From NCBI RefSeq assembly GCF_900109175.1, contig NZ_FNZE01000006.1, positions 124,001-188,000 of the forward strand: DNA of 64,000 nucleotides, written 5' to 3'. The notes under the pieces were generated by a model that had not been told where the DNA came from, made no database searches, and saw only the letters and a program-made list of their open reading frames with translations. A program made the position numbers and the translations under genes. Source of the stretch: Pseudomonas linyingensis. Its GTDB lineage: Bacteria > Pseudomonadota > Gammaproteobacteria > Pseudomonadales > Pseudomonadaceae. Shown piece by piece: positions 1 through 64,000 of this stretch; the first letter of the stretch is position 1, and each line of letters begins with the position of its first letter.

Positions 1-27
1 GCGAGCCGCAGGCCCGCCATCAATGGC

Positions 28-384
28 TCAAGACTGCTCCTGCAATCGACGCATCACCGGTACCGCCAGCAGATAGCCCAGCACCATGCCGACCACATCT
101 GCCACCAGGTCCTGGTATTCACTGAAGCGGTAGCCAGTCATGAATTGCAGGTTTTCGATCAGCGCACCGTAGGCCAGCAAGCCAAGGAGCAGCAGGACAC
201 GCTGGGCGGGAAATGACATGCGGCCCAGGAAGGTGAGCACGGTGAAGGCCAGGACGTGGTTACCCTTGTCCCATCCGGTGTTGAGCAGCGCGGAGGGGTT
301 TTTCATCAGCGCCAGGGTCAGGACACTCACCAGGCAGATGACGAACGCCAATTGCCAGACAGTCCGGGGGATACGATAAAGCAT
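28..384 (-). CDS. VanZ-like small membrane protein
   Basis: Encodes 118 residues with about four hydrophobic segments and the VanZ-like family pattern: a first membrane helix, a 'WDKGNHVLAF' stretch, then 'ENLQFMTGYRFSEYQDLVADVVGMVLGY', here quoted only as the landmarks ENLQ, R-FSEYQD and D-VGM-LG. The role of VanZ-like proteins outside glycopeptide resistance is not established; in Pseudomonas they often sit beside polysaccharide genes. It starts at an ATG and is divergent from the adjacent Wzy_C polymerase/ligase gene, with 113 bases between the starts. A second VanZ-like gene lies on the other side of that ligase. The family call is secure, the function unknown. Confidence 0.75.
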   Translation of the reverse strand: MLYRIPRTVWQLAFVICLVSVLTLALMKNPSALLNTGWDKGNHVLAFTVLTFLGRMSFPAQRVLLLLGLLAYGALIENLQFMTGYRFSEYQDLVADVVGMVLGYLLAVPVMRRLQEQS

Positions 385-497
385 TGCGTGCCATTCGGTT
401 GGTGGAGAAAAGGATGTTCCTTATACTGCCGTCCCTTTCTGAGACGATAGCTGCCCACCGACAGGTTGAGGTGGCCAAGCACGGATGATCCCGCACA

Positions 498-1853
498 ATG
501 CACCAGACTTCCAATCGCCTCGAGCGATTCCTGATCGCTTCGGTCCTTGTCCTGCTGGTGTGGCTGCCTCTGCCGCTGGGCAGCAACCGCGAGTGGGCGG
601 TCGGGCTATTTGTCGCGCTGACCGGCGTGCTGGCCGGCATCTGGAGCCTGGCGCTGTTGCGCAATCGGCTGTCCGAGAGCAAGGCGCTCCAGCCGGCCCT
701 GCCGATGTTCGGCCTGTTGCTGGCTGCTCAGGCGTGGGTGGCGGTGCAGTGGCTGGGTGGGCTGACCGTCGATGTCGGCGCCACCTTCCAATACCTGATG
801 CTGGGCATCGCCTACAGCCTGCTGTTCCTGCTGATCGTCAGCCTGTTCCATACCCGCAAGCGCCTGACCTGGCTGCTGGGCACGCTAGTGGTCAGTGGCA
901 CCTTCCAGGCTTTCCATGGCGCATTCATGACCCTGTCGGGGATCGAATGGCATCTGCTCACCGCCAAGACCAGCTACACCGGTGATGCCACCGGCACCTT
1001 CGTCAACCGCAACCACCTGGCAGGCTATCTGGAGATCACCCTGGCCTGCGGTATCGGCCTGCTGCTGGCGCTGCGCGATGGGCGGCCGTTCCGCTGGGTC
1101 AACCTGCTGGAAATGCTCATGGGTGCCAAGGCACGGCTGCGCCTGGCTCTGGTGGTCATGGTCATCGCCCTGGTGATGACCCATTCGCGCGGTGGCAACG
1201 CCGCCTTCTTCACCGCGCTGATGGTCATCGGCGGCATCTTCGTCCTGCGCGACAAGGACAATCGACTGCGCAATGGCCTGATCCTGGCCAGCATCCTGCT
1301 CATCGACGTACTGGTGATCAGCCAGTACTTCGGCCTGGAGCGGCTCAAGGACCGCATGCTGAACACCCGCCTGACCGACGTGGTGGTGGCCGGCGAGGTG
1401 GTGCAGCAGGCTAACGAGGTGCGCGACGACGTGTTCCGCTACGCGATCCCGTTGGCGCAGGACAAGCCGCTGACTGGGCAGGGTGCCGGCAGCTTCGAGT
1501 CGGTGTTCCCCAGATACCCGGGCGAGGACATCCGCCTGCATTTCGACCACGCGCACAACGACTACCTGCAGTTCGCCATCGAGTACGGCCTGCTCGGCTG
1601 CCTGCCGCTGCTGGCTTTCGTGCTGCTGGCCCTGTGGCGGGCGCTGCAGGCGCTGTGGCGGCGGGAATCGCTGTATCGCAGCGGCGTCGGTTTCGGCGCG
1701 GCGGTGGGCATCATCGCCATCGCCATTCACTCATTGACCGACTTCAACCTGCAGATTCCGGCCAACGCGGCGACCCTGGTGGTGCTCTGCGCCATCGCGG
1801 TGCTGGCCAATCGGCACAGCAATCCGCGGCGCAAGGACAGCCTCGGCGAGTGA
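498..1853 (+). CDS. O-antigen ligase / Wzy_C family polymerase
   Basis: Encodes a 451-residue polytopic inner-membrane protein with about eleven hydrophobic segments. The large periplasmic loop carries the family signature HAHNDYLQ followed by EYGLLG (near residues 350-365), and an earlier NRNHLAGYLE motif, both typical of the Wzy_C family. This family includes the O-antigen ligase WaaL and exopolysaccharide polymerases of the ExoQ/EpsL type, which use undecaprenyl-diphosphate-linked glycan. It is the only + strand gene in the left 26 kb and is not part of the leftward operons, so it may have its own promoter. Both operons already encode a Wzy candidate, so a ligase or a third polymerase role are both possible. 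Confidence 0.85.
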   Translation: MHQTSNRLERFLIASVLVLLVWLPLPLGSNREWAVGLFVALTGVLAGIWSLALLRNRLSESKALQPALPMFGLLLAAQAWVAVQWLGGLTVDVGATFQYLMLGIAYSLLFLLIVSLFHTRKRLTWLLGTLVVSGTFQAFHGAFMTLSGIEWHLLTAKTSYTGDATGTFVNRNHLAGYLEITLACGIGLLLALRDGRPFRWVNLLEMLMGAKARLRLALVVMVIALVMTHSRGGNAAFFTALMVIGGIFVLRDKDNRLRNGLILASILLIDVLVISQYFGLERLKDRMLNTRLTDVVVAGEVVQQANEVRDDVFRYAIPLAQDKPLTGQGAGSFESVFPRYPGEDIRLHFDHAHNDYLQFAIEYGLLGCLPLLAFVLLALWRALQALWRRESLYRSGVGFGAAVGIIAIAIHSLTDFNLQIPANAATLVVLCAIAVLANRHSNPRRKDSLGE

Positions 1854-1875
1854 GTTCGGGAAGGGTTCGGGGAGG

Positions 1876-1905
1876 GCAGTAGGCAGCCGGACGGTTGCCT
1901 ACTGC
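1876..1905. terminator. hairpin between convergent genes
   Basis: A perfect 10-bp inverted repeat (GCAGTAGGCA at 1876-1885, TGCCTACTGC at 1896-1905) lies between the convergent polymerase/ligase gene and the VanZ-like gene, overlapping the stop codon of the latter. There is no T tract on either side, so it is not a classical intrinsic terminator. It may mark the 3' ends of both transcripts. Confidence 0.4.
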
Positions 1906-2246
1906 GAGGGCAGCCGATGTTGGCGTGATGCCTGCCAGATATACCAGGCCAACCAGGCCAGCAGCACGCCAAGCAGATTGGCGGCGATATCCAGTTCGCT
2001 GAACTGCCGGGCCGGCTGCACAAACTTCTGCAGCCACTCAAGCAAGGGGGCCAGCGCCAGCAGCCCGCTCCACAACAGCCAACCGCTAGCCTGGGGGAAG
2101 GCCAGGCGGGCGGTCAGCGCCAGGGCACCGAAGGCCAGCAGATGCAGGGCCTTGTCCGAATGTTCGAACAGCTCGGGGGGCGACTCGGCGCGGAATATGC
2201 CGTAGGACAGCAGCGCCGAGCAGACAGCGAACAGCAGCAGCCTCAA
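1899..2246 (-). CDS. VanZ-like small membrane protein, second copy
   Basis: Encodes 115 residues with three to four membrane segments and VanZ-like landmarks: [14 protein letters not shown] near residues 29-42 and a [15 protein letters not shown] block near the C-terminus. The start is a TTG that overlaps the manB stop by four bases (TTGA), which suggests translational coupling as the last gene of the long leftward operon; no ATG gives a complete first helix. It is a distant paralogue of the VanZ-like gene at 28-384. Function unknown; membrane location is inferred from hydrophobicity. Confidence 0.7.
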
Positions 2247-3619
2247 CCCGGAACGCCGCCGATCTGGGCCAGCAGCTCGGCCGTCCTGGCCTGCATCAGT
2301 GGCGCATCGCCGCGGCTTTCCACATTAAGGCGGATCACCGGCTCGGTGTTGGAGGCGCGCAGGTTGAAGCGCCACTCGGCGAATTCCACACTGAGGCCGT
2401 CGGTGTAGTCGACCTGCGCGGCATCGCCGACATAGATCGACTCGATGCGCTGGATGACCGCGGCGGCATCGGCGACCTTAAGGTTGATCTCGCCGGAGGA
2501 GGGGAAGGCGGCGATCCGCTCGCCGACCAGGCTGGACAGCGACTGGTTACGGACACAGATCAGCTCGGCCACCAGCAGCCAGGGGATCATCCCGCTGTCG
2601 CAGTAGGCGAAGTCGCGGAAGTAGTGGTGCGCACTCATCTCGCCACCGTAGATGGCGTTCTCCTCGCGCATGCGCTGCTTGATGAAGGCATGGCCGGCCT
2701 TGCACTGCACCGGCTCGCCGCCGTTGGCCTCGACGATGTCCAGGGTATTCCAGGTCAGACGCGGGTCGTGGATGATGCGCGCGCCGGCTTCCTTGTGCAG
2801 GAAGGCCTCGGCCAGCAGGCCGACTATGTAGTAACCCTCGATGAACTGACCCTGCTCATCGAACAGGATGCAACGGTCGAAGTCGCCATCCCAGGCAATG
2901 CCCAGATCGGCGCCATGGGCCAGTACCGCGTCGCGGGTGGCGGCACGGTTGTCCTCCAGCATCGGGTTGGGAATGCCGTTGGGGAAGCTGCCGTCCGGCT
3001 GGTGGTTGATCTTGATGAGTTCGAATGGCACACCGCGGGCCTTGAGCGCCGCCTCGATGGCATCCAGTGCCGGACCGGCGGCGCCGTTGCCAGCATTGAC
3101 CACCAGCTTCAGCGGCTTGAGCGTGCTGCAGTCGATGTAGGACAGCAGATGCTCGACGAACGCCTGGCGGCAATCCACTTGACGCAGTTCGCCCTGCACC
3201 GCCGCCGGTGCAGCGAACTCGGCCTTCTCGGCGAGCAGGCGGATCTGTTCCAGACCGGTGTCACGACTGATCGGTTGTGAGCCCTCGCGAACCAGCTTGA
3301 AGCCGTTGTAGTCGATCGGGTTGTGCGAGGCGGTGACCTCGATACCGCCGTCGGCGCCCAGGTGCCAGGTGGCGAAATACACCTCCTCGGTGCCGGTCAT
3401 GCCCAGATCCAGCACATTCACGCCAGCTTCGCAGAGGCCGCGGCTCAGCGCCTTCTTGAGGGCCGGCGAGGTTTCACGGATATCGCCGCCGAGCACCACC
3501 GTACCGGGCTTGAGCCATTCGGCGTAGGCGCGGGCGATGCGGTAGGCGATGTCCTCGTTCAGCTCGCGGCCCAGCTGGCCGCGAATGTCATAGGCTTTGA
3601 AGCAGGTCAGAGTTGTCAT
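2243..3619 (-). CDS. manB: phosphomannomutase (ManB/CpsG type)
   Basis: Encodes a 458-residue cytoplasmic alpha-D-phosphohexomutase interconverting hexose 6- and 1-phosphates. The N-terminus [11 protein letters not shown] and the active-site loop [11 protein letters not shown] (phosphoserine in TASHNP) match the ManB/CpsG/RfbK branch, whose usual length is about 456. The metal-binding loop is DGDFDR, the sugar-binding loop [10 protein letters not shown], and the phosphate loop RASNTEP. The ATG at 3619 was chosen because family similarity begins there; an in-frame start 30 bases upstream only adds unrelated residues. No mannose-1-phosphate guanylyltransferase is in the window, so it may serve GDP-mannose elsewhere or supply glucose-1-phosphate to RmlA. 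It follows rmlD and overlaps the VanZ-like gene by four bases. Confidence 0.92.
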
Positions 3620-3721
3620 GAGAGGTACTTCGGCGGCGTCCTGCCGCATGGGTTGATGATGGAGATCGGGTTGCCGGAGCTGTCGATCACGGCGGTACGG
3701 GCCGCAGGCCCGCCAAAACCA

Positions 3722-4597
3722 TCAGGCCAGCTCGCGCAGCACCAGTCCCAATTCCTCGCGCCAGTCTGCCTGGGCGATATCGTGGGCTTCATGCAGTTTG
3801 CTGCAATCCAGCACCGACCACGCTGGGCGGGTGGCCGGAGTCGGGTAGTCAGTCGTGGCGATGGCGCGCACGACGGGCACGCGCTCCAGCAGCCCCAGTT
3901 CATGCGCCTGGCGGAAAATCTCCAGGGCGAACTCATGCCATGTACAGGCCGGCGTGCCAGCGTAGTGATACACCCCCCACTGCAGCGCGCCGTGGTCACG
4001 GTATTGCACCGCCAGGGTCCACAGTGCGCGGGCGATGCTGGCCGCCGAGGTCGGGCAGCCGTGCTGATCGGCCACCACGCCCAGCTCCTCGCGCTCGCGG
4101 CCCAGGCGCAGCATGGTCTTGACGAAATTGTTGCCGTGCGCGCCGAACACCCAGCTGGTGCGCAGGATGATGTTCCGGCTGCAATTGGCCGCCAGCATCA
4201 CCTCGCCGCCCAGCTTGCTGGCGCCGTATACCCCGGTGGGGCCGACAGGGTCGGATTCCCGGTACGGCTCGCGGGCATCGCCGGCAAACACGTAGTCGGT
4301 GGAAATGTGGAATACAGGAATACCCAGCCGCTCGGCGGCAATCGCCAAGTTGGCCACGCCATCGCGGTTCACCGCCCAGGCGCGCTCCGCATCGCTTTCG
4401 GCCTTGTCCACCGCGGTATAGGCCGCGGCGTTGATGATCAGCTGCGGCTGGAACTCTGCGACGACTTTCGCCACCTGGGCGGCGTTGCCGATATCCAGCG
4501 CGGTCGAGCCCAGACCGTGGACCTGGAAGCCCTCGGGAGCCAGGCGCAGCAGCTCGTGGCCGACCTGGCCGCGAGCACCGGTGATCAGTACGCGCAT
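3722..4597 (-). CDS. rmlD: dTDP-4-dehydrorhamnose reductase
   Basis: Encodes 291 residues catalysing the last step to dTDP-L-rhamnose, NAD(P)H reduction of dTDP-6-deoxy-L-lyxo-4-hexulose. It has the Rossmann glycine motif TGARGQVG at the N-terminus, the STDYVF segment and the catalytic YGASK (YxxxK). The start MRVLITGARG at 4597 lies two bases from the rmlC stop and gives the usual family length; the longer reading frame upstream overlaps rmlC and is not conserved. It is in the rmlBACD block, so L-rhamnose should be available to the rhamnosyltransferase candidates in the same operon. Confidence 0.95.
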   Translation of the reverse strand: MRVLITGARGQVGHELLRLAPEGFQVHGLGSTALDIGNAAQVAKVVAEFQPQLIINAAAYTAVDKAESDAERAWAVNRDGVANLAIAAERLGIPVFHISTDYVFAGDAREPYRESDPVGPTGVYGASKLGGEVMLAANCSRNIILRTSWVFGAHGNNFVKTMLRLGREREELGVVADQHGCPTSAASIARALWTLAVQYRDHGALQWGVYHYAGTPACTWHEFALEIFRQAHELGLLERVPVVRAIATTDYPTPATRPAWSVLDCSKLHEAHDIAQADWREELGLVLRELA

Positions 4598-4599
4598 GC

Positions 4600-5142
4600 T
4601 CACCCTTCCTTGCCCAGCAGCTGGCGCAGGGTCGGATTCAGCTGATCCTTGGCCGACAGCTGCGGCGCCTCTACCGGCCAGGGAATGTTCACGTCCGGAT
4701 CGTTCCACAGCAGACCGCCCTCATCCGCGGGGAAGTACAGGTCGGTGCACTTGTACTGGAAGTCGGCGATGTCGCTGATCACGCAGAAACCATGGGCATA
4801 ACCTGGCGGAATCCACAGCTGGCGATGGTTGTCGTCGCTGAGCTCGACACCGACGAACTGGCCGCAGGTCGGCGACGTCGGGTCGATGTCCACCGCCACG
4901 TCATACACCGCGCCGCGGCTGACGCTGACCAGCTTGCCCTGGGGGCGGGTGCGCTGGAAATGCAGGCCGCGCAGTACCCCGCGCGGCGAGCGCGAGTGGT
5001 TGTCCTGCACGAAGGGCAGGGTGATGCCCGCCTCGCGATAGCGCTCGACCTGAAAGGTCTCGATGAAGAAACCACGCTGATCGCCGAACACCTTCGGCTC
5101 GATGATCAGCACCCCCGGCAGCGCCGTTTCGATGACCTTCAT
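4600..5142 (-). CDS. rmlC: dTDP-4-dehydrorhamnose 3,5-epimerase
   Basis: Encodes a 180-residue cupin-fold enzyme that epimerises C3 and C5 of dTDP-4-keto-6-deoxyglucose. Landmarks are the start [23 protein letters not shown], and VLRGLHFQ with the catalytic His, followed by [10 protein letters not shown] and the C-terminal KDQLNPTL. Length and motifs are typical of RmlC. It overlaps the end of rmlA by four bases (ATGA), which indicates translational coupling. Confidence 0.96.
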
Positions 5143-6017
5143 TGGGCCGCCTCCTGGGTCAGCAGGCGCCGCAGGTACTGACCGTAGCCGGTCTTGCTCA
5201 GCGCTTCGGCCTGGCGTGCCAGTTGCTCGGCCGACAGCCAGCCCTGGTGGTAGGCGATTTCCTCCAGGCAGGCGACCTTGAGCCCCTGGCGCGCCTCGAT
5301 GGTGTGCACGAAGTGGCTGGCCTCCATCAGCGAATCATGGGTGCCGGTGTCCAGCCAGGCGAAGCCGCGGCCGAGCAGGCTCACGTGCAGGTCGCCGCGC
5401 TGCAGATAGGCATTGTTCACATCGGTGATTTCCAGTTCGCCTCGCGGGGATGGCTTCACCTGCTTGGCGATCTCGACCACCGAGTTGTCGTAGAAATACA
5501 GGCCGGTGACCGCGTAGTGGGACTTGGGCGCCTTGGGCTTTTCCTCGATGGAAATCGCCTTGCCGGCGGTGTCGAACTCCACCACGCCGAAACGCTCCGG
5601 GTCGCTGACGTGGTAGCCGAACACGGTCGCACCATTGTCGCGGCTGGCCGCCTCGCGCAGCATGGCGCTGAAGCCGTAACCGTAGAAGATGTTGTCGCCT
5701 AGGATCAGGCACACACTGCTGTCGCCGATGAACTCCTCGCCGATCAGGAACGCCTGGGCCAGGCCGTCCGGCGAAGGCTGCTCGGCATAGCTCAGCGCAA
5801 TGCCGAACGCGGAGCCGTCGCCCAGCAGCTTGCGGAAGTTGGGCAGGTCTTCCGGCGTGGAGATGATCAGCACCTCGCGGATTCCGGCCAGCATCAGCAC
5901 CGACAGCGGGTAGTAGATCATCGGTTTGTCGTAGATCGGCAGCAGCTGCTTGGACACGCCACGGGTGATCGGGTGCAAACGGGTGCCGGAACCGCCGGCG
6001 AGAATGATGCCTTTCAC
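5139..6017 (-). CDS. rmlA: glucose-1-phosphate thymidylyltransferase
   Basis: Encodes 292 residues making dTDP-glucose from dTTP and glucose-1-phosphate, the first step of dTDP-L-rhamnose synthesis. The nucleotidyltransferase signature GGSGTRLHP lies at residues 8-16, with the [16 protein letters not shown] region following. The start is a GTG at 6017: an AAGGA ribosome-binding site lies upstream on the minus strand and the resulting length equals that of the family. The open frame continues 38 codons further upstream from a TTG, but that part lies in the repeat-like spacer and is not conserved. Confidence 0.95.
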
Positions 6018-6080
6018 GTCAAAAAAATCCTTCAAAATAAGATGAAGCCGACAGCCACAATCGAGGCCCGCCGCGCTCTT

Positions 6081-6127
6081 GTAGGAGGCCCGCCCGGGGC
6101 GAAGCTCTTGATCTGTAATGCTCCTAC
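6081..6127. repeat. REP-like GTAGGAG/CTCCTAC element between rmlB and rmlA
   Basis: The 123-base rmlB-rmlA spacer contains GTAGGAG (6081-6087) and CTCCTAC (6121-6127) as inverted ends around a GC-rich centre. The same end sequences bound the perfect inverted repeat between ybaB and recR at 58.7 kb. Short extragenic palindromes with these ends are common in Pseudomonas; here the inner arms are imperfect, so this may be a decayed copy. Confidence 0.45.
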
Positions 6128-6140
6128 GCAACCCCGCGTA

Positions 6141-7208
6141 TCAGGACTCGCCCAGCCTCCCCAGGCGATAGTCACCAGTCAACACCCGCTGCCACCACTG
6201 GCGGTTGTCCAGGTACCACTGCACAGTCTTTCGGATGCCCGACTCGAAGGTTTCCTGCGGCACCCAGCCCAGCTCGCGCGCGATCTTCGACGCATCGATG
6301 GCATAGCGCAGGTCATGGCCGGGACGATCCCTGACGAAGGTGATCAGGTCGCGATACTGCGTGACACCCGCCGGCTTGTTCGGTGCCAGCTCTTCCAGCA
6401 GGTCGCAGAGGGTTTCCACCACCTCGAGATTGCGCTTCTCGTTGTGGCCGCCGATGTTGTAGGTCTCGCCCACCTGGCCACGGGTGACCACCTCGACCAG
6501 CGCCCGGGCGTGATCTTCCACATACAGCCAGTCGCGGATCTGCGCGCCGTCCCCGTACACCGGCAGCGGCTTGCCGGCGAGGGCGTTGAGGATCACGTGC
6601 GGGATCAGCTTCTCGGGGAAATGGAACGGCCCGTAGTTGTTCGAGCAGTTGGTGACCAGCACCGGCAGCCCGTAGGTGCGTTGCCAGGCACGGACTAGAT
6701 GGTCGGAGCTGGCCTTGGACGCCGAGTAGGGCGAGCTGGGCGCGTAGGGCGTGGTTTCGGTGAACAGGTCGTCGGTGCCTTCCAAGTCGCCGTACACCTC
6801 GTCGGTGGAAATGTGGTGGAAGCGGAAGGCTTCTTTCACCTTGGGAGCCAGGCCGTTCCAGTAGCGCCGCGCCGCTTCCAGCAGGGTGTAGGTGCCGACG
6901 ATGTTGGTCTGGATAAAGTCGCTCGGGCCGTCGATGGAGCGGTCGACGTGCGACTCGGCCGCCAGGTGCATCACCCCATCCGGACGGAACTCTGCGAATA
7001 CCCTATCCAGCGCGGCGGCATCGCAGATATCCACCTGATAGAAACGGTAGCGCGGCGAGTCGGCCACCGTGGCCAGCGACTCCAGGTTGCCGGCGTAGGT
7101 CAGCTTGTCGAGGTTGGCGACTTCGTAGGGAGTATTCAGGATCAGGTGGCGAACCACGGCCGAGCCGATGAAGCCGGCACCACCGGTGACGAGAATTCGG
7201 GAACTCAT
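6141..7208 (-). CDS. rmlB: dTDP-glucose 4,6-dehydratase
   Basis: Encodes 355 residues of the extended SDR family converting dTDP-glucose to dTDP-4-keto-6-deoxyglucose. The N-terminal NAD motif is TGGAGFIGS, the substrate region has [10 protein letters not shown], the acid/base pair is in [10 protein letters not shown], and the catalytic YSASK is present. The ATG at 7208 begins [10 protein letters not shown]; an upstream in-frame start adds 11 non-conserved residues. It is the first rml gene, 14 bases after the DUF1972 glycosyltransferase. Confidence 0.96.
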
Positions 7209-7222
7209 AAAGACACTCTTGA

Positions 7223-8350
7223 TTATTTGGTGGGATACCACCGGGTCAGCAGTTCTTCGTACTCACGTAAAACTAGGTCCCAAGTGAAGCGCTCATGGAA
7301 TCGTACGCGGCTGGCTGCTTTCATCCGTACGACGGCAGCATCATCTATCAGCATTCGGTCGAACAGATCAGCGCAAGCCGTTTCGTCTTTGAAATAGACG
7401 GCCTCGGGGCCCGCTACCCAGCGGTTGAAGTGATTGTCGTGGGCAATTACGGCACAACCTGCACCCAAAGCCTCGACCAGTGATGGGTTTGTACCGCCGA
7501 CACGGTGGCCGTGTAGATAAAAACGGCTATAAAAACGGAGGGCTTGAACTACTGGAGCTTCATATATGGCTCCGGGAAATATAACCTCGTCGCTGGCTGC
7601 ATCCATAACTTGGCGATGGAATGGATTGCTGTCCGGCTTAAAGTTGCCGAGTACCACCAGTCGATGGTCACGCGGAACCTGGCTGAAGGCCCTGACCATT
7701 TCTAAGAAAGAGTTCTCCGGTTCTGGACGCGCAATAATAACGGAGAACCCACCCGGTTGGATGTTGTAAGGCGTTAGCAGGGACGCATCAGCACTGGTTA
7801 CCTCATCGCCACCATAGGGAATCATGGTGATCTTATTGGCACTGACGCGAGTCGCAAGGTGATCCTTTATTTTGGGATGGTCGGCGATCAGATGGTTACC
7901 GACCCAGCAACCCATCCGCTCATTCAGCCAGAACCAGATTTTAGCAATAAGCCCCCATTTGTCGCGGCGCCACTCAATGCCATCCATATTGATTAGGTTT
8001 TTCTGCCCTTTTATGCGCTGCAGTACATTGAATATCGCAGTGTTATATCCGAGGGTAAGAATCAAACCTTTTTTGCTTGAGGCGTTAATTGAACTCTTGA
8101 GGTCAAAAATAATTGTACCAATAGCTCCTGGCTGGCTGGTCGGTATTTTGATTAGCCTTATCCCATTCCATTCAGATGTTCTTATGGGTCCCTTGCCGTC
8201 TTCTTGGCAATATACGTGGATTCGCCATCCCTTGGATTTCAAGTACATAGAAAGTTGCTCTGCAAAGGTTTCAAAGCCACCATGCTGTGCAGGTATTCCA
8301 CGTGTGCCAAGGATGTATAGATTGCGCGATATAGAGCTTTTGTTGGTCAT
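7223..8350 (-). CDS. DUF1972-type family 1/4 glycosyltransferase, probable rhamnosyltransferase
   Basis: Encodes 375 residues with a GT-B fold pattern. The N-terminal DUF1972 domain starts [20 protein letters not shown] (residues 12-31), and the C-terminal half has [19 protein letters not shown] with the E-x7-E type donor-binding region. This architecture is shared with the Cps2T/WchF beta-1,4-rhamnosyltransferases, and the gene directly precedes rmlBACD, so rhamnose transfer is a reasonable inference. Acts on the cytoplasmic face of the membrane on a lipid-linked glycan. Base composition becomes AT-rich toward its 5' end, so it straddles the edge of the low-GC cassette. Confidence 0.85.
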
Positions 8351-8351
8351 T

Positions 8352-9548
8352 TTAGTTGCTTGGCATGTTTAGAGCTTGAATGGGTGTTTTGGATCTTGCG
8401 ATATAGCCGCAGAAGAACGCTGCGGGCATAATTGATAAAAAGTTAAATGAGTTTTCAGAAAGAAATCCAAGAGCTACTTGTGTGATCAGAATTAGTGGAA
8501 TAGTGCTATTTATAGTTAACGCCTGCTTGAGTTGATAAGCTAAAAGAATGCTCCATATCAGGGTGCCGGCAATGCCAACTTGCCCAATTAACGCACCTAT
8601 AAAGCTATCTCCGATGCCAGAGTCGTTTGTCGCATACATTGCACTAACATTGCCGGCTTCCCCGAGCCCTTTCCCGAAAACTGATAGGCTGCCAATGCTA
8701 TTCACAAGGCCTCTGAAGTGTGAATCAAAACCTGCGTGTGTTGCTATGAAGGTCAATCCTATTACAGTGGCAGCTAAGCATAGAGAAATCTTCAGAGCGA
8801 AAGAGATTCTTGATCTGTATAGAGCTATTAGTATCAGCTGGAAGATTGCGGCTTTAGAGAAAGATATTATTACGGAGAGCAAAAATAAGTATTTTAGCCT
8901 CTTGAGGCCCATTATGCTGGAGAGGAAAAACCAGAAAACCATCGCATGCCCAAAGTTCACTGGATCTAAGAAGGTCGATGATGCCCGCAAAAAACCGGTC
9001 ACTCCGTTAAACTCATTGAAAACAGGTAGTGGCTCTATAAGAACAAATGGATACCCTATGGATAGAACGCCGATGTTCTTTAGCTCGAAGTACTCCCTGA
9101 TAAATGGCGACCACAAATGAGTGAACCGTTCAATCACGCCTATAGATGCTATGATCACGCCCACTGCCAATATATGTTTTATTGTATTTTCTTGTGTTGT
9201 TTTTGTTTTGCTTGAGAGGAGTGCTCCGAGAGATATTATCAAGAAGACTGTTATTATTTGACGAAGGCCTGAGAGAGCTGCTATTGGCGGGGTTTCATTG
9301 TTTGCTGAGATTATAAGGAAAACCGCCGCGTACGCAGCAATCAAGGATATGTATATTATGTCTTTATGGTTTACTCGGAATGCCACCAGTGATAAGGCGA
9401 TTATCGAGAATAGGGCGATGTCTTTTAGAGCTATTGCTACAGATGCTGATGGGCCTATAAAGTGAATTAGAAGAGCTGCTGCTATATTCGCAAAGCAGCA
9501 GACGACAAAGAATAGCAGAGTGGTTCTCGGCTTGTTTATGGTGAGCAT
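8352..9548 (-). CDS. Wzy-like polysaccharide polymerase (membrane protein)
   Basis: Encodes 398 residues, almost entirely hydrophobic, with about ten to twelve membrane segments and a larger polar loop in the middle. Primary sequence is not strongly recognisable, as expected of Wzy proteins, but FLRASSTFLDPVNFGHAMVF and the position between glycosyltransferase and flippase genes point to an O-antigen/capsule polymerase that joins repeat units in the periplasm. It is AT-rich, with many codons unlike the flanking genes. One base separates it from the glycosyltransferase downstream. Function is assigned by topology and context. Confidence 0.75.
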   Translation of the reverse strand: MLTINKPRTTLLFFVVCCFANIAAALLIHFIGPSASVAIALKDIALFSIIALSLVAFRVNHKDIIYISLIAAYAAVFLIISANNETPPIAALSGLRQIITVFLIISLGALLSSKTKTTQENTIKHILAVGVIIASIGVIERFTHLWSPFIREYFELKNIGVLSIGYPFVLIEPLPVFNEFNGVTGFLRASSTFLDPVNFGHAMVFWFFLSSIMGLKRLKYLFLLSVIISFSKAAIFQLILIALYRSRISFALKISLCLAATVIGLTFIATHAGFDSHFRGLVNSIGSLSVFGKGLGEAGNVSAMYATNDSGIGDSFIGALIGQVGIAGTLIWSILLAYQLKQALTINSTIPLILITQVALGFLSENSFNFLSIMPAAFFCGYIARSKTPIQALNMPSN

Positions 9549-9552
9549 ATGC

Positions 9553-10809
9553 TTACAATTGGTTGTTCTTTTGCGATTGTGGTTTTAGTGATTCTGTTAT
9601 TTTTTTCTCAAGATCTTTAGCGAAGGCTAAGCTAATTTTTGCTGAGGGGCTTGCCTCGCCGGATACTGCTGCACCTACAGCCGCTACGATCTCCTTTTCA
9701 TAGCCAATGATTTCTGGGAAAGACTGTTTCTCTAGCCCAAACAATGACATAAAGTAATTTGTTTTTTCATGATATGCAATGGCCACCGTAGGCACTCCAA
9801 GAGCAAGACCGTATATCACGGAGTGGGTTTTATGTCCTATTACACATGCGGATCTAGAGAATTCAGTTATTGTCTCTTTAGGAGAAAAGTCTTCGTCTAT
9901 ATAGGTTATTTTGTCGGTTGAACACGTCGCGATAAGCTTCCTCAAGACGTCCCTTTCATCCCCGCCAAACCCCTTGTACTGCATTGGGATGAATTTTACA
10001 TTGTAGCCTTTGCTGACCAATTCTAAAGCTACACTTTTCCAGGATTCAGAGTATCTTTTAATATAGTCTTGGTCGTTTATACCTGCAGTGTATATTGCGC
10101 AAACTATCGTCTTGCTTTCAGGGCTCTTCTCAAGCTCCATCTTTGTTGATAGGAAGACGCTGTCCGGTGTTTCGATAGGTGGGGTGGTTGATATTTTTTT
10201 TACGCACTCTATGCTTAAATTGTCTCTGACATATATTTTTTTGCAAGAGTTGAATACTCTGCCTATCGCTTTTATCGCATAGCTTGGAGCGCCATTGAAG
10301 GGGCCAATAGATTGAGACCATAATATAGGAGGCTTCTGGTAGAGGTCTGCAAGCGCCAGTGAAATTAGTTGAGGATTTATGCAGTCCTTCTCTAGGACAT
10401 TAGATATGTGATGTCCTCCAGTGCAAAAAACGAAATCCGCCTCTTTTATAAGAGATTTGATTTTTTTGCCAAATAAAATTGTGGCTAAAGCCTTCGCAGG
10501 TCGATCCATTCTATTTGAGTAGAGGGAAATGAATGCTTTGTAGGATATTTTTCTATGGAATAGAAAGTTCAATCGTTTGAATGTATTTTCTAGAGTGGAC
10601 GAGTTAGGGGATTTGAATATGCTCCCTCCAGGCCAATAACAAGCTTGGGAGTTTTTGTGTTCCCACCAAAAAGGTAAACTCCCATCGCTGGAAGATAAAT
10701 TTATCTGCGTAGATCGCTCAGCCTCGGAAGCAATCGCGCCGCTCAAATAGTATAAAACGCTATTGTCTCCTTTGTTGTGGGAGCAGTGATTGAGAATGAG
10801 TACCTTCAT
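9553..10809 (-). CDS. polysaccharide pyruvyl transferase family protein
   Basis: Encodes 418 residues of the PF04230-type family, which adds ketal-linked pyruvate from phosphoenolpyruvate to sugars of cell-surface polymers. Evidence is the N-terminal HNKGDNSVLYYL (residues 11-22) and the C-terminal VIGHKTHSVIYGLALGVPTVAIAYHEK region with the conserved HxxS/H pair and glycine-proline turn. It is AT-rich and overlaps the downstream end of the nitroreductase gene by four bases, so the two are translationally coupled. Pyruvylation would add negative charge to the polymer of operon 1; the acceptor sugar is unknown. Confidence 0.85.
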   Translation of the reverse strand: MKVLILNHCSHNKGDNSVLYYLSGAIASEAERSTQINLSSSDGSLPFWWEHKNSQACYWPGGSIFKSPNSSTLENTFKRLNFLFHRKISYKAFISLYSNRMDRPAKALATILFGKKIKSLIKEADFVFCTGGHHISNVLEKDCINPQLISLALADLYQKPPILWSQSIGPFNGAPSYAIKAIGRVFNSCKKIYVRDNLSIECVKKISTTPPIETPDSVFLSTKMELEKSPESKTIVCAIYTAGINDQDYIKRYSESWKSVALELVSKGYNVKFIPMQYKGFGGDERDVLRKLIATCSTDKITYIDEDFSPKETITEFSRSACVIGHKTHSVIYGLALGVPTVAIAYHEKTNYFMSLFGLEKQSFPEIIGYEKEIVAAVGAAVSGEASPSAKISLAFAKDLEKKITESLKPQSQKNNQL

Positions 10810-11741
10810 TTAACTTCCACCATGTATTCCATTGCTGATTTTTTTCCTGGGATTGGGGCGCCGTTTTTAGGCTTGCCAATGATCACATTAAATGCGATCT
10901 GGCAGTGCCTGGGGATTTCTAACGCTTCCCGAAGTTCGGCTTCTTCGTGCTCATCGGCATGTGACCAGTTCAGGACACATGCTCCAAGACCCAAGGAGTG
11001 GAATAGTAAAAGAGAGTTTTGAAACCCTAAGGAAGCATCAATCATGCCTGTGAGCGACTCTTGGGGAAGATGATAAGAGCGTGTATCGTAGCATACGCTA
11101 ATAAATGCGAAGGTTCCGGATATTGAGGTTGCGCCTTTGTTAAAAGACGCGCATTTTTTGGCGAGGTTATCATTACAAGTAAAGAAGTTGACAATGGTTT
11201 GTCTGTTGCAACTTGATGGAGCCCAGATGCTACCAGTCAGAGCCCTCTTGATCTCTTTAGGGGTTGGTGTTTCTCCTTCTTCGAAGTGGCGGATTGTTCG
11301 CCTTTCTTTTATTGATGCAAGAAGTTTTTCGTAAGAAATGGAGTTTTCATTCTCAAACGGAAAGTTGCTGTAGTCTCTTTCGGAAAGCTGTCCCCGCTGA
11401 AGGCTCTGATGGTGGTTGTAAATTGCAGTTGCCCACTGAGAAGTGTGTGGACTTATTTCATGATTTATTTTCTCAAGATTTTTCTTAAGATAATGCGAAA
11501 GCTCCAAGCTATGACCTGGAGTTCGCTTGGGAGACTGTAAGCCTTTATCTATAATATGTGCTTGTTTTCTTACGATGCTAAGTATGTCGCCTCTGTTATC
11601 AGGATCGCTTTTCCAGCTGAGGCTGTTTATGTACTTTACTTTGCTGTATAGATGCCCGCTAAGCAGTGCAAATCTTGGTCTCATTCGTAGAAGGTTATAT
11701 GTTTTTTGGGGAAGTATTTTCTTTGCTATATTTTTGAGCAT
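10806..11741 (-). CDS. nitroreductase-family protein in polysaccharide operon
   Basis: Encodes 311 residues. The C-terminal 200 residues carry the FMN-dependent nitroreductase pattern: ERRTIRHF (Arg/Ser phosphate contacts), APSSCNRQTI, DASLGFQNSLLLFHSLGLGACVLNW and a terminal IGKPKNGAP. The N-terminal 100 residues are an extension absent from stand-alone nitroreductases. The start at 11741 was chosen because AGGA lies eight bases upstream and it overlaps the flippase end by only 16 bases; the open frame runs 81 codons further up inside the flippase gene. Such proteins recur next to pyruvyl transferase genes in capsule loci, but their reaction is not known. Low GC like its neighbours. Confidence 0.8.
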   Translation of the reverse strand: MLKNIAKKILPQKTYNLLRMRPRFALLSGHLYSKVKYINSLSWKSDPDNRGDILSIVRKQAHIIDKGLQSPKRTPGHSLELSHYLKKNLEKINHEISPHTSQWATAIYNHHQSLQRGQLSERDYSNFPFENENSISYEKLLASIKERRTIRHFEEGETPTPKEIKRALTGSIWAPSSCNRQTIVNFFTCNDNLAKKCASFNKGATSISGTFAFISVCYDTRSYHLPQESLTGMIDASLGFQNSLLLFHSLGLGACVLNWSHADEHEEAELREALEIPRHCQIAFNVIIGKPKNGAPIPGKKSAMEYMVEVK

Positions 11742-12952
11742 TTGCATGTTCCTGCCGTCATGGTATATCTGAAAATCAAAGTTGTACTCAAGGCGGCTGT
11801 TATTGTGTAAATTGGAATCTCGGTCAGCGAGACTCCAGCAGTATGCAGAAGAATTCCTGATGAAATATATACAAAGAATCCAATTAGCATGGTTTTTGCG
11901 GCTGATTTTGTATTTTTTTCGGCGATAAAAAAGTGTGCGGTTGTGTAGTTTGAGAAAAAAAGCCAGAAGGATATGGAAAGCCAAATTATATTGCGCGAAA
12001 GGTGCTGTATAACTTCGTTATCAGAATTAAAAAAACTCGTATCAATATGGCTGATAAATATTGATAGTGCTATGCATACTAGTAGCAAGGTTGGCAGCCA
12101 TTTTGCTGTTATTTTTGATTTGAGCTTTTGGTACTCGTAAGGAGACTTTTCGTAGATATTTATTAGAGGCTTTTGTGTGATGAGGGATGCCGTTGAAGCG
12201 ATTGTTGAAAGAGCTACAATCGCTCTGAGAGTTATGGCCTGTTTGTTGTATAGGTCTGGGCTTGATATCTTGGAGTACATTAGTATTTGGGGGAGATTAA
12301 AATATAAGTACCATATTATGTTGTTTGGTATCAGGGGGAGTGAAACTGTTTTCCATGCAGGGATGATTGTGGCTATGCTGGATGCTAGATTGTTTATACT
12401 GAATCTGCTTTTGACTCCTGAAATCTTACAGGCTATTATCGTTGCAATTGTGTGTGCCGCAATTTCCGCGCATATTATGAGGTTTCTTGAAGGTTCATCT
12501 TTTAATATGAAGAAGACTCCGAAGATGCCTGCCATCGATATTCCAGGTATGGCGAAGCATAGAAATACATGTGACTCTTCTCTTTGAGACCTGCAGAACT
12601 CTGTAGCCATATTGAATAGCGAGAAAATCATCGCCATTCCAGTGCAGGCCAAGAATAAGTTGCTGGTAATCGTGATTGCGAAAATGGTTGATGCTGATAT
12701 TGCGAGTGCGATTATGCTTATATTTGAAGCTATTTCAGATATGGCTTTTTTATATGCATCGCTGTAGCTGTATCTGAATAATGTGAAGGCTATTTGAAGC
12801 CCTATTATTTGGGAGGATATTTGCCAAAGTGAGAAATAAAAGGCGTAATCTTTAAAGTCCTCTTCGCTCATTATGTACGAGAGTAAAAAAAAACCTGCAA
12901 TGGAGAGAAGTCTTGAAAGAAACAGCGATGAGGCTCTGAGGATTATGCGCAT
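11726..12952 (-). CDS. Wzx-like polysaccharide flippase
   Basis: Encodes 408 residues with about twelve membrane helices and an N-terminal LSRLLSIAGFFLLSYIMSEEDFKDYAFY pattern typical of the MOP/MATE-like polysaccharide transporter superfamily (quoted landmarks: SRLLS, GFFLL, FKDYA). Wzx moves the undecaprenyl-linked repeat unit across the inner membrane. It overlaps the preceding glycosyltransferase end by 10 bases and the following nitroreductase start by 16. AT-rich. A second unrelated flippase gene in the same locus (43809-44990) serves the other operon. Confidence 0.82.
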   Translation of the reverse strand: MRIILRASSLFLSRLLSIAGFFLLSYIMSEEDFKDYAFYFSLWQISSQIIGLQIAFTLFRYSYSDAYKKAISEIASNISIIALAISASTIFAITITSNLFLACTGMAMIFSLFNMATEFCRSQREESHVFLCFAIPGISMAGIFGVFFILKDEPSRNLIICAEIAAHTIATIIACKISGVKSRFSINNLASSIATIIPAWKTVSLPLIPNNIIWYLYFNLPQILMYSKISSPDLYNKQAITLRAIVALSTIASTASLITQKPLINIYEKSPYEYQKLKSKITAKWLPTLLLVCIALSIFISHIDTSFFNSDNEVIQHLSRNIIWLSISFWLFFSNYTTAHFFIAEKNTKSAAKTMLIGFFVYISSGILLHTAGVSLTEIPIYTITAALSTTLIFRYTMTAGTCKCSKI

Positions 12953-14040
12953 ACTTCAGATCTTTTTATGGTTTCATAATAGATTTCGTAGTTTTCTTTC
13001 CAGTGGATTTCAAGCCTATTATGTATTTCGTTTTTCTTGCTCTGTATTTCGCTTATTAGTCTGTCTAGTTTCTCCATTTCACTTGCGGAGAAATCTTCGG
13101 CATTTACTTTGATCCCGCTGCCTAGGCTTTCAATTTCTTTGTTCTGAGGAATGCATGAAGATGTTATTATCGGGGTTTTGAAAAATATGTGCTCATAAAA
13201 TTTGTTGGGTGCCGCATATTTATGAAGCTCAATTTTGGGGGTGTAGTAAGCCCATGTGAAGTCAATTTTTGAATAGAGTTCTGGTATCTGAAGTGCAGAG
13301 TATGGGCCAAGGAATTCTATGTTAGTGTTGCTGTGGCTCAACTCCTGTATTTTATTTTGCATGGCACCTCCTCCGGCAATTAACAGATTGTATTTGCCAT
13401 TCATTCTTTTGCAGAACTCAATGAGCCACTCGATTCCTCTGCTTTCATTATCTAATGTTCCAAAATAACCGATAGTAATTATTTCTCTATTAGGTTTTTT
13501 GGGGTGGTTGCCATCTTGTAAAAGTGGCACATTTTCTATGATGTGCATTTTGGGGATTCGATTGGTGGAAATCCCTCTGTCGGAATAATATTTTATTCGT
13601 GACTGGTGTGGGATTATGACCTTGTCAAAGTGCCTTGCAATATATATCTCTATTTTATCTAGTAGTTTTTGGATTGTTTTGCTTTTTATTTTTGTTTGCG
13701 CGAATGGGTCGACAATGTCGAATATTGATTCTGTGCGTTTTATTTTTGCTGCAAGTAATCCGAGTGCAGCTGTTTCCAAATCCATAAAAACAACTTTATC
13801 GCTTTTTTTGGCATGCTTTAGAACTTGGATTGGGACCCAGATTGAGAATAAAAAAAACTTAATTCCTTTTTGTAGTTTCCCTCCAGATTTAGAGTACGGG
13901 AAGGATATTGTGCTGTCCGTTTTTCCCCCGCTTTTTTCCCATGTGTATGTCTGGCTCTTCCCGTTGCTGAAGATTTGCTGGTTTCGGGTTGTTCTAGAGT
14001 CTGCCTTTAGCGGTAAGCTTCTAAAAATATGCGTCTTCAC
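12943..14040 (-). CDS. glycosyltransferase (GT4-like)
   Basis: Encodes 365 residues with a GT-B pattern: an N-terminal acceptor domain and a C-terminal domain with [19 protein letters not shown] (start of the donor-binding half), LLIAGGG and a C-terminal [19 protein letters not shown] segment that aligns with the nucleotide-sugar-binding region of GT4 enzymes. It starts with a GTG that overlaps the wecB stop (GTGA), so translation is probably coupled to wecB. Very AT-rich. Sugar specificity cannot be read from sequence; UDP-ManNAc made by WecB is one possible donor. Confidence 0.78.
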
Positions 14041-15176
14041 TTTGTTTTTTCCTTTGAATGCTTCTTGTAAATTTCCTCTATGATTCTATTGCATGCATTT
14101 CCATCGCCATAAGGATTGTGGGCAACACTCATAGTGCGGTAGACGTGACTATCGAGCAGTAGGCTGCTCAATTCTCGGATAATGGTTTTAACCTCGGTCC
14201 CTACTAATTTTACTGTGCCAGCACTTACTGCTTCGGGGCGCTCGGTAGTGTCGCGCATCACCAGTACCGGTTTGCCGAGGGACGGGGCCTCTTCTTGGAT
14301 GCCGCCAGAGTCGGTGAGAATGATGTGGGCGCGGCTCATCAGGTGCACGAAGGGCAGGTAGTCCAGCGGCTCGATCAGATGGATGTTACTGATACCGGAG
14401 AGCAAGCGGTTAACCGGCTCGCGCACGTTGGGATTGAGGTGTACGGGGTAGACGATGTCGACATCTGGGTGTTGCTGGGCGACTTCCATCAGCGCCTGGC
14501 AGATGCGCTCGAAACCGCCGCCGAAGCTTTCGCGACGATGGCCGGTTACTAGGATCAGTTTGCGCGAGGGATCGAGGAAGGCTGCTGGAGCGGCAGCCTT
14601 GGCATAGAGTTCCTGATCCTGATCCAAGCGCTTGACCACATCGAGGAGGGCGTCGATGACGGTGTTGCCGGTGACGACGATGTTGTCGTGGGCGATGCCT
14701 TCGTTGAGCAGGTTCTGCAGGGAGTTGCTGGTCGGGGCGAAGTGCAGGTTGGCCAGGGCGCCGGTGAGCTTGCGGTTGGCTTCTTCCGGCCACGGCGAGT
14801 ACAGGTTGCCAGTGCGCAGGCCGGCTTCGACGTGGGCGACCGGGATCTGCTGGTAGTAGGCGGCGAGGCTGGCGGCGAAGGTAGTGGCGGTGTCGCCGTG
14901 GACAAGCACTATGTCCGGCTTGAACTCGGCGAATACCGATTTCATCCCTTGCAGGATAGCGGTGCTGATGTCGGTCAGGTCCTGGCCGGGCTTCATGATG
15001 TTGAGGTCGAAGTCCGGCTGGATGGCGAACAGGTCGAGTACTTGGTCGAGCATTTCGCGGTGCTGGCCGGTGACGCATACCTTGGCGTCGAAGCGCTCGT
15101 CGGCGGCGAGAGCGAGGGCGAGTGGCGCCATCTTGATGGCTTCGGGGCGGGTGCCGAAGACGCAGAGGGTTTTCAT
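14037..15176 (-). CDS. wecB: UDP-N-acetylglucosamine 2-epimerase (non-hydrolysing)
   Basis: Encodes 379 residues interconverting UDP-GlcNAc and UDP-ManNAc. Landmarks are [13 protein letters not shown] at residues 7-19, [35 protein letters not shown], the [10 protein letters not shown] motif and the [17 protein letters not shown] region, all typical of WecB/MnaA. No ManNAc dehydrogenase (WecC type) was found in the window. The last 70 or so codons are clearly more AT-rich than the rest, marking the edge of the low-GC cassette inside this gene. Confidence 0.95.
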
Positions 15177-15285
15177 GAGGCCTTATTCCAGAATGCTTGG
15201 TGATTTCATTTCTTGGCAGGTCGTTGGCCTGCGTTCGCCCGAGGGCGCGCGCCCCACAAGAAAGGTTAGGGAGGGGCTGCGGACT

Positions 15286-16677
15286 TTAGTAGATGTCTTT
15301 GGACAGCAAGCTCAGCGGTGTCTTGATCAAAATCTTGATATCCAGCCACACCGACCAGTTGTTGATGTAGGCGAGGTCGAGTTCGACGCGCTTCTGCATC
15401 TTGTCGAGGGTTTCGGTCTCGCCGCGGCAGCCGCTGATCTGCGCCAGGCCGGTGATGCCGGGCTTGATGCGGTGGCGGGCCATGTAGGCGTCGATCTTGC
15501 CGGTGTAGTAGTCGTTGTGCGCCACGGCGTGCGGGCGCGGGCCGACGAGGGACATGCGGCCCTGCAGCACGTTGAAGAATTGCGGCAGTTCGTCGATGGA
15601 GGTGCGGCGGATAAAGCGGCCGATGGGGGTGATGCGCGGGTCTTCGCGGGTGGCCTGCTTGACCTGCCGGTCGTCGTGCATGCGCATGGAGCGGAACTTG
15701 TAGACCTTGATCACCTGGCCGTTCCAGCCGTGGCGTTGCTGCTTAAACAGGATCGGGCCGGGGGAAGAGCGCTTGATCAGGATGGCGATCACCAGCATCA
15801 GCGGGCTGAAGGCGATGATGGCCAGCAGGGCGAGGATGCGATCCAGGGCGGCCTTGGTCAGCGCGGCGGTAGGATAGGCGGTGAGCGGGCTTTCGTTGAG
15901 GTGGATGGCTGGCAGGCCGCCGATGTCGCTCACCGAGTGGTTGAGCAGCATCATGCTGGCCAGGTCGGGAATCCACACCACGTCGACGCTGGCATCGAGC
16001 AGGTCGATGTACAGGCCTTCGATCTGTTCGGCCTCGGCCAGCGGCAGGGCAATGTACAGGCGGCGGATGTTGTGCTCGGCGATCAGCGCGCGCAGGTGCT
16101 CGAGGCCGCCGAGGATGGGGTAGAGGCTGTTGCTCGGCAGTTCGGCGCTGTCCGAGGCAATCAGGCCGACCACCGGTTCGTGCTGGTTGCGTACCAGTTG
16201 GTCGGCAAGCTCGAGGGCGAGGTCGCCGGTGCCGACGATCAGCGAGGTGCGGTCACTCTGCAGTTGCTGGTGATAGCGGCGCGAGACGTGGTGTAGCGGC
16301 AGGTAGCTGCCGGCCTGCAGGGCAAAGCCGAGCAGCGCCCAGGTCAGGGTGACTTCGCGGGAGAACAGTTCGCTGGTCTTGGTGATGAAGGCGACCACGG
16401 TGAGGGCGGCGAGCAGCAGCAGCCAGCCACCGAGCAGGCGGGTCAGGCCGGTGAGGTAGCCGTGCTGTTTGTGGTAGACGCGTAGCAGGGCGTAGGCGGG
16501 GACCGAGGCGAGCAGGGCGAACACGGCGAGGACCCGGTATTGGGTGCCCATATCACCGGTCTTGAGGATGGCCAGGGCACCGAGGAGCAGGGTGGTCAGG
16601 CTGATGCCTATCAGCCATTGGCCCCAGAAGGTCAGGCCGCGGCCGCCGGGAAGGGTAGTGTCGGATCTGCGGGTCAC
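15286..16677 (-). CDS. undecaprenyl-phosphate glucose phosphotransferase, WcaJ-like
   Basis: Encodes 463 residues of the polyprenyl-phosphate hexose-1-phosphate transferase family that starts repeat-unit synthesis in the inner membrane. There are four N-terminal helices, a CoA-binding-like Rossmann segment (LIVGTGDLALELADQL), a fifth hydrophobic segment, then the catalytic bacterial sugar transferase domain with KVYKFRSMR, RRTSIDELPQFFNVLQG and MSLVGPRPHA. The GTG start at 16677 has AAGG eight bases upstream and gives the usual length; ATG codons at 16851/16848 would add a Pro/His-rich 58-residue extension with no good ribosome site. This is the initiating enzyme of operon 1. Confidence 0.9.
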   Translation of the reverse strand: MTRRSDTTLPGGRGLTFWGQWLIGISLTTLLLGALAILKTGDMGTQYRVLAVFALLASVPAYALLRVYHKQHGYLTGLTRLLGGWLLLLAALTVVAFITKTSELFSREVTLTWALLGFALQAGSYLPLHHVSRRYHQQLQSDRTSLIVGTGDLALELADQLVRNQHEPVVGLIASDSAELPSNSLYPILGGLEHLRALIAEHNIRRLYIALPLAEAEQIEGLYIDLLDASVDVVWIPDLASMMLLNHSVSDIGGLPAIHLNESPLTAYPTAALTKAALDRILALLAIIAFSPLMLVIAILIKRSSPGPILFKQQRHGWNGQVIKVYKFRSMRMHDDRQVKQATREDPRITPIGRFIRRTSIDELPQFFNVLQGRMSLVGPRPHAVAHNDYYTGKIDAYMARHRIKPGITGLAQISGCRGETETLDKMQKRVELDLAYINNWSVWLDIKILIKTPLSLLSKDIY

Positions 16678-16938
16678 GTGTTGGGCCTTGCTCTGGAAGG
16701 GAGCGCTACTGCCCTGGAGTTGGGCGTCCCCGTGCAGGGGGTGTGGGCGAGAGGGATGCGGGTTATGTGGCGATAGGCTATGCGCGGCTGCGACTCTGCG
16801 CTGCGCAGCCCGAGGCGTGGGCTGGGGGGCGGTGGAGGTCTTGGGCATCATCCTGAGCCTGTGTGAGGTGAGCGGCAGGTTTGCTGGGTTACGCCGCGTA
16901 GAGGCTGACCCTACGTAGGTTCGAGTTGCTGGTTGCGG

Positions 16939-17688
16939 TTACTGGCAGATCTTCTGCTCATTCCGGGTGGCGGTATCGATGTCTTGGCACAGGATTTCGC
17001 TCATCCCGGTGCGCTGGGCGATGGTCAGCAGGTTCTGTGCCTCTTTGCGGCTGTAGCGGATCGTGCGCCGGGCTGCTTCGAGAGTGGCGGTCCGCTGCTC
17101 GTCGGTCAGGCTCGGCCAGGCGATCAGGCCGATTTCCGCGAGGCTGCGGTTGATCTCGACGCGGGTGGGGCCGAGGGCCTGGGCCTGTTGCAGGGCGTGG
17201 GCGAATTCATGGTCGAATTCGAGCAGGTAGAGCTTGGCGTAGGCGAGCGCGGCCCAGTTGTGCGGCCAGGTTGGCCGCGCCTGGCTGGCGGAGCGGAAGG
17301 CCTCGAGGGCGGCGCGGCGGGACTGTTCGGCCTCGGCGGCGCCGAAGGGGTGGCGGAACTGTTGCCACTGCAGGACGCGGCCGAGGCGTTCGAGGGCTTC
17401 GCCGTTGCTGCCGGGATACAGGCTGACGGCGCGTTGGGCGGCGGCGTGGGCGATCTGCCAGGCCTGGGGGCTGGGCTCGTTGCGTTTGGCGCTCCAGTCG
17501 TCGAGGAAGGCCTGGGTTTGGTAGCTGGCGATGGCGGCGAGTAGCAGGCAGCCGCCGCCGTAGAGCAGGGGCAGGCTGAGGGCGAGGGCCAGGAGGAGGG
17601 CGAGGCGCTGTGTGAGCGGTTTCACGCTTTGCGAATCGCTGCGCGAGCGCGAACGGCGCCGGCTGGGGAGGGCGGTGGTAGTTGTCAT
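16939..17688 (-). CDS. VpsP-like polysaccharide biosynthesis protein
   Basis: Encodes 249 residues: an Arg/Ser-rich basic N-terminus, one membrane segment near residues 27-51 (LLLALALSLPLLYGGGCLLL), then a predicted all-helical periplasmic part with TPR-like spacing (AAQRAVSLYPGSNGEALERLGRV, then ALEAFRSASQARPTWPHNWAALAYAK in the landmarks). Similar proteins are annotated as VpsP family in Pseudomonas and Vibrio exopolysaccharide clusters, and their exact role is not known. It lies between the CpsB-like phosphatase and the initiating transferase. The family assignment rests on remembered architecture and context, not on a catalytic motif. Confidence 0.55.
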   Translation of the reverse strand: MTTTTALPSRRRSRSRSDSQSVKPLTQRLALLLALALSLPLLYGGGCLLLAAIASYQTQAFLDDWSAKRNEPSPQAWQIAHAAAQRAVSLYPGSNGEALERLGRVLQWQQFRHPFGAAEAEQSRRAALEAFRSASQARPTWPHNWAALAYAKLYLLEFDHEFAHALQQAQALGPTRVEINRSLAEIGLIAWPSLTDEQRTATLEAARRTIRYSRKEAQNLLTIAQRTGMSEILCQDIDTATRNEQKICQ

Positions 17689-17695
17689 AGGGGAT

Positions 17696-18421
17696 TCAGG
17701 CGAAGTGGCTTTGGGCGATCAGCCAGGGGGTGTCCTTGACCAGGCGTTCGGCCTGGGTATCACCGACGATGCGGGCGGCGTGTTCCATGCCTTCGGTGAG
17801 GCGGGGCGGGCGGTGCTGCACGTTGTGGGCGTCGCTGGCGAGGATGGTCACCAGACCCTGCTCCAGCAGGCTGTGGGCGATGTCCTGGGCGGCTTCGCCG
17901 AAGTGGCCGGCCACCGAGGAGGCAGTGACCTGCAGCAGGCAGCCCTGTTCGAGGAAGGGCTTGAGTTTGCTCGGCGTGCGCATGATGCCCTTGTTGCGTT
18001 CGGGATGGGCGATCATCGGCACGATGTTGCGTTGTAGCAGCCAGCGGGTGAGGCGCTCGGCGCCGAAGGGGATCTCGCTGTGGGGAAACTCCAGCAGCAG
18101 CACCTTGTTGTCCTGCCAGCGGCCTAGGAAGGGCAGGTTGCCTTCGGCCTGGCTGGCCATCAACTCCATGCCGAAGCGCACTTCGGCGGCCCAGCTGACC
18201 CGCAGCTCAATGCCGGCTTGGTCGAGGCCGCGGACGAACTGCTGGTGGGCGTTATGGATGCTGTGGCGGTCGTTGTCGTAGCGGCCGGGGTGGATGTGCG
18301 GGGTGCAAACCAGGTGGGTGATGCCGTCCTGCACGGCTATGCGCGCGAGTTGCAGGGCGGTTTCCAGGTCGGGCGCGCCGTCGTCGATACCGGGGAGCAG
18401 GTGGTTGTGCAGGTCGATCAT
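17696..18421 (-). CDS. PHP-type tyrosine-protein phosphatase (CpsB/YwqE-like), copy 1
   Basis: Encodes 241 residues of the PHP metal-dependent phosphatase family that dephosphorylates the tyrosine cluster of Wzc/CpsD-type kinases. Metal-ligand motifs are DLHNHLLPGIDDG at the N-terminus, CTPHIHPG, the Glu/His of AAEVRF, IAHPERN and SDAHN. The start MIDLHNH at 18421 equals that of copy 2 (47472-48197); the open frame continues upstream into the nucleotidyltransferase gene but is not conserved. Copy 2 directly follows its wzc, whereas here the HEPN/MNT pair intervenes. Confidence 0.92.
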   Translation of the reverse strand: MIDLHNHLLPGIDDGAPDLETALQLARIAVQDGITHLVCTPHIHPGRYDNDRHSIHNAHQQFVRGLDQAGIELRVSWAAEVRFGMELMASQAEGNLPFLGRWQDNKVLLLEFPHSEIPFGAERLTRWLLQRNIVPMIAHPERNKGIMRTPSKLKPFLEQGCLLQVTASSVAGHFGEAAQDIAHSLLEQGLVTILASDAHNVQHRPPRLTEGMEHAARIVGDTQAERLVKDTPWLIAQSHFA

Positions 18422-18435
18422 TGTCGATTGGGGCT

Positions 18436-18747
18436 TCAGCGCGTATAGAAAGTCTTGCCGACTCGGGCGATGTACTCGAGCAGGGCGGGGTTGTCGAGAT
18501 GCTGGTGGAGTGACAGGTCGATCTTCCAGGGCAGCAGCAGGTCGTCGAGGGCCAGTTCGATATCCAGCAAGTTCTGGTAGGTCAGTTGCTCGCCCTTGAG
18601 GGTCAGGTCGATGTCCGAGCCGGGGCGGTAGCTGCCCTTGGCCCGTGAGCCATAGAGGATGGCCTGTTCGACTGCTGGGAACAGGCTGAGAACCTGGCGG
18701 ATGGACTGGATGGCGTTTTCCGGCAGGCCCGTGCTGTCGAGGTTCAT
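18436..18747 (-). CDS. MNT-type minimal nucleotidyltransferase, probable antitoxin
   Basis: Encodes 103 residues of the minimal nucleotidyltransferase family. The signature GSRAKGSYRPGSDIDLTL (GS-x10-DxD) lies near residues 33-50, and the third acidic residue is probably in WKIDLSLH. In characterised HEPN/MNT pairs the MNT protein neutralises the HEPN toxin, in some cases by AMPylating it. It overlaps the HEPN gene stop by four bases and ends 14 bases before cpsB copy 1. It is embedded in the polysaccharide operon and absent from the equivalent place in module 2. Confidence 0.85.
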   Translation of the reverse strand: MNLDSTGLPENAIQSIRQVLSLFPAVEQAILYGSRAKGSYRPGSDIDLTLKGEQLTYQNLLDIELALDDLLLPWKIDLSLHQHLDNPALLEYIARVGKTFYTR

Positions 18748-19166
18748 CGAGTCGGCTCGACACGCGCGGACAGGATTTGCTCCAGCGCCTTGAGCAATGG
18801 GTGATGCTGTTGGCGGATGTTGTGCAGGATGGCTTCGGCGGTTTCCTCGTTGTACGTGTGCGAGGTGCGGTTGCCGTCGGTGAGCATGTGCATCCAGCCT
18901 TGGCCATCGCTGATCAGCCCTTTGCTGAAGGCTTCATGGATGGTGTCGCGCGAGCCGACGATACCGTCGATGCCTTGCCAGACGAGGAAGTCCTTTAGGG
19001 TGTTCCAGCCTAGCTCGTAGCTGTATTCAAAGCCCTGGATGACACCCTGTTTTTCCAGTTTCGACAGTTCACGCTGCTGCATCAGTTGCATGGCCTCGTC
19101 CAGCTGGGCCAAGGCCTTGCGGAAGTTGTCGAGGCGTTGTTGCCAGCGGATGTCGGGGTTGTTCAT
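18744..19166 (-). CDS. HEPN-domain protein (HI0074-type), probable toxin partner
   Basis: Encodes 140 residues, all-helical, of the HI0074/nucleotidyltransferase-substrate-binding family. Landmarks are FEYSYELGWNTLKDFL near residues 46-61, SRDTIHEAF, and the C-terminal DGNRTSHTYNEETA at 97-110. The family motif around the active site is usually R-N-x-T-S-H; here the first position is Gly98 (codon GGC), while Arg100 and His103 remain. The start at 19166 (MNNPDIRWQQR) is where similarity begins; 32 further upstream codons are not conserved. It forms a two-gene unit with the MNT gene. Confidence 0.82.
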   Translation of the reverse strand: MNNPDIRWQQRLDNFRKALAQLDEAMQLMQQRELSKLEKQGVIQGFEYSYELGWNTLKDFLVWQGIDGIVGSRDTIHEAFSKGLISDGQGWMHMLTDGNRTSHTYNEETAEAILHNIRQQHHPLLKALEQILSARVEPTR

Positions 19167-19283
19167 GTTGGAAGCTTGCGGTGGTGAGTTCGGTATGGAG
19201 TGTATACCGGGGTGGCTTCGTGTGGATCGCAAATGAATATGCTCCTCTGCGTGTGGAAGCACATTCGTTTGTGATTCGGTTTT

Positions 19284-19332
19284 CCCTCACCCCCGGCCCC
19301 TCTCCCGCGGGCGGGAGAGGGGAGGGTTTGGG
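19284..19332. repeat. extragenic palindrome downstream of wzc copy 1
   Basis: CCCTCACCCC-type lead followed by a perfect 12-bp inverted repeat (CCCCTCTCCCGC at 19297-19308, GCGGGAGAGGGG at 19311-19322). An element of the same type lies in opposite orientation after ybaB at 58.62 kb. Such dispersed palindromes are common in pseudomonads. It lies in the 185-base gap between wzc copy 1 and the HEPN gene. Confidence 0.65.
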
Positions 19333-19351
19333 GTGTTGCGTCTGGCTGGCT

Positions 19352-21595
19352 TTAGGCTTTCTGGGCGTCGTTGCTGTAGCCGTAGTAGTCGTAGTAGCCG
19401 CCGTAGCTGTAGCCCTGCTTCTGCGCCTTCTTGATGTCGACCTGGTTGAGGATGACGCCGGTGACGGGGGCGTTGTTCTGCAGCAGTTGACCGACGCCTT
19501 TCTGCGCCAGCGGGATCGGCGTGGCTTCGGACTTGATCACGTAGAGCAGCGCGTTGGCATGGGTGGCCAGTACGGTGGCGTCGCTGACTGCCTGGGTCGG
19601 CGGGGAGTCGATGACCACGCGGTCGTACTTGCTGCGCAGGAACTCCAGCACTTTTTCGAAGCGCGCCGAGGACAGCAGTTCCAGCGGGTTCGGCGGTACG
19701 GCGCCGGCGCTGAGCATGTCGATGCCTTCGACGTGCTTGATGCACTCTTCCAGCTTGGCGGTGCCGGCGATCAGGTTGGCCAGGCCGGGCGTGCCGACCG
19801 CGAAGTCGAAGTTCTTCGCCAAGGTCGGGCGGCGCATATCGGCGTCGATCAGCAGGACTTTTTCCATCTGGCCGAGGGCCATGGCCAGGTTGGCGGCCAC
19901 GGTGCTCTTGCCTTCGCCGGGGATCGAGGAGGTGATCACCAGGATCTTGTGCGGATCGTCCATGCCGGACAGCACCACGCCGGTGCGGATGGTGCGGATC
20001 GATTCACTGAAGCTCCTGTCACCGTTGTTGCTGAACAGGTGGGCGACTTCACCGCGCTGCTTGTTCTTGATCAGCGGCAGGATGCCCAGTACCGGCAGGT
20101 TGAGCTTGCTCTCGATCTGCTCGGTGCTCTTGAACGTGTTGTTCAGCGCTTCGATCAGCAGGGTCAGGCCGGCGCCGACGAACAGGGCGAGCAGACCGGC
20201 GATGGCGACGATCAGGCTCTTCTTGGGCTTGACCGGCTCGCTCGGCACGGTGGCCTGGTCGACCACGCGGGCGTTGGCGCTTTCCAGGTCGGAGGTGGCG
20301 GCGGTTTCCTTCAGACGCGTCATGAAGGTGTCGTACAGGGCGCGGTTGGCATCCACCTCGCGCTGCAGTTCGCGCAGTTTGAACTCCTTGCGCGAGATGT
20401 CCTGGATCTGCGACTTGTTGGCGTTGAACGAGGCCTGCAGCGAGCTTTCGTTGGCGACGGCCAACTGATAGTTGCGCTCGATGCCGGCGACGATCTGCTC
20501 GACCTGGCCGCGCAGGCTGCCGGAAGCGGCGCTGAGGTCGGAGCGGGCGGCTTCCATGGCCGGGTGGCGCGCGCCGTAGCGCTTGGACAGTTCGTCGACC
20601 TTGGCGCGGGCCTTGGCTTCGTCGGCCTTGAACTGCTGGATCAGCGGGTGGCCGAGGACCGCGGGGATGGTGGCAAGCTTTTCCCAGCCGCCGCCACGCA
20701 TGGATTGCACCTGCTGGTACTGGCTTTGTGCTTCGGCGCGCTGGCGGCGGGCGTCGATCATGCGGTCGCCGGTCAGCGACAGTTCGGCGGCGCTGATGGT
20801 GGACACACCGTCGACGTCGACCAGGTTTTCCTTCTCTCGGAAGGCCTGCAGCCGGTCTTCGGCAGTCTTCAGGGTGTTGCGCAGTTCGCCGAGGCGGCTG
20901 TTCATCCAGTTGGTGGCGGTCAGCGACATTTCCATGGTCGCTTCCATCTGGCTTTCGATGAAACCGTTGGCCAGGGCATTGGCGGCCTTGGCGGCCATGC
21001 GCGCATCGGCCATCTCGACTTCGACGCGAACCAGTTGGCTCTTGCCTTGCGGAGCGACGCTGATGCGCTCCATGAAGGCCTTGGTGACCTCATCGAAAAT
21101 CTCGGCTTCGACAGGGTCGACGCCTTCTTCGAGGTCTTCCGGCAGGGTGGCGGGGACGACCTGGTTGAACTTGAAGTTGGCGAGCAGGCCCTTGATGTCG
21201 ATCAGCGGCTCGGGCTGTTGGCGCGGGTCGAACTCGGGGTGGGTGGTCAGGTTGAGCTGCTTGACCACGCGCTCGGCGAGGGCGCGGGACTTGAGCAGTT
21301 CGAACTGGGTCTGCAGGTATTCGTTGCCGGTGCCATCCAGGCCGTAGACCTGTTCGATGGACACCACCTTGGCGGCCTTCTGCTCGATCAGCAGGGTGGC
21401 GCCGGCGCGGTAGATCGGAGTGAGGCTGAGGACAGCAAGGATCGCGACCAGTACCACCACCACGAACAGCGAGAGGATGCTCCACTTGCGGCGCCAGAGT
21501 GTCTGCCACAGCTGCAGCAGGTCGATCTCGTCGTCGTCTTCATCCGGGCGCTGGGCGATCAGGCTGCGCTCGTTAATTTGGGCGTTGCTTTCCAT
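19352..21595 (-). CDS. wzc: Wzc-type polysaccharide co-polymerase / tyrosine autokinase, copy 1
   Basis: Encodes 747 residues. Order: Wzz-like N-terminus with first membrane helix at about 39-60, long periplasmic coiled part, GNVR-type segment near 400-440, second helix at about 460-482, then a cytoplasmic BY-kinase domain with Walker A SSIPGEGKST (556-565), Walker A' LLIDADMRRP (581-590) and Walker B VVIDSPP (660-666). The C-terminal tail has seven tyrosines between 729 and 740, the usual autophosphorylation cluster. It controls chain length and export with the OPX protein and is opposed by the PHP phosphatase. Starts three bases after the OPX gene. Very similar to copy 2 at 48235-50499. Confidence 0.95.
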   Translation of the reverse strand: MESNAQINERSLIAQRPDEDDDEIDLLQLWQTLWRRKWSILSLFVVVVLVAILAVLSLTPIYRAGATLLIEQKAAKVVSIEQVYGLDGTGNEYLQTQFELLKSRALAERVVKQLNLTTHPEFDPRQQPEPLIDIKGLLANFKFNQVVPATLPEDLEEGVDPVEAEIFDEVTKAFMERISVAPQGKSQLVRVEVEMADARMAAKAANALANGFIESQMEATMEMSLTATNWMNSRLGELRNTLKTAEDRLQAFREKENLVDVDGVSTISAAELSLTGDRMIDARRQRAEAQSQYQQVQSMRGGGWEKLATIPAVLGHPLIQQFKADEAKARAKVDELSKRYGARHPAMEAARSDLSAASGSLRGQVEQIVAGIERNYQLAVANESSLQASFNANKSQIQDISRKEFKLRELQREVDANRALYDTFMTRLKETAATSDLESANARVVDQATVPSEPVKPKKSLIVAIAGLLALFVGAGLTLLIEALNNTFKSTEQIESKLNLPVLGILPLIKNKQRGEVAHLFSNNGDRSFSESIRTIRTGVVLSGMDDPHKILVITSSIPGEGKSTVAANLAMALGQMEKVLLIDADMRRPTLAKNFDFAVGTPGLANLIAGTAKLEECIKHVEGIDMLSAGAVPPNPLELLSSARFEKVLEFLRSKYDRVVIDSPPTQAVSDATVLATHANALLYVIKSEATPIPLAQKGVGQLLQNNAPVTGVILNQVDIKKAQKQGYSYGGYYDYYGYSNDAQKA

Positions 21596-21598
21596 TAT

Positions 21599-22138
21599 TT
21601 AGAAGAAACCCTGGTCAATGGTGATGGTGTCGCCGGGCATCACGACGGTGTCGAGCGTGGCTTGTTCGGGGGTGCGGCTGGCGTCCTGGTCGCGGATGAT
21701 GCTGATGCGACCGGTGGAGGCGCGTTCGGTGAGGCCGCCGGCCAGGGCCACGGCGCGGCGCAGGGTCAGGCCGGGCTGGAACGGGTAGCCGCCGGGCTCT
21801 TTCACTTCGCCGCTGATGAAGAATTCGCGGTAGGTAAGGACGCTGACCGAGACGCGCGGGTCGACCAGGTAGTCGCCTTTCAGGCTTTCGGTGAGCAGTT
21901 GCTCGATTTCGGCGGCAGTCTTGCCCTTGGCACGCACGTCGCCAATGAAGGGGTAGGAGAAGATGCCGGCATCGTTGAGGCGGATTTCCTCGATGCTGAG
22001 GTCCTTCTCGCCGAAGACGTTGATGCGGATGACGTCGCCCGAGGCCAGTTTGTAGGTGGAGTTGCTTTCAGCCAGCGCAGCGCTGCTGTTGAGCAGGAGC
22101 AGGCCCAGGATCAGGCGGAAGAAGTAACGGATGACCAT
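21599..22138 (-). CDS. short Wza-type polysaccharide export (OPX) protein, copy 1
   Basis: Encodes 179 residues with a signal peptide (cleavage probably after ...SSAALA), then a poly_export domain beginning YKLASGDVIRINVFGE and an SLBB-type domain with ISGEVKEPGGYPFQPGLTLRRAVALAGG. No lipobox Cys follows the signal, and there is no C-terminal amphipathic helix of the kind that forms the outer-membrane pore in E. coli Wza (about 380 residues). It is therefore a short periplasmic OPX protein that should need a partner in the outer membrane; the barrel gene immediately upstream is the obvious candidate. Confidence 0.88.
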   Translation of the reverse strand: MVIRYFFRLILGLLLLNSSAALAESNSTYKLASGDVIRINVFGEKDLSIEEIRLNDAGIFSYPFIGDVRAKGKTAAEIEQLLTESLKGDYLVDPRVSVSVLTYREFFISGEVKEPGGYPFQPGLTLRRAVALAGGLTERASTGRISIIRDQDASRTPEQATLDTVVMPGDTITIDQGFF

Positions 22139-22213
22139 GTGGCTTGGTTTCTCATGTGAGGTCGGGTACAGAAGCGGGGGGCGCCACCCCCCCGAAGCCT
22201 GTTGTTGCGCGAG

Positions 22214-23374
22214 TTACAGGCTGGCAGTGAAGCTGAGGGCGTAGATGTTGCGCTCGTAGCTTTCGTTGGCGGCGTCGGAGTCGTTCTCGGAGTACTTGTA
22301 GCCGAGGCCGACGTCCAGCCAGCGACGCATTTCGTAGGTCAGGCCGATGCCGAAGGTGTCGATCTGGTCTTCGCGCTCGATGTCCTGGTAGTCCTGGTCC
22401 ATGCGGGTGTAGCTGACGTTGGAACTCAGGCGCTCGGCCCAGTCATGGTTCCAGCTCAGGGTGGTGGTCTGGGTCTTGATAGTCGAGGCGCCGCTGTCAC
22501 CTTCGTCGAAGCCTTGACGGGTGTTCAGGCTGAAGCGCGAGTAGGTGCGCGGTTCCCAGGTGGCGCCGACTTCCCACATGCCGCCGGATTTTTCACCGAT
22601 GCTCGAGTCGTCGAAGTCCTTCTTCTCATGACCGAACTTGGCGGTACCGGTGGTCTTGGCCGTTGCTTCCCAGGTCACACCGGTCAGCAGGCCGATGTTG
22701 GTGCTGTTCAGGCGATCGTTGCTGACGTAGTCGTAGTCGGTATGGCGACCTTCCAGCAGGACCTTGGTCTTCGGCGCGACGCGGTAGTAGAAAGTGCTCT
22801 TCAGCGCGGTGGTGTCACGCTCCTTGTCGGCGTTGAGGCGGTTGCTGTTGGTGTAGCGCAGCTCCTCGTAGTTGGCGCCGAGGTCGATCTGGGCGCGAGC
22901 GCTCTCGGCACCGAAGGTGTACACACCACCGACGTTCTTGGTGTTGTACATGTCGTTCTCGAGCTTCTGGTCGAGACCAGCGGTCTCTTCCACGTCGTGA
23001 TAGCCGGCGTTCAGCTTCAGACGGTTGCGGTCGTTGAACTCCATGCCGGCATCAGCGGTGAGGTGATGGTCGGTGTTGTTGTCTTCATGGCTCGAGTGGA
23101 AGGTGTCGCTGACCGCGCTGTAGCTCAGCTTGTAGGCACTCTTGCGGCCCTCGGCACCCAGGGTGAAGGTCGGCGCAATGGTGGTGATCCACGACGACTC
23201 TTCGTTGCTTTCCACTTCACGGAAGTTGTCGTCGTAGCTCTCGCTGACCTTCAGGGTCGGGGTGAACTCGAGGCCGTCGGCCAGCTTGATGCTCATGGCC
23301 TCGACGGCCAGTGCGCTGCTGCTGGCGGCGGTCACGGCCAGCGCCAGCAGGCTGATGTGCAGTTTCTTGCTCAT
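22214..23374 (-). CDS. outer-membrane beta-barrel protein, probable export porin
   Basis: Encodes 386 residues with a signal peptide (MSKKLHISLLALAVTAASS, cleaved near ALA-VE) and alternating amphipathic strands throughout, for example YKLSYSAVSDTF, LKLNAGYHDV and VGLGYKYSEN. It ends in an aromatic-containing last strand (IYALSFTASL). It resembles the BBP2/DUF2320 type barrels of exopolysaccharide loci. The ATG at 23374 has AAGGA upstream; the frame extends 23 codons further without a signal-peptide context. It lies directly upstream of the short OPX gene, suggesting that the two form the export channel. Module 2 lacks an equivalent. Confidence 0.78.
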   Translation of the reverse strand: MSKKLHISLLALAVTAASSSALAVEAMSIKLADGLEFTPTLKVSESYDDNFREVESNEESSWITTIAPTFTLGAEGRKSAYKLSYSAVSDTFHSSHEDNNTDHHLTADAGMEFNDRNRLKLNAGYHDVEETAGLDQKLENDMYNTKNVGGVYTFGAESARAQIDLGANYEELRYTNSNRLNADKERDTTALKSTFYYRVAPKTKVLLEGRHTDYDYVSNDRLNSTNIGLLTGVTWEATAKTTGTAKFGHEKKDFDDSSIGEKSGGMWEVGATWEPRTYSRFSLNTRQGFDEGDSGASTIKTQTTTLSWNHDWAERLSSNVSYTRMDQDYQDIEREDQIDTFGIGLTYEMRRWLDVGLGYKYSENDSDAANESYERNIYALSFTASL

Positions 23375-23418
23375 TGAAAACGGTTCCTTTCCTGCCATGG
23401 GCAGGGGGTGATTACCAG

Positions 23419-23444
23419 GATGGCGGCCACGCCGGGCCGCCATC
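23419..23444. other. intercistronic hairpin upstream of the barrel gene
   Basis: A perfect 10-bp inverted repeat (GATGGCGGCC at 23419-23428, GGCCGCCATC at 23435-23444, 6-base loop) lies in the 95-base gap between the Ala-rich gene and the barrel gene. No T tract follows on the minus strand, so it is more likely to affect mRNA processing or stability than to end transcription. It could uncouple expression of the highly repetitive first product from the export genes. Confidence 0.45.
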
Positions 23445-23469
23445 GGTGTCCTTGAGTCCGCCAGGCGGA

Positions 23470-24045
23470 TCAGTTGGCGCTGGCAGTACCGCCGCCGCCG
23501 CCGGAGCCGGACGGGGTGCTGGAGGTGTTGGTGGTAGTGGTGGTACCACCTGCGCCACCGCCTTCAGCGCCGCCGGTGGAGGCAGTGGATGCGGCTGCAG
23601 CGGCGGCACTGATGGCTGCGGCTTGAGCCGGAGCGGCGGCAACGGCGGCGCTGGTGATGGCGGCAGCTTGTGCCGGAGCGGCGGCAACGGCGGCGCTGGT
23701 GATGGCGGCGGCTTGAGCCGGAGCGGCGGCAACGGCGGCGCTGGTGATGGCGGCAGCTTGAGCCGGAGCTGCGGCAACGGCAGCACCAGTGATGGCGGAA
23801 GCCTGAGCCGGGTTGGCGGCAACGGCAGCGGCGACGATGGCAGCAGCAGCTTCCGGATTGGCGGCGACCACGGCGGCAATGGCTGCTACCAGGGCTTCGC
23901 CCTCAGCGGTGGCCAGGGCTTGGGTCTGTGCCGGGGTCAGGGCGATGCCGGCCGAGCGCATGGCGCCGACGGTGTTCTGGTCGGCCATGACCTGGCCGGA
24001 AGCCAGCGCCAGGGCGATGGAAAGTGCAGTAAGGGTTTTGCGCAT
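23470..24045 (-). CDS. secreted Ala-rich repeat protein of unknown function
   Basis: Encodes 191 residues: signal peptide MRKTLTALSIALALASGQVMA, a short unique region (TVGAMRSAGIALTPAQTQAL), then 15-residue repeats of the form AAVAAAPAQAAAITS (about four near-perfect copies plus diverged flanking ones), and a Gly/Thr/Ser tail ending GGGGGTASAN. No catalytic motif is visible. The ATG at 24045 has GAGGA eight bases upstream. It precedes the barrel and OPX genes, and a protein with nearly the same signal peptide and ribosome site but a different repeat (51308-51592) occupies the same place in module 2. It may be an exported structural or polymer-associated protein; that is inference. Confidence 0.7.
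   Translation of the reverse strand: MRKTLTALSIALALASGQVMADQNTVGAMRSAGIALTPAQTQALATAEGEALVAAIAAVVAANPEAAAAIVAAAVAANPAQASAITGAAVAAAPAQAAAITSAAVAAAPAQAAAITSAAVAAAPAQAAAITSAAVAAAPAQAAAISAAAAAASTASTGGAEGGGAGGTTTTTNTSSTPSGSGGGGGTASAN
23627..23851. repeat. 45-bp in-frame tandem repeats in the Ala-rich gene
   Basis: Repeat units begin at 23627, 23672, 23717, 23762 and 23807, exactly 45 bases apart; the first three are nearly identical, the fourth has a few changes and the fifth is diverged. Each encodes 15 residues, so gain or loss of a unit keeps the frame. Copy number is likely to vary between strains. Confidence 0.85.
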
Positions 24046-24156
24046 GTTTAACGTCCTCGTTATTTGCAGCAGTTGACCTTGCCGTAATTCTGGCAAGGGG
24101 GGTGTTTGATGGTTGTTCAGCGCGCTGAGATGACTTATCGGCTTGGAGGTTTTTTT

Positions 24157-25620
24157 CTACAGGCCGGTATGAATCGTCAGGCTCCGCTCATGGTGGTGGT
24201 AACGCTGTTGCAAAGCCTGGGCCAGTTGCACCTTGGCGCCATCCTCGCCATGCACCAGGCGAATTTCGCTGGGCCAGTGGCGCATGCGGGTCACGAAGTT
24301 GACCAGACCCTGCTGGTCGGCGTGTGCCGAATAACCGCCGAGGGTTTCGATGCCGGCGCGGATGTCGATGCGCTCGCCATCCAGGTCGATGTAGCCGCCG
24401 CGCGGGCCGTACTGCTGGATGATCTGGCCGGGCGTGCCCTTGGCCTGGTAACCGACGAACAGCACGTTGTGGCGCGGGTCGCCGAGCATGGCCTTGAGGT
24501 AATCGACAATGCGCCCGCCGCTGCACATGCCGCTGGCGGCGATGACGATGGCCGGGCGGGCGCTCTGTGCCAGGTGGCGGACCATGCTCAGGTGGTCGCT
24601 GTGGCTGTCGACGGTGAGCAGGTTGGCGAACTTGAGCGGGTTGCGACCCTGGCCGACGCGCTTGAGTGCTTCCTTGTCCCAGAACGGCTGCAACTGCTGG
24701 TAGACCTCGGTGAAGCGGCTGGCCAGCGGCGAGTCGAGGATGATCGGCAGATTGGGCCAGTGGGTTGTTTTTGAGCTCGTCGCCTGTTCCGCCAGCGACG
24801 CTGGGGAGTCTGCGCTATCGAACTTCATCCGATGGATGATGTCTTCCAGTTCGTACAGCAACTCCTGCGTGCGGCCGATACTGAAGGCCGGGATCAACAC
24901 GGTGCCGTTGTCGGCCAGGGCTTTTTCGAGCACGCCCTGCAGCCGCTTGCGGCGGGTGGCGCGAGACTCGTGGGCGCGATCACCGTAGGTGCTCTCCAGG
25001 ATCAGAGTGTCGGCCTGCCAGGGCGACTTCGGCGCCGGCAGCAGCGGGGTGTGGGTCGAGCCGAGGTCGCCGGAGAAGACGATGCGTTTTTTCTCCCCGC
25101 TCTGACGATAGTGCAGGTCGCATTCGACGTAGGCCGAGCCGAGGATGTGCCCGGCACGTTGCAGGCGGATGCGTGCGTGCAGTTGCGGATTGTCGACTAT
25201 CTTGAACCAGGTCTTGTACGGCAGGGCAATGGTGCGTGTTTCGATCAGCTTGAGGTAGCGCTCGAGCAGTTTGGCGTCGCGGCTGATGCCGAGCCGGAAG
25301 GCGTCTTCCAGCACCAGCGGCAGTAGCTTGGCCGAGGGCTCGCTGCACAGGATCGGCCCCTTGAAGCCGGCTGCGAGCAGCTGGGGTAGTCGGCCGATGT
25401 GATCGACGTGCACATGGGTGGCGATCAGCGCCCTGATGTTGCTGGTATCGAAGTCGACCTGTAGTTGGCTGGCATTGCTGAGGCCGTCGGACGAGGTTTC
25501 CGCGCCCTGGAACAGCCCGCAGTCGATCAGCAGGCTATGCTGTTGATCCATCAGCAGCTGGTGGCAGGAGCCGGTAACGCCGTGGGCGGCGCCGTGATGC
25601 AGGATTTGCGGGTAGGCCAT
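24157..25620 (-). CDS. MBL-fold beta-CASP hydrolase (RNase-like)
   Basis: Encodes 487 residues with an N-terminal metallo-beta-lactamase domain carrying HVHVDHIGRLP (near residue 69), GHILGSAYVE and FSGDLGS, an inserted beta-CASP domain with LESTYGDR and IPAFSIGRTQELLYEL, and a C-terminal RMMBL part with GYSAHADQQGL and LVHGE. This is the CPSF73/RNase J-like group that acts on RNA or DNA; the substrate here is not known. It is the first gene after the ops element of operon 1, about 45 bases downstream of it, so it may be co-transcribed with the polysaccharide genes. Confidence 0.88.
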   Translation of the reverse strand: MAYPQILHHGAAHGVTGSCHQLLMDQQHSLLIDCGLFQGAETSSDGLSNASQLQVDFDTSNIRALIATHVHVDHIGRLPQLLAAGFKGPILCSEPSAKLLPLVLEDAFRLGISRDAKLLERYLKLIETRTIALPYKTWFKIVDNPQLHARIRLQRAGHILGSAYVECDLHYRQSGEKKRIVFSGDLGSTHTPLLPAPKSPWQADTLILESTYGDRAHESRATRRKRLQGVLEKALADNGTVLIPAFSIGRTQELLYELEDIIHRMKFDSADSPASLAEQATSSKTTHWPNLPIILDSPLASRFTEVYQQLQPFWDKEALKRVGQGRNPLKFANLLTVDSHSDHLSMVRHLAQSARPAIVIAASGMCSGGRIVDYLKAMLGDPRHNVLFVGYQAKGTPGQIIQQYGPRGGYIDLDGERIDIRAGIETLGGYSAHADQQGLVNFVTRMRHWPSEIRLVHGEDGAKVQLAQALQQRYHHHERSLTIHTGL

Positions 25621-25662
25621 GGTGTCAGTCCGTTAACAGTGTCCAGTGGTGCCGCAGTTTTT

Positions 25663-25680
25663 TTCAGGCACGCTACCGCC
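25663..25680 (-). promoter_or_regulatory. ops element 1 (RfaH recruitment site)
   Basis: Read on the minus strand the sequence is GGCGGTAGCGTGCCTGAA, whose first 13 bases equal the E. coli ops signal core within JUMPStart elements. It is preceded by TCCTGG, giving a CCTGGGGCGGTAGCGTGC context close to JUMPStart. It lies in the leader of operon 1, 43 bases before the MBL start and downstream of rfaH. The identical 18 bases occur in the leader of operon 2 at 51793-51810. Confidence 0.85.
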
Positions 25681-25727
25681 CCAGGATTTTCCGTCGGATC
25701 CTGAGAACGTGTTTTTCGCGTACACAG

Positions 25728-25764
25728 CTCAGCCCTGTGTGCGCTGGGCGGGCACAGGGCTGAG
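25728..25764. other. leader hairpin between rfaH and ops 1
   Basis: A perfect 12-bp inverted repeat (CTCAGCCCTGTG at 25728-25739, CACAGGGCTGAG at 25753-25764) with a 13-base loop. On the minus strand it is followed by GCTGTGTACGCG and AAAAA rather than a T run, so it is not a standard terminator. It lies after the rfaH stop and before the ops site, where it could act in the mRNA leader or end part of the rfaH transcripts. Confidence 0.5.
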
Positions 25765-25874
25765 GGCAGATGTTGTAAAGGGACTTGCTGGTGCGCCCGG
25801 TCCCTGGGTCTATATTCAAAATCTCTATTATTGTGCCGTGTGTGACAATCTTTTGTCTGTAAGCATTTTTCCCT

Positions 25875-26402
25875 TTATTCAGCCTTCTGGATGCTTGACA
25901 GCGGCACGCGGACTTTCTGTTCGCGGTGCAGGATGTTCATCAGCAATACCACCCTTTCGTTACCATCCATCGACAGGAATATGGCCTCCAGCTCGGCGAA
26001 AGGGCCGTTGTTGAGGCGTACCTTGTCGCCGGACTCGAGCAGCGGGCTGGGGGTGGGGGCGCTGCAGCGTTGCTGCAGGCGTTCGATCAGCTCTGGGCTG
26101 ACGGCCAGCGGCTGGTTGCCGAAGCCGACCACCCGGCTGACGCCGCGGGTGGAGCGCAGCGGGGCCCAGTTGTCCAGCTGGCTGAGCTGGATGAACAGGT
26201 AACCGGGGAACAGGGATTCCTCGACCAGCTGCTTTTGCCCCCGCAGCAGGCGTTCGCGACTGTGCCGCGGGCGGTAGCAGGTGTAGCCCTGGCGGAGCAG
26301 GTTTTCCTCGGCGCGCTCGTCCTGGCGCGGCTTGCACTGGACCAGATACCAGGCGTGCGGCTGTCGATTCTGTGGCTGTTCCGGCGTGAGGCTGCTGCTC
26401 AT
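25875..26402 (-). CDS. rfaH: transcription antitermination protein RfaH (NusG paralogue)
   Basis: Encodes 175 residues. The NGN domain runs from about 17 to 115 with WYLVQCKPRQDERAEENL, ESLFPGYLFIQL and STRGVSRVVGFG; the KOW-bearing C-terminal domain begins near 122 with SGDKVRLNNGPFAELEAIF and ends VVLLMNILHREQKVRVPL, which parallels the E. coli RfaH C-terminus rather than NusG. RfaH binds RNA polymerase paused at ops sites and carries it through long, poorly translated operons. Two ops sites are present in the window, one 195 bases beyond its own stop codon. It is divergent from wbpM. Confidence 0.93.
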   Translation of the reverse strand: MSSSLTPEQPQNRQPHAWYLVQCKPRQDERAEENLLRQGYTCYRPRHSRERLLRGQKQLVEESLFPGYLFIQLSQLDNWAPLRSTRGVSRVVGFGNQPLAVSPELIERLQQRCSAPTPSPLLESGDKVRLNNGPFAELEAIFLSMDGNERVVLLMNILHREQKVRVPLSSIQKAE

Positions 26403-26638
26403 GCGATCTTTCCGTCCTTGCCTTTGCCTTTCGGGTTGATGGCGGCGCTCTGATATGCGCCGTCTGGCTCAATCTGCATCATTTTCAAGGATTGTGCCAT
26501 CCAGTGCATCCTTTGTCGGTTTGTTGACGTATGTTGTTTTTGCTGGTTTTGGTTTTGCTGTGCGTGGCGGCAAAATGACTTCAGGTGGGCTACCGTTCCC
26601 TTGGAGGCTTCTCCTCTGTGTGGGCAAAGGTGGTTTTC

Positions 26639-28690
26639 ATGAGCGGGAATCGGAGTTCGCTACGCCAGCGTCTGTTGACGCTATCCCCTGCCAGGAAGCG
26701 TTTGTTGCAAGTTGCGGTGGATGTCCCGCTGATATGGCTGGCTTTGTGGCTTGCCTTCTATGTGCGCCTGGATGACGCGCGCCTGATTCAACCGTTCACC
26801 AGCCATGTCTGGTTGTTTCTGGCCGCACCGGCGGTGGCCTTGCCATTGTTCATTCGCCTGGGGATGTACCGGGCAGTGATGCGCCGCCTCGGCAACGCGG
26901 CGCTGTTGACGATCACCAAGGCGGTGACCCTTTCTGCGTTGCTGCTGGCCTTGCTGGTCTTCCTCCGTGGCATCACGGGTGGGGTGATTCCGCCTGCGGT
27001 GATCTTCAACTATTGGTTGCTGAGTCTGCTGCTGATCGGTGGCTTGCGCATCGCCATGCGTCAGTACTTCACGGGGGACTGGTACAACCTGCGGAGTCGC
27101 TCGTACAAGAGCCATGCCGGCTTGCCCAAGGTGGCGATCTATGGGGCCGGTCTGGCTGGCAACCAGCTGGCCCATGCGCTGAGCATGGGGCGTGCCCGGC
27201 GCCCGGTGGCCTTCATCGATGATGACCCGCAACTGGCCCATCGGGTGATTGCCGGCCTGCCGGTGTATCCGCCGAGCCTGCTCGAGCGCATCCTGAAGGA
27301 AACCGGCGCCGAGGAGGTCCTGCTGGCGATTCCATCGGCTTCCCGTGCGCGTCGCCGCGAGATTCTGAACATGCTCCAGTCTTATCCCCTGGCGGTGCGC
27401 TCGATGCCGGATATCGCGGATCTGGCCAGCGGTCGGGTCAAGGTCGAGGACCTGAAGGACGTCGACATCGCCGATCTGCTCGGTCGCGATCCGGTGGCGC
27501 CCAAGACCGAACTGCTGGAGCGGTGCATCCGAGGCCAGATGGTGATGGTGACCGGCGCTGGCGGCTCGATCGGTGCCGAGCTGTGTCGGCAGATCCTCGA
27601 TGGCGAGCCCACGGTGCTGATCCTCTTCGATCATTCGGAGTTCAACCTGTACAGCATCCAGCTCGAGCTGGAGCAGCGTATCCGTCAGGCCAACCTGCCG
27701 GTGCAGCTGGTGGCGACCCTCGGCTCGGTTCGCTATCCGGTACGTATGCTCGAGGTGATGCAGAGCTGGAAAGTGGACACCGTCTATCATGCCGCGGCCT
27801 ACAAGCATGTACCGATGGTCGAGCACAATGTGGCCGAAGGGGTGCTCAACAACACGTTGGGGACGTTGTATGCCGCCCAGTCGGCTCTGCGTGCCGGGGT
27901 GCGCAACTTCGTGCTGATTTCCACCGACAAGGCGGTGCGTCCGACCAATGTGATGGGCAGCACCAAGCGCATGGCCGAGCTGGTGCTGCAGGGCCTGGCC
28001 CACGAAGCGTCGGTGGCGTTGTACGGCGAACCTGGCCTGCCGGCGCAGCCCAATCGCACCCGTTTCATCATGGTGCGCTTCGGCAACGTACTGGGGTCAT
28101 CCGGATCGGTGATTCCTCTGTTCCGCGAGCAGCTCAAGCGCGGCGGGCCGATTACCGTGACGCATCCGGAAATGACCCGTTACTTCATGACCATTCCGGA
28201 GGCGGCGCAGCTGGTGATCCAGGCGGGCTCGATGGGGGAAAGCGGAGACGTGTTCGTGCTGGATATGGGCGAGCCGGTGAAGATTGCTCAGCTGGCGGAG
28301 AAGATGGTGCATCTTTCCGGTTTGACGGTGCGCTCGGCGGAGAACCCGAATGGCGACATCGACATCGAGTTCTGCGGCCTGCGCCCAGGGGAGAAGTTGT
28401 ACGAGGAGTTGTTGATCGGTGACAACGTGTTGCCTACCGAGCATCCGATGATCATGCGTGCCAACGAGGCCTGCATGCCGTGGGAGGAGCTCAAGGCGCT
28501 GATGGTCGAGATGGTCCAGGCGATCCGCGTGGACGACTACCCGCACGTGCGTGAACTGCTGTGCCGGATCGTCAGCGGCTATACCCCGGATGCCAATGTC
28601 GACTGGCTGCACTGCCAGGACGAGGTGAACGAACCGGCGGCGCCCGAAGTGCGCAGGGCGGCCATGTTGGTGAGCGGCAATCGCCCCTGA
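26639..28690 (+). CDS. wbpM: WbpM/FlaA1-type UDP-sugar 4,6-dehydratase
   Basis: Encodes 683 residues. Four N-terminal membrane helices (about residues 20-130) are followed by a nucleotide-binding-like segment (AIYGAGLAGNQLAHAL) and a large SDR domain with VTGAGGSIGAELCRQI beginning at residue 304 and STDKAVRPTNVMGSTKR, which carries the Met-for-Tyr variant (NxMGxxK) of the WbpM family. It makes UDP-4-keto-6-deoxy-GlcNAc, precursor of QuiNAc, FucNAc and diamino sugars. The ATG at 26639 has AAAGG eight bases upstream. Products could feed the PglC-like transferase and the aminotransferase of operon 2. Confidence 0.93.
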   Translation: MSGNRSSLRQRLLTLSPARKRLLQVAVDVPLIWLALWLAFYVRLDDARLIQPFTSHVWLFLAAPAVALPLFIRLGMYRAVMRRLGNAALLTITKAVTLSALLLALLVFLRGITGGVIPPAVIFNYWLLSLLLIGGLRIAMRQYFTGDWYNLRSRSYKSHAGLPKVAIYGAGLAGNQLAHALSMGRARRPVAFIDDDPQLAHRVIAGLPVYPPSLLERILKETGAEEVLLAIPSASRARRREILNMLQSYPLAVRSMPDIADLASGRVKVEDLKDVDIADLLGRDPVAPKTELLERCIRGQMVMVTGAGGSIGAELCRQILDGEPTVLILFDHSEFNLYSIQLELEQRIRQANLPVQLVATLGSVRYPVRMLEVMQSWKVDTVYHAAAYKHVPMVEHNVAEGVLNNTLGTLYAAQSALRAGVRNFVLISTDKAVRPTNVMGSTKRMAELVLQGLAHEASVALYGEPGLPAQPNRTRFIMVRFGNVLGSSGSVIPLFREQLKRGGPITVTHPEMTRYFMTIPEAAQLVIQAGSMGESGDVFVLDMGEPVKIAQLAEKMVHLSGLTVRSAENPNGDIDIEFCGLRPGEKLYEELLIGDNVLPTEHPMIMRANEACMPWEELKALMVEMVQAIRVDDYPHVRELLCRIVSGYTPDANVDWLHCQDEVNEPAAPEVRRAAMLVSGNRP

Positions 28691-28733
28691 TGGACATCTC
28701 TGAAAACCGAGGCTGACGGAGAGAGCGGTTGCG

Positions 28734-30311
28734 ATGGGCAAAAACCTCCTGCACTTCCTTCAGCTATTGCTTGCCCTGATTGGCTTGCAGGCGTTGGAGC
28801 TGGCTGCCGCCCCCGTCGCATTGGACCAGCCGATGAGCGAAGTGCAGGCCAGAGCCATGCTCTCCCGCTTCGGCTATGGCCCGACACCGCTCACGCTTGC
28901 CGCGACAACCGGGCAGACGCCTCGCCAATACCTGATGCGAGCGATTCGCGAGACATCGGCGCTGCCCGCGCCAGTCGACGCACTGGCGGACGAACTGGCC
29001 GGGGATCCCTTCGATACCGTCTGGAGCCGCTACGGTCCTGGTGGCAACGCGATCCCCCCTGCGGGGGATATCCCGGGTCGCCTGGCGATGAACCAGCGTT
29101 TCAGCGACTATGGCCGCCTGCAGGTCGAGCGTCGTCTGCTGGTGATGGCCAACAGCGACAATCCGGGACATGAGGCGTTGCTGTCGTTCTGGCTCAATCA
29201 TTTTTCGGTGTTTGCCGGTAAAGGGCGGAACAAACTGCTGGTAGGCGACTATATCCGCAGCATGGCCGATGCAATGCAGGCCGATTCCTTCGAGGCCTTG
29301 CTGCGCGCCAGCTTCTTCCACCCCGCGATGCAGATCTATCTCGACAATGATCAATCGCTGGCCCCGGACTCCAGGCTTGGTCGCCACGCAATTAGCCGCG
29401 GCAAACGGATCGGCATCAACGAAAACCTGGCCCGCGAGCTGCTGGAACTGCACACCCTGGGGGTCGACGGCGGCTATGACCAGCGAGACGTACAGGCCCT
29501 GGCCCGTATCATCACCGGCTCGGATGTCTATCGCGCCGATGTCTCTGCGCAGGAGCTGGCACAAGTGGGTGCAGTGCGCCGCGGTTATTTCCTGTTCGAC
29601 CCTCGCCGCCATGATTTCGGCACCAAGCGCTTTCTGGGCAAGGATTTTCCGGCCGGCGAAGGTCTGGCGGAAATAGATCGTGCCTTGCAGCTGATGACCG
29701 AGCATCCGTCGACTGCCCGGCACGTCGCCACCAAGCTGGCCCAACGCTTTCTCGACGATTCTCCGCCAGTGGAGGTCGTGGTAGCCATGACCGATGCCTT
29801 CCGCAACAGCGGCGGTCGGATCTCGGCAACCCTCTTCGCGCTATTCGAGTCGCCAGCGTTCCGTGCCTCTCTACAGGCTCCGAACAAGTTCAAGGAGCCC
29901 ATCGACTATGTGCTGTCGGTGGCCCGTGCGGTGTGTGGGGATCTGCCCGTCAGCAACTCTCAGGCGCTGTTCGCCGCAGTCAGCAAGATGGACCAACTGC
30001 CGATGCGACGTACCACGCCCGATGGCTACGGGACGCAGGAAAAGGATTGGTTGTCTCCGCTGACAGTGGCGCAACGTATCCGCTTCGCCAGAGACGTAGC
30101 CCGGGGACGGGTGCAGTTCGAACAGCCGGGGACGACCGGCAGTCCCTCCCGTCGACAACTTGAACAACCATCGGGTTGCACGGCCGATCGACTGCGGATC
30201 GAGCAGGCGATCGGGGAACCTCGCGTGATGACACGGCGCTCGCTCCGCGGGCTGACTTCTGTCGAGAAGAGCACCTTGCTGCTGTCTTCTCCCGAGTTCA
30301 TGAGGCGTTGA
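28734..30311 (+). CDS. DUF1800 family protein
   Basis: Encodes 525 residues with a signal peptide (LLHFLQLLLALIGLQALELAAA region) and the DUF1800 pattern: ARAMLSRFGYGPT near residue 40, LSFWLNHFSVF, INENLARELLELHTLGVDGGY and HDFGTKRFLG. These proteins are exported and always paired with a DUF1501 protein; the biochemical role is unknown. The start has GGAG upstream. The stop lies one base before the DUF1501 ATG, so the two are a tight unit that follows wbpM by 43 bases. Confidence 0.88.
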   Translation: MGKNLLHFLQLLLALIGLQALELAAAPVALDQPMSEVQARAMLSRFGYGPTPLTLAATTGQTPRQYLMRAIRETSALPAPVDALADELAGDPFDTVWSRYGPGGNAIPPAGDIPGRLAMNQRFSDYGRLQVERRLLVMANSDNPGHEALLSFWLNHFSVFAGKGRNKLLVGDYIRSMADAMQADSFEALLRASFFHPAMQIYLDNDQSLAPDSRLGRHAISRGKRIGINENLARELLELHTLGVDGGYDQRDVQALARIITGSDVYRADVSAQELAQVGAVRRGYFLFDPRRHDFGTKRFLGKDFPAGEGLAEIDRALQLMTEHPSTARHVATKLAQRFLDDSPPVEVVVAMTDAFRNSGGRISATLFALFESPAFRASLQAPNKFKEPIDYVLSVARAVCGDLPVSNSQALFAAVSKMDQLPMRRTTPDGYGTQEKDWLSPLTVAQRIRFARDVARGRVQFEQPGTTGSPSRRQLEQPSGCTADRLRIEQAIGEPRVMTRRSLRGLTSVEKSTLLLSSPEFMRR

Positions 30312-30312
30312 T

Positions 30313-31494
30313 ATGCCAATCGATCGACGCGATTTCCTGAAGGCAGCGTTGGCCTGCGGCGGCTTGTCGCTGGGACGTGCCTGGGCTTGGCAGGGAGGGG
30401 GCGAAGACACGGGCCGCCTGTTGGTCATCTTCCTGCGTGGCGGCCTCGATGGGCTGTTCGCCTTTTCTCCCGTAGCGGATCCGCAGCTGGCCTTGCTGCG
30501 CCCAACCTTGACCCGTGCCGTGCTGGCCCAGGGAGTTCCATTGGGGGATAGCGGCTTCGCGGCGCATCCCTCCTGTACCGCCTTGGCCGAACTCTTCCAG
30601 GCGGGCGAGCTGGCTTTCTCACCTTGTGCCGGCACCATCGATCAGAGCCGCAGCCATTTCCAGGCGCAGGATATCTTCGAGCTGGGCACCGGACGCACTC
30701 GAGGCCCATCCGGCTTCATGTCGCGTGCCGCCAGCGAGCTGGGCGAAAAGCACGACGCCATTAGCTTCACCAGCGGAATACCCCTGGCTTTCCAGGGCGC
30801 GGCGATGCCGGAAATTGCACCGCTCGAGTCGAGCAGCTTCAACCTGCCCTCCGGTCGCCTTCTCGAGGCTCTTCGCCAGGCGCATGCGGGTGAACCTACT
30901 GGCGAGGCCTTGGAGCAGGCGATCGCTACCGAAGCGACCGTTGCCTCCGCTCTGGCCGACGGCAGCATGGAGCGCTCCGCAGGCCGAGGGGCCGCAGCTG
31001 TTTCCCGCTTTGCGCGGATGGCGCGGAACATGGCTCGAGTTCTGCGCCACAATCCGCGTTTGCGCCTGGCCTTCGTTGATGTGGCCGGATTCGATACCCA
31101 CGCCGACCAGGAGGACCTTCTGGCCCGTGCACTGGCCTCCTTGGGCGAGGGGGTTGTCGCCCTGCGCCAAGAGCTGGGCGCCAGCGAGTGGCGAAAAACA
31201 CGCGTCCTGGTCTGCAGTGAGTTTGGTCGCACGGTGCGCGAAAACGGAACTGGCGGCACCGATCATGGTCATGGCGGCCTGCTGCTGCTGGCCGGTGGCG
31301 CAGTGCGCGGCGGCCGCATGCTGTCTGGCTTCGATGGCTTGGGCACCGCCCATCTGCAAGAGGGCCGTGATCTCCCGGTGCTTCTCGACTGGAGAGATGC
31401 GCTGTCCAGCACAATGCAGGACTGCTTCAACCTATCCGACACTGCCCTCGATCGGATCTTCCCCGACAGGCCAAGACAGCGCCTCGAAAGCTGA
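30313..31494 (+). CDS. DUF1501 family protein with Tat signal
   Basis: Encodes 393 residues. The N-terminus DRRDFLKAALACGGL is a twin-arginine signal (RRDFLK), so it should be exported folded through Tat. The body has the sulfatase-like DUF1501 features FLRGGLDGL near residue 36, VDVAGFDTHADQ, LVCSEFGRTVRENGTGGTDHGHGG and the matching metal-ligand-like Asp/His residues. It follows the DUF1800 gene by one base. Its substrate is unknown; context suggests a cell-surface or polymer-related role. Convergent with the acyltransferase gene. Confidence 0.88.
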   Translation: MPIDRRDFLKAALACGGLSLGRAWAWQGGGEDTGRLLVIFLRGGLDGLFAFSPVADPQLALLRPTLTRAVLAQGVPLGDSGFAAHPSCTALAELFQAGELAFSPCAGTIDQSRSHFQAQDIFELGTGRTRGPSGFMSRAASELGEKHDAISFTSGIPLAFQGAAMPEIAPLESSSFNLPSGRLLEALRQAHAGEPTGEALEQAIATEATVASALADGSMERSAGRGAAAVSRFARMARNMARVLRHNPRLRLAFVDVAGFDTHADQEDLLARALASLGEGVVALRQELGASEWRKTRVLVCSEFGRTVRENGTGGTDHGHGGLLLLAGGAVRGGRMLSGFDGLGTAHLQEGRDLPVLLDWRDALSSTMQDCFNLSDTALDRIFPDRPRQRLES

Positions 31495-31555
31495 ATGCAG
31501 CTTCCCGCTCGTTTCGTTTGAATCGGCATCCGGGTCAGCGTGGAGTCCGCAGACT

Positions 31556-33610
31556 TCAGCGCGTGAAGAGTTCCGGCACCGCTTGGGCCAGTCGCTCCTG
31601 CAGCCGGCCAGTCAGGGCGAGCACGTAGCGCGGGTTGAGGTGATGTCCGTCCCGGTACATGAGGAAGTCATGGGTGACGGTCAGGCACTGCTCAGCGGTG
31701 CACAGGAACTCGCTCATGTCCACTGTATGCAAGTTGCCGATTTCATCCAGGTACTCGAGCGCCGGGTCGCGCTCGGCCAGCGACTTGGCGCGCGGCTTGC
31801 TGCAGGTCAGCAGGTCATCCCGGTGGCGAGCCACACAGGTCGACGGGTCAAAGCCGAGCGAGGGGTTGTCGCGTATGCCGATCACCGGGATGCCCAGTTG
31901 CTCAAGGCGTTGCCACTGATCCAGGTAGGTCGGTGGCACGTACTCGAGGATCTTCGGGTTGGTGGTGCTGGTCGAGTTGGTGATCACCACCTGCGGGCGG
32001 AGGTCGGCGAGGGTTTCGATCAGGCGGCGGTTCCACTCGGCACACGAGGGATGGCCGCCCTCGGTGGCGCCAAACGGGCATTCCTTCTTGGTGATGTTGA
32101 GAACCCTCAAGCCGTTGGATTTGCCGATGCGGTCAAGGGCCGGTAGCCACTGGGTGGCATGCGAGCCGCCAACCAGCGCCACGGTGGTCGTGGCTTGGGT
32201 GTCGCCGTAGGCGCAGGAGACCACCTCGGGGCGGGTGATCTCCTGATGGCAGTTACCCTGATAGGAGGCTGGCAGGATCATCTTGGCGGTGATCAGGTGC
32301 GCTTCGGATAGCTGGCCTGTCCTGGCTTGCACCTGCGCTGGGGCGAAGTCCTCGGGTCCGATCAGCCGGGCGTTGCTGCCTTTCTCCTCGGCCACAACGT
32401 TGCGAATGTAGTAATTCCAGGTGGCGGCGCTGGCCAGTACCGGGCTGAGCAGCAGCAGGCCGATGAAATAGGGCACCCACACCCGACGCGAGGCGTATCG
32501 GTGGTTGCGGATCGGCTCCTCGACGAACCTGTGGGTCGCCATCGCCAGTACTATCGCCAGTGCAATGATAAGCAGGCCGTGGAGCAGGCCGAGGCGGCTG
32601 GTGCCCGTGTATTCCAGGGAAAAGGCCAGCAGCGGCCAGTGCCAGAGGTAGATGCCGAAGGAAATCTTGCCGAGGCCGGACAGGTGACGGCTGGCCAGCC
32701 AGCGGTTGGCGACGGACTGGACCGGGCCGCTGCCGGTGATGATCAGCGCGACGGCGGCGGCCACCGGGATCAGCGCGATGTAGCCGGGGAACTGGGCATC
32801 ATGGGGGGCCAGGAAGCCGAACAGCAGCAGGGTAGCCAGCCCGAGCAGGCCGAACAGGTGGCGTAGCCCGTCGGCGATGCGGATGCGCGGCAGTAGCAGG
32901 GCGAGCAGCACGCCAGCGAAGAACTCCCAGACCCGTGCTGCCGGGTTGAAGTAGGAGGATACCGGCTCGCGGGCGGTCGTCACGATCGAGTAGAGCAGGG
33001 AAGCCAGGATCACCAGTCCGACTGTCAGGAGTAGCGGCGTGCGCGAGGCCGGGCTTGTCTTCCGGGCGATCCAGAAAGCCAGCATCAGCACCGGCGGCAA
33101 CAGTGCATAAAACTGCACCTGGGTGGACAGCGCCCAGAATTGTTGGACCGGGCTGGGCGGAAGCTCGCGAGCCAGATAGTCGACCGAAGAGTGCATCAGG
33201 GCGATGTTCTCCAGGTTTAGCGCGCTGAACAGGATTTCCCGGATCAGCTGACTCCATAGCGGTTCGGGGACAATGAAGTAGCCGATGGCCAGCGTGGTCA
33301 GCAGTACCGTGCAGGCGCAAGGGGCAATGCGCTTGATCAGGTTGCCCCAGAAGATCAGCGGCCTGATCCGGTCGTGTTGTTGGATCTGGCGGATCAGCAC
33401 GCCGGCCATCAGGAAGCCGGAGATCACGAAGAACACATCCACGCCTCCGGACACCTTGTTGATCCAGATATGGTAAACGGCGATCAGAATCGCGCTGATC
33501 GCCCGGATGCCCTGGATGTCGTCGCGGTAGGTATTCTGCGTGGAGGCGCTGGCGCGCGCATCGCTGTCTCCGGTCCATTTCATCGTTGCGCTGGGTCTGC
33601 TCTTGAGCAT
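31556..33610 (-). CDS. AT3-SGNH acyltransferase (OafA-like)
   Basis: Encodes 684 residues. The N-terminal acyltransferase-3 domain (about 25-390, ten helices) starts YRDDIQGIRAISAILIAVYH with GGVDVFFVISGFLM; the C-terminal periplasmic SGNH domain has GGSHATQW with the nucleophile Ser at 483 and the DGHH catalytic pair at 654-657. Such two-domain proteins O-acetylate surface polysaccharides. The ATG at 33610 has AGAGG six bases upstream. It is the last gene of operon 2, with 64 bases or less of gap to the convergent DUF1501 gene. Confidence 0.9.
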   Translation of the reverse strand: MLKSRPSATMKWTGDSDARASASTQNTYRDDIQGIRAISAILIAVYHIWINKVSGGVDVFFVISGFLMAGVLIRQIQQHDRIRPLIFWGNLIKRIAPCACTVLLTTLAIGYFIVPEPLWSQLIREILFSALNLENIALMHSSVDYLARELPPSPVQQFWALSTQVQFYALLPPVLMLAFWIARKTSPASRTPLLLTVGLVILASLLYSIVTTAREPVSSYFNPAARVWEFFAGVLLALLLPRIRIADGLRHLFGLLGLATLLLFGFLAPHDAQFPGYIALIPVAAAVALIITGSGPVQSVANRWLASRHLSGLGKISFGIYLWHWPLLAFSLEYTGTSRLGLLHGLLIIALAIVLAMATHRFVEEPIRNHRYASRRVWVPYFIGLLLLSPVLASAATWNYYIRNVVAEEKGSNARLIGPEDFAPAQVQARTGQLSEAHLITAKMILPASYQGNCHQEITRPEVVSCAYGDTQATTTVALVGGSHATQWLPALDRIGKSNGLRVLNITKKECPFGATEGGHPSCAEWNRRLIETLADLRPQVVITNSTSTTNPKILEYVPPTYLDQWQRLEQLGIPVIGIRDNPSLGFDPSTCVARHRDDLLTCSKPRAKSLAERDPALEYLDEIGNLHTVDMSEFLCTAEQCLTVTHDFLMYRDGHHLNPRYVLALTGRLQERLAQAVPELFTR

Positions 33611-33682
33611 GGCTAACCTCTGGGTTGACTTTCGCAGGAGCGGCAGGAGTGCGCCAGACCGCCTACTCGGCGCACGATGCGG

Positions 33683-34858
33683 TCAGTAGGCGGCTTCGTC
33701 CATGACTGCGGTGAGCACCGCGCAGGTCTTGTCGATTTCCGCGTTGGTCAGTGTCGGGTGGACGAGGAACATCAGACTGGTCTCGCCCAGTTCGCGGGCC
33801 ACCGGCAGGCGTTCGGTCGGGCGCAGGTTGGTGTTGTCGAAGGCCTTTTCCAGGTAGACCTCGGAGCAGGAGCCGTAGAAGCATGGCACGCCGCGCGCAT
33901 TGATCTCGCCGAGGATGCGGTCGCGGTCCCAGCCGACGGCCAACTGCCCCGGTTCGACGAACAGGTAGCACTTGTAGGCCGCGTGGACGAGGTCGGCGGG
34001 AACGCTGGGGGTACGCAGGCCGCGCAGCTGACGGGCGCAGTTCCAGATGCGCTCGGCGTTGGCCAGGCGCCGTGCATGCCAGGCGTCGAGGCGGCGCAGC
34101 TGGATGCGGCCGATCACCGCCTGCACCTCCATCATCCGCCAGTTGGTGCCGAAGCGTTCGTGCAGCCAGCGAAAGCCCGGGGTGGAATGGGGCTGGTGCA
34201 CCGCCTCCCAACTCTTGCCGTGGTCCTTGAGCGACCACATGGTCGACCACAGCTCGCGGCTGTTGGTGGTGACCATGCCGCCTTCGCCGCCGGTGCTGAT
34301 GATCTTGTCCTGGCAGAACGACCAGGCGCCGACATGGCCGATCGTACCGACCGAGCGGCCCTTGTACTGGGCACCATGGGCCTGGGCGCAGTCCTCTATC
34401 ACCTTGAGGTCGTGCTCGGCGGCCAGCGTCATGATCGAGTCCATGTCGCACGGCCAACCGGCCAGGTGCACGCAGATCACTGCACGGGTGCGCGGTGTCA
34501 GCACGGCGCGGATGGTTTCCGCGGTAATGTTCTGCGATTCGCGGTCTACCTCGGCGAACACCGGTACCGCTCCGGCATTGACGATGCTGGATACCGAGGC
34601 GAGGAAGGTGCGGGGCGTCACCACCACCTCGTCGCCCGTGCCTATCCCCAGTCCCTTGAGCGCCACGTCCAGCGCTACGGTGCCGTTCTCCAGGGCGATG
34701 GCGTATTCGGCACCGGCCCATTCGGCAAATTCCTTCTCGAATTGGTGGCATTCCTCGCCGGTCCAGTAGTTGACCCTGTTGGACAGGATGACATCGCGTA
34801 CCGCATTTGCCTCTTCTTCCGTGAAGCATGGCCATGGTGAAAAGCTGGTATTCAACAT
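33683..34858 (-). CDS. DegT/DnrJ/EryC1-type sugar aminotransferase
   Basis: Encodes 391 residues of the PLP-dependent nucleotide-sugar aminotransferase family. The Schiff-base Lys is K185 in FCQDKIISTGGEGGM; other landmarks are ALENGTVALDVALKGLGIG near 56-73, TPRTFLAS and EDCAQAHGAQYKG. The ATG at 34858 has GGAG upstream; a TTG eight codons earlier is less likely. It may aminate the 4-keto sugar made by WbpM, and the next enzyme for that amine could be the formyltransferase encoded just upstream. Substrate position (C3 or C4) cannot be read from sequence. Confidence 0.9.
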   Translation of the reverse strand: MLNTSFSPWPCFTEEEANAVRDVILSNRVNYWTGEECHQFEKEFAEWAGAEYAIALENGTVALDVALKGLGIGTGDEVVVTPRTFLASVSSIVNAGAVPVFAEVDRESQNITAETIRAVLTPRTRAVICVHLAGWPCDMDSIMTLAAEHDLKVIEDCAQAHGAQYKGRSVGTIGHVGAWSFCQDKIISTGGEGGMVTTNSRELWSTMWSLKDHGKSWEAVHQPHSTPGFRWLHERFGTNWRMMEVQAVIGRIQLRRLDAWHARRLANAERIWNCARQLRGLRTPSVPADLVHAAYKCYLFVEPGQLAVGWDRDRILGEINARGVPCFYGSCSEVYLEKAFDNTNLRPTERLPVARELGETSLMFLVHPTLTNAEIDKTCAVLTAVMDEAAY

Positions 34859-35047
34859 GATGACCTGCTCCGCAATATTCAATTGAACGCTGTGCTGAGT
34901 CCTTGTTCGTGGTTTTTTTCGAATAATGATGCTGAAACCCTGATGGTGCTCCTCTCGGTTGGTTGCTTTGCCTATGGCGGCGAGTGCTTATGGAGGGAAA
35001 ATTGCTTCGCCAGACAAGGCGAGGGTGGGGCTGAGGTGGGGGACTGG

Positions 35048-35827
35048 TTATTTCGCCCCGCTCCTGACCCAGTTGCCGAGGTATTCGAGCAGCGTCGGAT
35101 GCGACCACAGCATGGAGGGAAGAACGCCTGGTTTGACCTGTATCTGGTTGTGCCGAATATCGTCGAGGGCTGCCTTGACGAGGGGGATTGCCTTGGCCAA
35201 CTGGTGAATGGGATAGGTGTTGAAGTTGTCGCGGCTTTCCGGGTGGATGGTGTCCTGGTAGAGCACTCCACCGGTATCTATGCCTGGGTCGATCAGGTGC
35301 ACGGTAACTCCGCAGTTTTCCCGATCGCCCCGGGCCAGTGCCCAGTAACCACCATGCACCCCGCGATAGCGAGGGGTGATGCCCATGTGGGTATTGATCA
35401 CTGGGCATGAGATGGCTGCCAGGATGCTGGCCGAGATGATGCGGGTGCCGTTGACGATCACCACGTCGGGCCTGGCCGCCTCCAGCAGTTCGATGGTTCT
35501 GGGATTATTGATGCTGTCGACCCTGCTGAGGACTTCGGCGGGAAAGGCTGCATCGCTGATTCCGTAATCGGCCATCAGCTGGTGGATGCGTTCGGTGGAG
35601 GCCCGACTGAGCAGCCTGTTGTAGGCCATGAACAGCAGTTGTCCGACTACCTTGGCGGCGCCCAGCTTTCTAATCCTGCCGCGCAGCAGTGCGAGCGCTG
35701 ATGGGCTGTCCTCGAGAATGATGCGCTCGATCCGCACGCCGGGGAGTTTTGCCAGGCTGTTGTAGAGGATTCGCGAGGAGCGTCCGTTGCCGCACAGCAT
35801 GGTGACCCGGACATGTGGGGTTTCCAT
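35048..35827 (-). CDS. formyltransferase-family protein
   Basis: Encodes 259 residues related to methionyl-tRNA/sugar N-formyltransferases. The catalytic triad landmarks are N-x-H in VINTHMGITPRYRG and the Asp in IDPGIDTGGVLYQD, with VIVNGTRIIS before them. Such enzymes transfer a formyl group from N10-formyltetrahydrofolate to a sugar amine. The ATG at 35827 shares one base with the deacetylase stop (TGATG) and has GGAG nine bases upstream, which decides this start over one eight codons earlier. The neighbouring aminotransferase suggests an N-formylated amino sugar. Confidence 0.85.
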   Translation of the reverse strand: METPHVRVTMLCGNGRSSRILYNSLAKLPGVRIERIILEDSPSALALLRGRIRKLGAAKVVGQLLFMAYNRLLSRASTERIHQLMADYGISDAAFPAEVLSRVDSINNPRTIELLEAARPDVVIVNGTRIISASILAAISCPVINTHMGITPRYRGVHGGYWALARGDRENCGVTVHLIDPGIDTGGVLYQDTIHPESRDNFNTYPIHQLAKAIPLVKAALDDIRHNQIQVKPGVLPSMLWSHPTLLEYLGNWVRSGAK

Positions 35828-36798
35828 CAAGAGTTGCTCCCTAGCCGGCAAATCTCGCCCATGTTCAGCGAACGCATTCCGTATCTGCAGTTAAGGTCGC
35901 GGTAGTGTTCGGCGATCCGGGTCAGGAAATGGATATTCTGGGCGGTATTGGTGCCGAAATTGTGGGGGTGCCACCACAGATGGAACAGCTTGCCGTTGAT
36001 GGCCGCATCGTTCATGGCTGCCTTGATGCGGCGCAGACGCAGCCATTCGAACTTTGCCAGATGCTTCGAGTAGGGGCGCAGAAAGCGGCTGGCCGGCAAG
36101 TTGAAAGGGGGGGCCCTCATGCACTCGGCGAGTTGATAGGTATTGTGCCCTGACAGGTTCAGGTAGGCATCGAGCAGACGAAGGGCGCGTTGCAGGCGGG
36201 TTTCCTGTGCGTCTGCGCTGGCCTGGTAGATCCAGCTCTGTTCGTTGCCGCGGTAACAACGGATGCCAAACTGGTTCAAGGTGGCCAGATAACTCGGGTT
36301 CCACTGGTTGCGGGGGAAAACGATGCTTGTCGTGGGTAGCCCCCTGGCCCGAGCTGTGGCGACGGCGGCGCTGATGTCCGCGGCGAACTGCTCGAGGGTC
36401 TGGCCCTGCTCCAGGCAGTAATAGTGGGAGAAGGTGTGGGTTCCGATCTCCTGTCCGGCACAGGCTGCGATCATGTCCAGCAGGTCGGGAGCGAAATGGT
36501 AGGCTGCTTCCAGGCAGTCGCTCGACTGGATGTAGGGATAGGGTGAGAGCACGTTCTGCGCGTAGCTGGGCAGGAGGCGAGGCAGGTTCTGCGTCAGGTT
36601 TTCCCTGCTGTCGAAAAACAGGAAGCCCACCGTTGCCCAGGTCGCGTGGACGTCGTGCTCGCGGAACACCCCCAGCATCGCGGGCACGGCCTGCCTTACG
36701 CCGAGCAGGTTGCGCCGATATTGCTCGATGCTCCGCTTGTCCCTGACGCCCCAGTACAGCTCGAAGTCGAGTGACACGGTGAAGATTCCTTCTGGCAT
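35827..36798 (-). CDS. polysaccharide deacetylase family protein
   Basis: Encodes 323 residues of a CE4-like NodB-fold group. Metal-site landmarks are SLDFELYWG at residues 9-17, GTHTFSHYYC and a C-terminal HLWWHPHNFG. There is no signal peptide, so it should act in the cytoplasm on a nucleotide- or lipid-linked sugar rather than on exported polymer. It sits between the FemAB/GNAT-like gene and the formyltransferase gene and is coupled to the latter by a one-base overlap. Confidence 0.87.
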   Translation of the reverse strand: MPEGIFTVSLDFELYWGVRDKRSIEQYRRNLLGVRQAVPAMLGVFREHDVHATWATVGFLFFDSRENLTQNLPRLLPSYAQNVLSPYPYIQSSDCLEAAYHFAPDLLDMIAACAGQEIGTHTFSHYYCLEQGQTLEQFAADISAAVATARARGLPTTSIVFPRNQWNPSYLATLNQFGIRCYRGNEQSWIYQASADAQETRLQRALRLLDAYLNLSGHNTYQLAECMRAPPFNLPASRFLRPYSKHLAKFEWLRLRRIKAAMNDAAINGKLFHLWWHPHNFGTNTAQNIHFLTRIAEHYRDLNCRYGMRSLNMGEICRLGSNS

Positions 36799-36873
36799 GG
36801 CAGTCTCCCGGTCTTGCAGGCCCAGGCCTTGTAGATGCCGCTGTCAATCGCCTGCATGTCCGCCCTGGCGGGT

Positions 36874-37941
36874 TCAGTGAAGTGCAGCCCGGTATCTGGG
36901 GAAATAGCTGGTTTCGATGGCGACACTGGCGGAGAGCCGCTGGTATTCGTCGGGGTTGATGACCTTGCGGATCACGCGAAAGTCGCAGGTCTCGCTGGAG
37001 AAGCCGGCCTTGAAGCGGAACAGGGAGTCCTCCTGGCTGCCATGGCCGCCACCGAGGCAGAAATGCCTGTAGCCCATGCGGCAGGCATCCTTTCGCACCG
37101 TGTCGAACATCAGCTTGGTTGGCGCCAGATGGGCGAAGCCCGGAGCCGTGCCGCCGAGGTGGTATTGCACGAATTGCCCGCAGAACACGAATATGCCGCT
37201 GCAGATCACCCTGTCCCCGAGGGTGCAGGAATAGACGCGGGTATCGAAGGATCTTGCCGCCAGCAGCCCCTGGTAGTAGCTCTTCGGGAAGAAGTAATAG
37301 GGTGCGGCTTCAACCGAGCGCATGGTCGCCTCGTAGTTGGCCATGAAGTCGGCCAGGCTGCGCGCCGAACTTTCCGGCTGGCAGACCACCCCGAGCTGTT
37401 CCAGCCTGCTGATGTCCCGCCTGTGGTTGGTACGGTACTCGTTGCGCTGCTCCTGCTCGGAGCGGTCGAGGGAGATGACGACGACACGACCGCAGTGGGA
37501 GTAGGCGTCCTCGCCGAGGATCTCGGGGGTAAGGAAGGGGTGGCATCGGGAGAACAGGCTGACATAGCCCCGCTGGAACAGGTGCGAGAGCAGGGCATCC
37601 CAGAGGCCAGGCACCTCATCGCGGTTGATCAGCCCGTAGGTCAGCGGCGAGGGGTAGCCGTAGACCGAGCTCAGGTCGCGCAGCGACGAGCCCGCAATAG
37701 GGCGCGACAGCAGGGGGAAAAGAATGCCGCCATGTTGTGCGCGCACCTCGAACAGCCGCGGATCGCCTTCGCCATTCTGGCGAGAGATCTGGTGGAAATC
37801 CCAGGTGTGATAGAAGTCGTGGCAGGATGCCTTCAATAGCGCTTCCTCCCACTCGTTCTTGCCGGTGAGCTCGTTGATCTTCATTGCGTGGTGGTTCCAG
37901 GCTGAGATTTCAGAGCGCCCACGTTCTGCGGGCTGTGTCAT
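36874..37941 (-). CDS. FemAB/GNAT-like acyl- or aminoacyltransferase
   Basis: Encodes up to 355 residues. The C-terminal half has the acetyltransferase-like block GIFVFCGQFVQYHLGGTAPGFAHLAPTKLMFD (landmarks FVQYHLGG and PTKLMF) followed by CLGGGHGSQEDSLFRFKAGF, which is typical of FemAB/CelD-related transferases in capsule loci. These add acyl or amino-acid groups to sugars. The ATG at 37941 overlaps the PglC-like stop by four bases (ATGA); a later ATG at 37884 (MKINELTG) is where similarity seems to begin, and neither has a strong ribosome site. Confidence 0.75.
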   Translation of the reverse strand: MTQPAERGRSEISAWNHHAMKINELTGKNEWEEALLKASCHDFYHTWDFHQISRQNGEGDPRLFEVRAQHGGILFPLLSRPIAGSSLRDLSSVYGYPSPLTYGLINRDEVPGLWDALLSHLFQRGYVSLFSRCHPFLTPEILGEDAYSHCGRVVVISLDRSEQEQRNEYRTNHRRDISRLEQLGVVCQPESSARSLADFMANYEATMRSVEAAPYYFFPKSYYQGLLAARSFDTRVYSCTLGDRVICSGIFVFCGQFVQYHLGGTAPGFAHLAPTKLMFDTVRKDACRMGYRHFCLGGGHGSQEDSLFRFKAGFSSETCDFRVIRKVINPDEYQRLSASVAIETSYFPRYRAALH

Positions 37942-38531
37942 TTGGAGCCGGTGAACTTCGGCATGGTCGCTTCGCCTTGGGCGCTGATGCCCTCGCGCGC
38001 CAGGACCTTGTGCAGTGTCAGGCCGAGGATCTTCAGGTCCAGCCAGAACGACTGGTGGTCGACGTACCAGACATCCAGGTGGAACTTCTCCTCCCAGCTC
38101 AGGGCATTGCGGCCGTTGACCTGAGCCCAGCCGGTGACGCCGGGGCGGACACTGTGGCGGCGAAACTGCTCCTGGCTATAGAGCGGCAGGTACTCCATCA
38201 GCAGAGGCCGAGGGCCGACCAGGCTCATGTCGCCCCTCAGCACGTTCCACAGCTCCGGCAGTTCATCCAGGCTGCTGGCGCGCAGGAAGCTGCCGAAGGG
38301 CGTCATGCGCTCGCCATCCGGCAGCGGCTCGCCGCGCGCATCCACGGCATCGCGCATGGTGCGAAACTTGATGATCTCGAAGGGCACGCCGTTGCGCCCA
38401 GGGCGCCACTGGCGGAACAGCACCGGCGAGCCGAGCCGGCGGCCGGTCTGCCAGGCGATGATGGCCATGACCGGTGCGAGCAGCAGCAGGCCGCAGGCGG
38501 CGGCGACAATGTCGAACAGGCGCTTGCTCAT
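37938..38531 (-). CDS. PglC-like initiating sugar-phosphate transferase
   Basis: Encodes 197 residues, the small single-domain form of the polyprenyl-phosphate sugar-1-phosphate transferases. One N-terminal re-entrant hydrophobic segment (FDIVAAACGLLLLAPVMAII) is followed by IIKFRTMRDA, SSLDELPELWNVLRG with the catalytic Asp-Glu, MSLVGPRPLL and RPGVTGWAQVNGRN. PglC-type enzymes prefer UDP-sugars such as diNAcBac, QuiNAc or related, consistent with WbpM in the locus. It is the initiating enzyme of operon 2 and overlaps the PglA-like gene by four bases. Confidence 0.9.
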   Translation of the reverse strand: MSKRLFDIVAAACGLLLLAPVMAIIAWQTGRRLGSPVLFRQWRPGRNGVPFEIIKFRTMRDAVDARGEPLPDGERMTPFGSFLRASSLDELPELWNVLRGDMSLVGPRPLLMEYLPLYSQEQFRRHSVRPGVTGWAQVNGRNALSWEEKFHLDVWYVDHQSFWLDLKILGLTLHKVLAREGISAQGEATMPKFTGSK

Positions 38532-39655
38532 CGGATGCCCATCTCCCGCAGCATCACCGCGTTGACGCGGCGCACGTCGTATTTTTCCTCGGCAATCAGC
38601 CGCGAGCGACGACCCATTCTCGCGGCAAGGTCCGGATCTTCGACAAGGCGCATCATCACCGCGGCCAGCTCGCTTACTGCCTTCACCGGCACAAGGAAGC
38701 CGTTGTCTCCGTCGATCACCGTCTCGCGGCAGCCGGGGGCGTCGGTGGTGATGATCGCGCGTCCCATGGCCATGGCCTCCAGCACCGTGCGCGGAGTGCC
38801 TTCGCGGTAAGAGGGCAGAACGTAGACGTTGCAGTCGGCGATGATGGGGCGTACATCGTCGAGCTTGCCCAGGTAACGGATGACGCCCTCCGCCTGCCAG
38901 GCGTCGAGCTCCGCCCGTGCGATGGCGCTCGGGTTTTCGTCGATCCAGCCAACCAGGCTGAACAGGGCCTCGGGATGCCGGGCGCGCACCAGACGTGCCG
39001 CGGCAACGTACTCACGCACGCCCTTGTCAGCCAGCAGCCTGGCGATCATGAGAAAACGCGGGGTTGGCGGCAGCGGGGCGGGGGTGTACTCGTCGATATC
39101 TACGCCGGAGCCGTTGACCACGAACGACGGGACCGTGGGGGAGAGAATCTGCTGCATGCGGAACAGGGCCTGATCATCCGGGTTCTGGAAGAACACCTTG
39201 TGCGAATGGTTCAGCGCCAACCCGTAGAGCCATTGCACCAGCGAGCGCAGTAGTGCCCGTTCATCAGCGTCGTTGCCCTGTCCCTGGAAGCTGTAACCCA
39301 GCCCGGTTATCAGGGCAAAACGATTGGGAACGCTGGCCAGCCAGGCCGCCAGTGAGCCGTAGATCACGGGCTTGATGGTGTAGCCCAGCACACAATCCGG
39401 GTGTATTTGCCGCATCAACCGGTGCAGGTGGAGGAGGGTGACCAGATCGGTGAGCGGATTGGTGCCGGTGCGCTGCATGGGGATGCTGTGAATCTGCAGG
39501 CCCCGGGCCTCCAGCTTCTGGGCGATCGGGCTTCCCAGCCTCAGTTCCGGAGCTCCCACATGCACGTTATGGCCTTGGGCGAGCAAGGCATCCAGTAGCG
39601 GGCCGCGAAAGGAGAGCAGCGATTCGGGGTAGCTGGCGAGCAGGAGGAATTTCAT
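38528..39655 (-). CDS. PglA-like GT4 glycosyltransferase
   Basis: Encodes 375 residues with the GT4 fold: N-terminal FLLLASYPESLLSFRGPLLDAL, an acceptor region with GYTIKPVIYGSLAAW and LITGLGYSF, then FLMIARLLADKGVREYVAAA and the donor motif SYREGTPRTVLEAMAMGRAIITT (Glu pair E-x7-E). It resembles PglA/WbpT-type transferases that add the second sugar after PglC, and the two genes overlap. It lies 153 bases after the CapK-like gene, the largest gap inside operon 2; that gap shows no clear terminator or promoter. Confidence 0.88.
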   Translation of the reverse strand: MKFLLLASYPESLLSFRGPLLDALLAQGHNVHVGAPELRLGSPIAQKLEARGLQIHSIPMQRTGTNPLTDLVTLLHLHRLMRQIHPDCVLGYTIKPVIYGSLAAWLASVPNRFALITGLGYSFQGQGNDADERALLRSLVQWLYGLALNHSHKVFFQNPDDQALFRMQQILSPTVPSFVVNGSGVDIDEYTPAPLPPTPRFLMIARLLADKGVREYVAAARLVRARHPEALFSLVGWIDENPSAIARAELDAWQAEGVIRYLGKLDDVRPIIADCNVYVLPSYREGTPRTVLEAMAMGRAIITTDAPGCRETVIDGDNGFLVPVKAVSELAAVMMRLVEDPDLAARMGRRSRLIAEEKYDVRRVNAVMLREMGIR

Positions 39656-39808
39656 GCGCGTTCAGACCGTTTGGGGGCCGAGGCATAGCCAAGCCGGTCC
39701 CAATGACTGAAATTCAAGTCACCGTGGCTTGTCTGGCGGACTCGAGTGATTTTTAGGGGGAAAAAAGATGCGATGAAGCTGCTGAGTACGGTGTCGATCT
39801 TGTTTGGC

Positions 39809-41158
39809 TCAGATGGCCATGGAGTTCTTCAGTATCCTGAACTTCCCACTACGTTCCCTGGGGATTTCCGGAACCCGGACGATGACGATCTTCATGTCTG
39901 CTCCCAGGCGCTGATGGAGCGCGTTCGTGAATTTCGCCTCCTGAAGCGTATCGAAACGGTTTGAGCAGACCATCTTGACGGTTACTTCGTCGTGCCTTTC
40001 CTGCAAGAGCTGGAAGCACTGAATGCCTTCGACGCCTTTTGTGCAGTTGCTGATGTTGCCGGAGGCAATGCGACCGCCATCAACGGAGAGAACGAAATCG
40101 GTTGAGCGGCCGTCGATGTGTTCGACCACCGGGAAGCAAGACCCGCAGGAACAGGCGAAGTCATCCGGGGCAAGCCTGATCCTGTCCTTGATTCGATAGC
40201 GGATCAGCGGTGTGCCATGGGTGGTGAACGAGGTCACCAGGATTTCGCCCTCGCGGGCGGGGCGCATGTTCTCGTCGATGACCTCGAAGATCCCCGAAAG
40301 CGGGTGGATATGCATGGAGCCGTGAAGGCACTGGAATATGAAAGGTGCTCCCTCGGATGAGGCGTACTGGTCGACCAGCGGGCAGCCAAAAGTCTTCTCC
40401 AGGACTTCTTTCTGCACGTCCAAGACTGTTTCCGCGGTAGAGAAGTAGGCTTTCAGATGACCCTTGAACTCGAGGTTGCGCTCCAATGCCATTCGGCACA
40501 GATCGTAGACGCAGGTGGTGATGCCGACTATGTATTCCGGATCGAACTCCGTGAGGGCTCGCCAGTAGGCATCGAAGTTCTTTTCGGAGATATGGAATGT
40601 GGAGAAGAAGCGGATATGGTTGATATGGTCGTCACGGAAAAATGTGCCGCGAGTCAGGTCTCTTTCCTGGATCAAATTCTTTCCGCTGAACCACGCTACC
40701 CTTTTTCCAAGAGAATATCCGTAGGTTGCCCGGAAGGTGTCGATGAGGGCAAAGCGCTCCTGCATGTCGGCGTGGGTGTATAGCACCTTCATCGATGAGC
40801 CGGTGGTTCCGCCGGTCAGGTTGACGATGGCCTGGCTTTCCTTGATGGTCGCTATCCTGTCGAGATTCTCCATGACATCCCGTTTTTCCAGTATCGGGAA
40901 GTCCTTCAATTCCAGTCCCTTGCAGGGGGCGTACCATGCGGAGCTTTCCGTAGCATATTTCAGAAAGGCCGCAAGCTTCCTTTGCTGTTCTGCATGGATC
41001 TCGCTCGCGCTGAGTCTTGAGCAGTTTTCATAAAATTCGCGCATGCTGGCGTATATGCCAGCATGGCGCTTGCGGTACAGGTTGGTATTGTAGAGGCTGA
41101 TGGCGATATTCTGGATCGGCATCGGAAGGATTTGCTGGATGATTTCTTGCGCTGTCAT
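39809..41158 (-). CDS. CapK/PaaK-like adenylate-forming enzyme
   Basis: Encodes 449 residues related to phenylacetate-CoA ligases and CapK proteins. The phosphate-binding loop is NLTGGTTGSSMKV near residue 113, the adenylation motif YASSEG, then TSFTTHGTPLIRYRIKD and the C-terminal PRERSGKFRILKN. CapK-type enzymes are common in capsule loci but their substrate is uncertain; they could activate an acyl or amino-acid group for transfer to sugar. The FemAB/GNAT-like gene three genes downstream could be a partner. Slightly lower GC than neighbours. Confidence 0.87.
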   Translation of the reverse strand: MTAQEIIQQILPMPIQNIAISLYNTNLYRKRHAGIYASMREFYENCSRLSASEIHAEQQRKLAAFLKYATESSAWYAPCKGLELKDFPILEKRDVMENLDRIATIKESQAIVNLTGGTTGSSMKVLYTHADMQERFALIDTFRATYGYSLGKRVAWFSGKNLIQERDLTRGTFFRDDHINHIRFFSTFHISEKNFDAYWRALTEFDPEYIVGITTCVYDLCRMALERNLEFKGHLKAYFSTAETVLDVQKEVLEKTFGCPLVDQYASSEGAPFIFQCLHGSMHIHPLSGIFEVIDENMRPAREGEILVTSFTTHGTPLIRYRIKDRIRLAPDDFACSCGSCFPVVEHIDGRSTDFVLSVDGGRIASGNISNCTKGVEGIQCFQLLQERHDEVTVKMVCSNRFDTLQEAKFTNALHQRLGADMKIVIVRVPEIPRERSGKFRILKNSMAI

Positions 41159-41168
41159 GATTCACCTG

Positions 41169-42335
41169 TTAGATCAGTGATTCTTTCCAGAAGTTGTACC
41201 TTATCTCGTCAAGGTTTTTTCTTTCGTAGATTGCTGCAGTTTCATAGGCGTTTCGTCCTGCCTTCAGGTATTCGTCTGGCTGGAGTTCGAGCAGTCTTTC
41301 CATTATGGCGCTCAGCCCGGTGTGCTCCATGTTCGCGAAGATGAACGACTCGGGTAGAAGTTCCGGAATCCCGCCCCTGTCACTACCGGCCGATGGCAGT
41401 CCCCGCGACATGGCTTCGATCAGCGAGCGGGGCAATCCTTCCGAGCGGCTCGGCTGGAGATAGAAAGTTTGCTGATCGAGCCATTCGAGAACCTCGGGCG
41501 ACGAATTTCTGGTGCCATCGAAGTAGACCTTTTCCGCTACTCCCAGGCTGCCTGCCAGATCCTCAAGGTGGGCGTGATCGCCGGATCCGAGTATGTGCAG
41601 CTCGCAGTCATGGCCCTTGCCGATCAGCAGGCTCAGGGCTCTTATGGCAATGTCGACGCCCTTGTAGTTGGTCACCATCGAGCCGATCAGGCCGAAGCTC
41701 TTCCTCTGCTTGTTGAGCTTTATTCGCAGGACTTCCTGAACGTCCGACCAGGGGGCAAGGGTTATATTCACGTTCGATGCCGAAGCGGACAGGCCGGTGC
41801 ATGGGTAGAGTGCCTGGAGCGTTCTTCGGGTGACGTATATGCAGGCTTGCGATCGGGCTATGGCCCGCCTGACTCTCAGGGAAAGCAGCGGCGCATACAG
41901 TCTTGCATAGAGCTTCTTGTGATGGGCCAGGGCGGTCAGTGGGTCGCCAACCAGTTCGATGGAAAACTTCTTGCCAAGCCTTCTGGCGATCCTGATGGCC
42001 AGCAGGCCGATTTCGCTGGGCAGCCTGACGATCAAATGGTCCGCCAGGCCTATCTCGCGCTCGAGTATTTCCCGGGCCAGGGGTCTGTTGGTCAGGACAT
42101 GTGTCGGCGAGGAGATGCTGGGCACCCTGACGAAGGCAACCCGATCACGCGAAGAAAGCACGCCGGCAGCCGACTCTTCGTCATGCATGCGCGCGGTGAC
42201 GATGAGTTCTTCGGCAAACTCGAGGTAGCGGCCCCAGTTCTCGGCCGGGAAGCCTCCCTGAGAGTAAACCTTGCCGTCGGCAGCTTTGGCGAATCCGCCG
42301 TCATAGGCAAAGACAACGCGCGATAGTTTTTTCAT
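41169..42335 (-). CDS. glycosyltransferase (GT4-like)
   Basis: Encodes 388 residues with GT-B features: N-terminal VVFAYDGGFAKAADGKVYSQGGF, a C-terminal domain starting SFGLIGSMVTNYKGVDIAIRAL, LHILGSGDH and the donor motif SRSEGLPRSLIEAMSRGLPSAGSDRGGIPE with its Glu pair. The ATG at 42335 overlaps the Wzy stop by four bases (ATGA); the open frame continues far upstream inside the Wzy gene but is not conserved. Donor unknown; UDP-GalNAcA made by WbpO/WbpP is plausible. Confidence 0.85.
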   Translation of the reverse strand: MKKLSRVVFAYDGGFAKAADGKVYSQGGFPAENWGRYLEFAEELIVTARMHDEESAAGVLSSRDRVAFVRVPSISSPTHVLTNRPLAREILEREIGLADHLIVRLPSEIGLLAIRIARRLGKKFSIELVGDPLTALAHHKKLYARLYAPLLSLRVRRAIARSQACIYVTRRTLQALYPCTGLSASASNVNITLAPWSDVQEVLRIKLNKQRKSFGLIGSMVTNYKGVDIAIRALSLLIGKGHDCELHILGSGDHAHLEDLAGSLGVAEKVYFDGTRNSSPEVLEWLDQQTFYLQPSRSEGLPRSLIEAMSRGLPSAGSDRGGIPELLPESFIFANMEHTGLSAIMERLLELQPDEYLKAGRNAYETAAIYERKNLDEIRYNFWKESLI

Positions 42336-43780
42336 GACGGAGTCATGCTTGTGATGGGCTTCGGTCTTATGGAAATCAGGAAGATCATCAGGAAGGCCAT
42401 GAAGCCGTTCTTCATGATGAAGAAGACCAGGTTGTCGGAGTCGGAAAGTATCAGCACAAGGCAGCCGTTGGCGATGAAGGGGATCAGCAGGGTTCGCGGA
42501 TCCTCGGCCTTGAGCCGCAGGCAGAAGCTGTCGATCTTGCCGATCAGCATGCCGGCGCCGATGAACAGCAGGATGGGCAGGGCCGGGCCGAAGTTGAGCA
42601 GCCCTTCGCCGTAGAGTCCGAACACGCGGCTGTTGCGTATTCGCCCGTAGGACAGTACCGGGTCGATGGTTCTGCCGTAGAAAAGCTCGGCCCCCGCCGT
42701 ATTCTTCGAATCCGGGAATGGGTTGTCCATCCATGGCATCACCTTGAACAGCGAGTTCAGGTAGGTGGCGCCCAGCTTGACGTTGTAGCTGTCCGAGTCG
42801 AAGTACTCGTGGAGGATGTAGGCGTGTACCGTGGATCTAGAGAAGTCTTCGAGGAGTATGCTTGCGATGGGGTTGCCATCGAATCTCCCAGAATCCTCGA
42901 CCGTGTACTCGCCGCTGAACGCTTCGACGCCGAAGCTCTTGTAGACCGCATAGCTGACCATGAAGGCCATCAGGAAGGCCGTGCCGATCAGATAGTGCCT
43001 GAGCTTGAGCTTGAAGTAGACCAGGTGGATGATCCCGGCCGCCCAGAATATGCCCCAGATGGTGTTGCTGCGGCTGCCGCGGAAGCCGCCGAAGAGCAGC
43101 TTGAGTAGGAAGAAGGCGATCAGCAGGCCATACACCAGCCATATTCTCTCGCGCACCTTCTCCCGGTCGGTGAAGAGCACGAACGAGATGAGCAGCAGGA
43201 TTGGAAAGGCTTCGGCCAGCATGAATATCGAGCCCAGCCCCTTGAAGGACTCTTTCTGTTCGGTCCACTCGACGAGGTAGCCATATACGCCGCCGAAGCT
43301 GACGAAGATGTATGCCTGGACCAGCAGGGTGAAGGTGAGGAAGGCTAGCGAGACGACGGGGAGCATGCTCCGGTTGACCTCCCAGGCCGGCAGTGGCTCG
43401 AGATTGTTGTCGGAGCCCAGCAGGATGCCGGTCAGCAGGGCGATGGCGCAGGCGGTATAGATCCAGGACGTATGGATCAGCCAGGGCTCCCACTCGATGT
43501 TCTTCGGCGCGTAGAGGATGAACTTCTCCCACACGATGCTGGCCAGCGGCGAGATGGCCAGGCCCCACAGCAGGACCAGCGCTACCAGCGGCGCGGGATG
43601 GAAGATGGAACCGCCCTGGGCCACGCTGCGGAAGATAATGAAGAACAGGATCGTGCTGGTAATGGCGATCTGCGGGAAGAAGTTGACCGCCTGCAGCCCG
43701 CCGTACAGCAGGCAGGCGGTGGTCGTCGCCAGTCCGGCAAAAATCGCCTGGTTGATGGGGTTCGTTTTCAATTTCGGCAT
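42332..43780 (-). CDS. Wzy-like O-antigen/capsule polymerase
   Basis: Encodes 482 residues with about twelve membrane helices and a long polar loop near 280-390 containing FGGFRGSRSNTIW and SRVFGLYGEGLLNFGP. RGSRS and the Arg-rich loop followed by a late membrane block are typical of the oligosaccharide repeat-unit polymerase family. It should polymerise the repeat unit of operon 2 in the periplasm. It lies between flippase and glycosyltransferase genes, 28 bases after the flippase stop. Confidence 0.83.
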   Translation of the reverse strand: MPKLKTNPINQAIFAGLATTTACLLYGGLQAVNFFPQIAITSTILFFIIFRSVAQGGSIFHPAPLVALVLLWGLAISPLASIVWEKFILYAPKNIEWEPWLIHTSWIYTACAIALLTGILLGSDNNLEPLPAWEVNRSMLPVVSLAFLTFTLLVQAYIFVSFGGVYGYLVEWTEQKESFKGLGSIFMLAEAFPILLLISFVLFTDREKVRERIWLVYGLLIAFFLLKLLFGGFRGSRSNTIWGIFWAAGIIHLVYFKLKLRHYLIGTAFLMAFMVSYAVYKSFGVEAFSGEYTVEDSGRFDGNPIASILLEDFSRSTVHAYILHEYFDSDSYNVKLGATYLNSLFKVMPWMDNPFPDSKNTAGAELFYGRTIDPVLSYGRIRNSRVFGLYGEGLLNFGPALPILLFIGAGMLIGKIDSFCLRLKAEDPRTLLIPFIANGCLVLILSDSDNLVFFIMKNGFMAFLMIFLISIRPKPITSMTPS

Positions 43781-43808
43781 CCCTGTGCGAGGTTCGAGTC
43801 AGGGCGTT

Positions 43809-44990
43809 TCAGGCCGGTGAGTCCAGCGGCGCGGAAGGCTTGCGCTGCTGCCGGCTGGCGTACAGTGCATTGAAGATGAACAGGGTCAGCGATGATGCCA
43901 GGTAGGCTGCTGCGGCGCCGGTCTGGGCGAACTGCATGATCAGCAGCGGGCTCGCGATCAGCGCCGCGAGGGTCGACAGCAGGGCGGCCACGAGGATCTG
44001 CTGGAACTGCCGATTGGCCACCAGGACCGCATTCGACAGGGTGGACATGAAGTGCAGCCCGCCGGCGATACCGATCATGGCCAGCACGTGATAGGGGTAC
44101 TCGATGCGCGTCTTGTAGATGAAGTCGATCAGCGGGTTGGCAAGCAGCATCATGAAGGCCAGGTAGCCGCTCGAGTAGGCGATGAGGAACCACCAGACCC
44201 GTTTCGGCGCGCCCTGCATGGTGATCCGCGGGATGATCGCCTGGCAGAGCGAGGTGATCGGCAGGGTCGCGAAGGCGATGAAGTAGGTCAGCATCACGAA
44301 CTCGGCGAGTGCCTGTTCGTCGAGGATGTGGTTGATGGATATCCGCGGGATGCTCGAGTTCAGGCTGACGACGAACGAGCCGAGCGCCAGCGGTGTGCCG
44401 CTCCTGATGATGTTCAGCAGCCCCGTGTCGCGCGGATCCTCCACTTCCTCCTGGCGCCTGTCGTAGAGAAAGTAGACGATCAGCGTCGCCGCCGGGTAGG
44501 CGAAGAGCATGGCCCGGTCGCGGATGCCCAGCGCCAGGAGCGCGAGGAACAGGGCGGCGAACAGCGCCAGCTTGGCGATCTTGGAGATGCCATAGCGGTG
44601 CAGCCCGCCCGTTCTCACCCAGGTGCCGTAGGAGAGTTCCGAGAGGTTGTCCGCCAGCTTGATCAGGAAGACCAGACTGGCTATCGCGGCATCGCCGTCG
44701 GTGGCCAGCAGGATGACCAGGTAGTAGGCGCTCAGCAGCAGCAGGCCCGCATGCTGGGCTCGCCTGTAGCTACTGAGGGAGTGCTCCCGCTCCCGGTCGG
44801 AGGCGACCGAGTTCCTGATCCCGAAGGTGGTCAGGATGGCTGCCGGGGTGAACAGCGCCAGGTAATAGGCGTACTCGCCGGCGGCCTCGATGGAGATCAG
44901 CCGGGACAGCAGCACCAGCACCGACCACTGCGCCAGGGCATAGGCGATCGATCCGCAGATGTGGAAGAGTGCTTCCCTCTTCAGACTCAT
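43809..44990 (-). CDS. Wzx-like polysaccharide flippase
   Basis: Encodes 393 residues with twelve predicted membrane helices; the N-terminus [26 protein letters not shown] and [18 protein letters not shown] match the lipid-linked oligosaccharide flippase pattern of the MOP superfamily. The ATG at 44990 overlaps the wbpP stop by four bases (ATGA); the longer open frame upstream lies inside wbpP. It would export the repeat unit made by operon 2. Confidence 0.85.
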
Positions 44991-46042
44991 GCCGTGTGCC
45001 TTTTCAGCGGCTGGGTGGCGCGGAGGAAGTTCACGTACCAAGGCATTGCCCTTTCGATGCCGGCCCGAATGTCGAACTGGGGCGCGTAGGCGAGCAGCTT
45101 GCGGGCCTTGTCTATGTCCGCCAGCGAGTGCCGGACGTCGCCAGGGCGAAAATCCCGGTAGATGGGAGTGCTGGAATAGGTGATGCCGCTGTTCCTCAGG
45201 CTGTCCCTCAGGGCGGCAAACAGCTGGTTGAGTGTCGTCCTCTCGCCAACGGCGATGTTGTATACCTGGTTGCGGGCGGATTCGTCCGTGGTCGTGGCGG
45301 CCAGCAGGTTGGCCTGCACCGTGTTCTCGATGAAGCAGAAGTCGCGACTGCTCTCGCCATCGCCATTGATGAAGACATCCTCGCCATTGATCATTGCCGC
45401 GGTCCACCTCGGGATCACTGCGGCATAGGCGCCGTTCGGATCCTGGCGTTTTCCGAACACGTTGAAATAGCGCAGTCCGATGCTGGCGAAGCCGTAGGTC
45501 CGGGCGAATATCTCGGCATACAGCTCGTTGACGTACTTGGTGACGGCATAGGGCGACAAGGGTCTGCCGATCACATCCTCCACCTTGGGCAGTCCGGGGT
45601 GGTCTCCGTAGGTGGAGCTGCTGGCGGCATAGACGAAACTTTTCACCCGACAGTCGCGTGCGGCAATCAGCATGTTGAGATGGCCGCCGATATTGGTGGC
45701 GTTGGTCGCGGCAGGATCATCTATCGAGCGGGGCACCGAGCCGAGAGCCGCCTGGTGCAGCACGTGATCAACACCTTCGCAGGCCATCCGGCAGTCTGAC
45801 GGGTTGCGGATGTCACCTGCGATGAAGCGGAAGCGCGCCCATTGCTCGGCGGTTACCCCGAGCCGTACTTCGTCGAGATTGCGCTGATGGCCGGTAGCGA
45901 AGTTGTCGAGTCCCACCACCCGCTGGTCGAGCCCGAGCAGGGCTTCCAGCAGATTGGAGCCTATGAAGCCGGCTACCCCGGTGATAAGCCAGGTTCGTGG
46001 GGCCGTGGTGAGCTTGTGCTGTAGGGTTGGGTAGCTGGTCAT
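44987..46042 (-). CDS. wbpP: UDP-N-acetylglucosamine 4-epimerase WbpP
   Basis: Encodes 351 residues of the extended SDR family. It follows WbpP of P. aeruginosa and TviC closely: [52 protein letters not shown], the catalytic [10 protein letters not shown] with [11 protein letters not shown] (YxxxK), and [17 protein letters not shown]. It interconverts UDP-GlcNAc and UDP-GalNAc (and the uronic acids). The ATG at 46042 begins [10 protein letters not shown]. It is 34 bases after wbpO. Confidence 0.95.
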
Positions 46043-46076
46043 ATTGGCTGCTCCGTGGCATCCAGGCGCAGGGCGG

Positions 46077-47354
<1,278 letters not shown>

Positions 47355-47471
47355 GGTGGTCGTCCAGATAGGGGCCTGTGGTGGGTCTGGGACCATCCTT
47401 GGTTCGCGTGTCTTGGTGACGCGTCGTCCGTGCTCTCTCGGTTTTCGCCTGGACAGCTGCGCGTGTGCGGT

Positions 47472-48197
47472 TCAGGAGAAATGTTCGTGGGCGATCTTCC
47501 ACGGGGTATCGATAACCAGGCGTTCGGCCTGGATATCGCCGACGATGCGTGCAGCGTGCTCCATGCCCTCGGCTAGCGCGGGAGGGCGATGCTGGATGTT
47601 GTGGGCATCGCTGGCGAGGATGGTGACCAGCCCGTATTCGAGCAGGGCATGGGCGATGAGCCGCGCGGGCTCGCCGAAGTGGCCGGCTACTGCGCCGGCG
47701 GTCACCTGCAGCAGGCAGCCCTGTTCGAGGAACGGCTTCAGCTTTCGCGGACAGGCCATGACACCCTTGTTGCGCTCTGGGTGGGCGATCATCGGCATGA
47801 CGTCATGCTGCAGCAACCACTCGGTCAGGCGCTCGGCGCCGAAAGGCACCTCGCTGTGGGGCAGCTCGAGCAGCATCACCCGCTTGCCGTGCCATGTTCC
47901 CAGGAAGGGCAGGGTGCCCTGCTCGATGCCGAGCATCAGTTCCGTGCCGTAGCGCACTTCGGCGGCGGCGGCGATCTGAAGCGGGATGCCGGCCTCCTGC
48001 AGGCCGGTCACCAGCAGCTCCCGAGCGGCTGCGATGCTGGCGATGGTGTTGTCGTAGCGGCCGGGATGTATGTGCGGGGTGCAGACCAGGTGGGTTATGC
48101 CCTGCTCGACGGCCATGCGTGCCAGTTGCAACGCCGTTTCGAGGTCGGGTGCCCCGTCGTCGATGCCGGGCAGCAGGTGGTTGTGCAGGTCGATCAT
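47472..48197 (-). CDS. PHP-type tyrosine-protein phosphatase (CpsB/YwqE-like), copy 2
   Basis: Encodes 241 residues, the same length as copy 1, with identical metal motifs: DLHNHLLPGIDDG, CTPHIHPGRYDN, IAHPERNKG and SDAHN. Differences are concentrated near residues 50-80. It should dephosphorylate Wzc copy 2. It starts 37 bases after the wzc stop with no inserted genes, in contrast to module 1. Confidence 0.93.
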   Translation of the reverse strand: MIDLHNHLLPGIDDGAPDLETALQLARMAVEQGITHLVCTPHIHPGRYDNTIASIAAARELLVTGLQEAGIPLQIAAAAEVRYGTELMLGIEQGTLPFLGTWHGKRVMLLELPHSEVPFGAERLTEWLLQHDVMPMIAHPERNKGVMACPRKLKPFLEQGCLLQVTAGAVAGHFGEPARLIAHALLEYGLVTILASDAHNIQHRPPALAEGMEHAARIVGDIQAERLVIDTPWKIAHEHFS

Positions 48198-48234
48198 GGG
48201 ACTGATCCTGGATTTTCAGGGCCCGAACACCGGG

Positions 48235-50499
48235 CTAGGCTTTTGATCCTTGGGTGGTCTGTGCATCCGTTTTCTGCGGGTTGGTGTAACCGTAGTAGTC
48301 GTAGTAGCCGCCGTAGTGATAGCCATGCTTCTGTGCTTTCTTGATGTCCACCTGGTTGAGAACCACACCGGTCACTGGAGAGTTGCTCTGCAGCAACTGG
48401 CCGACGCCTCTCCTGGCCAGCGGTACTGAAGTCGACTCGGACTTGATCACGTAGATCTGCGCGTCGGCATGGATGGCCAGAATTGTGGCGTCGCTGACGG
48501 CCTGAATCGGTGGCGAGTCGATGATTACCCGGTCGTAGCTGTCCTTCAGCTGCTCGATAAGCTTGGTGAAGCGCTCCGAGGACAACAGCTCCAACGGGTT
48601 CGGTGGCACGGCGCCGGCGCACAGCATGTCGATGCCTTCGATGGTCTTGATGCATTCATCGACCTTGGCGGTGCCGGCGATCAGGTTGGCCAGACCTGGG
48701 GTGCCGACTGGAAACTTGAAATTCTTGGCCAGGGTCGGGCGGCGCAGGTCGGCGTCGACCAGCAGCACCTTCTCCATCTGGCCGAAGGCGTAGGCCAGGT
48801 TGGCGGCCACTGTGCTCTTGCCTTCGCCGGGGATGGAGGAAGTGACCACCAGAATGCGGTGAGGGTCGCTCATCCCGGACAGCACCAGGCTGGTGCGGAT
48901 GGTGCGGATAGACTCGCTGAAGCTCTTGTCCTCGTTGCTGCTGAACAGGCTGGCGATCTGGCTACGATGCTTGTTCTTGACCAGCGGCAGGATGCCCAGT
49001 ACCGGCAGGTTGAGCTTGGCTTCGACTTCCTCGGCACCCTTGAAAGTGTTGTTGAGCATCTCCAGCAGCAGGCTGAGGCCGATACCGGCCATCAGGGCGA
49101 GGATGCCGGCCATGGAAATTATCAGGCTCTTCTGCGGCTTGATGGGCTGGGTAGGCACGACGGACTGGTCAACCACTCGGGCGTTGGCGGTTTCCAGGTC
49201 GGAGGTGGCTGCCGTTTCCTTCAGGCGAGTCATGAAGGTGTCGTACAGGGCGCGGTTGGCCTCCACTTCGCGCTGCAATTCGCGGATCTGGAACTCCTTG
49301 CGGGAGATCTTCTGGATCTGTGCCTTGTTGGCATCTACCGAGGCCTGCAGCGAGTTCTCGTTGGCTACCGCCAGCTGGTAGTTGCGCTCAATGCCGGCGA
49401 CGATCTGTTCGACCTGGCCGCGCAGACTGGCCGAGGCTGCTTTGAGGTCTGAGCGCGCGGCCTCAAGTGCCGGATGGCGGTCACCGTAGCGTTTGGAGAG
49501 CTCATCGACCTTGGCGCGGGCCCTCGCTTCATCGGCCTTGAACTGTTGGATGAGCGGGTGGCCGAGGACCGCCGGGATGGTGGCAAGCTTTGCCCAGCCA
49601 CCACGGCGCATGGACTCCACCTGACGGTATTGACTCTGCGCTTCGGCGCGCTGGCGGCGGGCGTCAATCATGCGGTCGCTGGTGGCCGACAGTTCTGCGG
49701 CGTTGATCGTCGAGACGCCGCCAATGTCCACCAGGTTCTCCTTCTCACGGAATGCCTGCAGCTTGTCTTCGGCCTCCTTCAGCTTGGTGCGCAGCTCCAG
49801 CATGCGGGTGTTCATCCAGTTGGTAGCGGTCATGGACATCTCCATGGTCGCGTCCAGCTGGCCCTCGATGAAGCCGTTGGCCATGGCGTTGGCAGCTTTG
49901 GCTGCCATGCGCGGGTCGGCCATTTCGACCTGCAACTGGACCAGCTGGCTCTTGCCGAGTGGTGCAATGCTGACGCGCTTCATGAAGGTCTTGGTGACCT
50001 CGTCGAAAATCTTCGCTTCGGTCGGGTCGACACCTTCTTCCAGGTCTTCCGGCAGGATGACTGGAATGGCCTCGCCGATGCTGAAGCTGGCCAGCAGGCC
50101 GCCAATGTCGATTAGTGGTTCTGGCTGCTGGCGTGGGTCGAATTCGGGATGTGTGGTCAGGTTCAATTTCTTGACCACGCGCTCAGCGAGGGCGCGAGAC
50201 TTGAGCAGCTCGAACTGGGTCAGCAGATATTCGTTACCCATACCTTCGGGGTCGTAGACTTGTTCGATGGAGACAACGTTGGCTGATTTGTGCTCGATCA
50301 GCAGGGTGCTGGTGGCGCGGTAGGTTGGGGTTATGACGAAGGTCCCCAACGCAGTCACCATCATGACGATGAGCACCAGTGCGAGAATGCTCCACTTGCG
50401 CCGCCAGAGGATCTGCCATATCTGCAGTATGTCTGGAGCGTCATTTGCCAGACGCTGGGCAATCCAGTTGCGTTCTCTGGCACTGACAGTCATGTCCAT
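48235..50499 (-). CDS. wzc: Wzc-type polysaccharide co-polymerase / tyrosine autokinase, copy 2
   Basis: Encodes 754 residues with the same order as copy 1: first helix near 37-58, coiled periplasmic part, second helix near 460, kinase domain with SSIPGEGKST, LLVDADLRRP and VIIDSPP. The tail is GYHYGGYYDYYGY (seven tyrosines) followed by a longer Thr/Gln-rich end. Long blocks are identical to copy 1, for example from FELLKSRALAERVV to NLTTHPEFDPR, while the N-terminus and the first helix differ. It is 25 bases after the OPX gene and probably pairs with it. Confidence 0.95.
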   Translation of the reverse strand: MDMTVSARERNWIAQRLANDAPDILQIWQILWRRKWSILALVLIVMMVTALGTFVITPTYRATSTLLIEHKSANVVSIEQVYDPEGMGNEYLLTQFELLKSRALAERVVKKLNLTTHPEFDPRQQPEPLIDIGGLLASFSIGEAIPVILPEDLEEGVDPTEAKIFDEVTKTFMKRVSIAPLGKSQLVQLQVEMADPRMAAKAANAMANGFIEGQLDATMEMSMTATNWMNTRMLELRTKLKEAEDKLQAFREKENLVDIGGVSTINAAELSATSDRMIDARRQRAEAQSQYRQVESMRRGGWAKLATIPAVLGHPLIQQFKADEARARAKVDELSKRYGDRHPALEAARSDLKAASASLRGQVEQIVAGIERNYQLAVANENSLQASVDANKAQIQKISRKEFQIRELQREVEANRALYDTFMTRLKETAATSDLETANARVVDQSVVPTQPIKPQKSLIISMAGILALMAGIGLSLLLEMLNNTFKGAEEVEAKLNLPVLGILPLVKNKHRSQIASLFSSNEDKSFSESIRTIRTSLVLSGMSDPHRILVVTSSIPGEGKSTVAANLAYAFGQMEKVLLVDADLRRPTLAKNFKFPVGTPGLANLIAGTAKVDECIKTIEGIDMLCAGAVPPNPLELLSSERFTKLIEQLKDSYDRVIIDSPPIQAVSDATILAIHADAQIYVIKSESTSVPLARRGVGQLLQSNSPVTGVVLNQVDIKKAQKHGYHYGGYYDYYGYTNPQKTDAQTTQGSKA

Positions 50500-50524
50500 T
50501 TCTGGGAGCCCCTGCTCAAAAGAA

Positions 50525-51067
50525 TCAGAAGAAACCCTGGTCGATGGTGATGGTGTCGCCCGGCATCACCAAGGTGTCGAGTGTGGCGGGTTCCGGCCTG
50601 CGCTCGGGGTCTTGGTCGCGGATGATGGTGATGCGGTTTTCCGACGCGCGTTCGGTCAGGCCGCCTGCCAGCGCCACGGCACGGCGAAGGGTCAGACCTG
50701 GTTGGAAGGCATAGCCACCAGGGGTTTTCACTTCGCCGCTGATGAAGAACTCGCGGTATTTGAGAATGCTGACCGACACCCGGGGATCGATCAGATAGCT
50801 ACCCTTGAGACGCTCCGTGAGGGTGCGCTCGATCTCGGAAGCCATCTTGCCTCCAGCCCGCACGTCGCCGAGGAATGGGTAGGAGAAGATGCCCGCATCG
50901 TTGAGGCGGACCTCTGCGAAGCTCAGGTCTGGCTCGCCGAAGACACTGATGCTGATGACATCACCCGAGGCCAACTTGTAGGTGGAGTCGGTTTCGGCCA
51001 GCACGCCGCTGCTGAGCGGAAGGAGCAGGCTCAGGCACAGAGTCAGAATGTAATGGCGGAGAATCAT
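50525..51067 (-). CDS. short Wza-type polysaccharide export (OPX) protein, copy 2
   Basis: Encodes 180 residues with signal peptide (LTLCLSLLLPLSSGVLA) and poly_export plus SLBB parts, starting YKLASGDVISISVFGE, with ISGEVKTPGGYAFQPGLTLRRAVALAGG and the terminal GDTITIDQGFF shared with copy 1. As in copy 1 there is no lipobox and no pore-forming C-terminal helix. The ATG at 51067 opens the signal peptide; 37 codons of open frame upstream are not conserved. No barrel gene accompanies it. Confidence 0.88.
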   Translation of the reverse strand: MILRHYILTLCLSLLLPLSSGVLAETDSTYKLASGDVISISVFGEPDLSFAEVRLNDAGIFSYPFLGDVRAGGKMASEIERTLTERLKGSYLIDPRVSVSILKYREFFISGEVKTPGGYAFQPGLTLRRAVALAGGLTERASENRITIIRDQDPERRPEPATLDTLVMPGDTITIDQGFF

Positions 51068-51307
51068 GAGGCACGGTCTCCCTGTTGAAGCCAGGTCGTG
51101 AACAGAGCTGTCGTCAGCTCCCGAAAACTTGCTGCATCGACTGCTGGAGTTACTGGCCGGAATTGCTGGTGATCTCAATACGATGTGGTCTGAAGCAGGT
51201 GGAGCTGATCTTGTCGATATCGTCCTCGCTTTGCATTCGTCTGTGGGAGGGGGGGCTGCCAGCTTTACTGGCCGCCCCTGTGGCCATCAACTCTACGGTT
51301 GTCCACG

Positions 51308-51592
51308 TCAGCTTCGGCTTGCTTTGGGCATTGCCGGAGTCGCCGGGGTGGCCGGAGTCGCGGGAGTCGCGGGAGTGCCTTGTGAGCCCGGACTCGCCGG
51401 TGTAGCCGGATTGGCTGGCGTGGCTGGTGTTGCCGGCGTGCCTTGGCTCGTTTGGGTATTGGCCTTCTCGTTGTTGGCGGCGAGGAGGAAACTGCCCGCT
51501 GCCGTCAGGTCGCTCGGCGCTGCAGGGGCCGCAAGCGCCAAGGGTGCGGTCAGCGCCAGTGCCAGGGATAGAGTGTTCAGAGTCTTGCGCAT
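51308..51592 (-). CDS. small secreted Pro/Ala/Thr repeat protein of unknown function
   Basis: Encodes 94 residues: signal peptide MRKTLNTLSLALALTAPLALA, a short unique part (SDLTAAGSFLLAANNEK), then PAT/PAN triplet repeats broken by GSQG, ending MPKASRS. The signal peptide and the GAGGA ribosome site match those of the Ala-rich protein in module 1, but the repeat type differs. It is the first gene after ops 2 and lies 240 bases before the OPX gene; that gap has no clear gene. Proposed as a functional counterpart of the module 1 protein; function unknown. Confidence 0.65.
   Translation of the reverse strand: MRKTLNTLSLALALTAPLALAAPAAPSDLTAAGSFLLAANNEKANTQTSQGTPATPATPANPATPASPGSQGTPATPATPATPATPAMPKASRS
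51333..51452. repeat. 9-bp in-frame repeats in the small secreted protein gene
   Basis: Degenerate tandem units of the form GCCGGAGTC / GCGGGAGTC / GCTGGCGTG (plus strand) encode repeating P-A-T or P-A-N triplets on the minus strand. Unit changes keep the frame, so length variation between strains is likely. Confidence 0.7.
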
Positions 51593-51792
51593 ATCGAATG
51601 TCCTCGCGAGCAAACCAGACGGTCATCTGAAGGCTAGATCATCAATTCTCATGCGCTGCTGGCGCGCTAGATAACACGCGACAAGCGGTATGTGCGCGGG
51701 CCGTGATGTATGTCGGCAGCGGGCGATGGTCATGACTCGAATGAGGCGCTGCACTTGGTCGGTTACCCGGTGGTTGCTATTTGACAACGTCA

Positions 51793-51810
51793 TTCAGGCA
51801 CGCTACCGCC
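51793..51810 (-). promoter_or_regulatory. ops element 2 (RfaH recruitment site)
   Basis: The minus-strand sequence GGCGGTAGCGTGCCTGAA is identical over 18 bases to ops 1 at 25663-25680 and contains the E. coli ops core. The upstream flank is also similar (ATCTTGT versus ATCCTGG). It lies 200 bases before the first gene of operon 2, in the correct orientation for leftward transcription. Confidence 0.85.
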
Positions 51811-52633
51811 ACAAGATTTTTCGCTGTTTCTTGAGTGCGAGAGTTATTTGGGTTGGACGACTTGCCCATCAGGGAATAGTGGGTGGTGTGCCTATGGACG
51901 GAGTGTAGTGCGGCTTTTTGAGTCGTAAAGTCGACGTTGCTGTGTTTGGGTTTTGTGCTCGAGCTGACGATTGGTCCATTTTTTGACGCGCAGTGGGCTA
52001 TTCTGTTTGGACGCACGGATATGTGAGGGGAAGGGGATGAGGGTGTCGCTCGAGGGGCAATGAAGTCTGCCTGGACTTCCGATCAGGCTTCAGGGATGAG
52101 CTTTGAATAGGTGGGGTAGTTGCGCCTGCGTATCCGGTTTTTTGCATTGAAAACCAGAGGTTGGCCGCTGCACTGGCGCAAGGCTTGTTTGCGCTTGTGC
52201 ATTCGTCGTGCACTCGGCGAATTGTGCGGATGACTTTGTCTTGGATATGTTTTTTATAGAATAAAGTATGGATGGAGTTCTGGTTTTTTGTTTTCAAGTG
52301 ATACGGATTTATGGTGTGGGTTGTTTGGTGTTTTCACCGTATTGTTGATTGCGTTGTTTTTTTTTTTGATTGATTTTTTGTGGCTGAGATTTGTTGGTTT
52401 CGGCCCTTTGCTGTGGGTTGCTGTAGGGGCTTGTTTATTTTTCATTATCTTCTGGTGTTGATTTTGTCTTTGGTCTGGTGATCGCTGCGCGGCGCGGGCA
52501 ATTTTTTAGATGCGCACTCAAGCTGTTGATTGGCTTGAAAAAATAAATTCGTATCGCGTGTCATGAGTATGTGGAGCTTATGTTGTAGTGGCATCGCCCA
52601 TGTGCGTTTCAGTCTCGCCAAGCATACAAAATG

Positions 52634-52663
52634 GAATGCTATGTGCCTTGGCATATAGCATTC
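52634..52663 (-). terminator. probable terminator after the hybrid histidine kinase
   Basis: A 14-bp inverted repeat (GAATGCTATGTGCC at 52634-52647 and GGCATATAGCATTC at 52650-52663, one G-T pair) lies about 50 bases beyond the kinase stop codon. On the minus strand it is followed by CATTTTG, a short T run, consistent with a weak intrinsic terminator separating the kinase from operon 2. Confidence 0.5.
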
Positions 52664-52712
52664 GTTCTTTCACCAATGGCAGGTATCCCTCGGAGCTTGT
52701 GCCGGTAAACCG

Positions 52713-55640
52713 CTACTGGATGCTGGTGGGGATATGGCGCTGAATGCCGATCCGCAACACCGCATCCCGCAGGAGCTGGATCTTCAGCGGCTTGGTCAGG
52801 TAGCTGGCGACGTTGAGGTCGCTGACCATGGCCAGGTCTTCCGGCAGCGCCCCGGCGCTGATGATGATTACCGGCAGCTCGCTGGTGCGGGCATGCTTGC
52901 GCAGGCTGCGCAGCAGGCTGTCGCCCTGCAGGTCCGGCAGGTCGATGTCGAGCAGCAGCAGTTCCGGCGGGTTCTCGGTGACCCAGTGCAGGGCCTCTAG
53001 GCCGTTTTCCATCACGTCGACATCGCCGATGTCCGCCAGGGCCTTTTGCACCAGGACCTGGCTGGCGTGGTCGTCCTCCACGTAGAGGATGCGCAGCGGC
53101 GGGGCGCCATGGTTTTGTGCGGGGCTCCCTTGGGTCGTTTCCCTTTGCAGGGTCGGGCTGAACGGGAGTTCGATCCAGAAGGTGCTGCCGATACCCGGCT
53201 CGCTGCTGAAGCCGAGCTTGCCGTTCATCAGTTCGGCCAGTTCGCGGCTGAGGACCAGGCCGATGCCGGTGCCCTTGATCGTGCTGTTTTCATGGCCGAG
53301 GCGCTGGAACGGCTTGAACAGCAGGGCCTGTTTGTCTTCGCTGATGCCGAAACCGGTGTCCTCGACGATCAGCCGCAGGCTGGTCGGGGTGGTCTTGTAG
53401 CTGAGCGAGATGTGGCCGTGCGGACGGTTGTATTTCACCGCATTGCTCAGCAGGTTGAGCAGGGTCTGGCGCAGCCGGCGCGGCTCTGCGCGAACCAGCA
53501 GGCTGCCTTCGGGCAGGTGGGTTTCCAGGTGCAGGTGGTGTTCCCGGGCCTGAGGGCGGACCAGTTCGATGCACTCGCTCATGATCTGCCGGGCGTCGAC
53601 GGTTTCCAGGCTCACGCTGGTCTTCTGTGCTTCGATGTGGGCCAGGTCGAGGATGTCGTCGACCAGCATGCACAGGTGGTTGCTGGCGCCGAGGATTTCG
53701 CCGGCGTACTGGCTCAGGCCGGCCTCTTCCGGGCGGTCGAGCAGCTCCAGCTGGATCATCTGGGCAAAGCCCTGCACGGCGTTGAGCGGGGTGCGCAGCT
53801 CGTGGCTCATGCTCGACAGGAAGCGGGTCTTGGCGATGTTGGCGGCCTGGGCCTGCTGGCTGGCCTCGCGGAGGGCTTCCTGGGAGGCCTTGAGGACGTC
53901 GATGTCGACGTGGGTGCCCGCCAGGCGCTGGATATGGCCGTCGCCGTCGCTGCTGACCACGCGACCTCGACTGAGCAGCCAGTGATAGATGCCACTGTGG
54001 TCGCTGAAGCGGTATTCAATGGTGTAATCGTCGCCAGGGCGCTGCTCGGGGTGTTCGTGGCAGATGATGACGGCTTCCACGTCGTCGGGGTGAACCCGGG
54101 CGTAGAAGCTGTCCAGCGCCATGTCCGGCCCGCTCAGGCCGAAACGCTCGATGAAGCGGCCCTGAATATGGACGCTGCGCCGGACGAGGTCGATTGTCCA
54201 GAGGCTTTCGGTGGTGGAGTCGAGCACCAGTTCCAGCTGGCCCTGGGCCTGCTGGCGGGTGGTTTCGCTATGGGCCAGCTGTTCGCCCATGGCGGCGGCG
54301 GCCGTGGCCATCTGGTCGAGTTCGGTGATGTCCGAATGCGCGCGTGCAGGGCTCCAGTGGCCCTGGCCAATCTGCGCCATCATGCCGGTGACGCCGTTCA
54401 TCGGTTGCTGCAGTTGGTGGCTGAGCTGGCGCGAACGCAGCCACATGGCGGCGAAGAACAGCAGGTAGAACAGGACCATGCCGGCGATCAGCAGGTAGCC
54501 GATCTGCTGGTAGCGGGCGGCGAGGGCGTTGGTCTTGCTGAAGATCGCCGCCTCGTCGACCACGGTGATGAGTTTCCAGCCGGTTTCCGGGATGGTCGCC
54601 CAGGCGGCCAGTTTCGGTTGGCCGTCGAGGTTGAGGGACTCGATGCCGGTCTGGCTGCGGCTGATGGCCTGGGCCAGGTGGGCGCTGTCCACGCGCTTGG
54701 CCAGGTTGAAGTCGGCCGGCTTGAAGATTTCCTGACGGATGGCTTCGTCGTAGGAGTGCTCGGTCAGTTCGGCGAGGGCGAAGTCCTGCTCGCCCTGTGG
54801 CGGCAGGGCCATGATGTTCAGCTCGCCACTGACCAGCATGGCGTAGCCGTTCCAGCTCACCTGTAGTCCGGCGATTTCCTTGAGGATGCTGTCGACGGTG
54901 ATGTCGAGGCCGGCCACGCCTTCCAGGAAGTCGCCGCGGTAGACCGGCGCCAAGGCGGACATCATCCAGCCATGTCCGGCCGGGTCGACGTAGATGTCGG
55001 TCCAGACCACCTTGCGCTGCGGGTTGTGGCGGGCGTCGGCCAGATAGTAGAAGTTGTAGTCGGGGATGACCATGTCGTGCGGGTACTGCTCCGGGGTGAA
55101 GAACCACGGATAGATCCGGTTGTAGCTGTCCCAGGTGTTGAAGTAGAGCGAGGCAATCAGCTTGTTGGAGGCCTGCAGGCTTTTCATCAATGGGTCGAGC
55201 TGGGCCAGGCGTAGGACGCGGTCGAGGTCCTGCTGCTCCGCCGGGGTGCTGTTGGCATAGAAGGAGGCGGCGCGTCCGTCATCTGTCTTGGTGTAGAGCA
55301 CGCCATCCGGAGTGCGCGCGTGGCGTTGGCGCTCGAGTTCGTCGACCAGGTATTCCTTGCGCAGCAGGACGCTGCCGACCTGCTCGCGATAGAGGTCGGT
55401 GAGTTTGCCGATGGTGGCCAGGCGCTCGCTGACCAGCTGGGCTTCCTGCTGGGCGGCGGTCTGCAGATCGCTCAGGGCGGTTTCGCGCAGGTGGTCGATC
55501 TGCGCTTCGCGGATCGAGCTGTTGGTCAGCAGGTAGGCGGCGATCAGTACGGTTTCGACCAGTACCAGCGGGATCAGCGCGCTTTGTACGAATGCTCGCC
55601 ACATCCAGCCGCGGAGGGAGGTTTTCGGGTGTTCCTGCAT
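52713..55640 (-). CDS. hybrid sensor histidine kinase (dCache-PAS-HisKA-HATPase-REC)
   Basis: Encodes 975 residues. Helix 1 (about 20-40) and helix 2 (about 378-400) bracket a dCache-like periplasmic sensor with WTDIYVDPAGHGWMMS landmarks; a HAMP-like linker, a PAS domain near 470-590 (YRFSDHSGIYHWLLSRG), HisKA with SHELRTPLNA (H613), HATPase_c with NLLSNAVKYNR and the G boxes VEDTGFGIS and GTGIGLVLSRE, then a receiver domain with DIDLPDLQG (phospho-acceptor D898) and the Lys of YLTKPL. No output regulator is encoded next to it. Signal and target are unknown; a role in controlling the polysaccharide locus is only suggested by position. Confidence 0.92.
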   Translation of the reverse strand: MQEHPKTSLRGWMWRAFVQSALIPLVLVETVLIAAYLLTNSSIREAQIDHLRETALSDLQTAAQQEAQLVSERLATIGKLTDLYREQVGSVLLRKEYLVDELERQRHARTPDGVLYTKTDDGRAASFYANSTPAEQQDLDRVLRLAQLDPLMKSLQASNKLIASLYFNTWDSYNRIYPWFFTPEQYPHDMVIPDYNFYYLADARHNPQRKVVWTDIYVDPAGHGWMMSALAPVYRGDFLEGVAGLDITVDSILKEIAGLQVSWNGYAMLVSGELNIMALPPQGEQDFALAELTEHSYDEAIRQEIFKPADFNLAKRVDSAHLAQAISRSQTGIESLNLDGQPKLAAWATIPETGWKLITVVDEAAIFSKTNALAARYQQIGYLLIAGMVLFYLLFFAAMWLRSRQLSHQLQQPMNGVTGMMAQIGQGHWSPARAHSDITELDQMATAAAAMGEQLAHSETTRQQAQGQLELVLDSTTESLWTIDLVRRSVHIQGRFIERFGLSGPDMALDSFYARVHPDDVEAVIICHEHPEQRPGDDYTIEYRFSDHSGIYHWLLSRGRVVSSDGDGHIQRLAGTHVDIDVLKASQEALREASQQAQAANIAKTRFLSSMSHELRTPLNAVQGFAQMIQLELLDRPEEAGLSQYAGEILGASNHLCMLVDDILDLAHIEAQKTSVSLETVDARQIMSECIELVRPQAREHHLHLETHLPEGSLLVRAEPRRLRQTLLNLLSNAVKYNRPHGHISLSYKTTPTSLRLIVEDTGFGISEDKQALLFKPFQRLGHENSTIKGTGIGLVLSRELAELMNGKLGFSSEPGIGSTFWIELPFSPTLQRETTQGSPAQNHGAPPLRILYVEDDHASQVLVQKALADIGDVDVMENGLEALHWVTENPPELLLLDIDLPDLQGDSLLRSLRKHARTSELPVIIISAGALPEDLAMVSDLNVASYLTKPLKIQLLRDAVLRIGIQRHIPTSIQ

Positions 55641-55881
55641 ACCTAGGGGTCTCGAGCGCTCTGGGTTGGGGGCTGCGCAGGCAAGAAAATCGCTTTTTCA
55701 GTTCGTGGCGCACCACCTTTGCGGGCTGGCGGATGCCTTTATGCGTTTATGATAATTCAAAGCGTCAGTTTTGTGACGTAATTTGCATAACTGAATTCCG
55801 TCATGTTGCCTTCGGTGAGGTCTTTCTGCTTGGTGGAAATGCCGGCTGGCGAGCCCGAGCGGCTGTTTTTCGCTTGCCGGG

Positions 55882-55909
55882 TTGTAACTTGGGCGCGAGT
55901 CGCTACAAT
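55882..55909 (+). promoter_or_regulatory. sigma70-type promoter of ffs
   Basis: TTGTAA (55882-55887) and TACAAT (55904-55909) are separated by 16 bases. Initiation about seven bases later, near 55916, would give a leader of some 24 bases before the mature 4.5S RNA, as in the E. coli precursor that RNase P trims. Confidence 0.6.
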
Positions 55910-55940
55910 GGCCCCGCTCGCTGCAAGGCGGGTACGTTAT

Positions 55941-56050
55941 GGTGGCCCTGTCGGTCCCTCCGCAACGATTAGCCGTCAACCTGGTCAGGCCCGGAAGGGA
56001 GCAGCCACAGCGGTGACATCGTGTGCCGGAGTGTGGCTGGCGGGGCCATC
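55941..56050 (+). ncRNA. ffs: 4.5S RNA (signal recognition particle RNA)
   Basis: The region has the conserved SRP RNA core: CAGGCCCGGAAGGGAGCAGCC (read as CAGG-CCGGAAGG-AGCAGCC) in the apical part and GTGTGCCGG in the 3' strand, matching E. coli 4.5S. The ends GGTGGCCC (55941) and GGGGCCATC (56050) pair over eight base pairs with one G-U, closing the single long hairpin of the small bacterial type. Partner of Ffh in membrane-protein targeting. The exact ends are inferred from pairing. It precedes dnaX by about 210 bases in which no gene is seen. Confidence 0.92.
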
Positions 56051-56259
56051 TCCATTTCTGCCCCTGGAAAACTCGCTTCCCGGGGTGCCCGCCCCAGGCG
56101 CGGCAGTCCGCACCGAGCCTGCAAGGGGCATGTCAGTGCGCAGATCCAGTTCGCAGGTTTGCCACAGCTCCAGGTCCCTCGTCTCGAGGTCGGGTGCAAT
56201 TTATCCCGCGCTTCGCTAGCATGACGCCCCACGCTTAACAGTCGCAGCGAACAGATTCG

Positions 56260-58275
56260 ATGAGTTATCAGGTCCTTGCCCGCAAGTGGCGTCCGCGCTC
56301 GTTCCGTGAAATGGTCGGCCAGACCCATGTGCTCAAGGCCCTGATCAACGCGCTCGACAATCAGCGCCTGCACCATGCCTATCTGTTCACCGGCACCCGC
56401 GGGGTGGGCAAGACCACCATCGCGCGCATCCTGGCCAAGTGCCTGAACTGCGAGCAGGGTGTCAGCTCGACACCCTGCGGCGAGTGTTCGGTATGCCGGG
56501 AAATCGACGAGGGGCGCTTCGTCGACCTGATCGAGGTCGACGCCGCGAGCCGCACCAAGGTCGAGGACACCCGCGAACTGCTCGACAACGTGCAGTACGC
56601 GCCGAGCCGCGGGCGCTACAAGGTCTACCTGATCGACGAAGTGCACATGCTCTCCACGCACTCGTTCAACGCCTTGCTCAAGACCCTCGAAGAACCTCCG
56701 CCGCACGTCAAGTTCCTGCTCGCCACCACCGACCCGCAGAAGCTGCCGGTCACCATCCTTTCGCGCTGCCTGCAGTTCTCCCTGAAGAACATGCCGCCGG
56801 AGCGGGTGGTGGAGCACCTCAGCCACGTGCTGAGCGTCGAACAGATCCCCTTCGAGGTGGATGCGCTGTGGCTGCTCGGCCGCGCTGCTGACGGCTCGAT
56901 GCGCGACGCGATGAGCCTGACCGATCAGGCGATTGCCTTCGGCGAGGGCAAGGTGCTGGCTGCCGATGTGCGGGCGATGCTCGGCACCCTCGATCATGGC
57001 CAGGTCTACGGCGTGCTGCAGGCGTTGCTGGAGGGTGACGCGCGCGCGCTGCTCGAGGCGGTGCGTCATCTGGCCGAACAGGGGCCGGACTGGGCCGGGG
57101 TGCTGGCCGAGATACTCAATGTGCTGCACCGGGTGGCCATCGCCCAGGTCCTGCCGGATGCGGTGGACAACGGCCAGGGTGATCGCGACCGGGTGCTGGC
57201 GCTGGCCGGCGCCCTGCCGGGCGAAGACGTACAGTTCTATTACCAGATGGGGCTGATCGGTCGACGCGACCTGCCGCTGGCTCCGGATCCGCGCAGCGGC
57301 TTCGAGATGGTACTGCTGCGCATGCTGGCCTTCCGACCAGCGGATGCGGCGAGGGCGCCGGATACACCGCTAAAGCCGACGGGGATCAGTCAGGCCACGA
57401 CTGATTCCCCGGCGCCGGTGGCCGGACCTGCGGCTGAACGGGCCGCACTACCTGTTGCCGAGCCTCCCGCTCCGCGTCTGCCACTTGTCGAGCCGGTTGC
57501 TCGCGAGGCTGCGCCGGTCGCCCCGGTCGCCCCGGTCGAGCCGGTGGATGTGCCCTGGGATACCGCTGCGCCAGTGCCGCGGCCGAGCACGGCACCTGCC
57601 GCCCCCCCGGTATGCAGCGAGGTGGTGGCTAACCCCCGTGTTGCCGAGCCCGCTCCGCAGGAGGTGGTCGCCGCGCTGCCCGCAACGGTCGCCAACGATA
57701 TCGCCATGGGCCATGCGGAGGCGGCTGCGGCGGAGCCCGCGGAGGAGCCGGCCGATGACGGCGACGACTACGACGCGATCGACGTGGATGCCTATGCCTA
57801 TCTGGAAAGCATGCAGCCAGTCGACGAGTACGCAGTACCTGCAGCCCCGCCTGTCGAAGAGCCGCAGCCTGCCGCCATGCCGGCCACCGGCCTGGCCGCC
57901 GAATGGCTGGAGCTATTTCCCAAGCTCGGTCTGGCCGGCATGACCGCCAGCATCGCGGCCAACTGCACGCTGGTGGCGGTGGACGGCGATCGCTGGCATC
58001 TGCATCTGGACCCGGGGCAGAGTGCGCTGTTCAACGCCAGTCAGCAGCGTCGCCTGAGCGATGCGCTGAGCAGCTATCATGGACGTGCATTGACTCTGCA
58101 GATCGATATCGTCCGGCCCGAGCAGGAAACCCCGGCTCAGGCCGCTGCCCGCCAGCGCGGCGAGCGGCAGCGCGAGGCCGAGGCATCGATTCATGCCGAC
58201 CCGCTGGTTCGGCAGATGATGGACCAATTCGCCGCGGTGATCCGCGACGGCACTATCGTACCCCTGGAAAATTGA
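56260..58275 (+). CDS. dnaX: DNA polymerase III tau subunit
   Basis: Encodes 671 residues, the clamp-loader ATPase. Walker A GTRGVGKTT is at 45-53, the zinc module uses C64, C73, C76 and C79, then LIDEVHMLS (Walker B), and SRCLQF sensor region. From about 365 to 545 there is a Pro/Ala-rich linker, followed by the C-terminal domain that contacts polymerase alpha. No A-rich slippery heptamer of the E. coli frameshift type was seen, so a gamma form, if made, would need another mechanism. ybaB follows nine bases later. Confidence 0.96.
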   Translation: MSYQVLARKWRPRSFREMVGQTHVLKALINALDNQRLHHAYLFTGTRGVGKTTIARILAKCLNCEQGVSSTPCGECSVCREIDEGRFVDLIEVDAASRTKVEDTRELLDNVQYAPSRGRYKVYLIDEVHMLSTHSFNALLKTLEEPPPHVKFLLATTDPQKLPVTILSRCLQFSLKNMPPERVVEHLSHVLSVEQIPFEVDALWLLGRAADGSMRDAMSLTDQAIAFGEGKVLAADVRAMLGTLDHGQVYGVLQALLEGDARALLEAVRHLAEQGPDWAGVLAEILNVLHRVAIAQVLPDAVDNGQGDRDRVLALAGALPGEDVQFYYQMGLIGRRDLPLAPDPRSGFEMVLLRMLAFRPADAARAPDTPLKPTGISQATTDSPAPVAGPAAERAALPVAEPPAPRLPLVEPVAREAAPVAPVAPVEPVDVPWDTAAPVPRPSTAPAAPPVCSEVVANPRVAEPAPQEVVAALPATVANDIAMGHAEAAAAEPAEEPADDGDDYDAIDVDAYAYLESMQPVDEYAVPAAPPVEEPQPAAMPATGLAAEWLELFPKLGLAGMTASIAANCTLVAVDGDRWHLHLDPGQSALFNASQQRRLSDALSSYHGRALTLQIDIVRPEQETPAQAAARQRGERQREAEASIHADPLVRQMMDQFAAVIRDGTIVPLEN

Positions 58276-58284
58276 GGTGATCCC

Positions 58285-58611
58285 ATGATGAAAGGTGGCA
58301 TGGCCGGGCTGATGAAGCAGGCCCAGCAGATGCAGGAAAAGATGCAGAAGATGCAGGAAGAGCTGGCCAACGCCGAGGTGACCGGTCAGTCCGGTGCCGG
58401 TCTGGTGAGCGTGGTGATGACCGGTCGCCATGACGTCAAGCGCGTTTCCCTGGATGACAGCCTGATGCAGGAAGACAAGGAGATCCTCGAGGATCTGATT
58501 GCCGCGGCGGTGAACGATGCCGTGCGCAAGATCGAGCAGAACAATCAGGACAAGATGGCCGGCATGACCGCCGGGATGCAGCTGCCCCCGGGCTTCAAGA
58601 TGCCGTTCTGA
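58285..58611 (+). CDS. ybaB: YbaB/EbfC nucleoid-associated protein
   Basis: Encodes 108 residues: a Met/Gln-rich N-terminal helix ([21 protein letters not shown]), a central ADVTG-like strand region [16 protein letters not shown], and KVSLDD-type KRVSLDDSL. Small dimeric DNA-binding proteins of this family sit between dnaX and recR in most bacteria, as here. Ribosome site GAGGTG precedes the ATG at 58285; a second ATG follows directly. Confidence 0.95.
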
Positions 58612-58618
58612 TCGGCAT

Positions 58619-58660
58619 CTCTCGCCCTCTCCCGACAGCGGGAGAGGGCCGGGTGAGGGC
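58619..58660. repeat. extragenic palindrome after ybaB
   Basis: Perfect 10-bp inverted repeat GCCCTCTCCC (58624-58633) / GGGAGAGGGC (58640-58649), with a GGTGAGGGC tail. It is the same type as the element at 19284-19332 but in the other orientation. It might also limit read-through from ybaB; no T tract follows. Confidence 0.6.
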
Positions 58661-58679
58661 ACCCTCGCTCCATGCCCTG

Positions 58680-58745
58680 CAGTAGGAGCCAGCTTGCTGG
58701 CGTTTTTTCATGCCGAACGAATCGCCAGCAAGCTGGCTCCTACTG
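58680..58745. repeat. 23-bp perfect inverted repeat, Pseudomonas REP type
   Basis: Arms 58680-58702 and 58723-58745 are perfect inverted copies with a 20-base loop; each arm contains GTAGGAGCCAGCTTGCTGGC. Sequences of the GTAGGAGC...GCTCCTAC kind are a widespread extragenic repeat family in Pseudomonas. Located between ybaB and recR, ending 42 bases before the recR start. Confidence 0.8.
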
Positions 58746-58786
58746 GGTTGGGTGTCGTCTCCCAGTCTTTCCGTGAGTTCCTCCCC

Positions 58787-59386
58787 ATGAGCTTCAGCCC
58801 CCTGATTCGCCAGTTGATCGACGCCCTGCGCATTCTGCCTGGAGTGGGGCAGAAGACCGCCCAGCGCATGGCGCTGCAGTTGCTCGAGCGCGACCGCAGC
58901 GGTGGCCTGCGCCTGGCGCAGGCGCTGACCCGCGCCATGGAGGGGGTCGGCTATTGCCGGCAGTGCCGCACCCTGAGTGAGGACGGGCTATGCCCGCAGT
59001 GCAGTGATCCGCGGCGCGACGATACGTTGCTGTGCGTGGTGGAGGGGCCGATGGATGTGTTTGCCGTTGAGCAGACCGGTTATCGCGGCCGCTATTTCGT
59101 GCTCAAGGGCCATCTGTCGCCGCTGGACGGCCTGGGCCCGGAGGCCATCGGCATCCCGGAGCTGGAAGAGCGCATCGCGCAGGGCGCCTTCAGCGAAGTG
59201 ATCCTGGCCACCAATCCCACGGTGGAGGGCGAGGCCACCGCCCATTACATCGCCCAGATGCTGGCGCCGCGCGGCCTCACCGTATCGCGCATCGCCCATG
59301 GGGTGCCACTGGGCGGCGAGCTGGAAATGGTCGATGGCGGCACCCTGACCCATGCCATGGCCGGACGCAGGCCGATCGGGCTCTGA
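58787..59386 (+). CDS. recR: recombination protein RecR
   Basis: Encodes 199 residues: N-terminal helix-hairpin-helix region ([21 protein letters not shown]), a four-Cys zinc motif starting at [16 protein letters not shown], and a Toprim domain with [10 protein letters not shown] and [12 protein letters not shown]. Works with RecF/RecO in loading RecA at gaps. The ATG at 58787 (MSFSPLI) gives the family length; a longer frame starting at a TTG inside the inverted repeat is not conserved. Confidence 0.96.
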
Positions 59387-59434
59387 GGGCTGACCTCGCG
59401 GCGTGTCCCGCCATCGCAAGCCAGCAGTTGCAAA

Positions 59435-59466
59435 AACGCCCGGGGCAGCACGCTGACCCGGGCGTT
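59435..59466 (-). terminator. intrinsic terminator of anr
   Basis: AACGCCCGGG (59435-59444) pairs with CCCGGGCGTT (59457-59466). On the minus strand the stem is followed by TTTTTG, so it ends the leftward anr transcript 21 bases after its stop codon. On the plus strand no T run follows, but the hairpin may still separate recR from anr. Confidence 0.75.
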
Positions 59467-59486
59467 CTTGACTCGGAGCGGGAAGG

Positions 59487-60230
59487 TCAGCCCTCCAGGC
59501 GCCCACCGGCCAGGCTGCACAGCTCGACGGAGTCGAGAATCTGCACTTCCTTGCCTTCGGCCTGCAGCAGGCCGTTCTGCTGGAAGCGGGTGAACACTCG
59601 CGACACGGTCTCCACCGCCAGTCCCAGATAGTTGCCGATCTCGCTGCGCGACATGGCCAGGCGGAACTGGTTGGCCGAGTAGCCGCGGGCGCGGAAGCGG
59701 GCGGAAAGGTTGACCAGGAAGGTGGCGATGCGCTCGTCGGCGGTCTTCTTCGACAGCAGGAGCATCATCTGCTGATCGTCGCGGATCTCGCGGCTCATCA
59801 TGCGCATCAGCTGGCGACGCAGTTGCGGCAGCTGCACGGACAGTTCGTCGAGCTTCTCGAAGGGAATCTCGCACAGCGAGGTGGTTTCCAGGGCCTGGGC
59901 GGAAACCGGATAGGCCTCGGCGTCCATGCCGGACATGCCGACCAGCTCGCTGGGCAGGTGGAAACCGGTGATCTGCTCTTCGCCGCCATCGGTGACGCTG
60001 AAGGTCTTCAGCGCGCCGGTGCGCACGGCGAACAGCGAGGTGAAGGTGTCGCCCTGGCGGAACAGGAACTCCCCCTTCTTTAGTGGCCGGCCACGCTTGA
60101 CGATGTTGTCCAGCGCGTCCATGTCTTCGAGGTTCAGCGACAGCGGCAGGCACAGGGGGGCGAGACTGCATTCCTTGCAGTGTGCTTGCGGCAGGTTGCG
60201 CGCCTTGATGGTGTCTTGGCCGGCTGTCAT
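59487..60230 (-). CDS. anr: Anr, FNR-type anaerobic transcription regulator
   Basis: Encodes 247 residues. The [4Fe-4S] cluster ligands are C18, C21 and C27 ([12 protein letters not shown]) with the fourth Cys in [10 protein letters not shown]; a cyclic-nucleotide-like sensor domain follows, and the C-terminal Crp helix-turn-helix has [23 protein letters not shown], with the E-x-x-S-R recognition residues that read TTGAT. It closely matches Pseudomonas Anr. It likely controls hemN, which has a perfect site upstream, and the cco genes nearby. Confidence 0.96.
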
Positions 60231-60318
60231 GGTGGGGTCCTTACCTACACAACTAAATTGTTGGCAAGGGTACCCCAGCCCGCCGGGTGCTGCCAGTGCG
60301 TGAGCGCGACCATTTGGC

Positions 60319-61701
60319 TCAGATGACGCGGGAGAAGCGCTGGGTGCTCTGCAGCGGCAGGTAGCTGTCGAACAACATGCACACCGAGCGTACCAGCAGG
60401 CGGCCGGCGGCAGTGATGTCGATGCTCTGTTCGTCGAGGCGGATCAGGCCGTCGCTGGCGGCGCTCTCCAGAGTCGGCCAGATGTCGTTGAAGTAGCCGC
60501 GGAAATCGATGTTGAACTGCTCCTCGATGGCGGCGAAGTCGAGCCTGAAGTGGCAGATCAGCTGCTGGATCACGGCACGACGGATGCGGTCGTCGTTGTT
60601 GCAGTGCAGGCCACGGCGGGTGGTCAGCTGGCCGTTGTCCAACGTGTTTTGATAGTCGCCGATATCGCTGCTGTTCTGGCAGTAGAGGTCGCCGATCTGG
60701 CTGATCGAGGAGACGCCCAGGCCGATCAGGTCGCAGTGGCCGTGGGTGGTGTAGCCCTGGAAGTTGCGCTGCAGGGTGCCTTCTTCCTGGGCGATGGCCA
60801 GCTCGTCGTCGGGCAGGGCGAAGTGGTCCATGCCGATGTAGCGATAGCCGGCGCGGGTCAGTTGCTCGATGGTGCGCTGGAGCATTTCCAGCTTGGTGCC
60901 CGGGCTGGGCAGGTCCTCGGCGTTGATCCGGCGCTGCGGCGGGAAGCGCTCGGGCAGATGGGCGTAGTTGAATACGGACAGACGGTCGGGCTGCAGGGCG
61001 ATCACTTCGTCGACGGTCTTGGCGAAGGAGTCGGGAGTCTGCAGCGGCAGGCCGTAGATCAGGTCGATGTTGACCGAGCGGAACTGCAGGGTGCGTGCGG
61101 CCTCGAGGATGGCGCGGGTCTCCTCGAGGGTCTGCAGGCGGTTGACCGCGCGCTGCACGGCCGGGTCGAAGTCCTGCACGCCGAGGCTGACGCGGTTGAA
61201 GCCAATGTCGCGCAGCAGGCCCATGGTGGCCCAGTCGGCCTCGCGGGGGTCGATCTCGATGCTGTAGTCGCCGCTGTCGTCGTCGAGCAGGTTGAAGTGC
61301 TGGCGCAGGCCGGCCATCAGCTGGCGAAGCTCGTCGTGGCTGAGGAAGGTCGGTGTGCCGCCGCCGAAGTGCAGTTGCTCGACCACCTGATCGGGATCGA
61401 GGTGACGGCTGACCAGCTCCATCTCGCGCAGCAGGCGCTGCAGGTAGGGCGCGCTGCGCCCGCGGTCCTTGGTGATGACCTTGTTGCAGGCGCAGTAGTA
61501 GCAGATGTGCGCGCAGAACGGCAGGTGCACGTACAGCGACAGAGCACGCTTGGCCTGGGCGCTGTCACGCAAGGCATGCAGCAGGTCGAATGCACCGATG
61601 CCGTCGTGGAACTGCACGGCGGTGGGATAGGAGGTATAGCGTGGCCCGGCCAGATCGTAGCGGCGGATCAGGTCGGTATCCCAGCGGATGGCGTCGAGCA
61701 T
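60319..61701 (-). CDS. hemN: oxygen-independent coproporphyrinogen III oxidase
   Basis: Encodes 460 residues of the radical SAM family that decarboxylates coproporphyrinogen III in anaerobic haem synthesis. The cluster motif is C63-x3-C67-x2-C70 plus C72 ([10 protein letters not shown]). Further landmarks are [29 protein letters not shown] and [13 protein letters not shown] (here [10 protein letters not shown]). Length and motifs are typical of HemN rather than the shorter HemW. An Anr box lies about 61 bases upstream. Confidence 0.96.
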
Positions 61702-61761
61702 GCGGATGTCCCGGATTATCAGACTTGCGTTGCAGTCTAGAGTCCGGGCGTTGGAGGGGTG

Positions 61762-61775
61762 TTGATTTGCATCAA
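61762..61775. promoter_or_regulatory. Anr/FNR box upstream of hemN
   Basis: TTGATTTGCATCAA is a perfect TTGAT-N4-ATCAA palindrome. It lies 61 bases upstream of the hemN start and just beyond the stop of the TauE-like gene, at a distance usual for activation of hemN by Anr. Confidence 0.9.
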
Positions 61776-61780
61776 CCGCT

Positions 61781-62497
61781 TCAGTGTGCGGGTTGTGCGC
61801 TGGTGTGACCGCCGCCGTGGCCCATCAGCCAGGCCTGGTGGGGACCGGGCAGGGTCCACAGGCCGAACAGGATTACCAGCAGGCCGCCGGCGATGCGCAC
61901 GCCACGGCGGCGCAGCAGGGCGGTCAGGCGCTCGGCGGCCAGGCCAGTGGCGAGCAGCACCGGCAGGGTGCCGAGGCCGAAGGCCAGCATCAGCAGCGCA
62001 CTGTCGAAGGCATCGCCCTGGCTGGCCGCCCACAGCAGGGTGCTGTAGACCAGGCCGCAGGGCAGCCAGCCCCACAGGGCGCCAAGCAACAGGGCGCGAG
62101 GGGCATTGTGCACCGGCAGCAGGCCACGGGCCAGCGGCTCGATACGCCGCCACAGGATCCGTCCGAGTCCTTCGATGCGGGTCAGGCCGCTCCACCAGCC
62201 GGCCAGGTACAGCCCCATGGTGATCAGCAGCAGGCCGGCGATGCCGCGCAGCACGGTGGCCGCCGGGCCGCTGGCCACGGCCCATCCGGCGGCGCCGACC
62301 AGCAGGCCGGCGACGGTGTAGGAGGCGATGCGGCCGAAGTTGTAGGCCAGCAGCAGCTGCAGACGGCGCTGGCGCTGCTCGGCGGGGATCGCCAGGGTCA
62401 ACGCGCCCATCAGGCCGCCGCACATGCCGATACAGTGGCCGCCGCCGAGCAGGCCGAGAATCAGTGCCGAGGCCAGCAGGGGCAGCAGGTCAGTCAC
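61781..62497 (-). CDS. sulfite exporter TauE/SafE family membrane protein (CcoH-region type)
   Basis: Encodes 238 residues with six or so membrane helices. The N-terminal GGGHCIGMCGGLMGAL motif (Cys-x3-Cys) is typical of the family members found beside ccoS/ccoI, which are thought to help in metal handling for cbb3 oxidase assembly. The start is a GTG at 62497 that overlaps ccoS by eight bases; the upstream part of the open frame lies in ccoS and is not conserved. The C-terminus is His/Gly-rich. Confidence 0.88.
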   Translation of the reverse strand: MTDLLPLLASALILGLLGGGHCIGMCGGLMGALTLAIPAEQRQRRLQLLLAYNFGRIASYTVAGLLVGAAGWAVASGPAATVLRGIAGLLLITMGLYLAGWWSGLTRIEGLGRILWRRIEPLARGLLPVHNAPRALLLGALWGWLPCGLVYSTLLWAASQGDAFDSALLMLAFGLGTLPVLLATGLAAERLTALLRRRGVRIAGGLLVILFGLWTLPGPHQAWLMGHGGGHTSAQPAH

Positions 62498-62723
62498 GCG
62501 GCGGTTCCCGGTCGGCTGGCTCCGGGGCGTCGCCGGCCGGTTTGCTGGCGCTGGCCTCGTCGATGCCGGCCTGGTGCTTGGGGTCTTCGTCGTCGAACAG
62601 GATGCTGTGGGCCGGGCCGTCGAGGTCGTCATACTGGCCACTGTCCACGGCCCAGAAAAACATCCAGATGGCCAGGCCGACCAGCACCACGGCAACCGGG
62701 ATCAGCAGGTAGAGTGCAGACAT
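62490..62723 (-). CDS. ccoS: cbb3-type cytochrome oxidase assembly protein CcoS
   Basis: Encodes 77 residues: one N-terminal membrane helix (MSALYLLIPVAVVLVGLAIWMFFWAV in outline) followed by DSGQYDDLDGPAHSILFDD, the CcoS signature, and a Pro/Glu/Ala-rich tail. Needed for cofactor insertion into cbb3 oxidases. It lies 14 bases after ccoI and overlaps the TauE-like gene by eight bases. Confidence 0.93.
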   Translation of the reverse strand: MSALYLLIPVAVVLVGLAIWMFFWAVDSGQYDDLDGPAHSILFDDEDPKHQAGIDEASASKPAGDAPEPADREPPRD

Positions 62724-62737
62724 CGCAAGACTCCGGG

Positions 62738-64000
62738 TCAGGTGCGGCTGGTGGCGGCCAGGTTTTCGGGAACATGGCCGATGGCGGTGGCCACCGGTTG
62801 GCTGCTGCCGGTCACCCGGCTCAGGCGCAGGGCGTTGACCACCACCACCAGCGAACTGAGCGACATACCGATGGCGGCCCAGCCGGGGGTGATCCAGCCG
62901 ATGGCGGCGAATGGCAGCACCAGGCCATTGTACAGGCCGGCCCAGGCCAGGTTCTCGACGATGATGCGGCGAGTGCGTTTGGCGACGTCGAACGCCTGCA
63001 CCAGGCTATCGAGGCGGTTGGACAACAGCACTGCGTCGGCGCTGGTCTTGGCCAGGTCGGTGGCGCTGCCCATGGCCACGCTGATATCGGCACCAGCCAA
63101 TACTGGCACGTCGTTGACGCCGTCACCGAGCATCAGCACATGCCGGCCCTGCTGGTGCAGCTGGTGCAGCACGGCCAGCTTGGCATCCGGGGGCAGGCCG
63201 CCGCGGGCGTCATCGATGCCCAGTTCGCTGGCCACGCTGGCGACCATCGGCGAGCTGTCGCCGGAGAGCAGCAGGACCTGCCAGCCACGCTGGTGAGCGG
63301 CGTCGACCAGCTGGTGGGCGTCATTGCGCAGGCAATCGTCGAGGCGAAACCAGGCGAGCGGGCCCTGCTCGTCGCCGAGCAGCAGCCACTGACCGGGTTC
63401 ATCGGGCATGGCCGGTGCCGGCTGGTCGCCGAGCTGGCAGACGAAGCCGGGCTCGCCGATGCGCAGGCGACGCCCGCCGACTTCGCCCTGCAGCCCCTTG
63501 CCAGGCTCGTTGTGCACGCCTTCGGCAGCCTGCGGGGCGCGGCCGAAGGCGCGGGCGATCGGGTGTTCCGAGCGGCTTTCCAGAGCGGCGGCTAGGCTCA
63601 GGCAGGTCTGGCTGTCCAGCGCGCCGAGCACGCGCACCTCGCGCAGGGTCAGGCGCCCTTCCGTGAGGGTGCCGGTCTTGTCGACGATCAGGGTGTCGAT
63701 CTGGTTGAGGCTTTCCAGCACATGGCCGCGGGTGACCAGCAGACCGAGCTTGTGCAGGCTGCCGGTGGCGGTGGTCAGCGCGGTCGGGGTGGCCAGCGAC
63801 AGCGCGCAGGGGCAGGTGGCGACCAGCAGGGCGAGGACGATCCAGAATGCCCGTTCGCTGTCGATCTGCCACCAGACCAGGCCGATCACCGCGGCGGTGA
63901 GCAGCACCACCACCAGGAACCACTGCGCCACGTGGTCGGCGAGCTGGGCCAGGCGCGGCTTGTCGGCCTGGGCGCGCTCGAGCAGGCGGACAATGGCGGA
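62738..64000 (-). CDS. ccoI: copper-translocating P-type ATPase CcoI (partial, cut by window edge)
   Basis: The 3' 420 codons are present and the frame is open to the right edge. Landmarks are CPCALSLATPTAL (transmembrane CPC metal motif), DKTGTLTEGRL with the phosphorylated Asp, the HP motif SEHPIARAF and the hinge MLGDGVNDVPVLAGADISVAMG. The order ccoI-ccoS-TauE-like identifies the copper ATPase of cbb3 oxidase biogenesis. The N-terminal metal-binding part is outside the window. Confidence 0.93.
   Translation of the reverse strand, partial: SAIVRLLERAQADKPRLAQLADHVAQWFLVVVLLTAAVIGLVWWQIDSERAFWIVLALLVATCPCALSLATPTALTTATGSLHKLGLLVTRGHVLESLNQIDTLIVDKTGTLTEGRLTLREVRVLGALDSQTCLSLAAALESRSEHPIARAFGRAPQAAEGVHNEPGKGLQGEVGGRRLRIGEPGFVCQLGDQPAPAMPDEPGQWLLLGDEQGPLAWFRLDDCLRNDAHQLVDAAHQRGWQVLLLSGDSSPMVASVASELGIDDARGGLPPDAKLAVLHQLHQQGRHVLMLGDGVNDVPVLAGADISVAMGSATDLAKTSADAVLLSNRLDSLVQAFDVAKRTRRIIVENLAWAGLYNGLVLPFAAIGWITPGWAAIGMSLSSLVVVVNALRLSRVTGSSQPVATAIGHVPENLAATSRT

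What the first reader, a model, noticed from the sequence alone, without database searches (positions are those of the whole stretch)
25663..51810. Two identical ops elements with rfaH encoded between the operons
The 18 bases GGCGGTAGCGTGCCTGAA occur on the minus strand at 25663-25680 and 51793-51810, each in the leader of a 20-plus kb leftward polysaccharide operon. They contain the ops core known to recruit RfaH. The rfaH gene (25875-26402) is in the same locus, directly upstream of ops 1. In E. coli rfaH is unlinked from its targets; here regulator and both targets would move together. If rfaH transcripts reach ops 1, the protein would extend its own transcription unit.
Basis: partly seen in the sequence, partly recalled or inferred. 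Interest (0 to 1): 0.85.

Follow-up and report, generated by a model that had tools for sequence, protein, structure and literature searches.

The report
RfaH gene linked to its leaders
A pseudomonad keeps the gene for a transcription helper right in front of one of the DNA signals that call the helper in, and the RNA just before each signal may fold into a conserved knot, which if real would add an unexpected step to a textbook system.

Summary
Both ops copies are exact, each heads a long leftward polysaccharide run, and a true rfaH ends 194 nt before ops 1 on the same strand. One further ops with the same leader exists in the genome, on another contig, heading an O-antigen-type cluster. So RfaH here has linked and unlinked targets; 'everything moves together' is only partly right.

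rfaH followed by ops recurs in Pseudomonadaceae: 44 of 74 exact sites in 148 genomes, and no exact site in the 54 genomes without an RfaH match; yet only 44 of 118 rfaH genes have such a linked site. No terminator-like site separates rfaH from ops 1, which fits a shared transcript and feed-forward, not autoactivation.

The less expected part is the leader RNA: about 30 nt with two helices in pseudoknot order, helix B ending one nucleotide before ops. Both helices exceed all shuffles in covariation score, but not in every measure. Helix B matches the JUMPstart stem; two full-text searches gave no description of helix A. Its function is inferred, not shown. RfaH, ops and JUMPstart are known: a new variant.

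The parts
25875..26402 (-). rfaH, 175 aa, first gene of the leftward unit, divergent from a WbpM-like dehydratase gene (26585-28690 +)
   Evidence: TIGR01955 178 bits over cut-off 144.5; nearest solved relatives are E. coli RfaH, E 4e-26
25728..25764 (-). perfect 12-bp inverted repeat between rfaH and leader 1, not followed by a T run
   Evidence: read; folds strongly; no terminator-like site found
25706..25709 (-). leader 1 helix A, 5' arm CGTT
   Evidence: pairs with 25692-25695; helix A covariation
25699..25703 (-). leader 1 helix B, 5' arm CAGGA
   Evidence: pairs with 25682-25686; helix B covariation
25692..25695 (-). leader 1 helix A, 3' arm GACG
25682..25686 (-). leader 1 helix B, 3' arm TCCTG, one nucleotide before ops
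25669..25680 (-). ops 1, GGCGGTAGCGTG
2243..25620 (-). operon 1: beta-CASP metallo-hydrolase, outer-membrane barrel, Wza-like export, Wzc-like kinase, CpsB-like, sugar transferases, pyruvyl transferase, rml-type genes, phosphoglucomutase
   Evidence: Pfam matches; operon inferred from strand and spacing
51836..51839 (-). leader 2 helix A, 5' arm CGCA (three pairs only)
51829..51833 (-). leader 2 helix B, 5' arm CAAGA
51822..51825 (-). leader 2 helix A, 3' arm AGCG
51812..51816 (-). leader 2 helix B, 3' arm TCTTG
51799..51810 (-). ops 2, GGCGGTAGCGTG
31556..51626 (-). operon 2: Wza-like export, Wzc-like kinase, CpsB-like, UDP-sugar dehydrogenase, epimerase, flippase-like, glycosyl- and sugar transferases, deacetylase, acyltransferase
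   Evidence: Pfam matches; operon inferred from strand and spacing

Best explanation
This is an RfaH/ops antitermination system with two special features. (1) rfaH is the first gene of the transcription unit whose remainder it controls. Transcription that starts before rfaH runs through it, reaches the leader and pauses at ops 1; RfaH made from that or an earlier transcript loads there and lets RNA polymerase complete the ~23-kb operon. The same protein works in trans at ops 2 (26 kb away) and at an O-antigen-type ops on another contig. Because ops lies after rfaH, rfaH is made without RfaH and the circuit is feed-forward. (2) Each ops is preceded by a conserved RNA element of two short helices in H-type pseudoknot order. 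Helix A (4 bp) can form first. Helix B (5 bp) can close only when its 3' arm leaves the polymerase, which is when the enzyme stands at ops. I propose that the knot forms at the RNA exit, steadies the pause and limits backtracking, giving scarce RfaH time to bind the ops DNA hairpin. Shown here: sequences, positions, genome-wide specificity, linkage, covariation. Inferred: the shared transcript, a knot rather than two alternative hairpins, and its effect on pausing.
For: Three sites in the genome, each before polysaccharide genes. In 148 Pseudomonadaceae genomes, exact TGGGGCGGTAGCGTG occurs in 52 of 94 genomes with an RfaH match (E<=1e-25) and in 0 of 54 without (Fisher 3e-14); 44 of 74 sites lie 97-910 bp downstream of an RfaH match on the same strand. 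With the leader model, 51 of 91 sites at E<=1e-3 do so, median 130 bp; chance expectation is about 2e-4 per site. Three genomes (G086, G135, G140) each hold two rfaH-ops modules. Terminator-like sites in 1 of 30 distinct rfaH-ops intervals. On 38 gapless leaders, helix A has 89.5% and helix B 98.9% of cells paired, and each exceeds all 500 shuffles in percentage paired, cells changed on both sides and covariation score. Leaders within one genome differ by kept two-sided changes in helix A in 8 of 19 pairs (6 of 13 genomes) and in helix B in 10 of 19 (8 of 13). RfaH residues aligned to E. coli E48 and R138, and to K10, R16, Q24, R73, are the same in 18 of 18 rows.
Against: Linkage is not general: 44 of 118 rfaH genes have an exact linked site (50 of 118 with the model), 30 of 74 exact sites are not next to rfaH, and 42 of 94 RfaH genomes lack the exact 15-mer. 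In the genus, G001 has no linked site and G007 has it 7 kb away (2 of 8). Covariation: two measures that the tool calls safer against relatedness are weak for helix A (pairs with two-sided change 87/500 shuffles, further pair types 213/500), and pair types are not exceeded for the whole structure (293/500) or helix B (450/500). In one search the helix A 3' arm was chosen as the best-pairing one, which favours pairing, and several genomes are close relatives. Helix A is weak alone (-0.4 to -2.1 kcal/mol). In E. coli the RfaH cycle is reported to depend on ops and RfaH sequence only, and the ops pause is distinct from hairpin pauses (abstract and passages of PMC11001881); RfaH itself weakens hairpin-stabilised pauses (passages). 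No promoter was recognised before rfaH either, so co-transcription is unproven.
Confidence: 0.6

Rival explanations
1. Plain enterobacterial-type RfaH regulation in trans: rfaH has its own promoter and end, ops 1 has its own promoter, and their closeness is only genomic clustering of polysaccharide genes.
For: E. coli RfaH acts in trans and is monocistronic. The third ops and ops 2 must be served in trans. G001 keeps rfaH with only an unlinked ops. Most rfaH genes (74 of 118) lack an exact linked ops. A strong hairpin sits between rfaH and ops 1.
Against: Same strand, ops downstream, 97-910 bp in 44 of 74 sites. In 19 of 30 distinct intervals only 47-84 nt lie between rfaH and the leader (the fetched set favours short gaps). 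Terminator-like in 1 of 30 and promoter-like in 1 of 30.
Confidence: 0.25
2. The two helices are alternatives, not a pseudoknot: helix A folds first, then gives way to helix B as polymerase reaches ops, so the leader is a small timing switch.
For: Both helices show covariation, and order of emergence favours A first; neither excludes exchange.
Against: The arms do not overlap, and loop lengths 2, 3-4 and 5 nt allow both at once. A switch usually uses overlapping arms (general knowledge).
Confidence: 0.25
3. RfaH here is a cis-acting, non-autoinhibited (beta-domain) type that loads as it is made and needs ops little; ops and leader mainly pause polymerase or recruit ribosomes.
For: The best AlphaFold2 model has a NusG-like beta C-terminal domain (mean pLDDT 75). 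A preprint links such predictions with rfaH lying next to long operons and with loss of a few ops-binding residues (PMC13015549, passages); here 6 of 13 positions tested around the recalled ops-contact sites differ from E. coli in most rows (R11, H20, T67, T68, N70, A71).
Against: Alignment of only 20 rows, no E. coli control, three of five models at pLDDT 60-65. The residues of the autoinhibition salt bridge (E48, R138) are kept in 18 of 18 rows. The exact 15-mer is confined to genomes with an RfaH match, and unlinked ops copies exist.
Confidence: 0.2

Closest known systems
E. coli RfaH with ops
   Same: Family-level match, identical 12-nt ops, long polysaccharide operons, action in trans at distant sites
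   Different: rfaH sits directly before an ops here; H20 is N and the HTTT stretch is NWAP in the window protein
JUMPstart leader RNA (Rfam RF01707)
   Same: Stem ending one nucleotide before ops, in the same register; 9 of 12 enterobacterial or Aeromonas leaders read by eye also allow a CAGT/GCTG helix in the same order
   Different: Scores 20-25 bits against a gathering score of 35; loop sequence differs; the Rfam model as printed has helix B only
Regulators encoded in their own operons: UpxY (Bacteroides), TaA (Myxococcus), RfaH cluster CL7 (Shewanella); also LoaP (Bacillus)
   Same: A NusG paralogue encoded in or beside a long operon (LoaP placement recalled)
   Different: Scores below UpxY and LoaP cut-offs; uses canonical ops and also distant targets
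Class I hairpin pauses such as the his pause
   Same: RNA structure about 12 nt before the paused RNA end (geometry; his spacing recalled)
   Different: Two helices; the pause is at ops, reported as biochemically distinct

Membership tests
RfaH (TIGR01955) | Score above the curated cut-off | tested here: met
   178.1 bits against 144.5
RfaH (TIGR01955) | Residues aligned to the E48-R138 interdomain pair | tested here: met
   E and R in 18 of 18 rows; 18 of the 20 rows of A1 were used, the two most distant left out
RfaH (TIGR01955) | Residues aligned to E. coli ops-contact sites (roles recalled) | tested here: inconclusive
   K10, R16, Q24, T72, R73, G74 same in 18 of 18 and R23 in 17 of 18; R11, T67, T68, N70, A71 changed in 18 of 18, H20 is N in 14 of 18 and H in 4
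RfaH (TIGR01955) | Autoinhibited helical C-terminal domain that switches fold | tested here: inconclusive
   Best AlphaFold2 model has a beta domain; shallow alignment, no control; a second job was not accepted
ops element | GGCGGTAGCGTG in the untranslated leader of a long operon | tested here: met
   3 of 3 genomic sites with the leader; untranslated status inferred from ORF positions
JUMPstart RNA (RF01707) | Score above the Rfam gathering score | tested here: not met
   No hit in the window at gathering; in 11 loci searched at E<=10, matches of 20.0-25.1 bits in 7, gathering score 35, some of these using little of helix B
JUMPstart RNA (RF01707) | Stem one nucleotide before ops | tested here: met
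   Helix B register as in the Rfam consensus and in E. coli rfb
UpxY / LoaP | Score above curated cut-offs | tested here: not met
   73.6 of 100 and 43.9 of 125 bits
H-type pseudoknot | Two interleaved helices supported by covariation, formed together | tested here: inconclusive
   Interleaved order and covariation score in both helices, but weaker on safer measures; simultaneous formation not testable here

The most novel reading that the evidence does not exclude
The ops leader, in pseudomonads and in the enterobacterial JUMPstart alike, is an RNA pseudoknot that closes at the exit of the polymerase exactly at the ops pause and licenses RfaH loading; and the rfaH-ops cassette of Pseudomonadaceae preserves the linked stage from which free-acting RfaH evolved, with cis and trans targets served by one protein.
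Probability: 0.3. Interest if true: 0.82.

Novelty: new variant of a known kind. Interest (0 to 1): 0.6.

Why it matters
RfaH is the model fold-switching protein, and its origin is debated as a step from action beside its own gene to action at a distance through ops. A 2026 preprint says in its introduction that neither extant unswitched RfaH nor its in-cis regulation had been shown, then reports reporter activity and gene-neighbourhood data for such proteins (PMC13015549, passages). Some Pseudomonadaceae offer natural systems where one RfaH faces a linked ops and unlinked ops copies. A conserved knot before ops would add an RNA layer to a recruitment step now described in terms of DNA and protein, and it can be tested with simple arm swaps.

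Tried and rejected
Autoactivation of rfaH: rejected, because ops lies downstream of rfaH.

Chance: rejected for the three sites. The C27 one-mismatch site was considered and set aside as chance-like.

A single canonical JUMPstart: tested with Rfam and not met.

Class-wide search for ops (229 genomes, 228 besides the window's): 3 exact GGGGCGGTAGCGTG sites in other genomes. Two lie inside long ORFs (one UvrA-like by eye); the third was not examined for genes. None shows the leader, so this gave no comparison outside the family. RfaH itself matched in 49 of these 229 genomes, the window's own included.

Exact sites without the leader (L090, L092, L096, L151) look like another, unexplained element. 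The ORFs after two of them showed no polysaccharide family (L147 none, L148 restriction-like). They stay in the counts, where all four count as full helix B by chance pairing. L042 and L068 also hold an exact ops core without the leader; both are among the 77 leaders.

MAFFT alignment A2 (53 leaders picked by hand from 77) split the 5' arm of helix B, so it was replaced by the gapless length class A3: 38 distinct of 43 leaders, out of 77. That choice uses helix B register, so it favours helix B but not helix A.

Sites newly found by the model, L183-L193: helix B 5 of 5 in 10 of 11; helix A 4 of 4 in register in 5 of 11 (L183-L187, three of them near-identical; L184 by my reading). Two further fetched sites, L201 and L202, have 3 of 4 in helix A. 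Weak sites L194-L200: full helix B in 1 of 7, full helix A in 0 of 7.
Full report
WHAT IS THERE. The 18-mer is present exactly twice. The core GGCGGTAGCGTG without mismatch also occurs only at these two places in the window. rfaH (25875-26402, minus) passes the RfaH equivalog cut-off, and no other place in the genome does. The window is part of contig C18 of a 4.7-Mb genome. Its RfaH is 97% identical to that of a record titled Pseudomonas sagittaria, which NCBI now places in Geopseudomonas. Both ops copies precede long leftward runs of genes for polysaccharide export, kinase, glycosyl transfer and sugar-nucleotide synthesis.

THE WHOLE GENOME. A scan for GGCGGTAGCGTG gives three sites. The third lies between a wzz-like gene and a run of flippase, glycosyltransferase and sugar-nucleotide genes, downstream of a kdo-transferase gene. 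A like setting recurs in the genus: wzz before the site in G003 and G004, kdo-transferase before it in G001 and G002. A covariance model of the leader gives the same three sites, of which only the third was in its training set, and then nothing better than E 0.245. RfaH therefore probably serves two linked operons and one distant one.

THE MODULE IN RELATIVES. All 8 genomes of the genus that are held have RfaH. In 6 of 8, an ops lies 207-244 bp after the RfaH match on the same strand; in 1 it is 7.1 kb away, and in 1 (G001) there is only a distant one. A second ops 25-31 kb upstream occurs in 5 other genomes. Among 22 rfaH-related loci of named genomes, 13 have an exact ops 94-351 bp downstream, 2 have one further away (one of these, L068, without the leader) and 7 have none within the stretch held. 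In 148 Pseudomonadaceae genomes, 94 have an RfaH match at E<=1e-25. The exact 15-mer occurs in 52 of these and in none of the other 54. Of 74 sites, 44 lie 97-910 bp downstream of an RfaH match, which is 44 of 118 rfaH genes in 41 genomes. The leader model gives 91 sites at E<=1e-3, 51 of them next to rfaH, and one weak site (E 4.8e-4) in a genome without an RfaH match. Twenty rfaH loci were fetched from 17 of the 42 RfaH genomes without the 15-mer: 8 of 20 hold an exact GGCGGTAGCGTG downstream of rfaH (7 within about 215 nt, measured from an approximate gene end), so the 15-mer undercounts. Three genomes carry two modules each, and Pseudomonas sp. CC6-YY-74 has two rfaH genes, each with an ops 105 bp downstream. 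The longest ORFs after 8 sites with the 15-mer match a flippase-type protein, a SIS/GATase protein, a GNVR protein, a mannose-1-P guanylyltransferase, an outer-membrane barrel, a UDP-sugar dehydrogenase, a UDP-GlcNAc epimerase and a phosphotyrosine phosphatase; those after two sites without the leader do not match such families.

IS THERE READ-THROUGH? No terminator-like site lies between rfaH and ops 1. Of 30 distinct rfaH-ops intervals, 1 has a terminator-like and 1 a promoter-like site, and in 19 only 47-84 nt separate rfaH from the leader (the loci fetched favour short gaps). This favours a shared transcript. It is not proof: the simple scan recognised no promoter before rfaH either.

THE LEADER RNA. 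The three leaders share CGTT/CGCA/TGTC - CT - CAGGA/CAAGA - 3-4 nt - GACG/AGCG - 5 nt - TCCTG/TCTTG - one nt - ops. Over 77 distinct leaders held, 69 have a full 5-pair helix B, against a mean of 43.6 and a maximum of 51 in 200 shuffles of the arm. In these 69, helix A forms 248 of 276 pairs, against a shuffled mean of 231 and maximum of 239 in 1000 trials; it is complete in 45 of 69, shuffled mean 31 and maximum 39. On the gapless set of 38, percentage paired, cells with two-sided change and covariation score exceed all 500 shuffles for each helix, and sliding partners by 1-3 columns lowers pairing to 14-62%. Against this: the number of pairs with two-sided change reaches the observed value in 87 of 500 shuffles for helix A and 11 of 500 for helix B (2 of 500 for both together), and the number of pair types is not exceeded (213, 450 and 293 of 500). 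The tool warns that relatedness alone can beat the shuffles in score. Within single genomes, where leaders are paralogues, helix B types CAGGA/TCCTG, CAAGA/TCTTG, CAGGG/CCCTG and CAAGG/CCTTG and helix A types CGTT/GACG, CGCA/AGCG, AGTC/GACT and TGTC/GACA replace each other by two-sided changes: helix A in 6 of 13 genomes, helix B in 8 of 13, genomes chosen because several leaders were held. The order A5'-B5'-A3'-B3' makes an H-type pseudoknot possible, with loops of 2, 3-4 and 5 nt.

GEOMETRY. RNA polymerase pauses at U11 of ops with a 10- to 11-bp hybrid (passages of PMC11001881). Helix B then ends 12 nt from the RNA end, just outside the hybrid. The same spacing holds in E. coli rfb and in the Rfam JUMPstart model. 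Of 12 enterobacterial and Aeromonas leaders read by eye, 9 allow CAGT/GCTG in the helix A position and 3 only partly; these nine hardly vary, so they are weak evidence. The Rfam consensus reads CAGC and GCUG at these places (my reading).

LITERATURE. Two searches pairing 'pseudoknot' with 'JUMPstart' (5 papers) and with 'RfaH' (6 papers) listed no paper whose title or shown abstract describes a knot at ops. Of those papers only Weinberg 2010 was checked on the point (passages): it reports a conserved stem-loop for JUMPstart. Its additional files, and papers outside the library such as Marolda and Valvano 1998, were not seen. Linkage of rfaH to envelope genes is known: PMC7593976 (section 11 read), Azotobacter PMC4465626 (passages), P. 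stutzeri EPS273-M PMC5532660 (passages). PMC13015549 (preprint; section 8 and passages) finds 17 of 212 'metamorphic', 8 of 12 mixed and 7 of 10 'monomorphic' RfaH next to a long operon.

FOLD. AlphaFold2 with 20 rows gives, in its best model, a beta C-terminal domain (mean pLDDT 75, pTM 0.55; the other four models have mean pLDDT 75, 65, 62 and 60, and their folds were not shown). That would put this RfaH with the unswitched type. Residues aligned to E48, R138, F51 and L142 are kept in 18 of 18 rows; of 13 positions tested around the recalled ops-contact sites, 7 are kept and 6 (R11, H20, T67, T68, N70, A71) differ in most or all rows. The results point both ways. With a shallow alignment and no E. 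coli control, I leave it open.

ODDS. On rechecking the calls I lowered the main explanation from 0.62 to 0.60 (weaker covariation measures stated above) and raised the unswitched-RfaH rival from 0.15 to 0.20 (6 of 13 positions changed).

VERDICT.

Noticed in passing
window 24157-25620 (-): The first gene after ops 1 encodes a beta-CASP metallo-hydrolase of the RNA-processing type (Pfam Beta-Casp and RMMBL), and a similar gene start follows ops in several genus relatives. An RNase-like protein heading a polysaccharide operon is unexplained.
   Followed up: partly
window 18744-19262 and 18436-18747 (-): A nucleotidyltransferase substrate-binding (HEPN-like) protein (PF08780) sits inside operon 1 next to a small ORF that may be its MNT partner, looking like a toxin-antitoxin pair between Wzc-like and CpsB-like genes.
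   Followed up: no
L055, L056, L058: Two or three ops leaders in tandem within 1.5-8 kb downstream of one rfaH in related Pseudomonas records.
   Followed up: no
L149, L151 and the leaders L090, L092: Sites with exact TGGGGCGGTAGCGTG but no leader; L149 and L151 share flanking sequence (GGACAGCCT before, AAGACGC and CAAGCGAATACG after), as if part of a different repeated element.
   Followed up: partly
L003 1600-2300: Stretches that by eye resemble insertion-sequence ends lie between the third ops and the flippase gene; a similar stretch is at the start of contig C27.
   Followed up: no
window 23470-24096 and 51150-51626 (-): Both operons carry near their start a small low-complexity protein with a similar secretion-type start (MRKTL).
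   Followed up: no
L185-L188, L192, L193: Leaders with full helix B but altered ops ends (GGCGGTAGCGTA, GGCGGTAGCGTT, GGCGGTAGCATT), natural ops variants.
   Followed up: no
window 55949-56045 (+): Bacterial small SRP RNA gene (Rfam RF00169).
   Followed up: no
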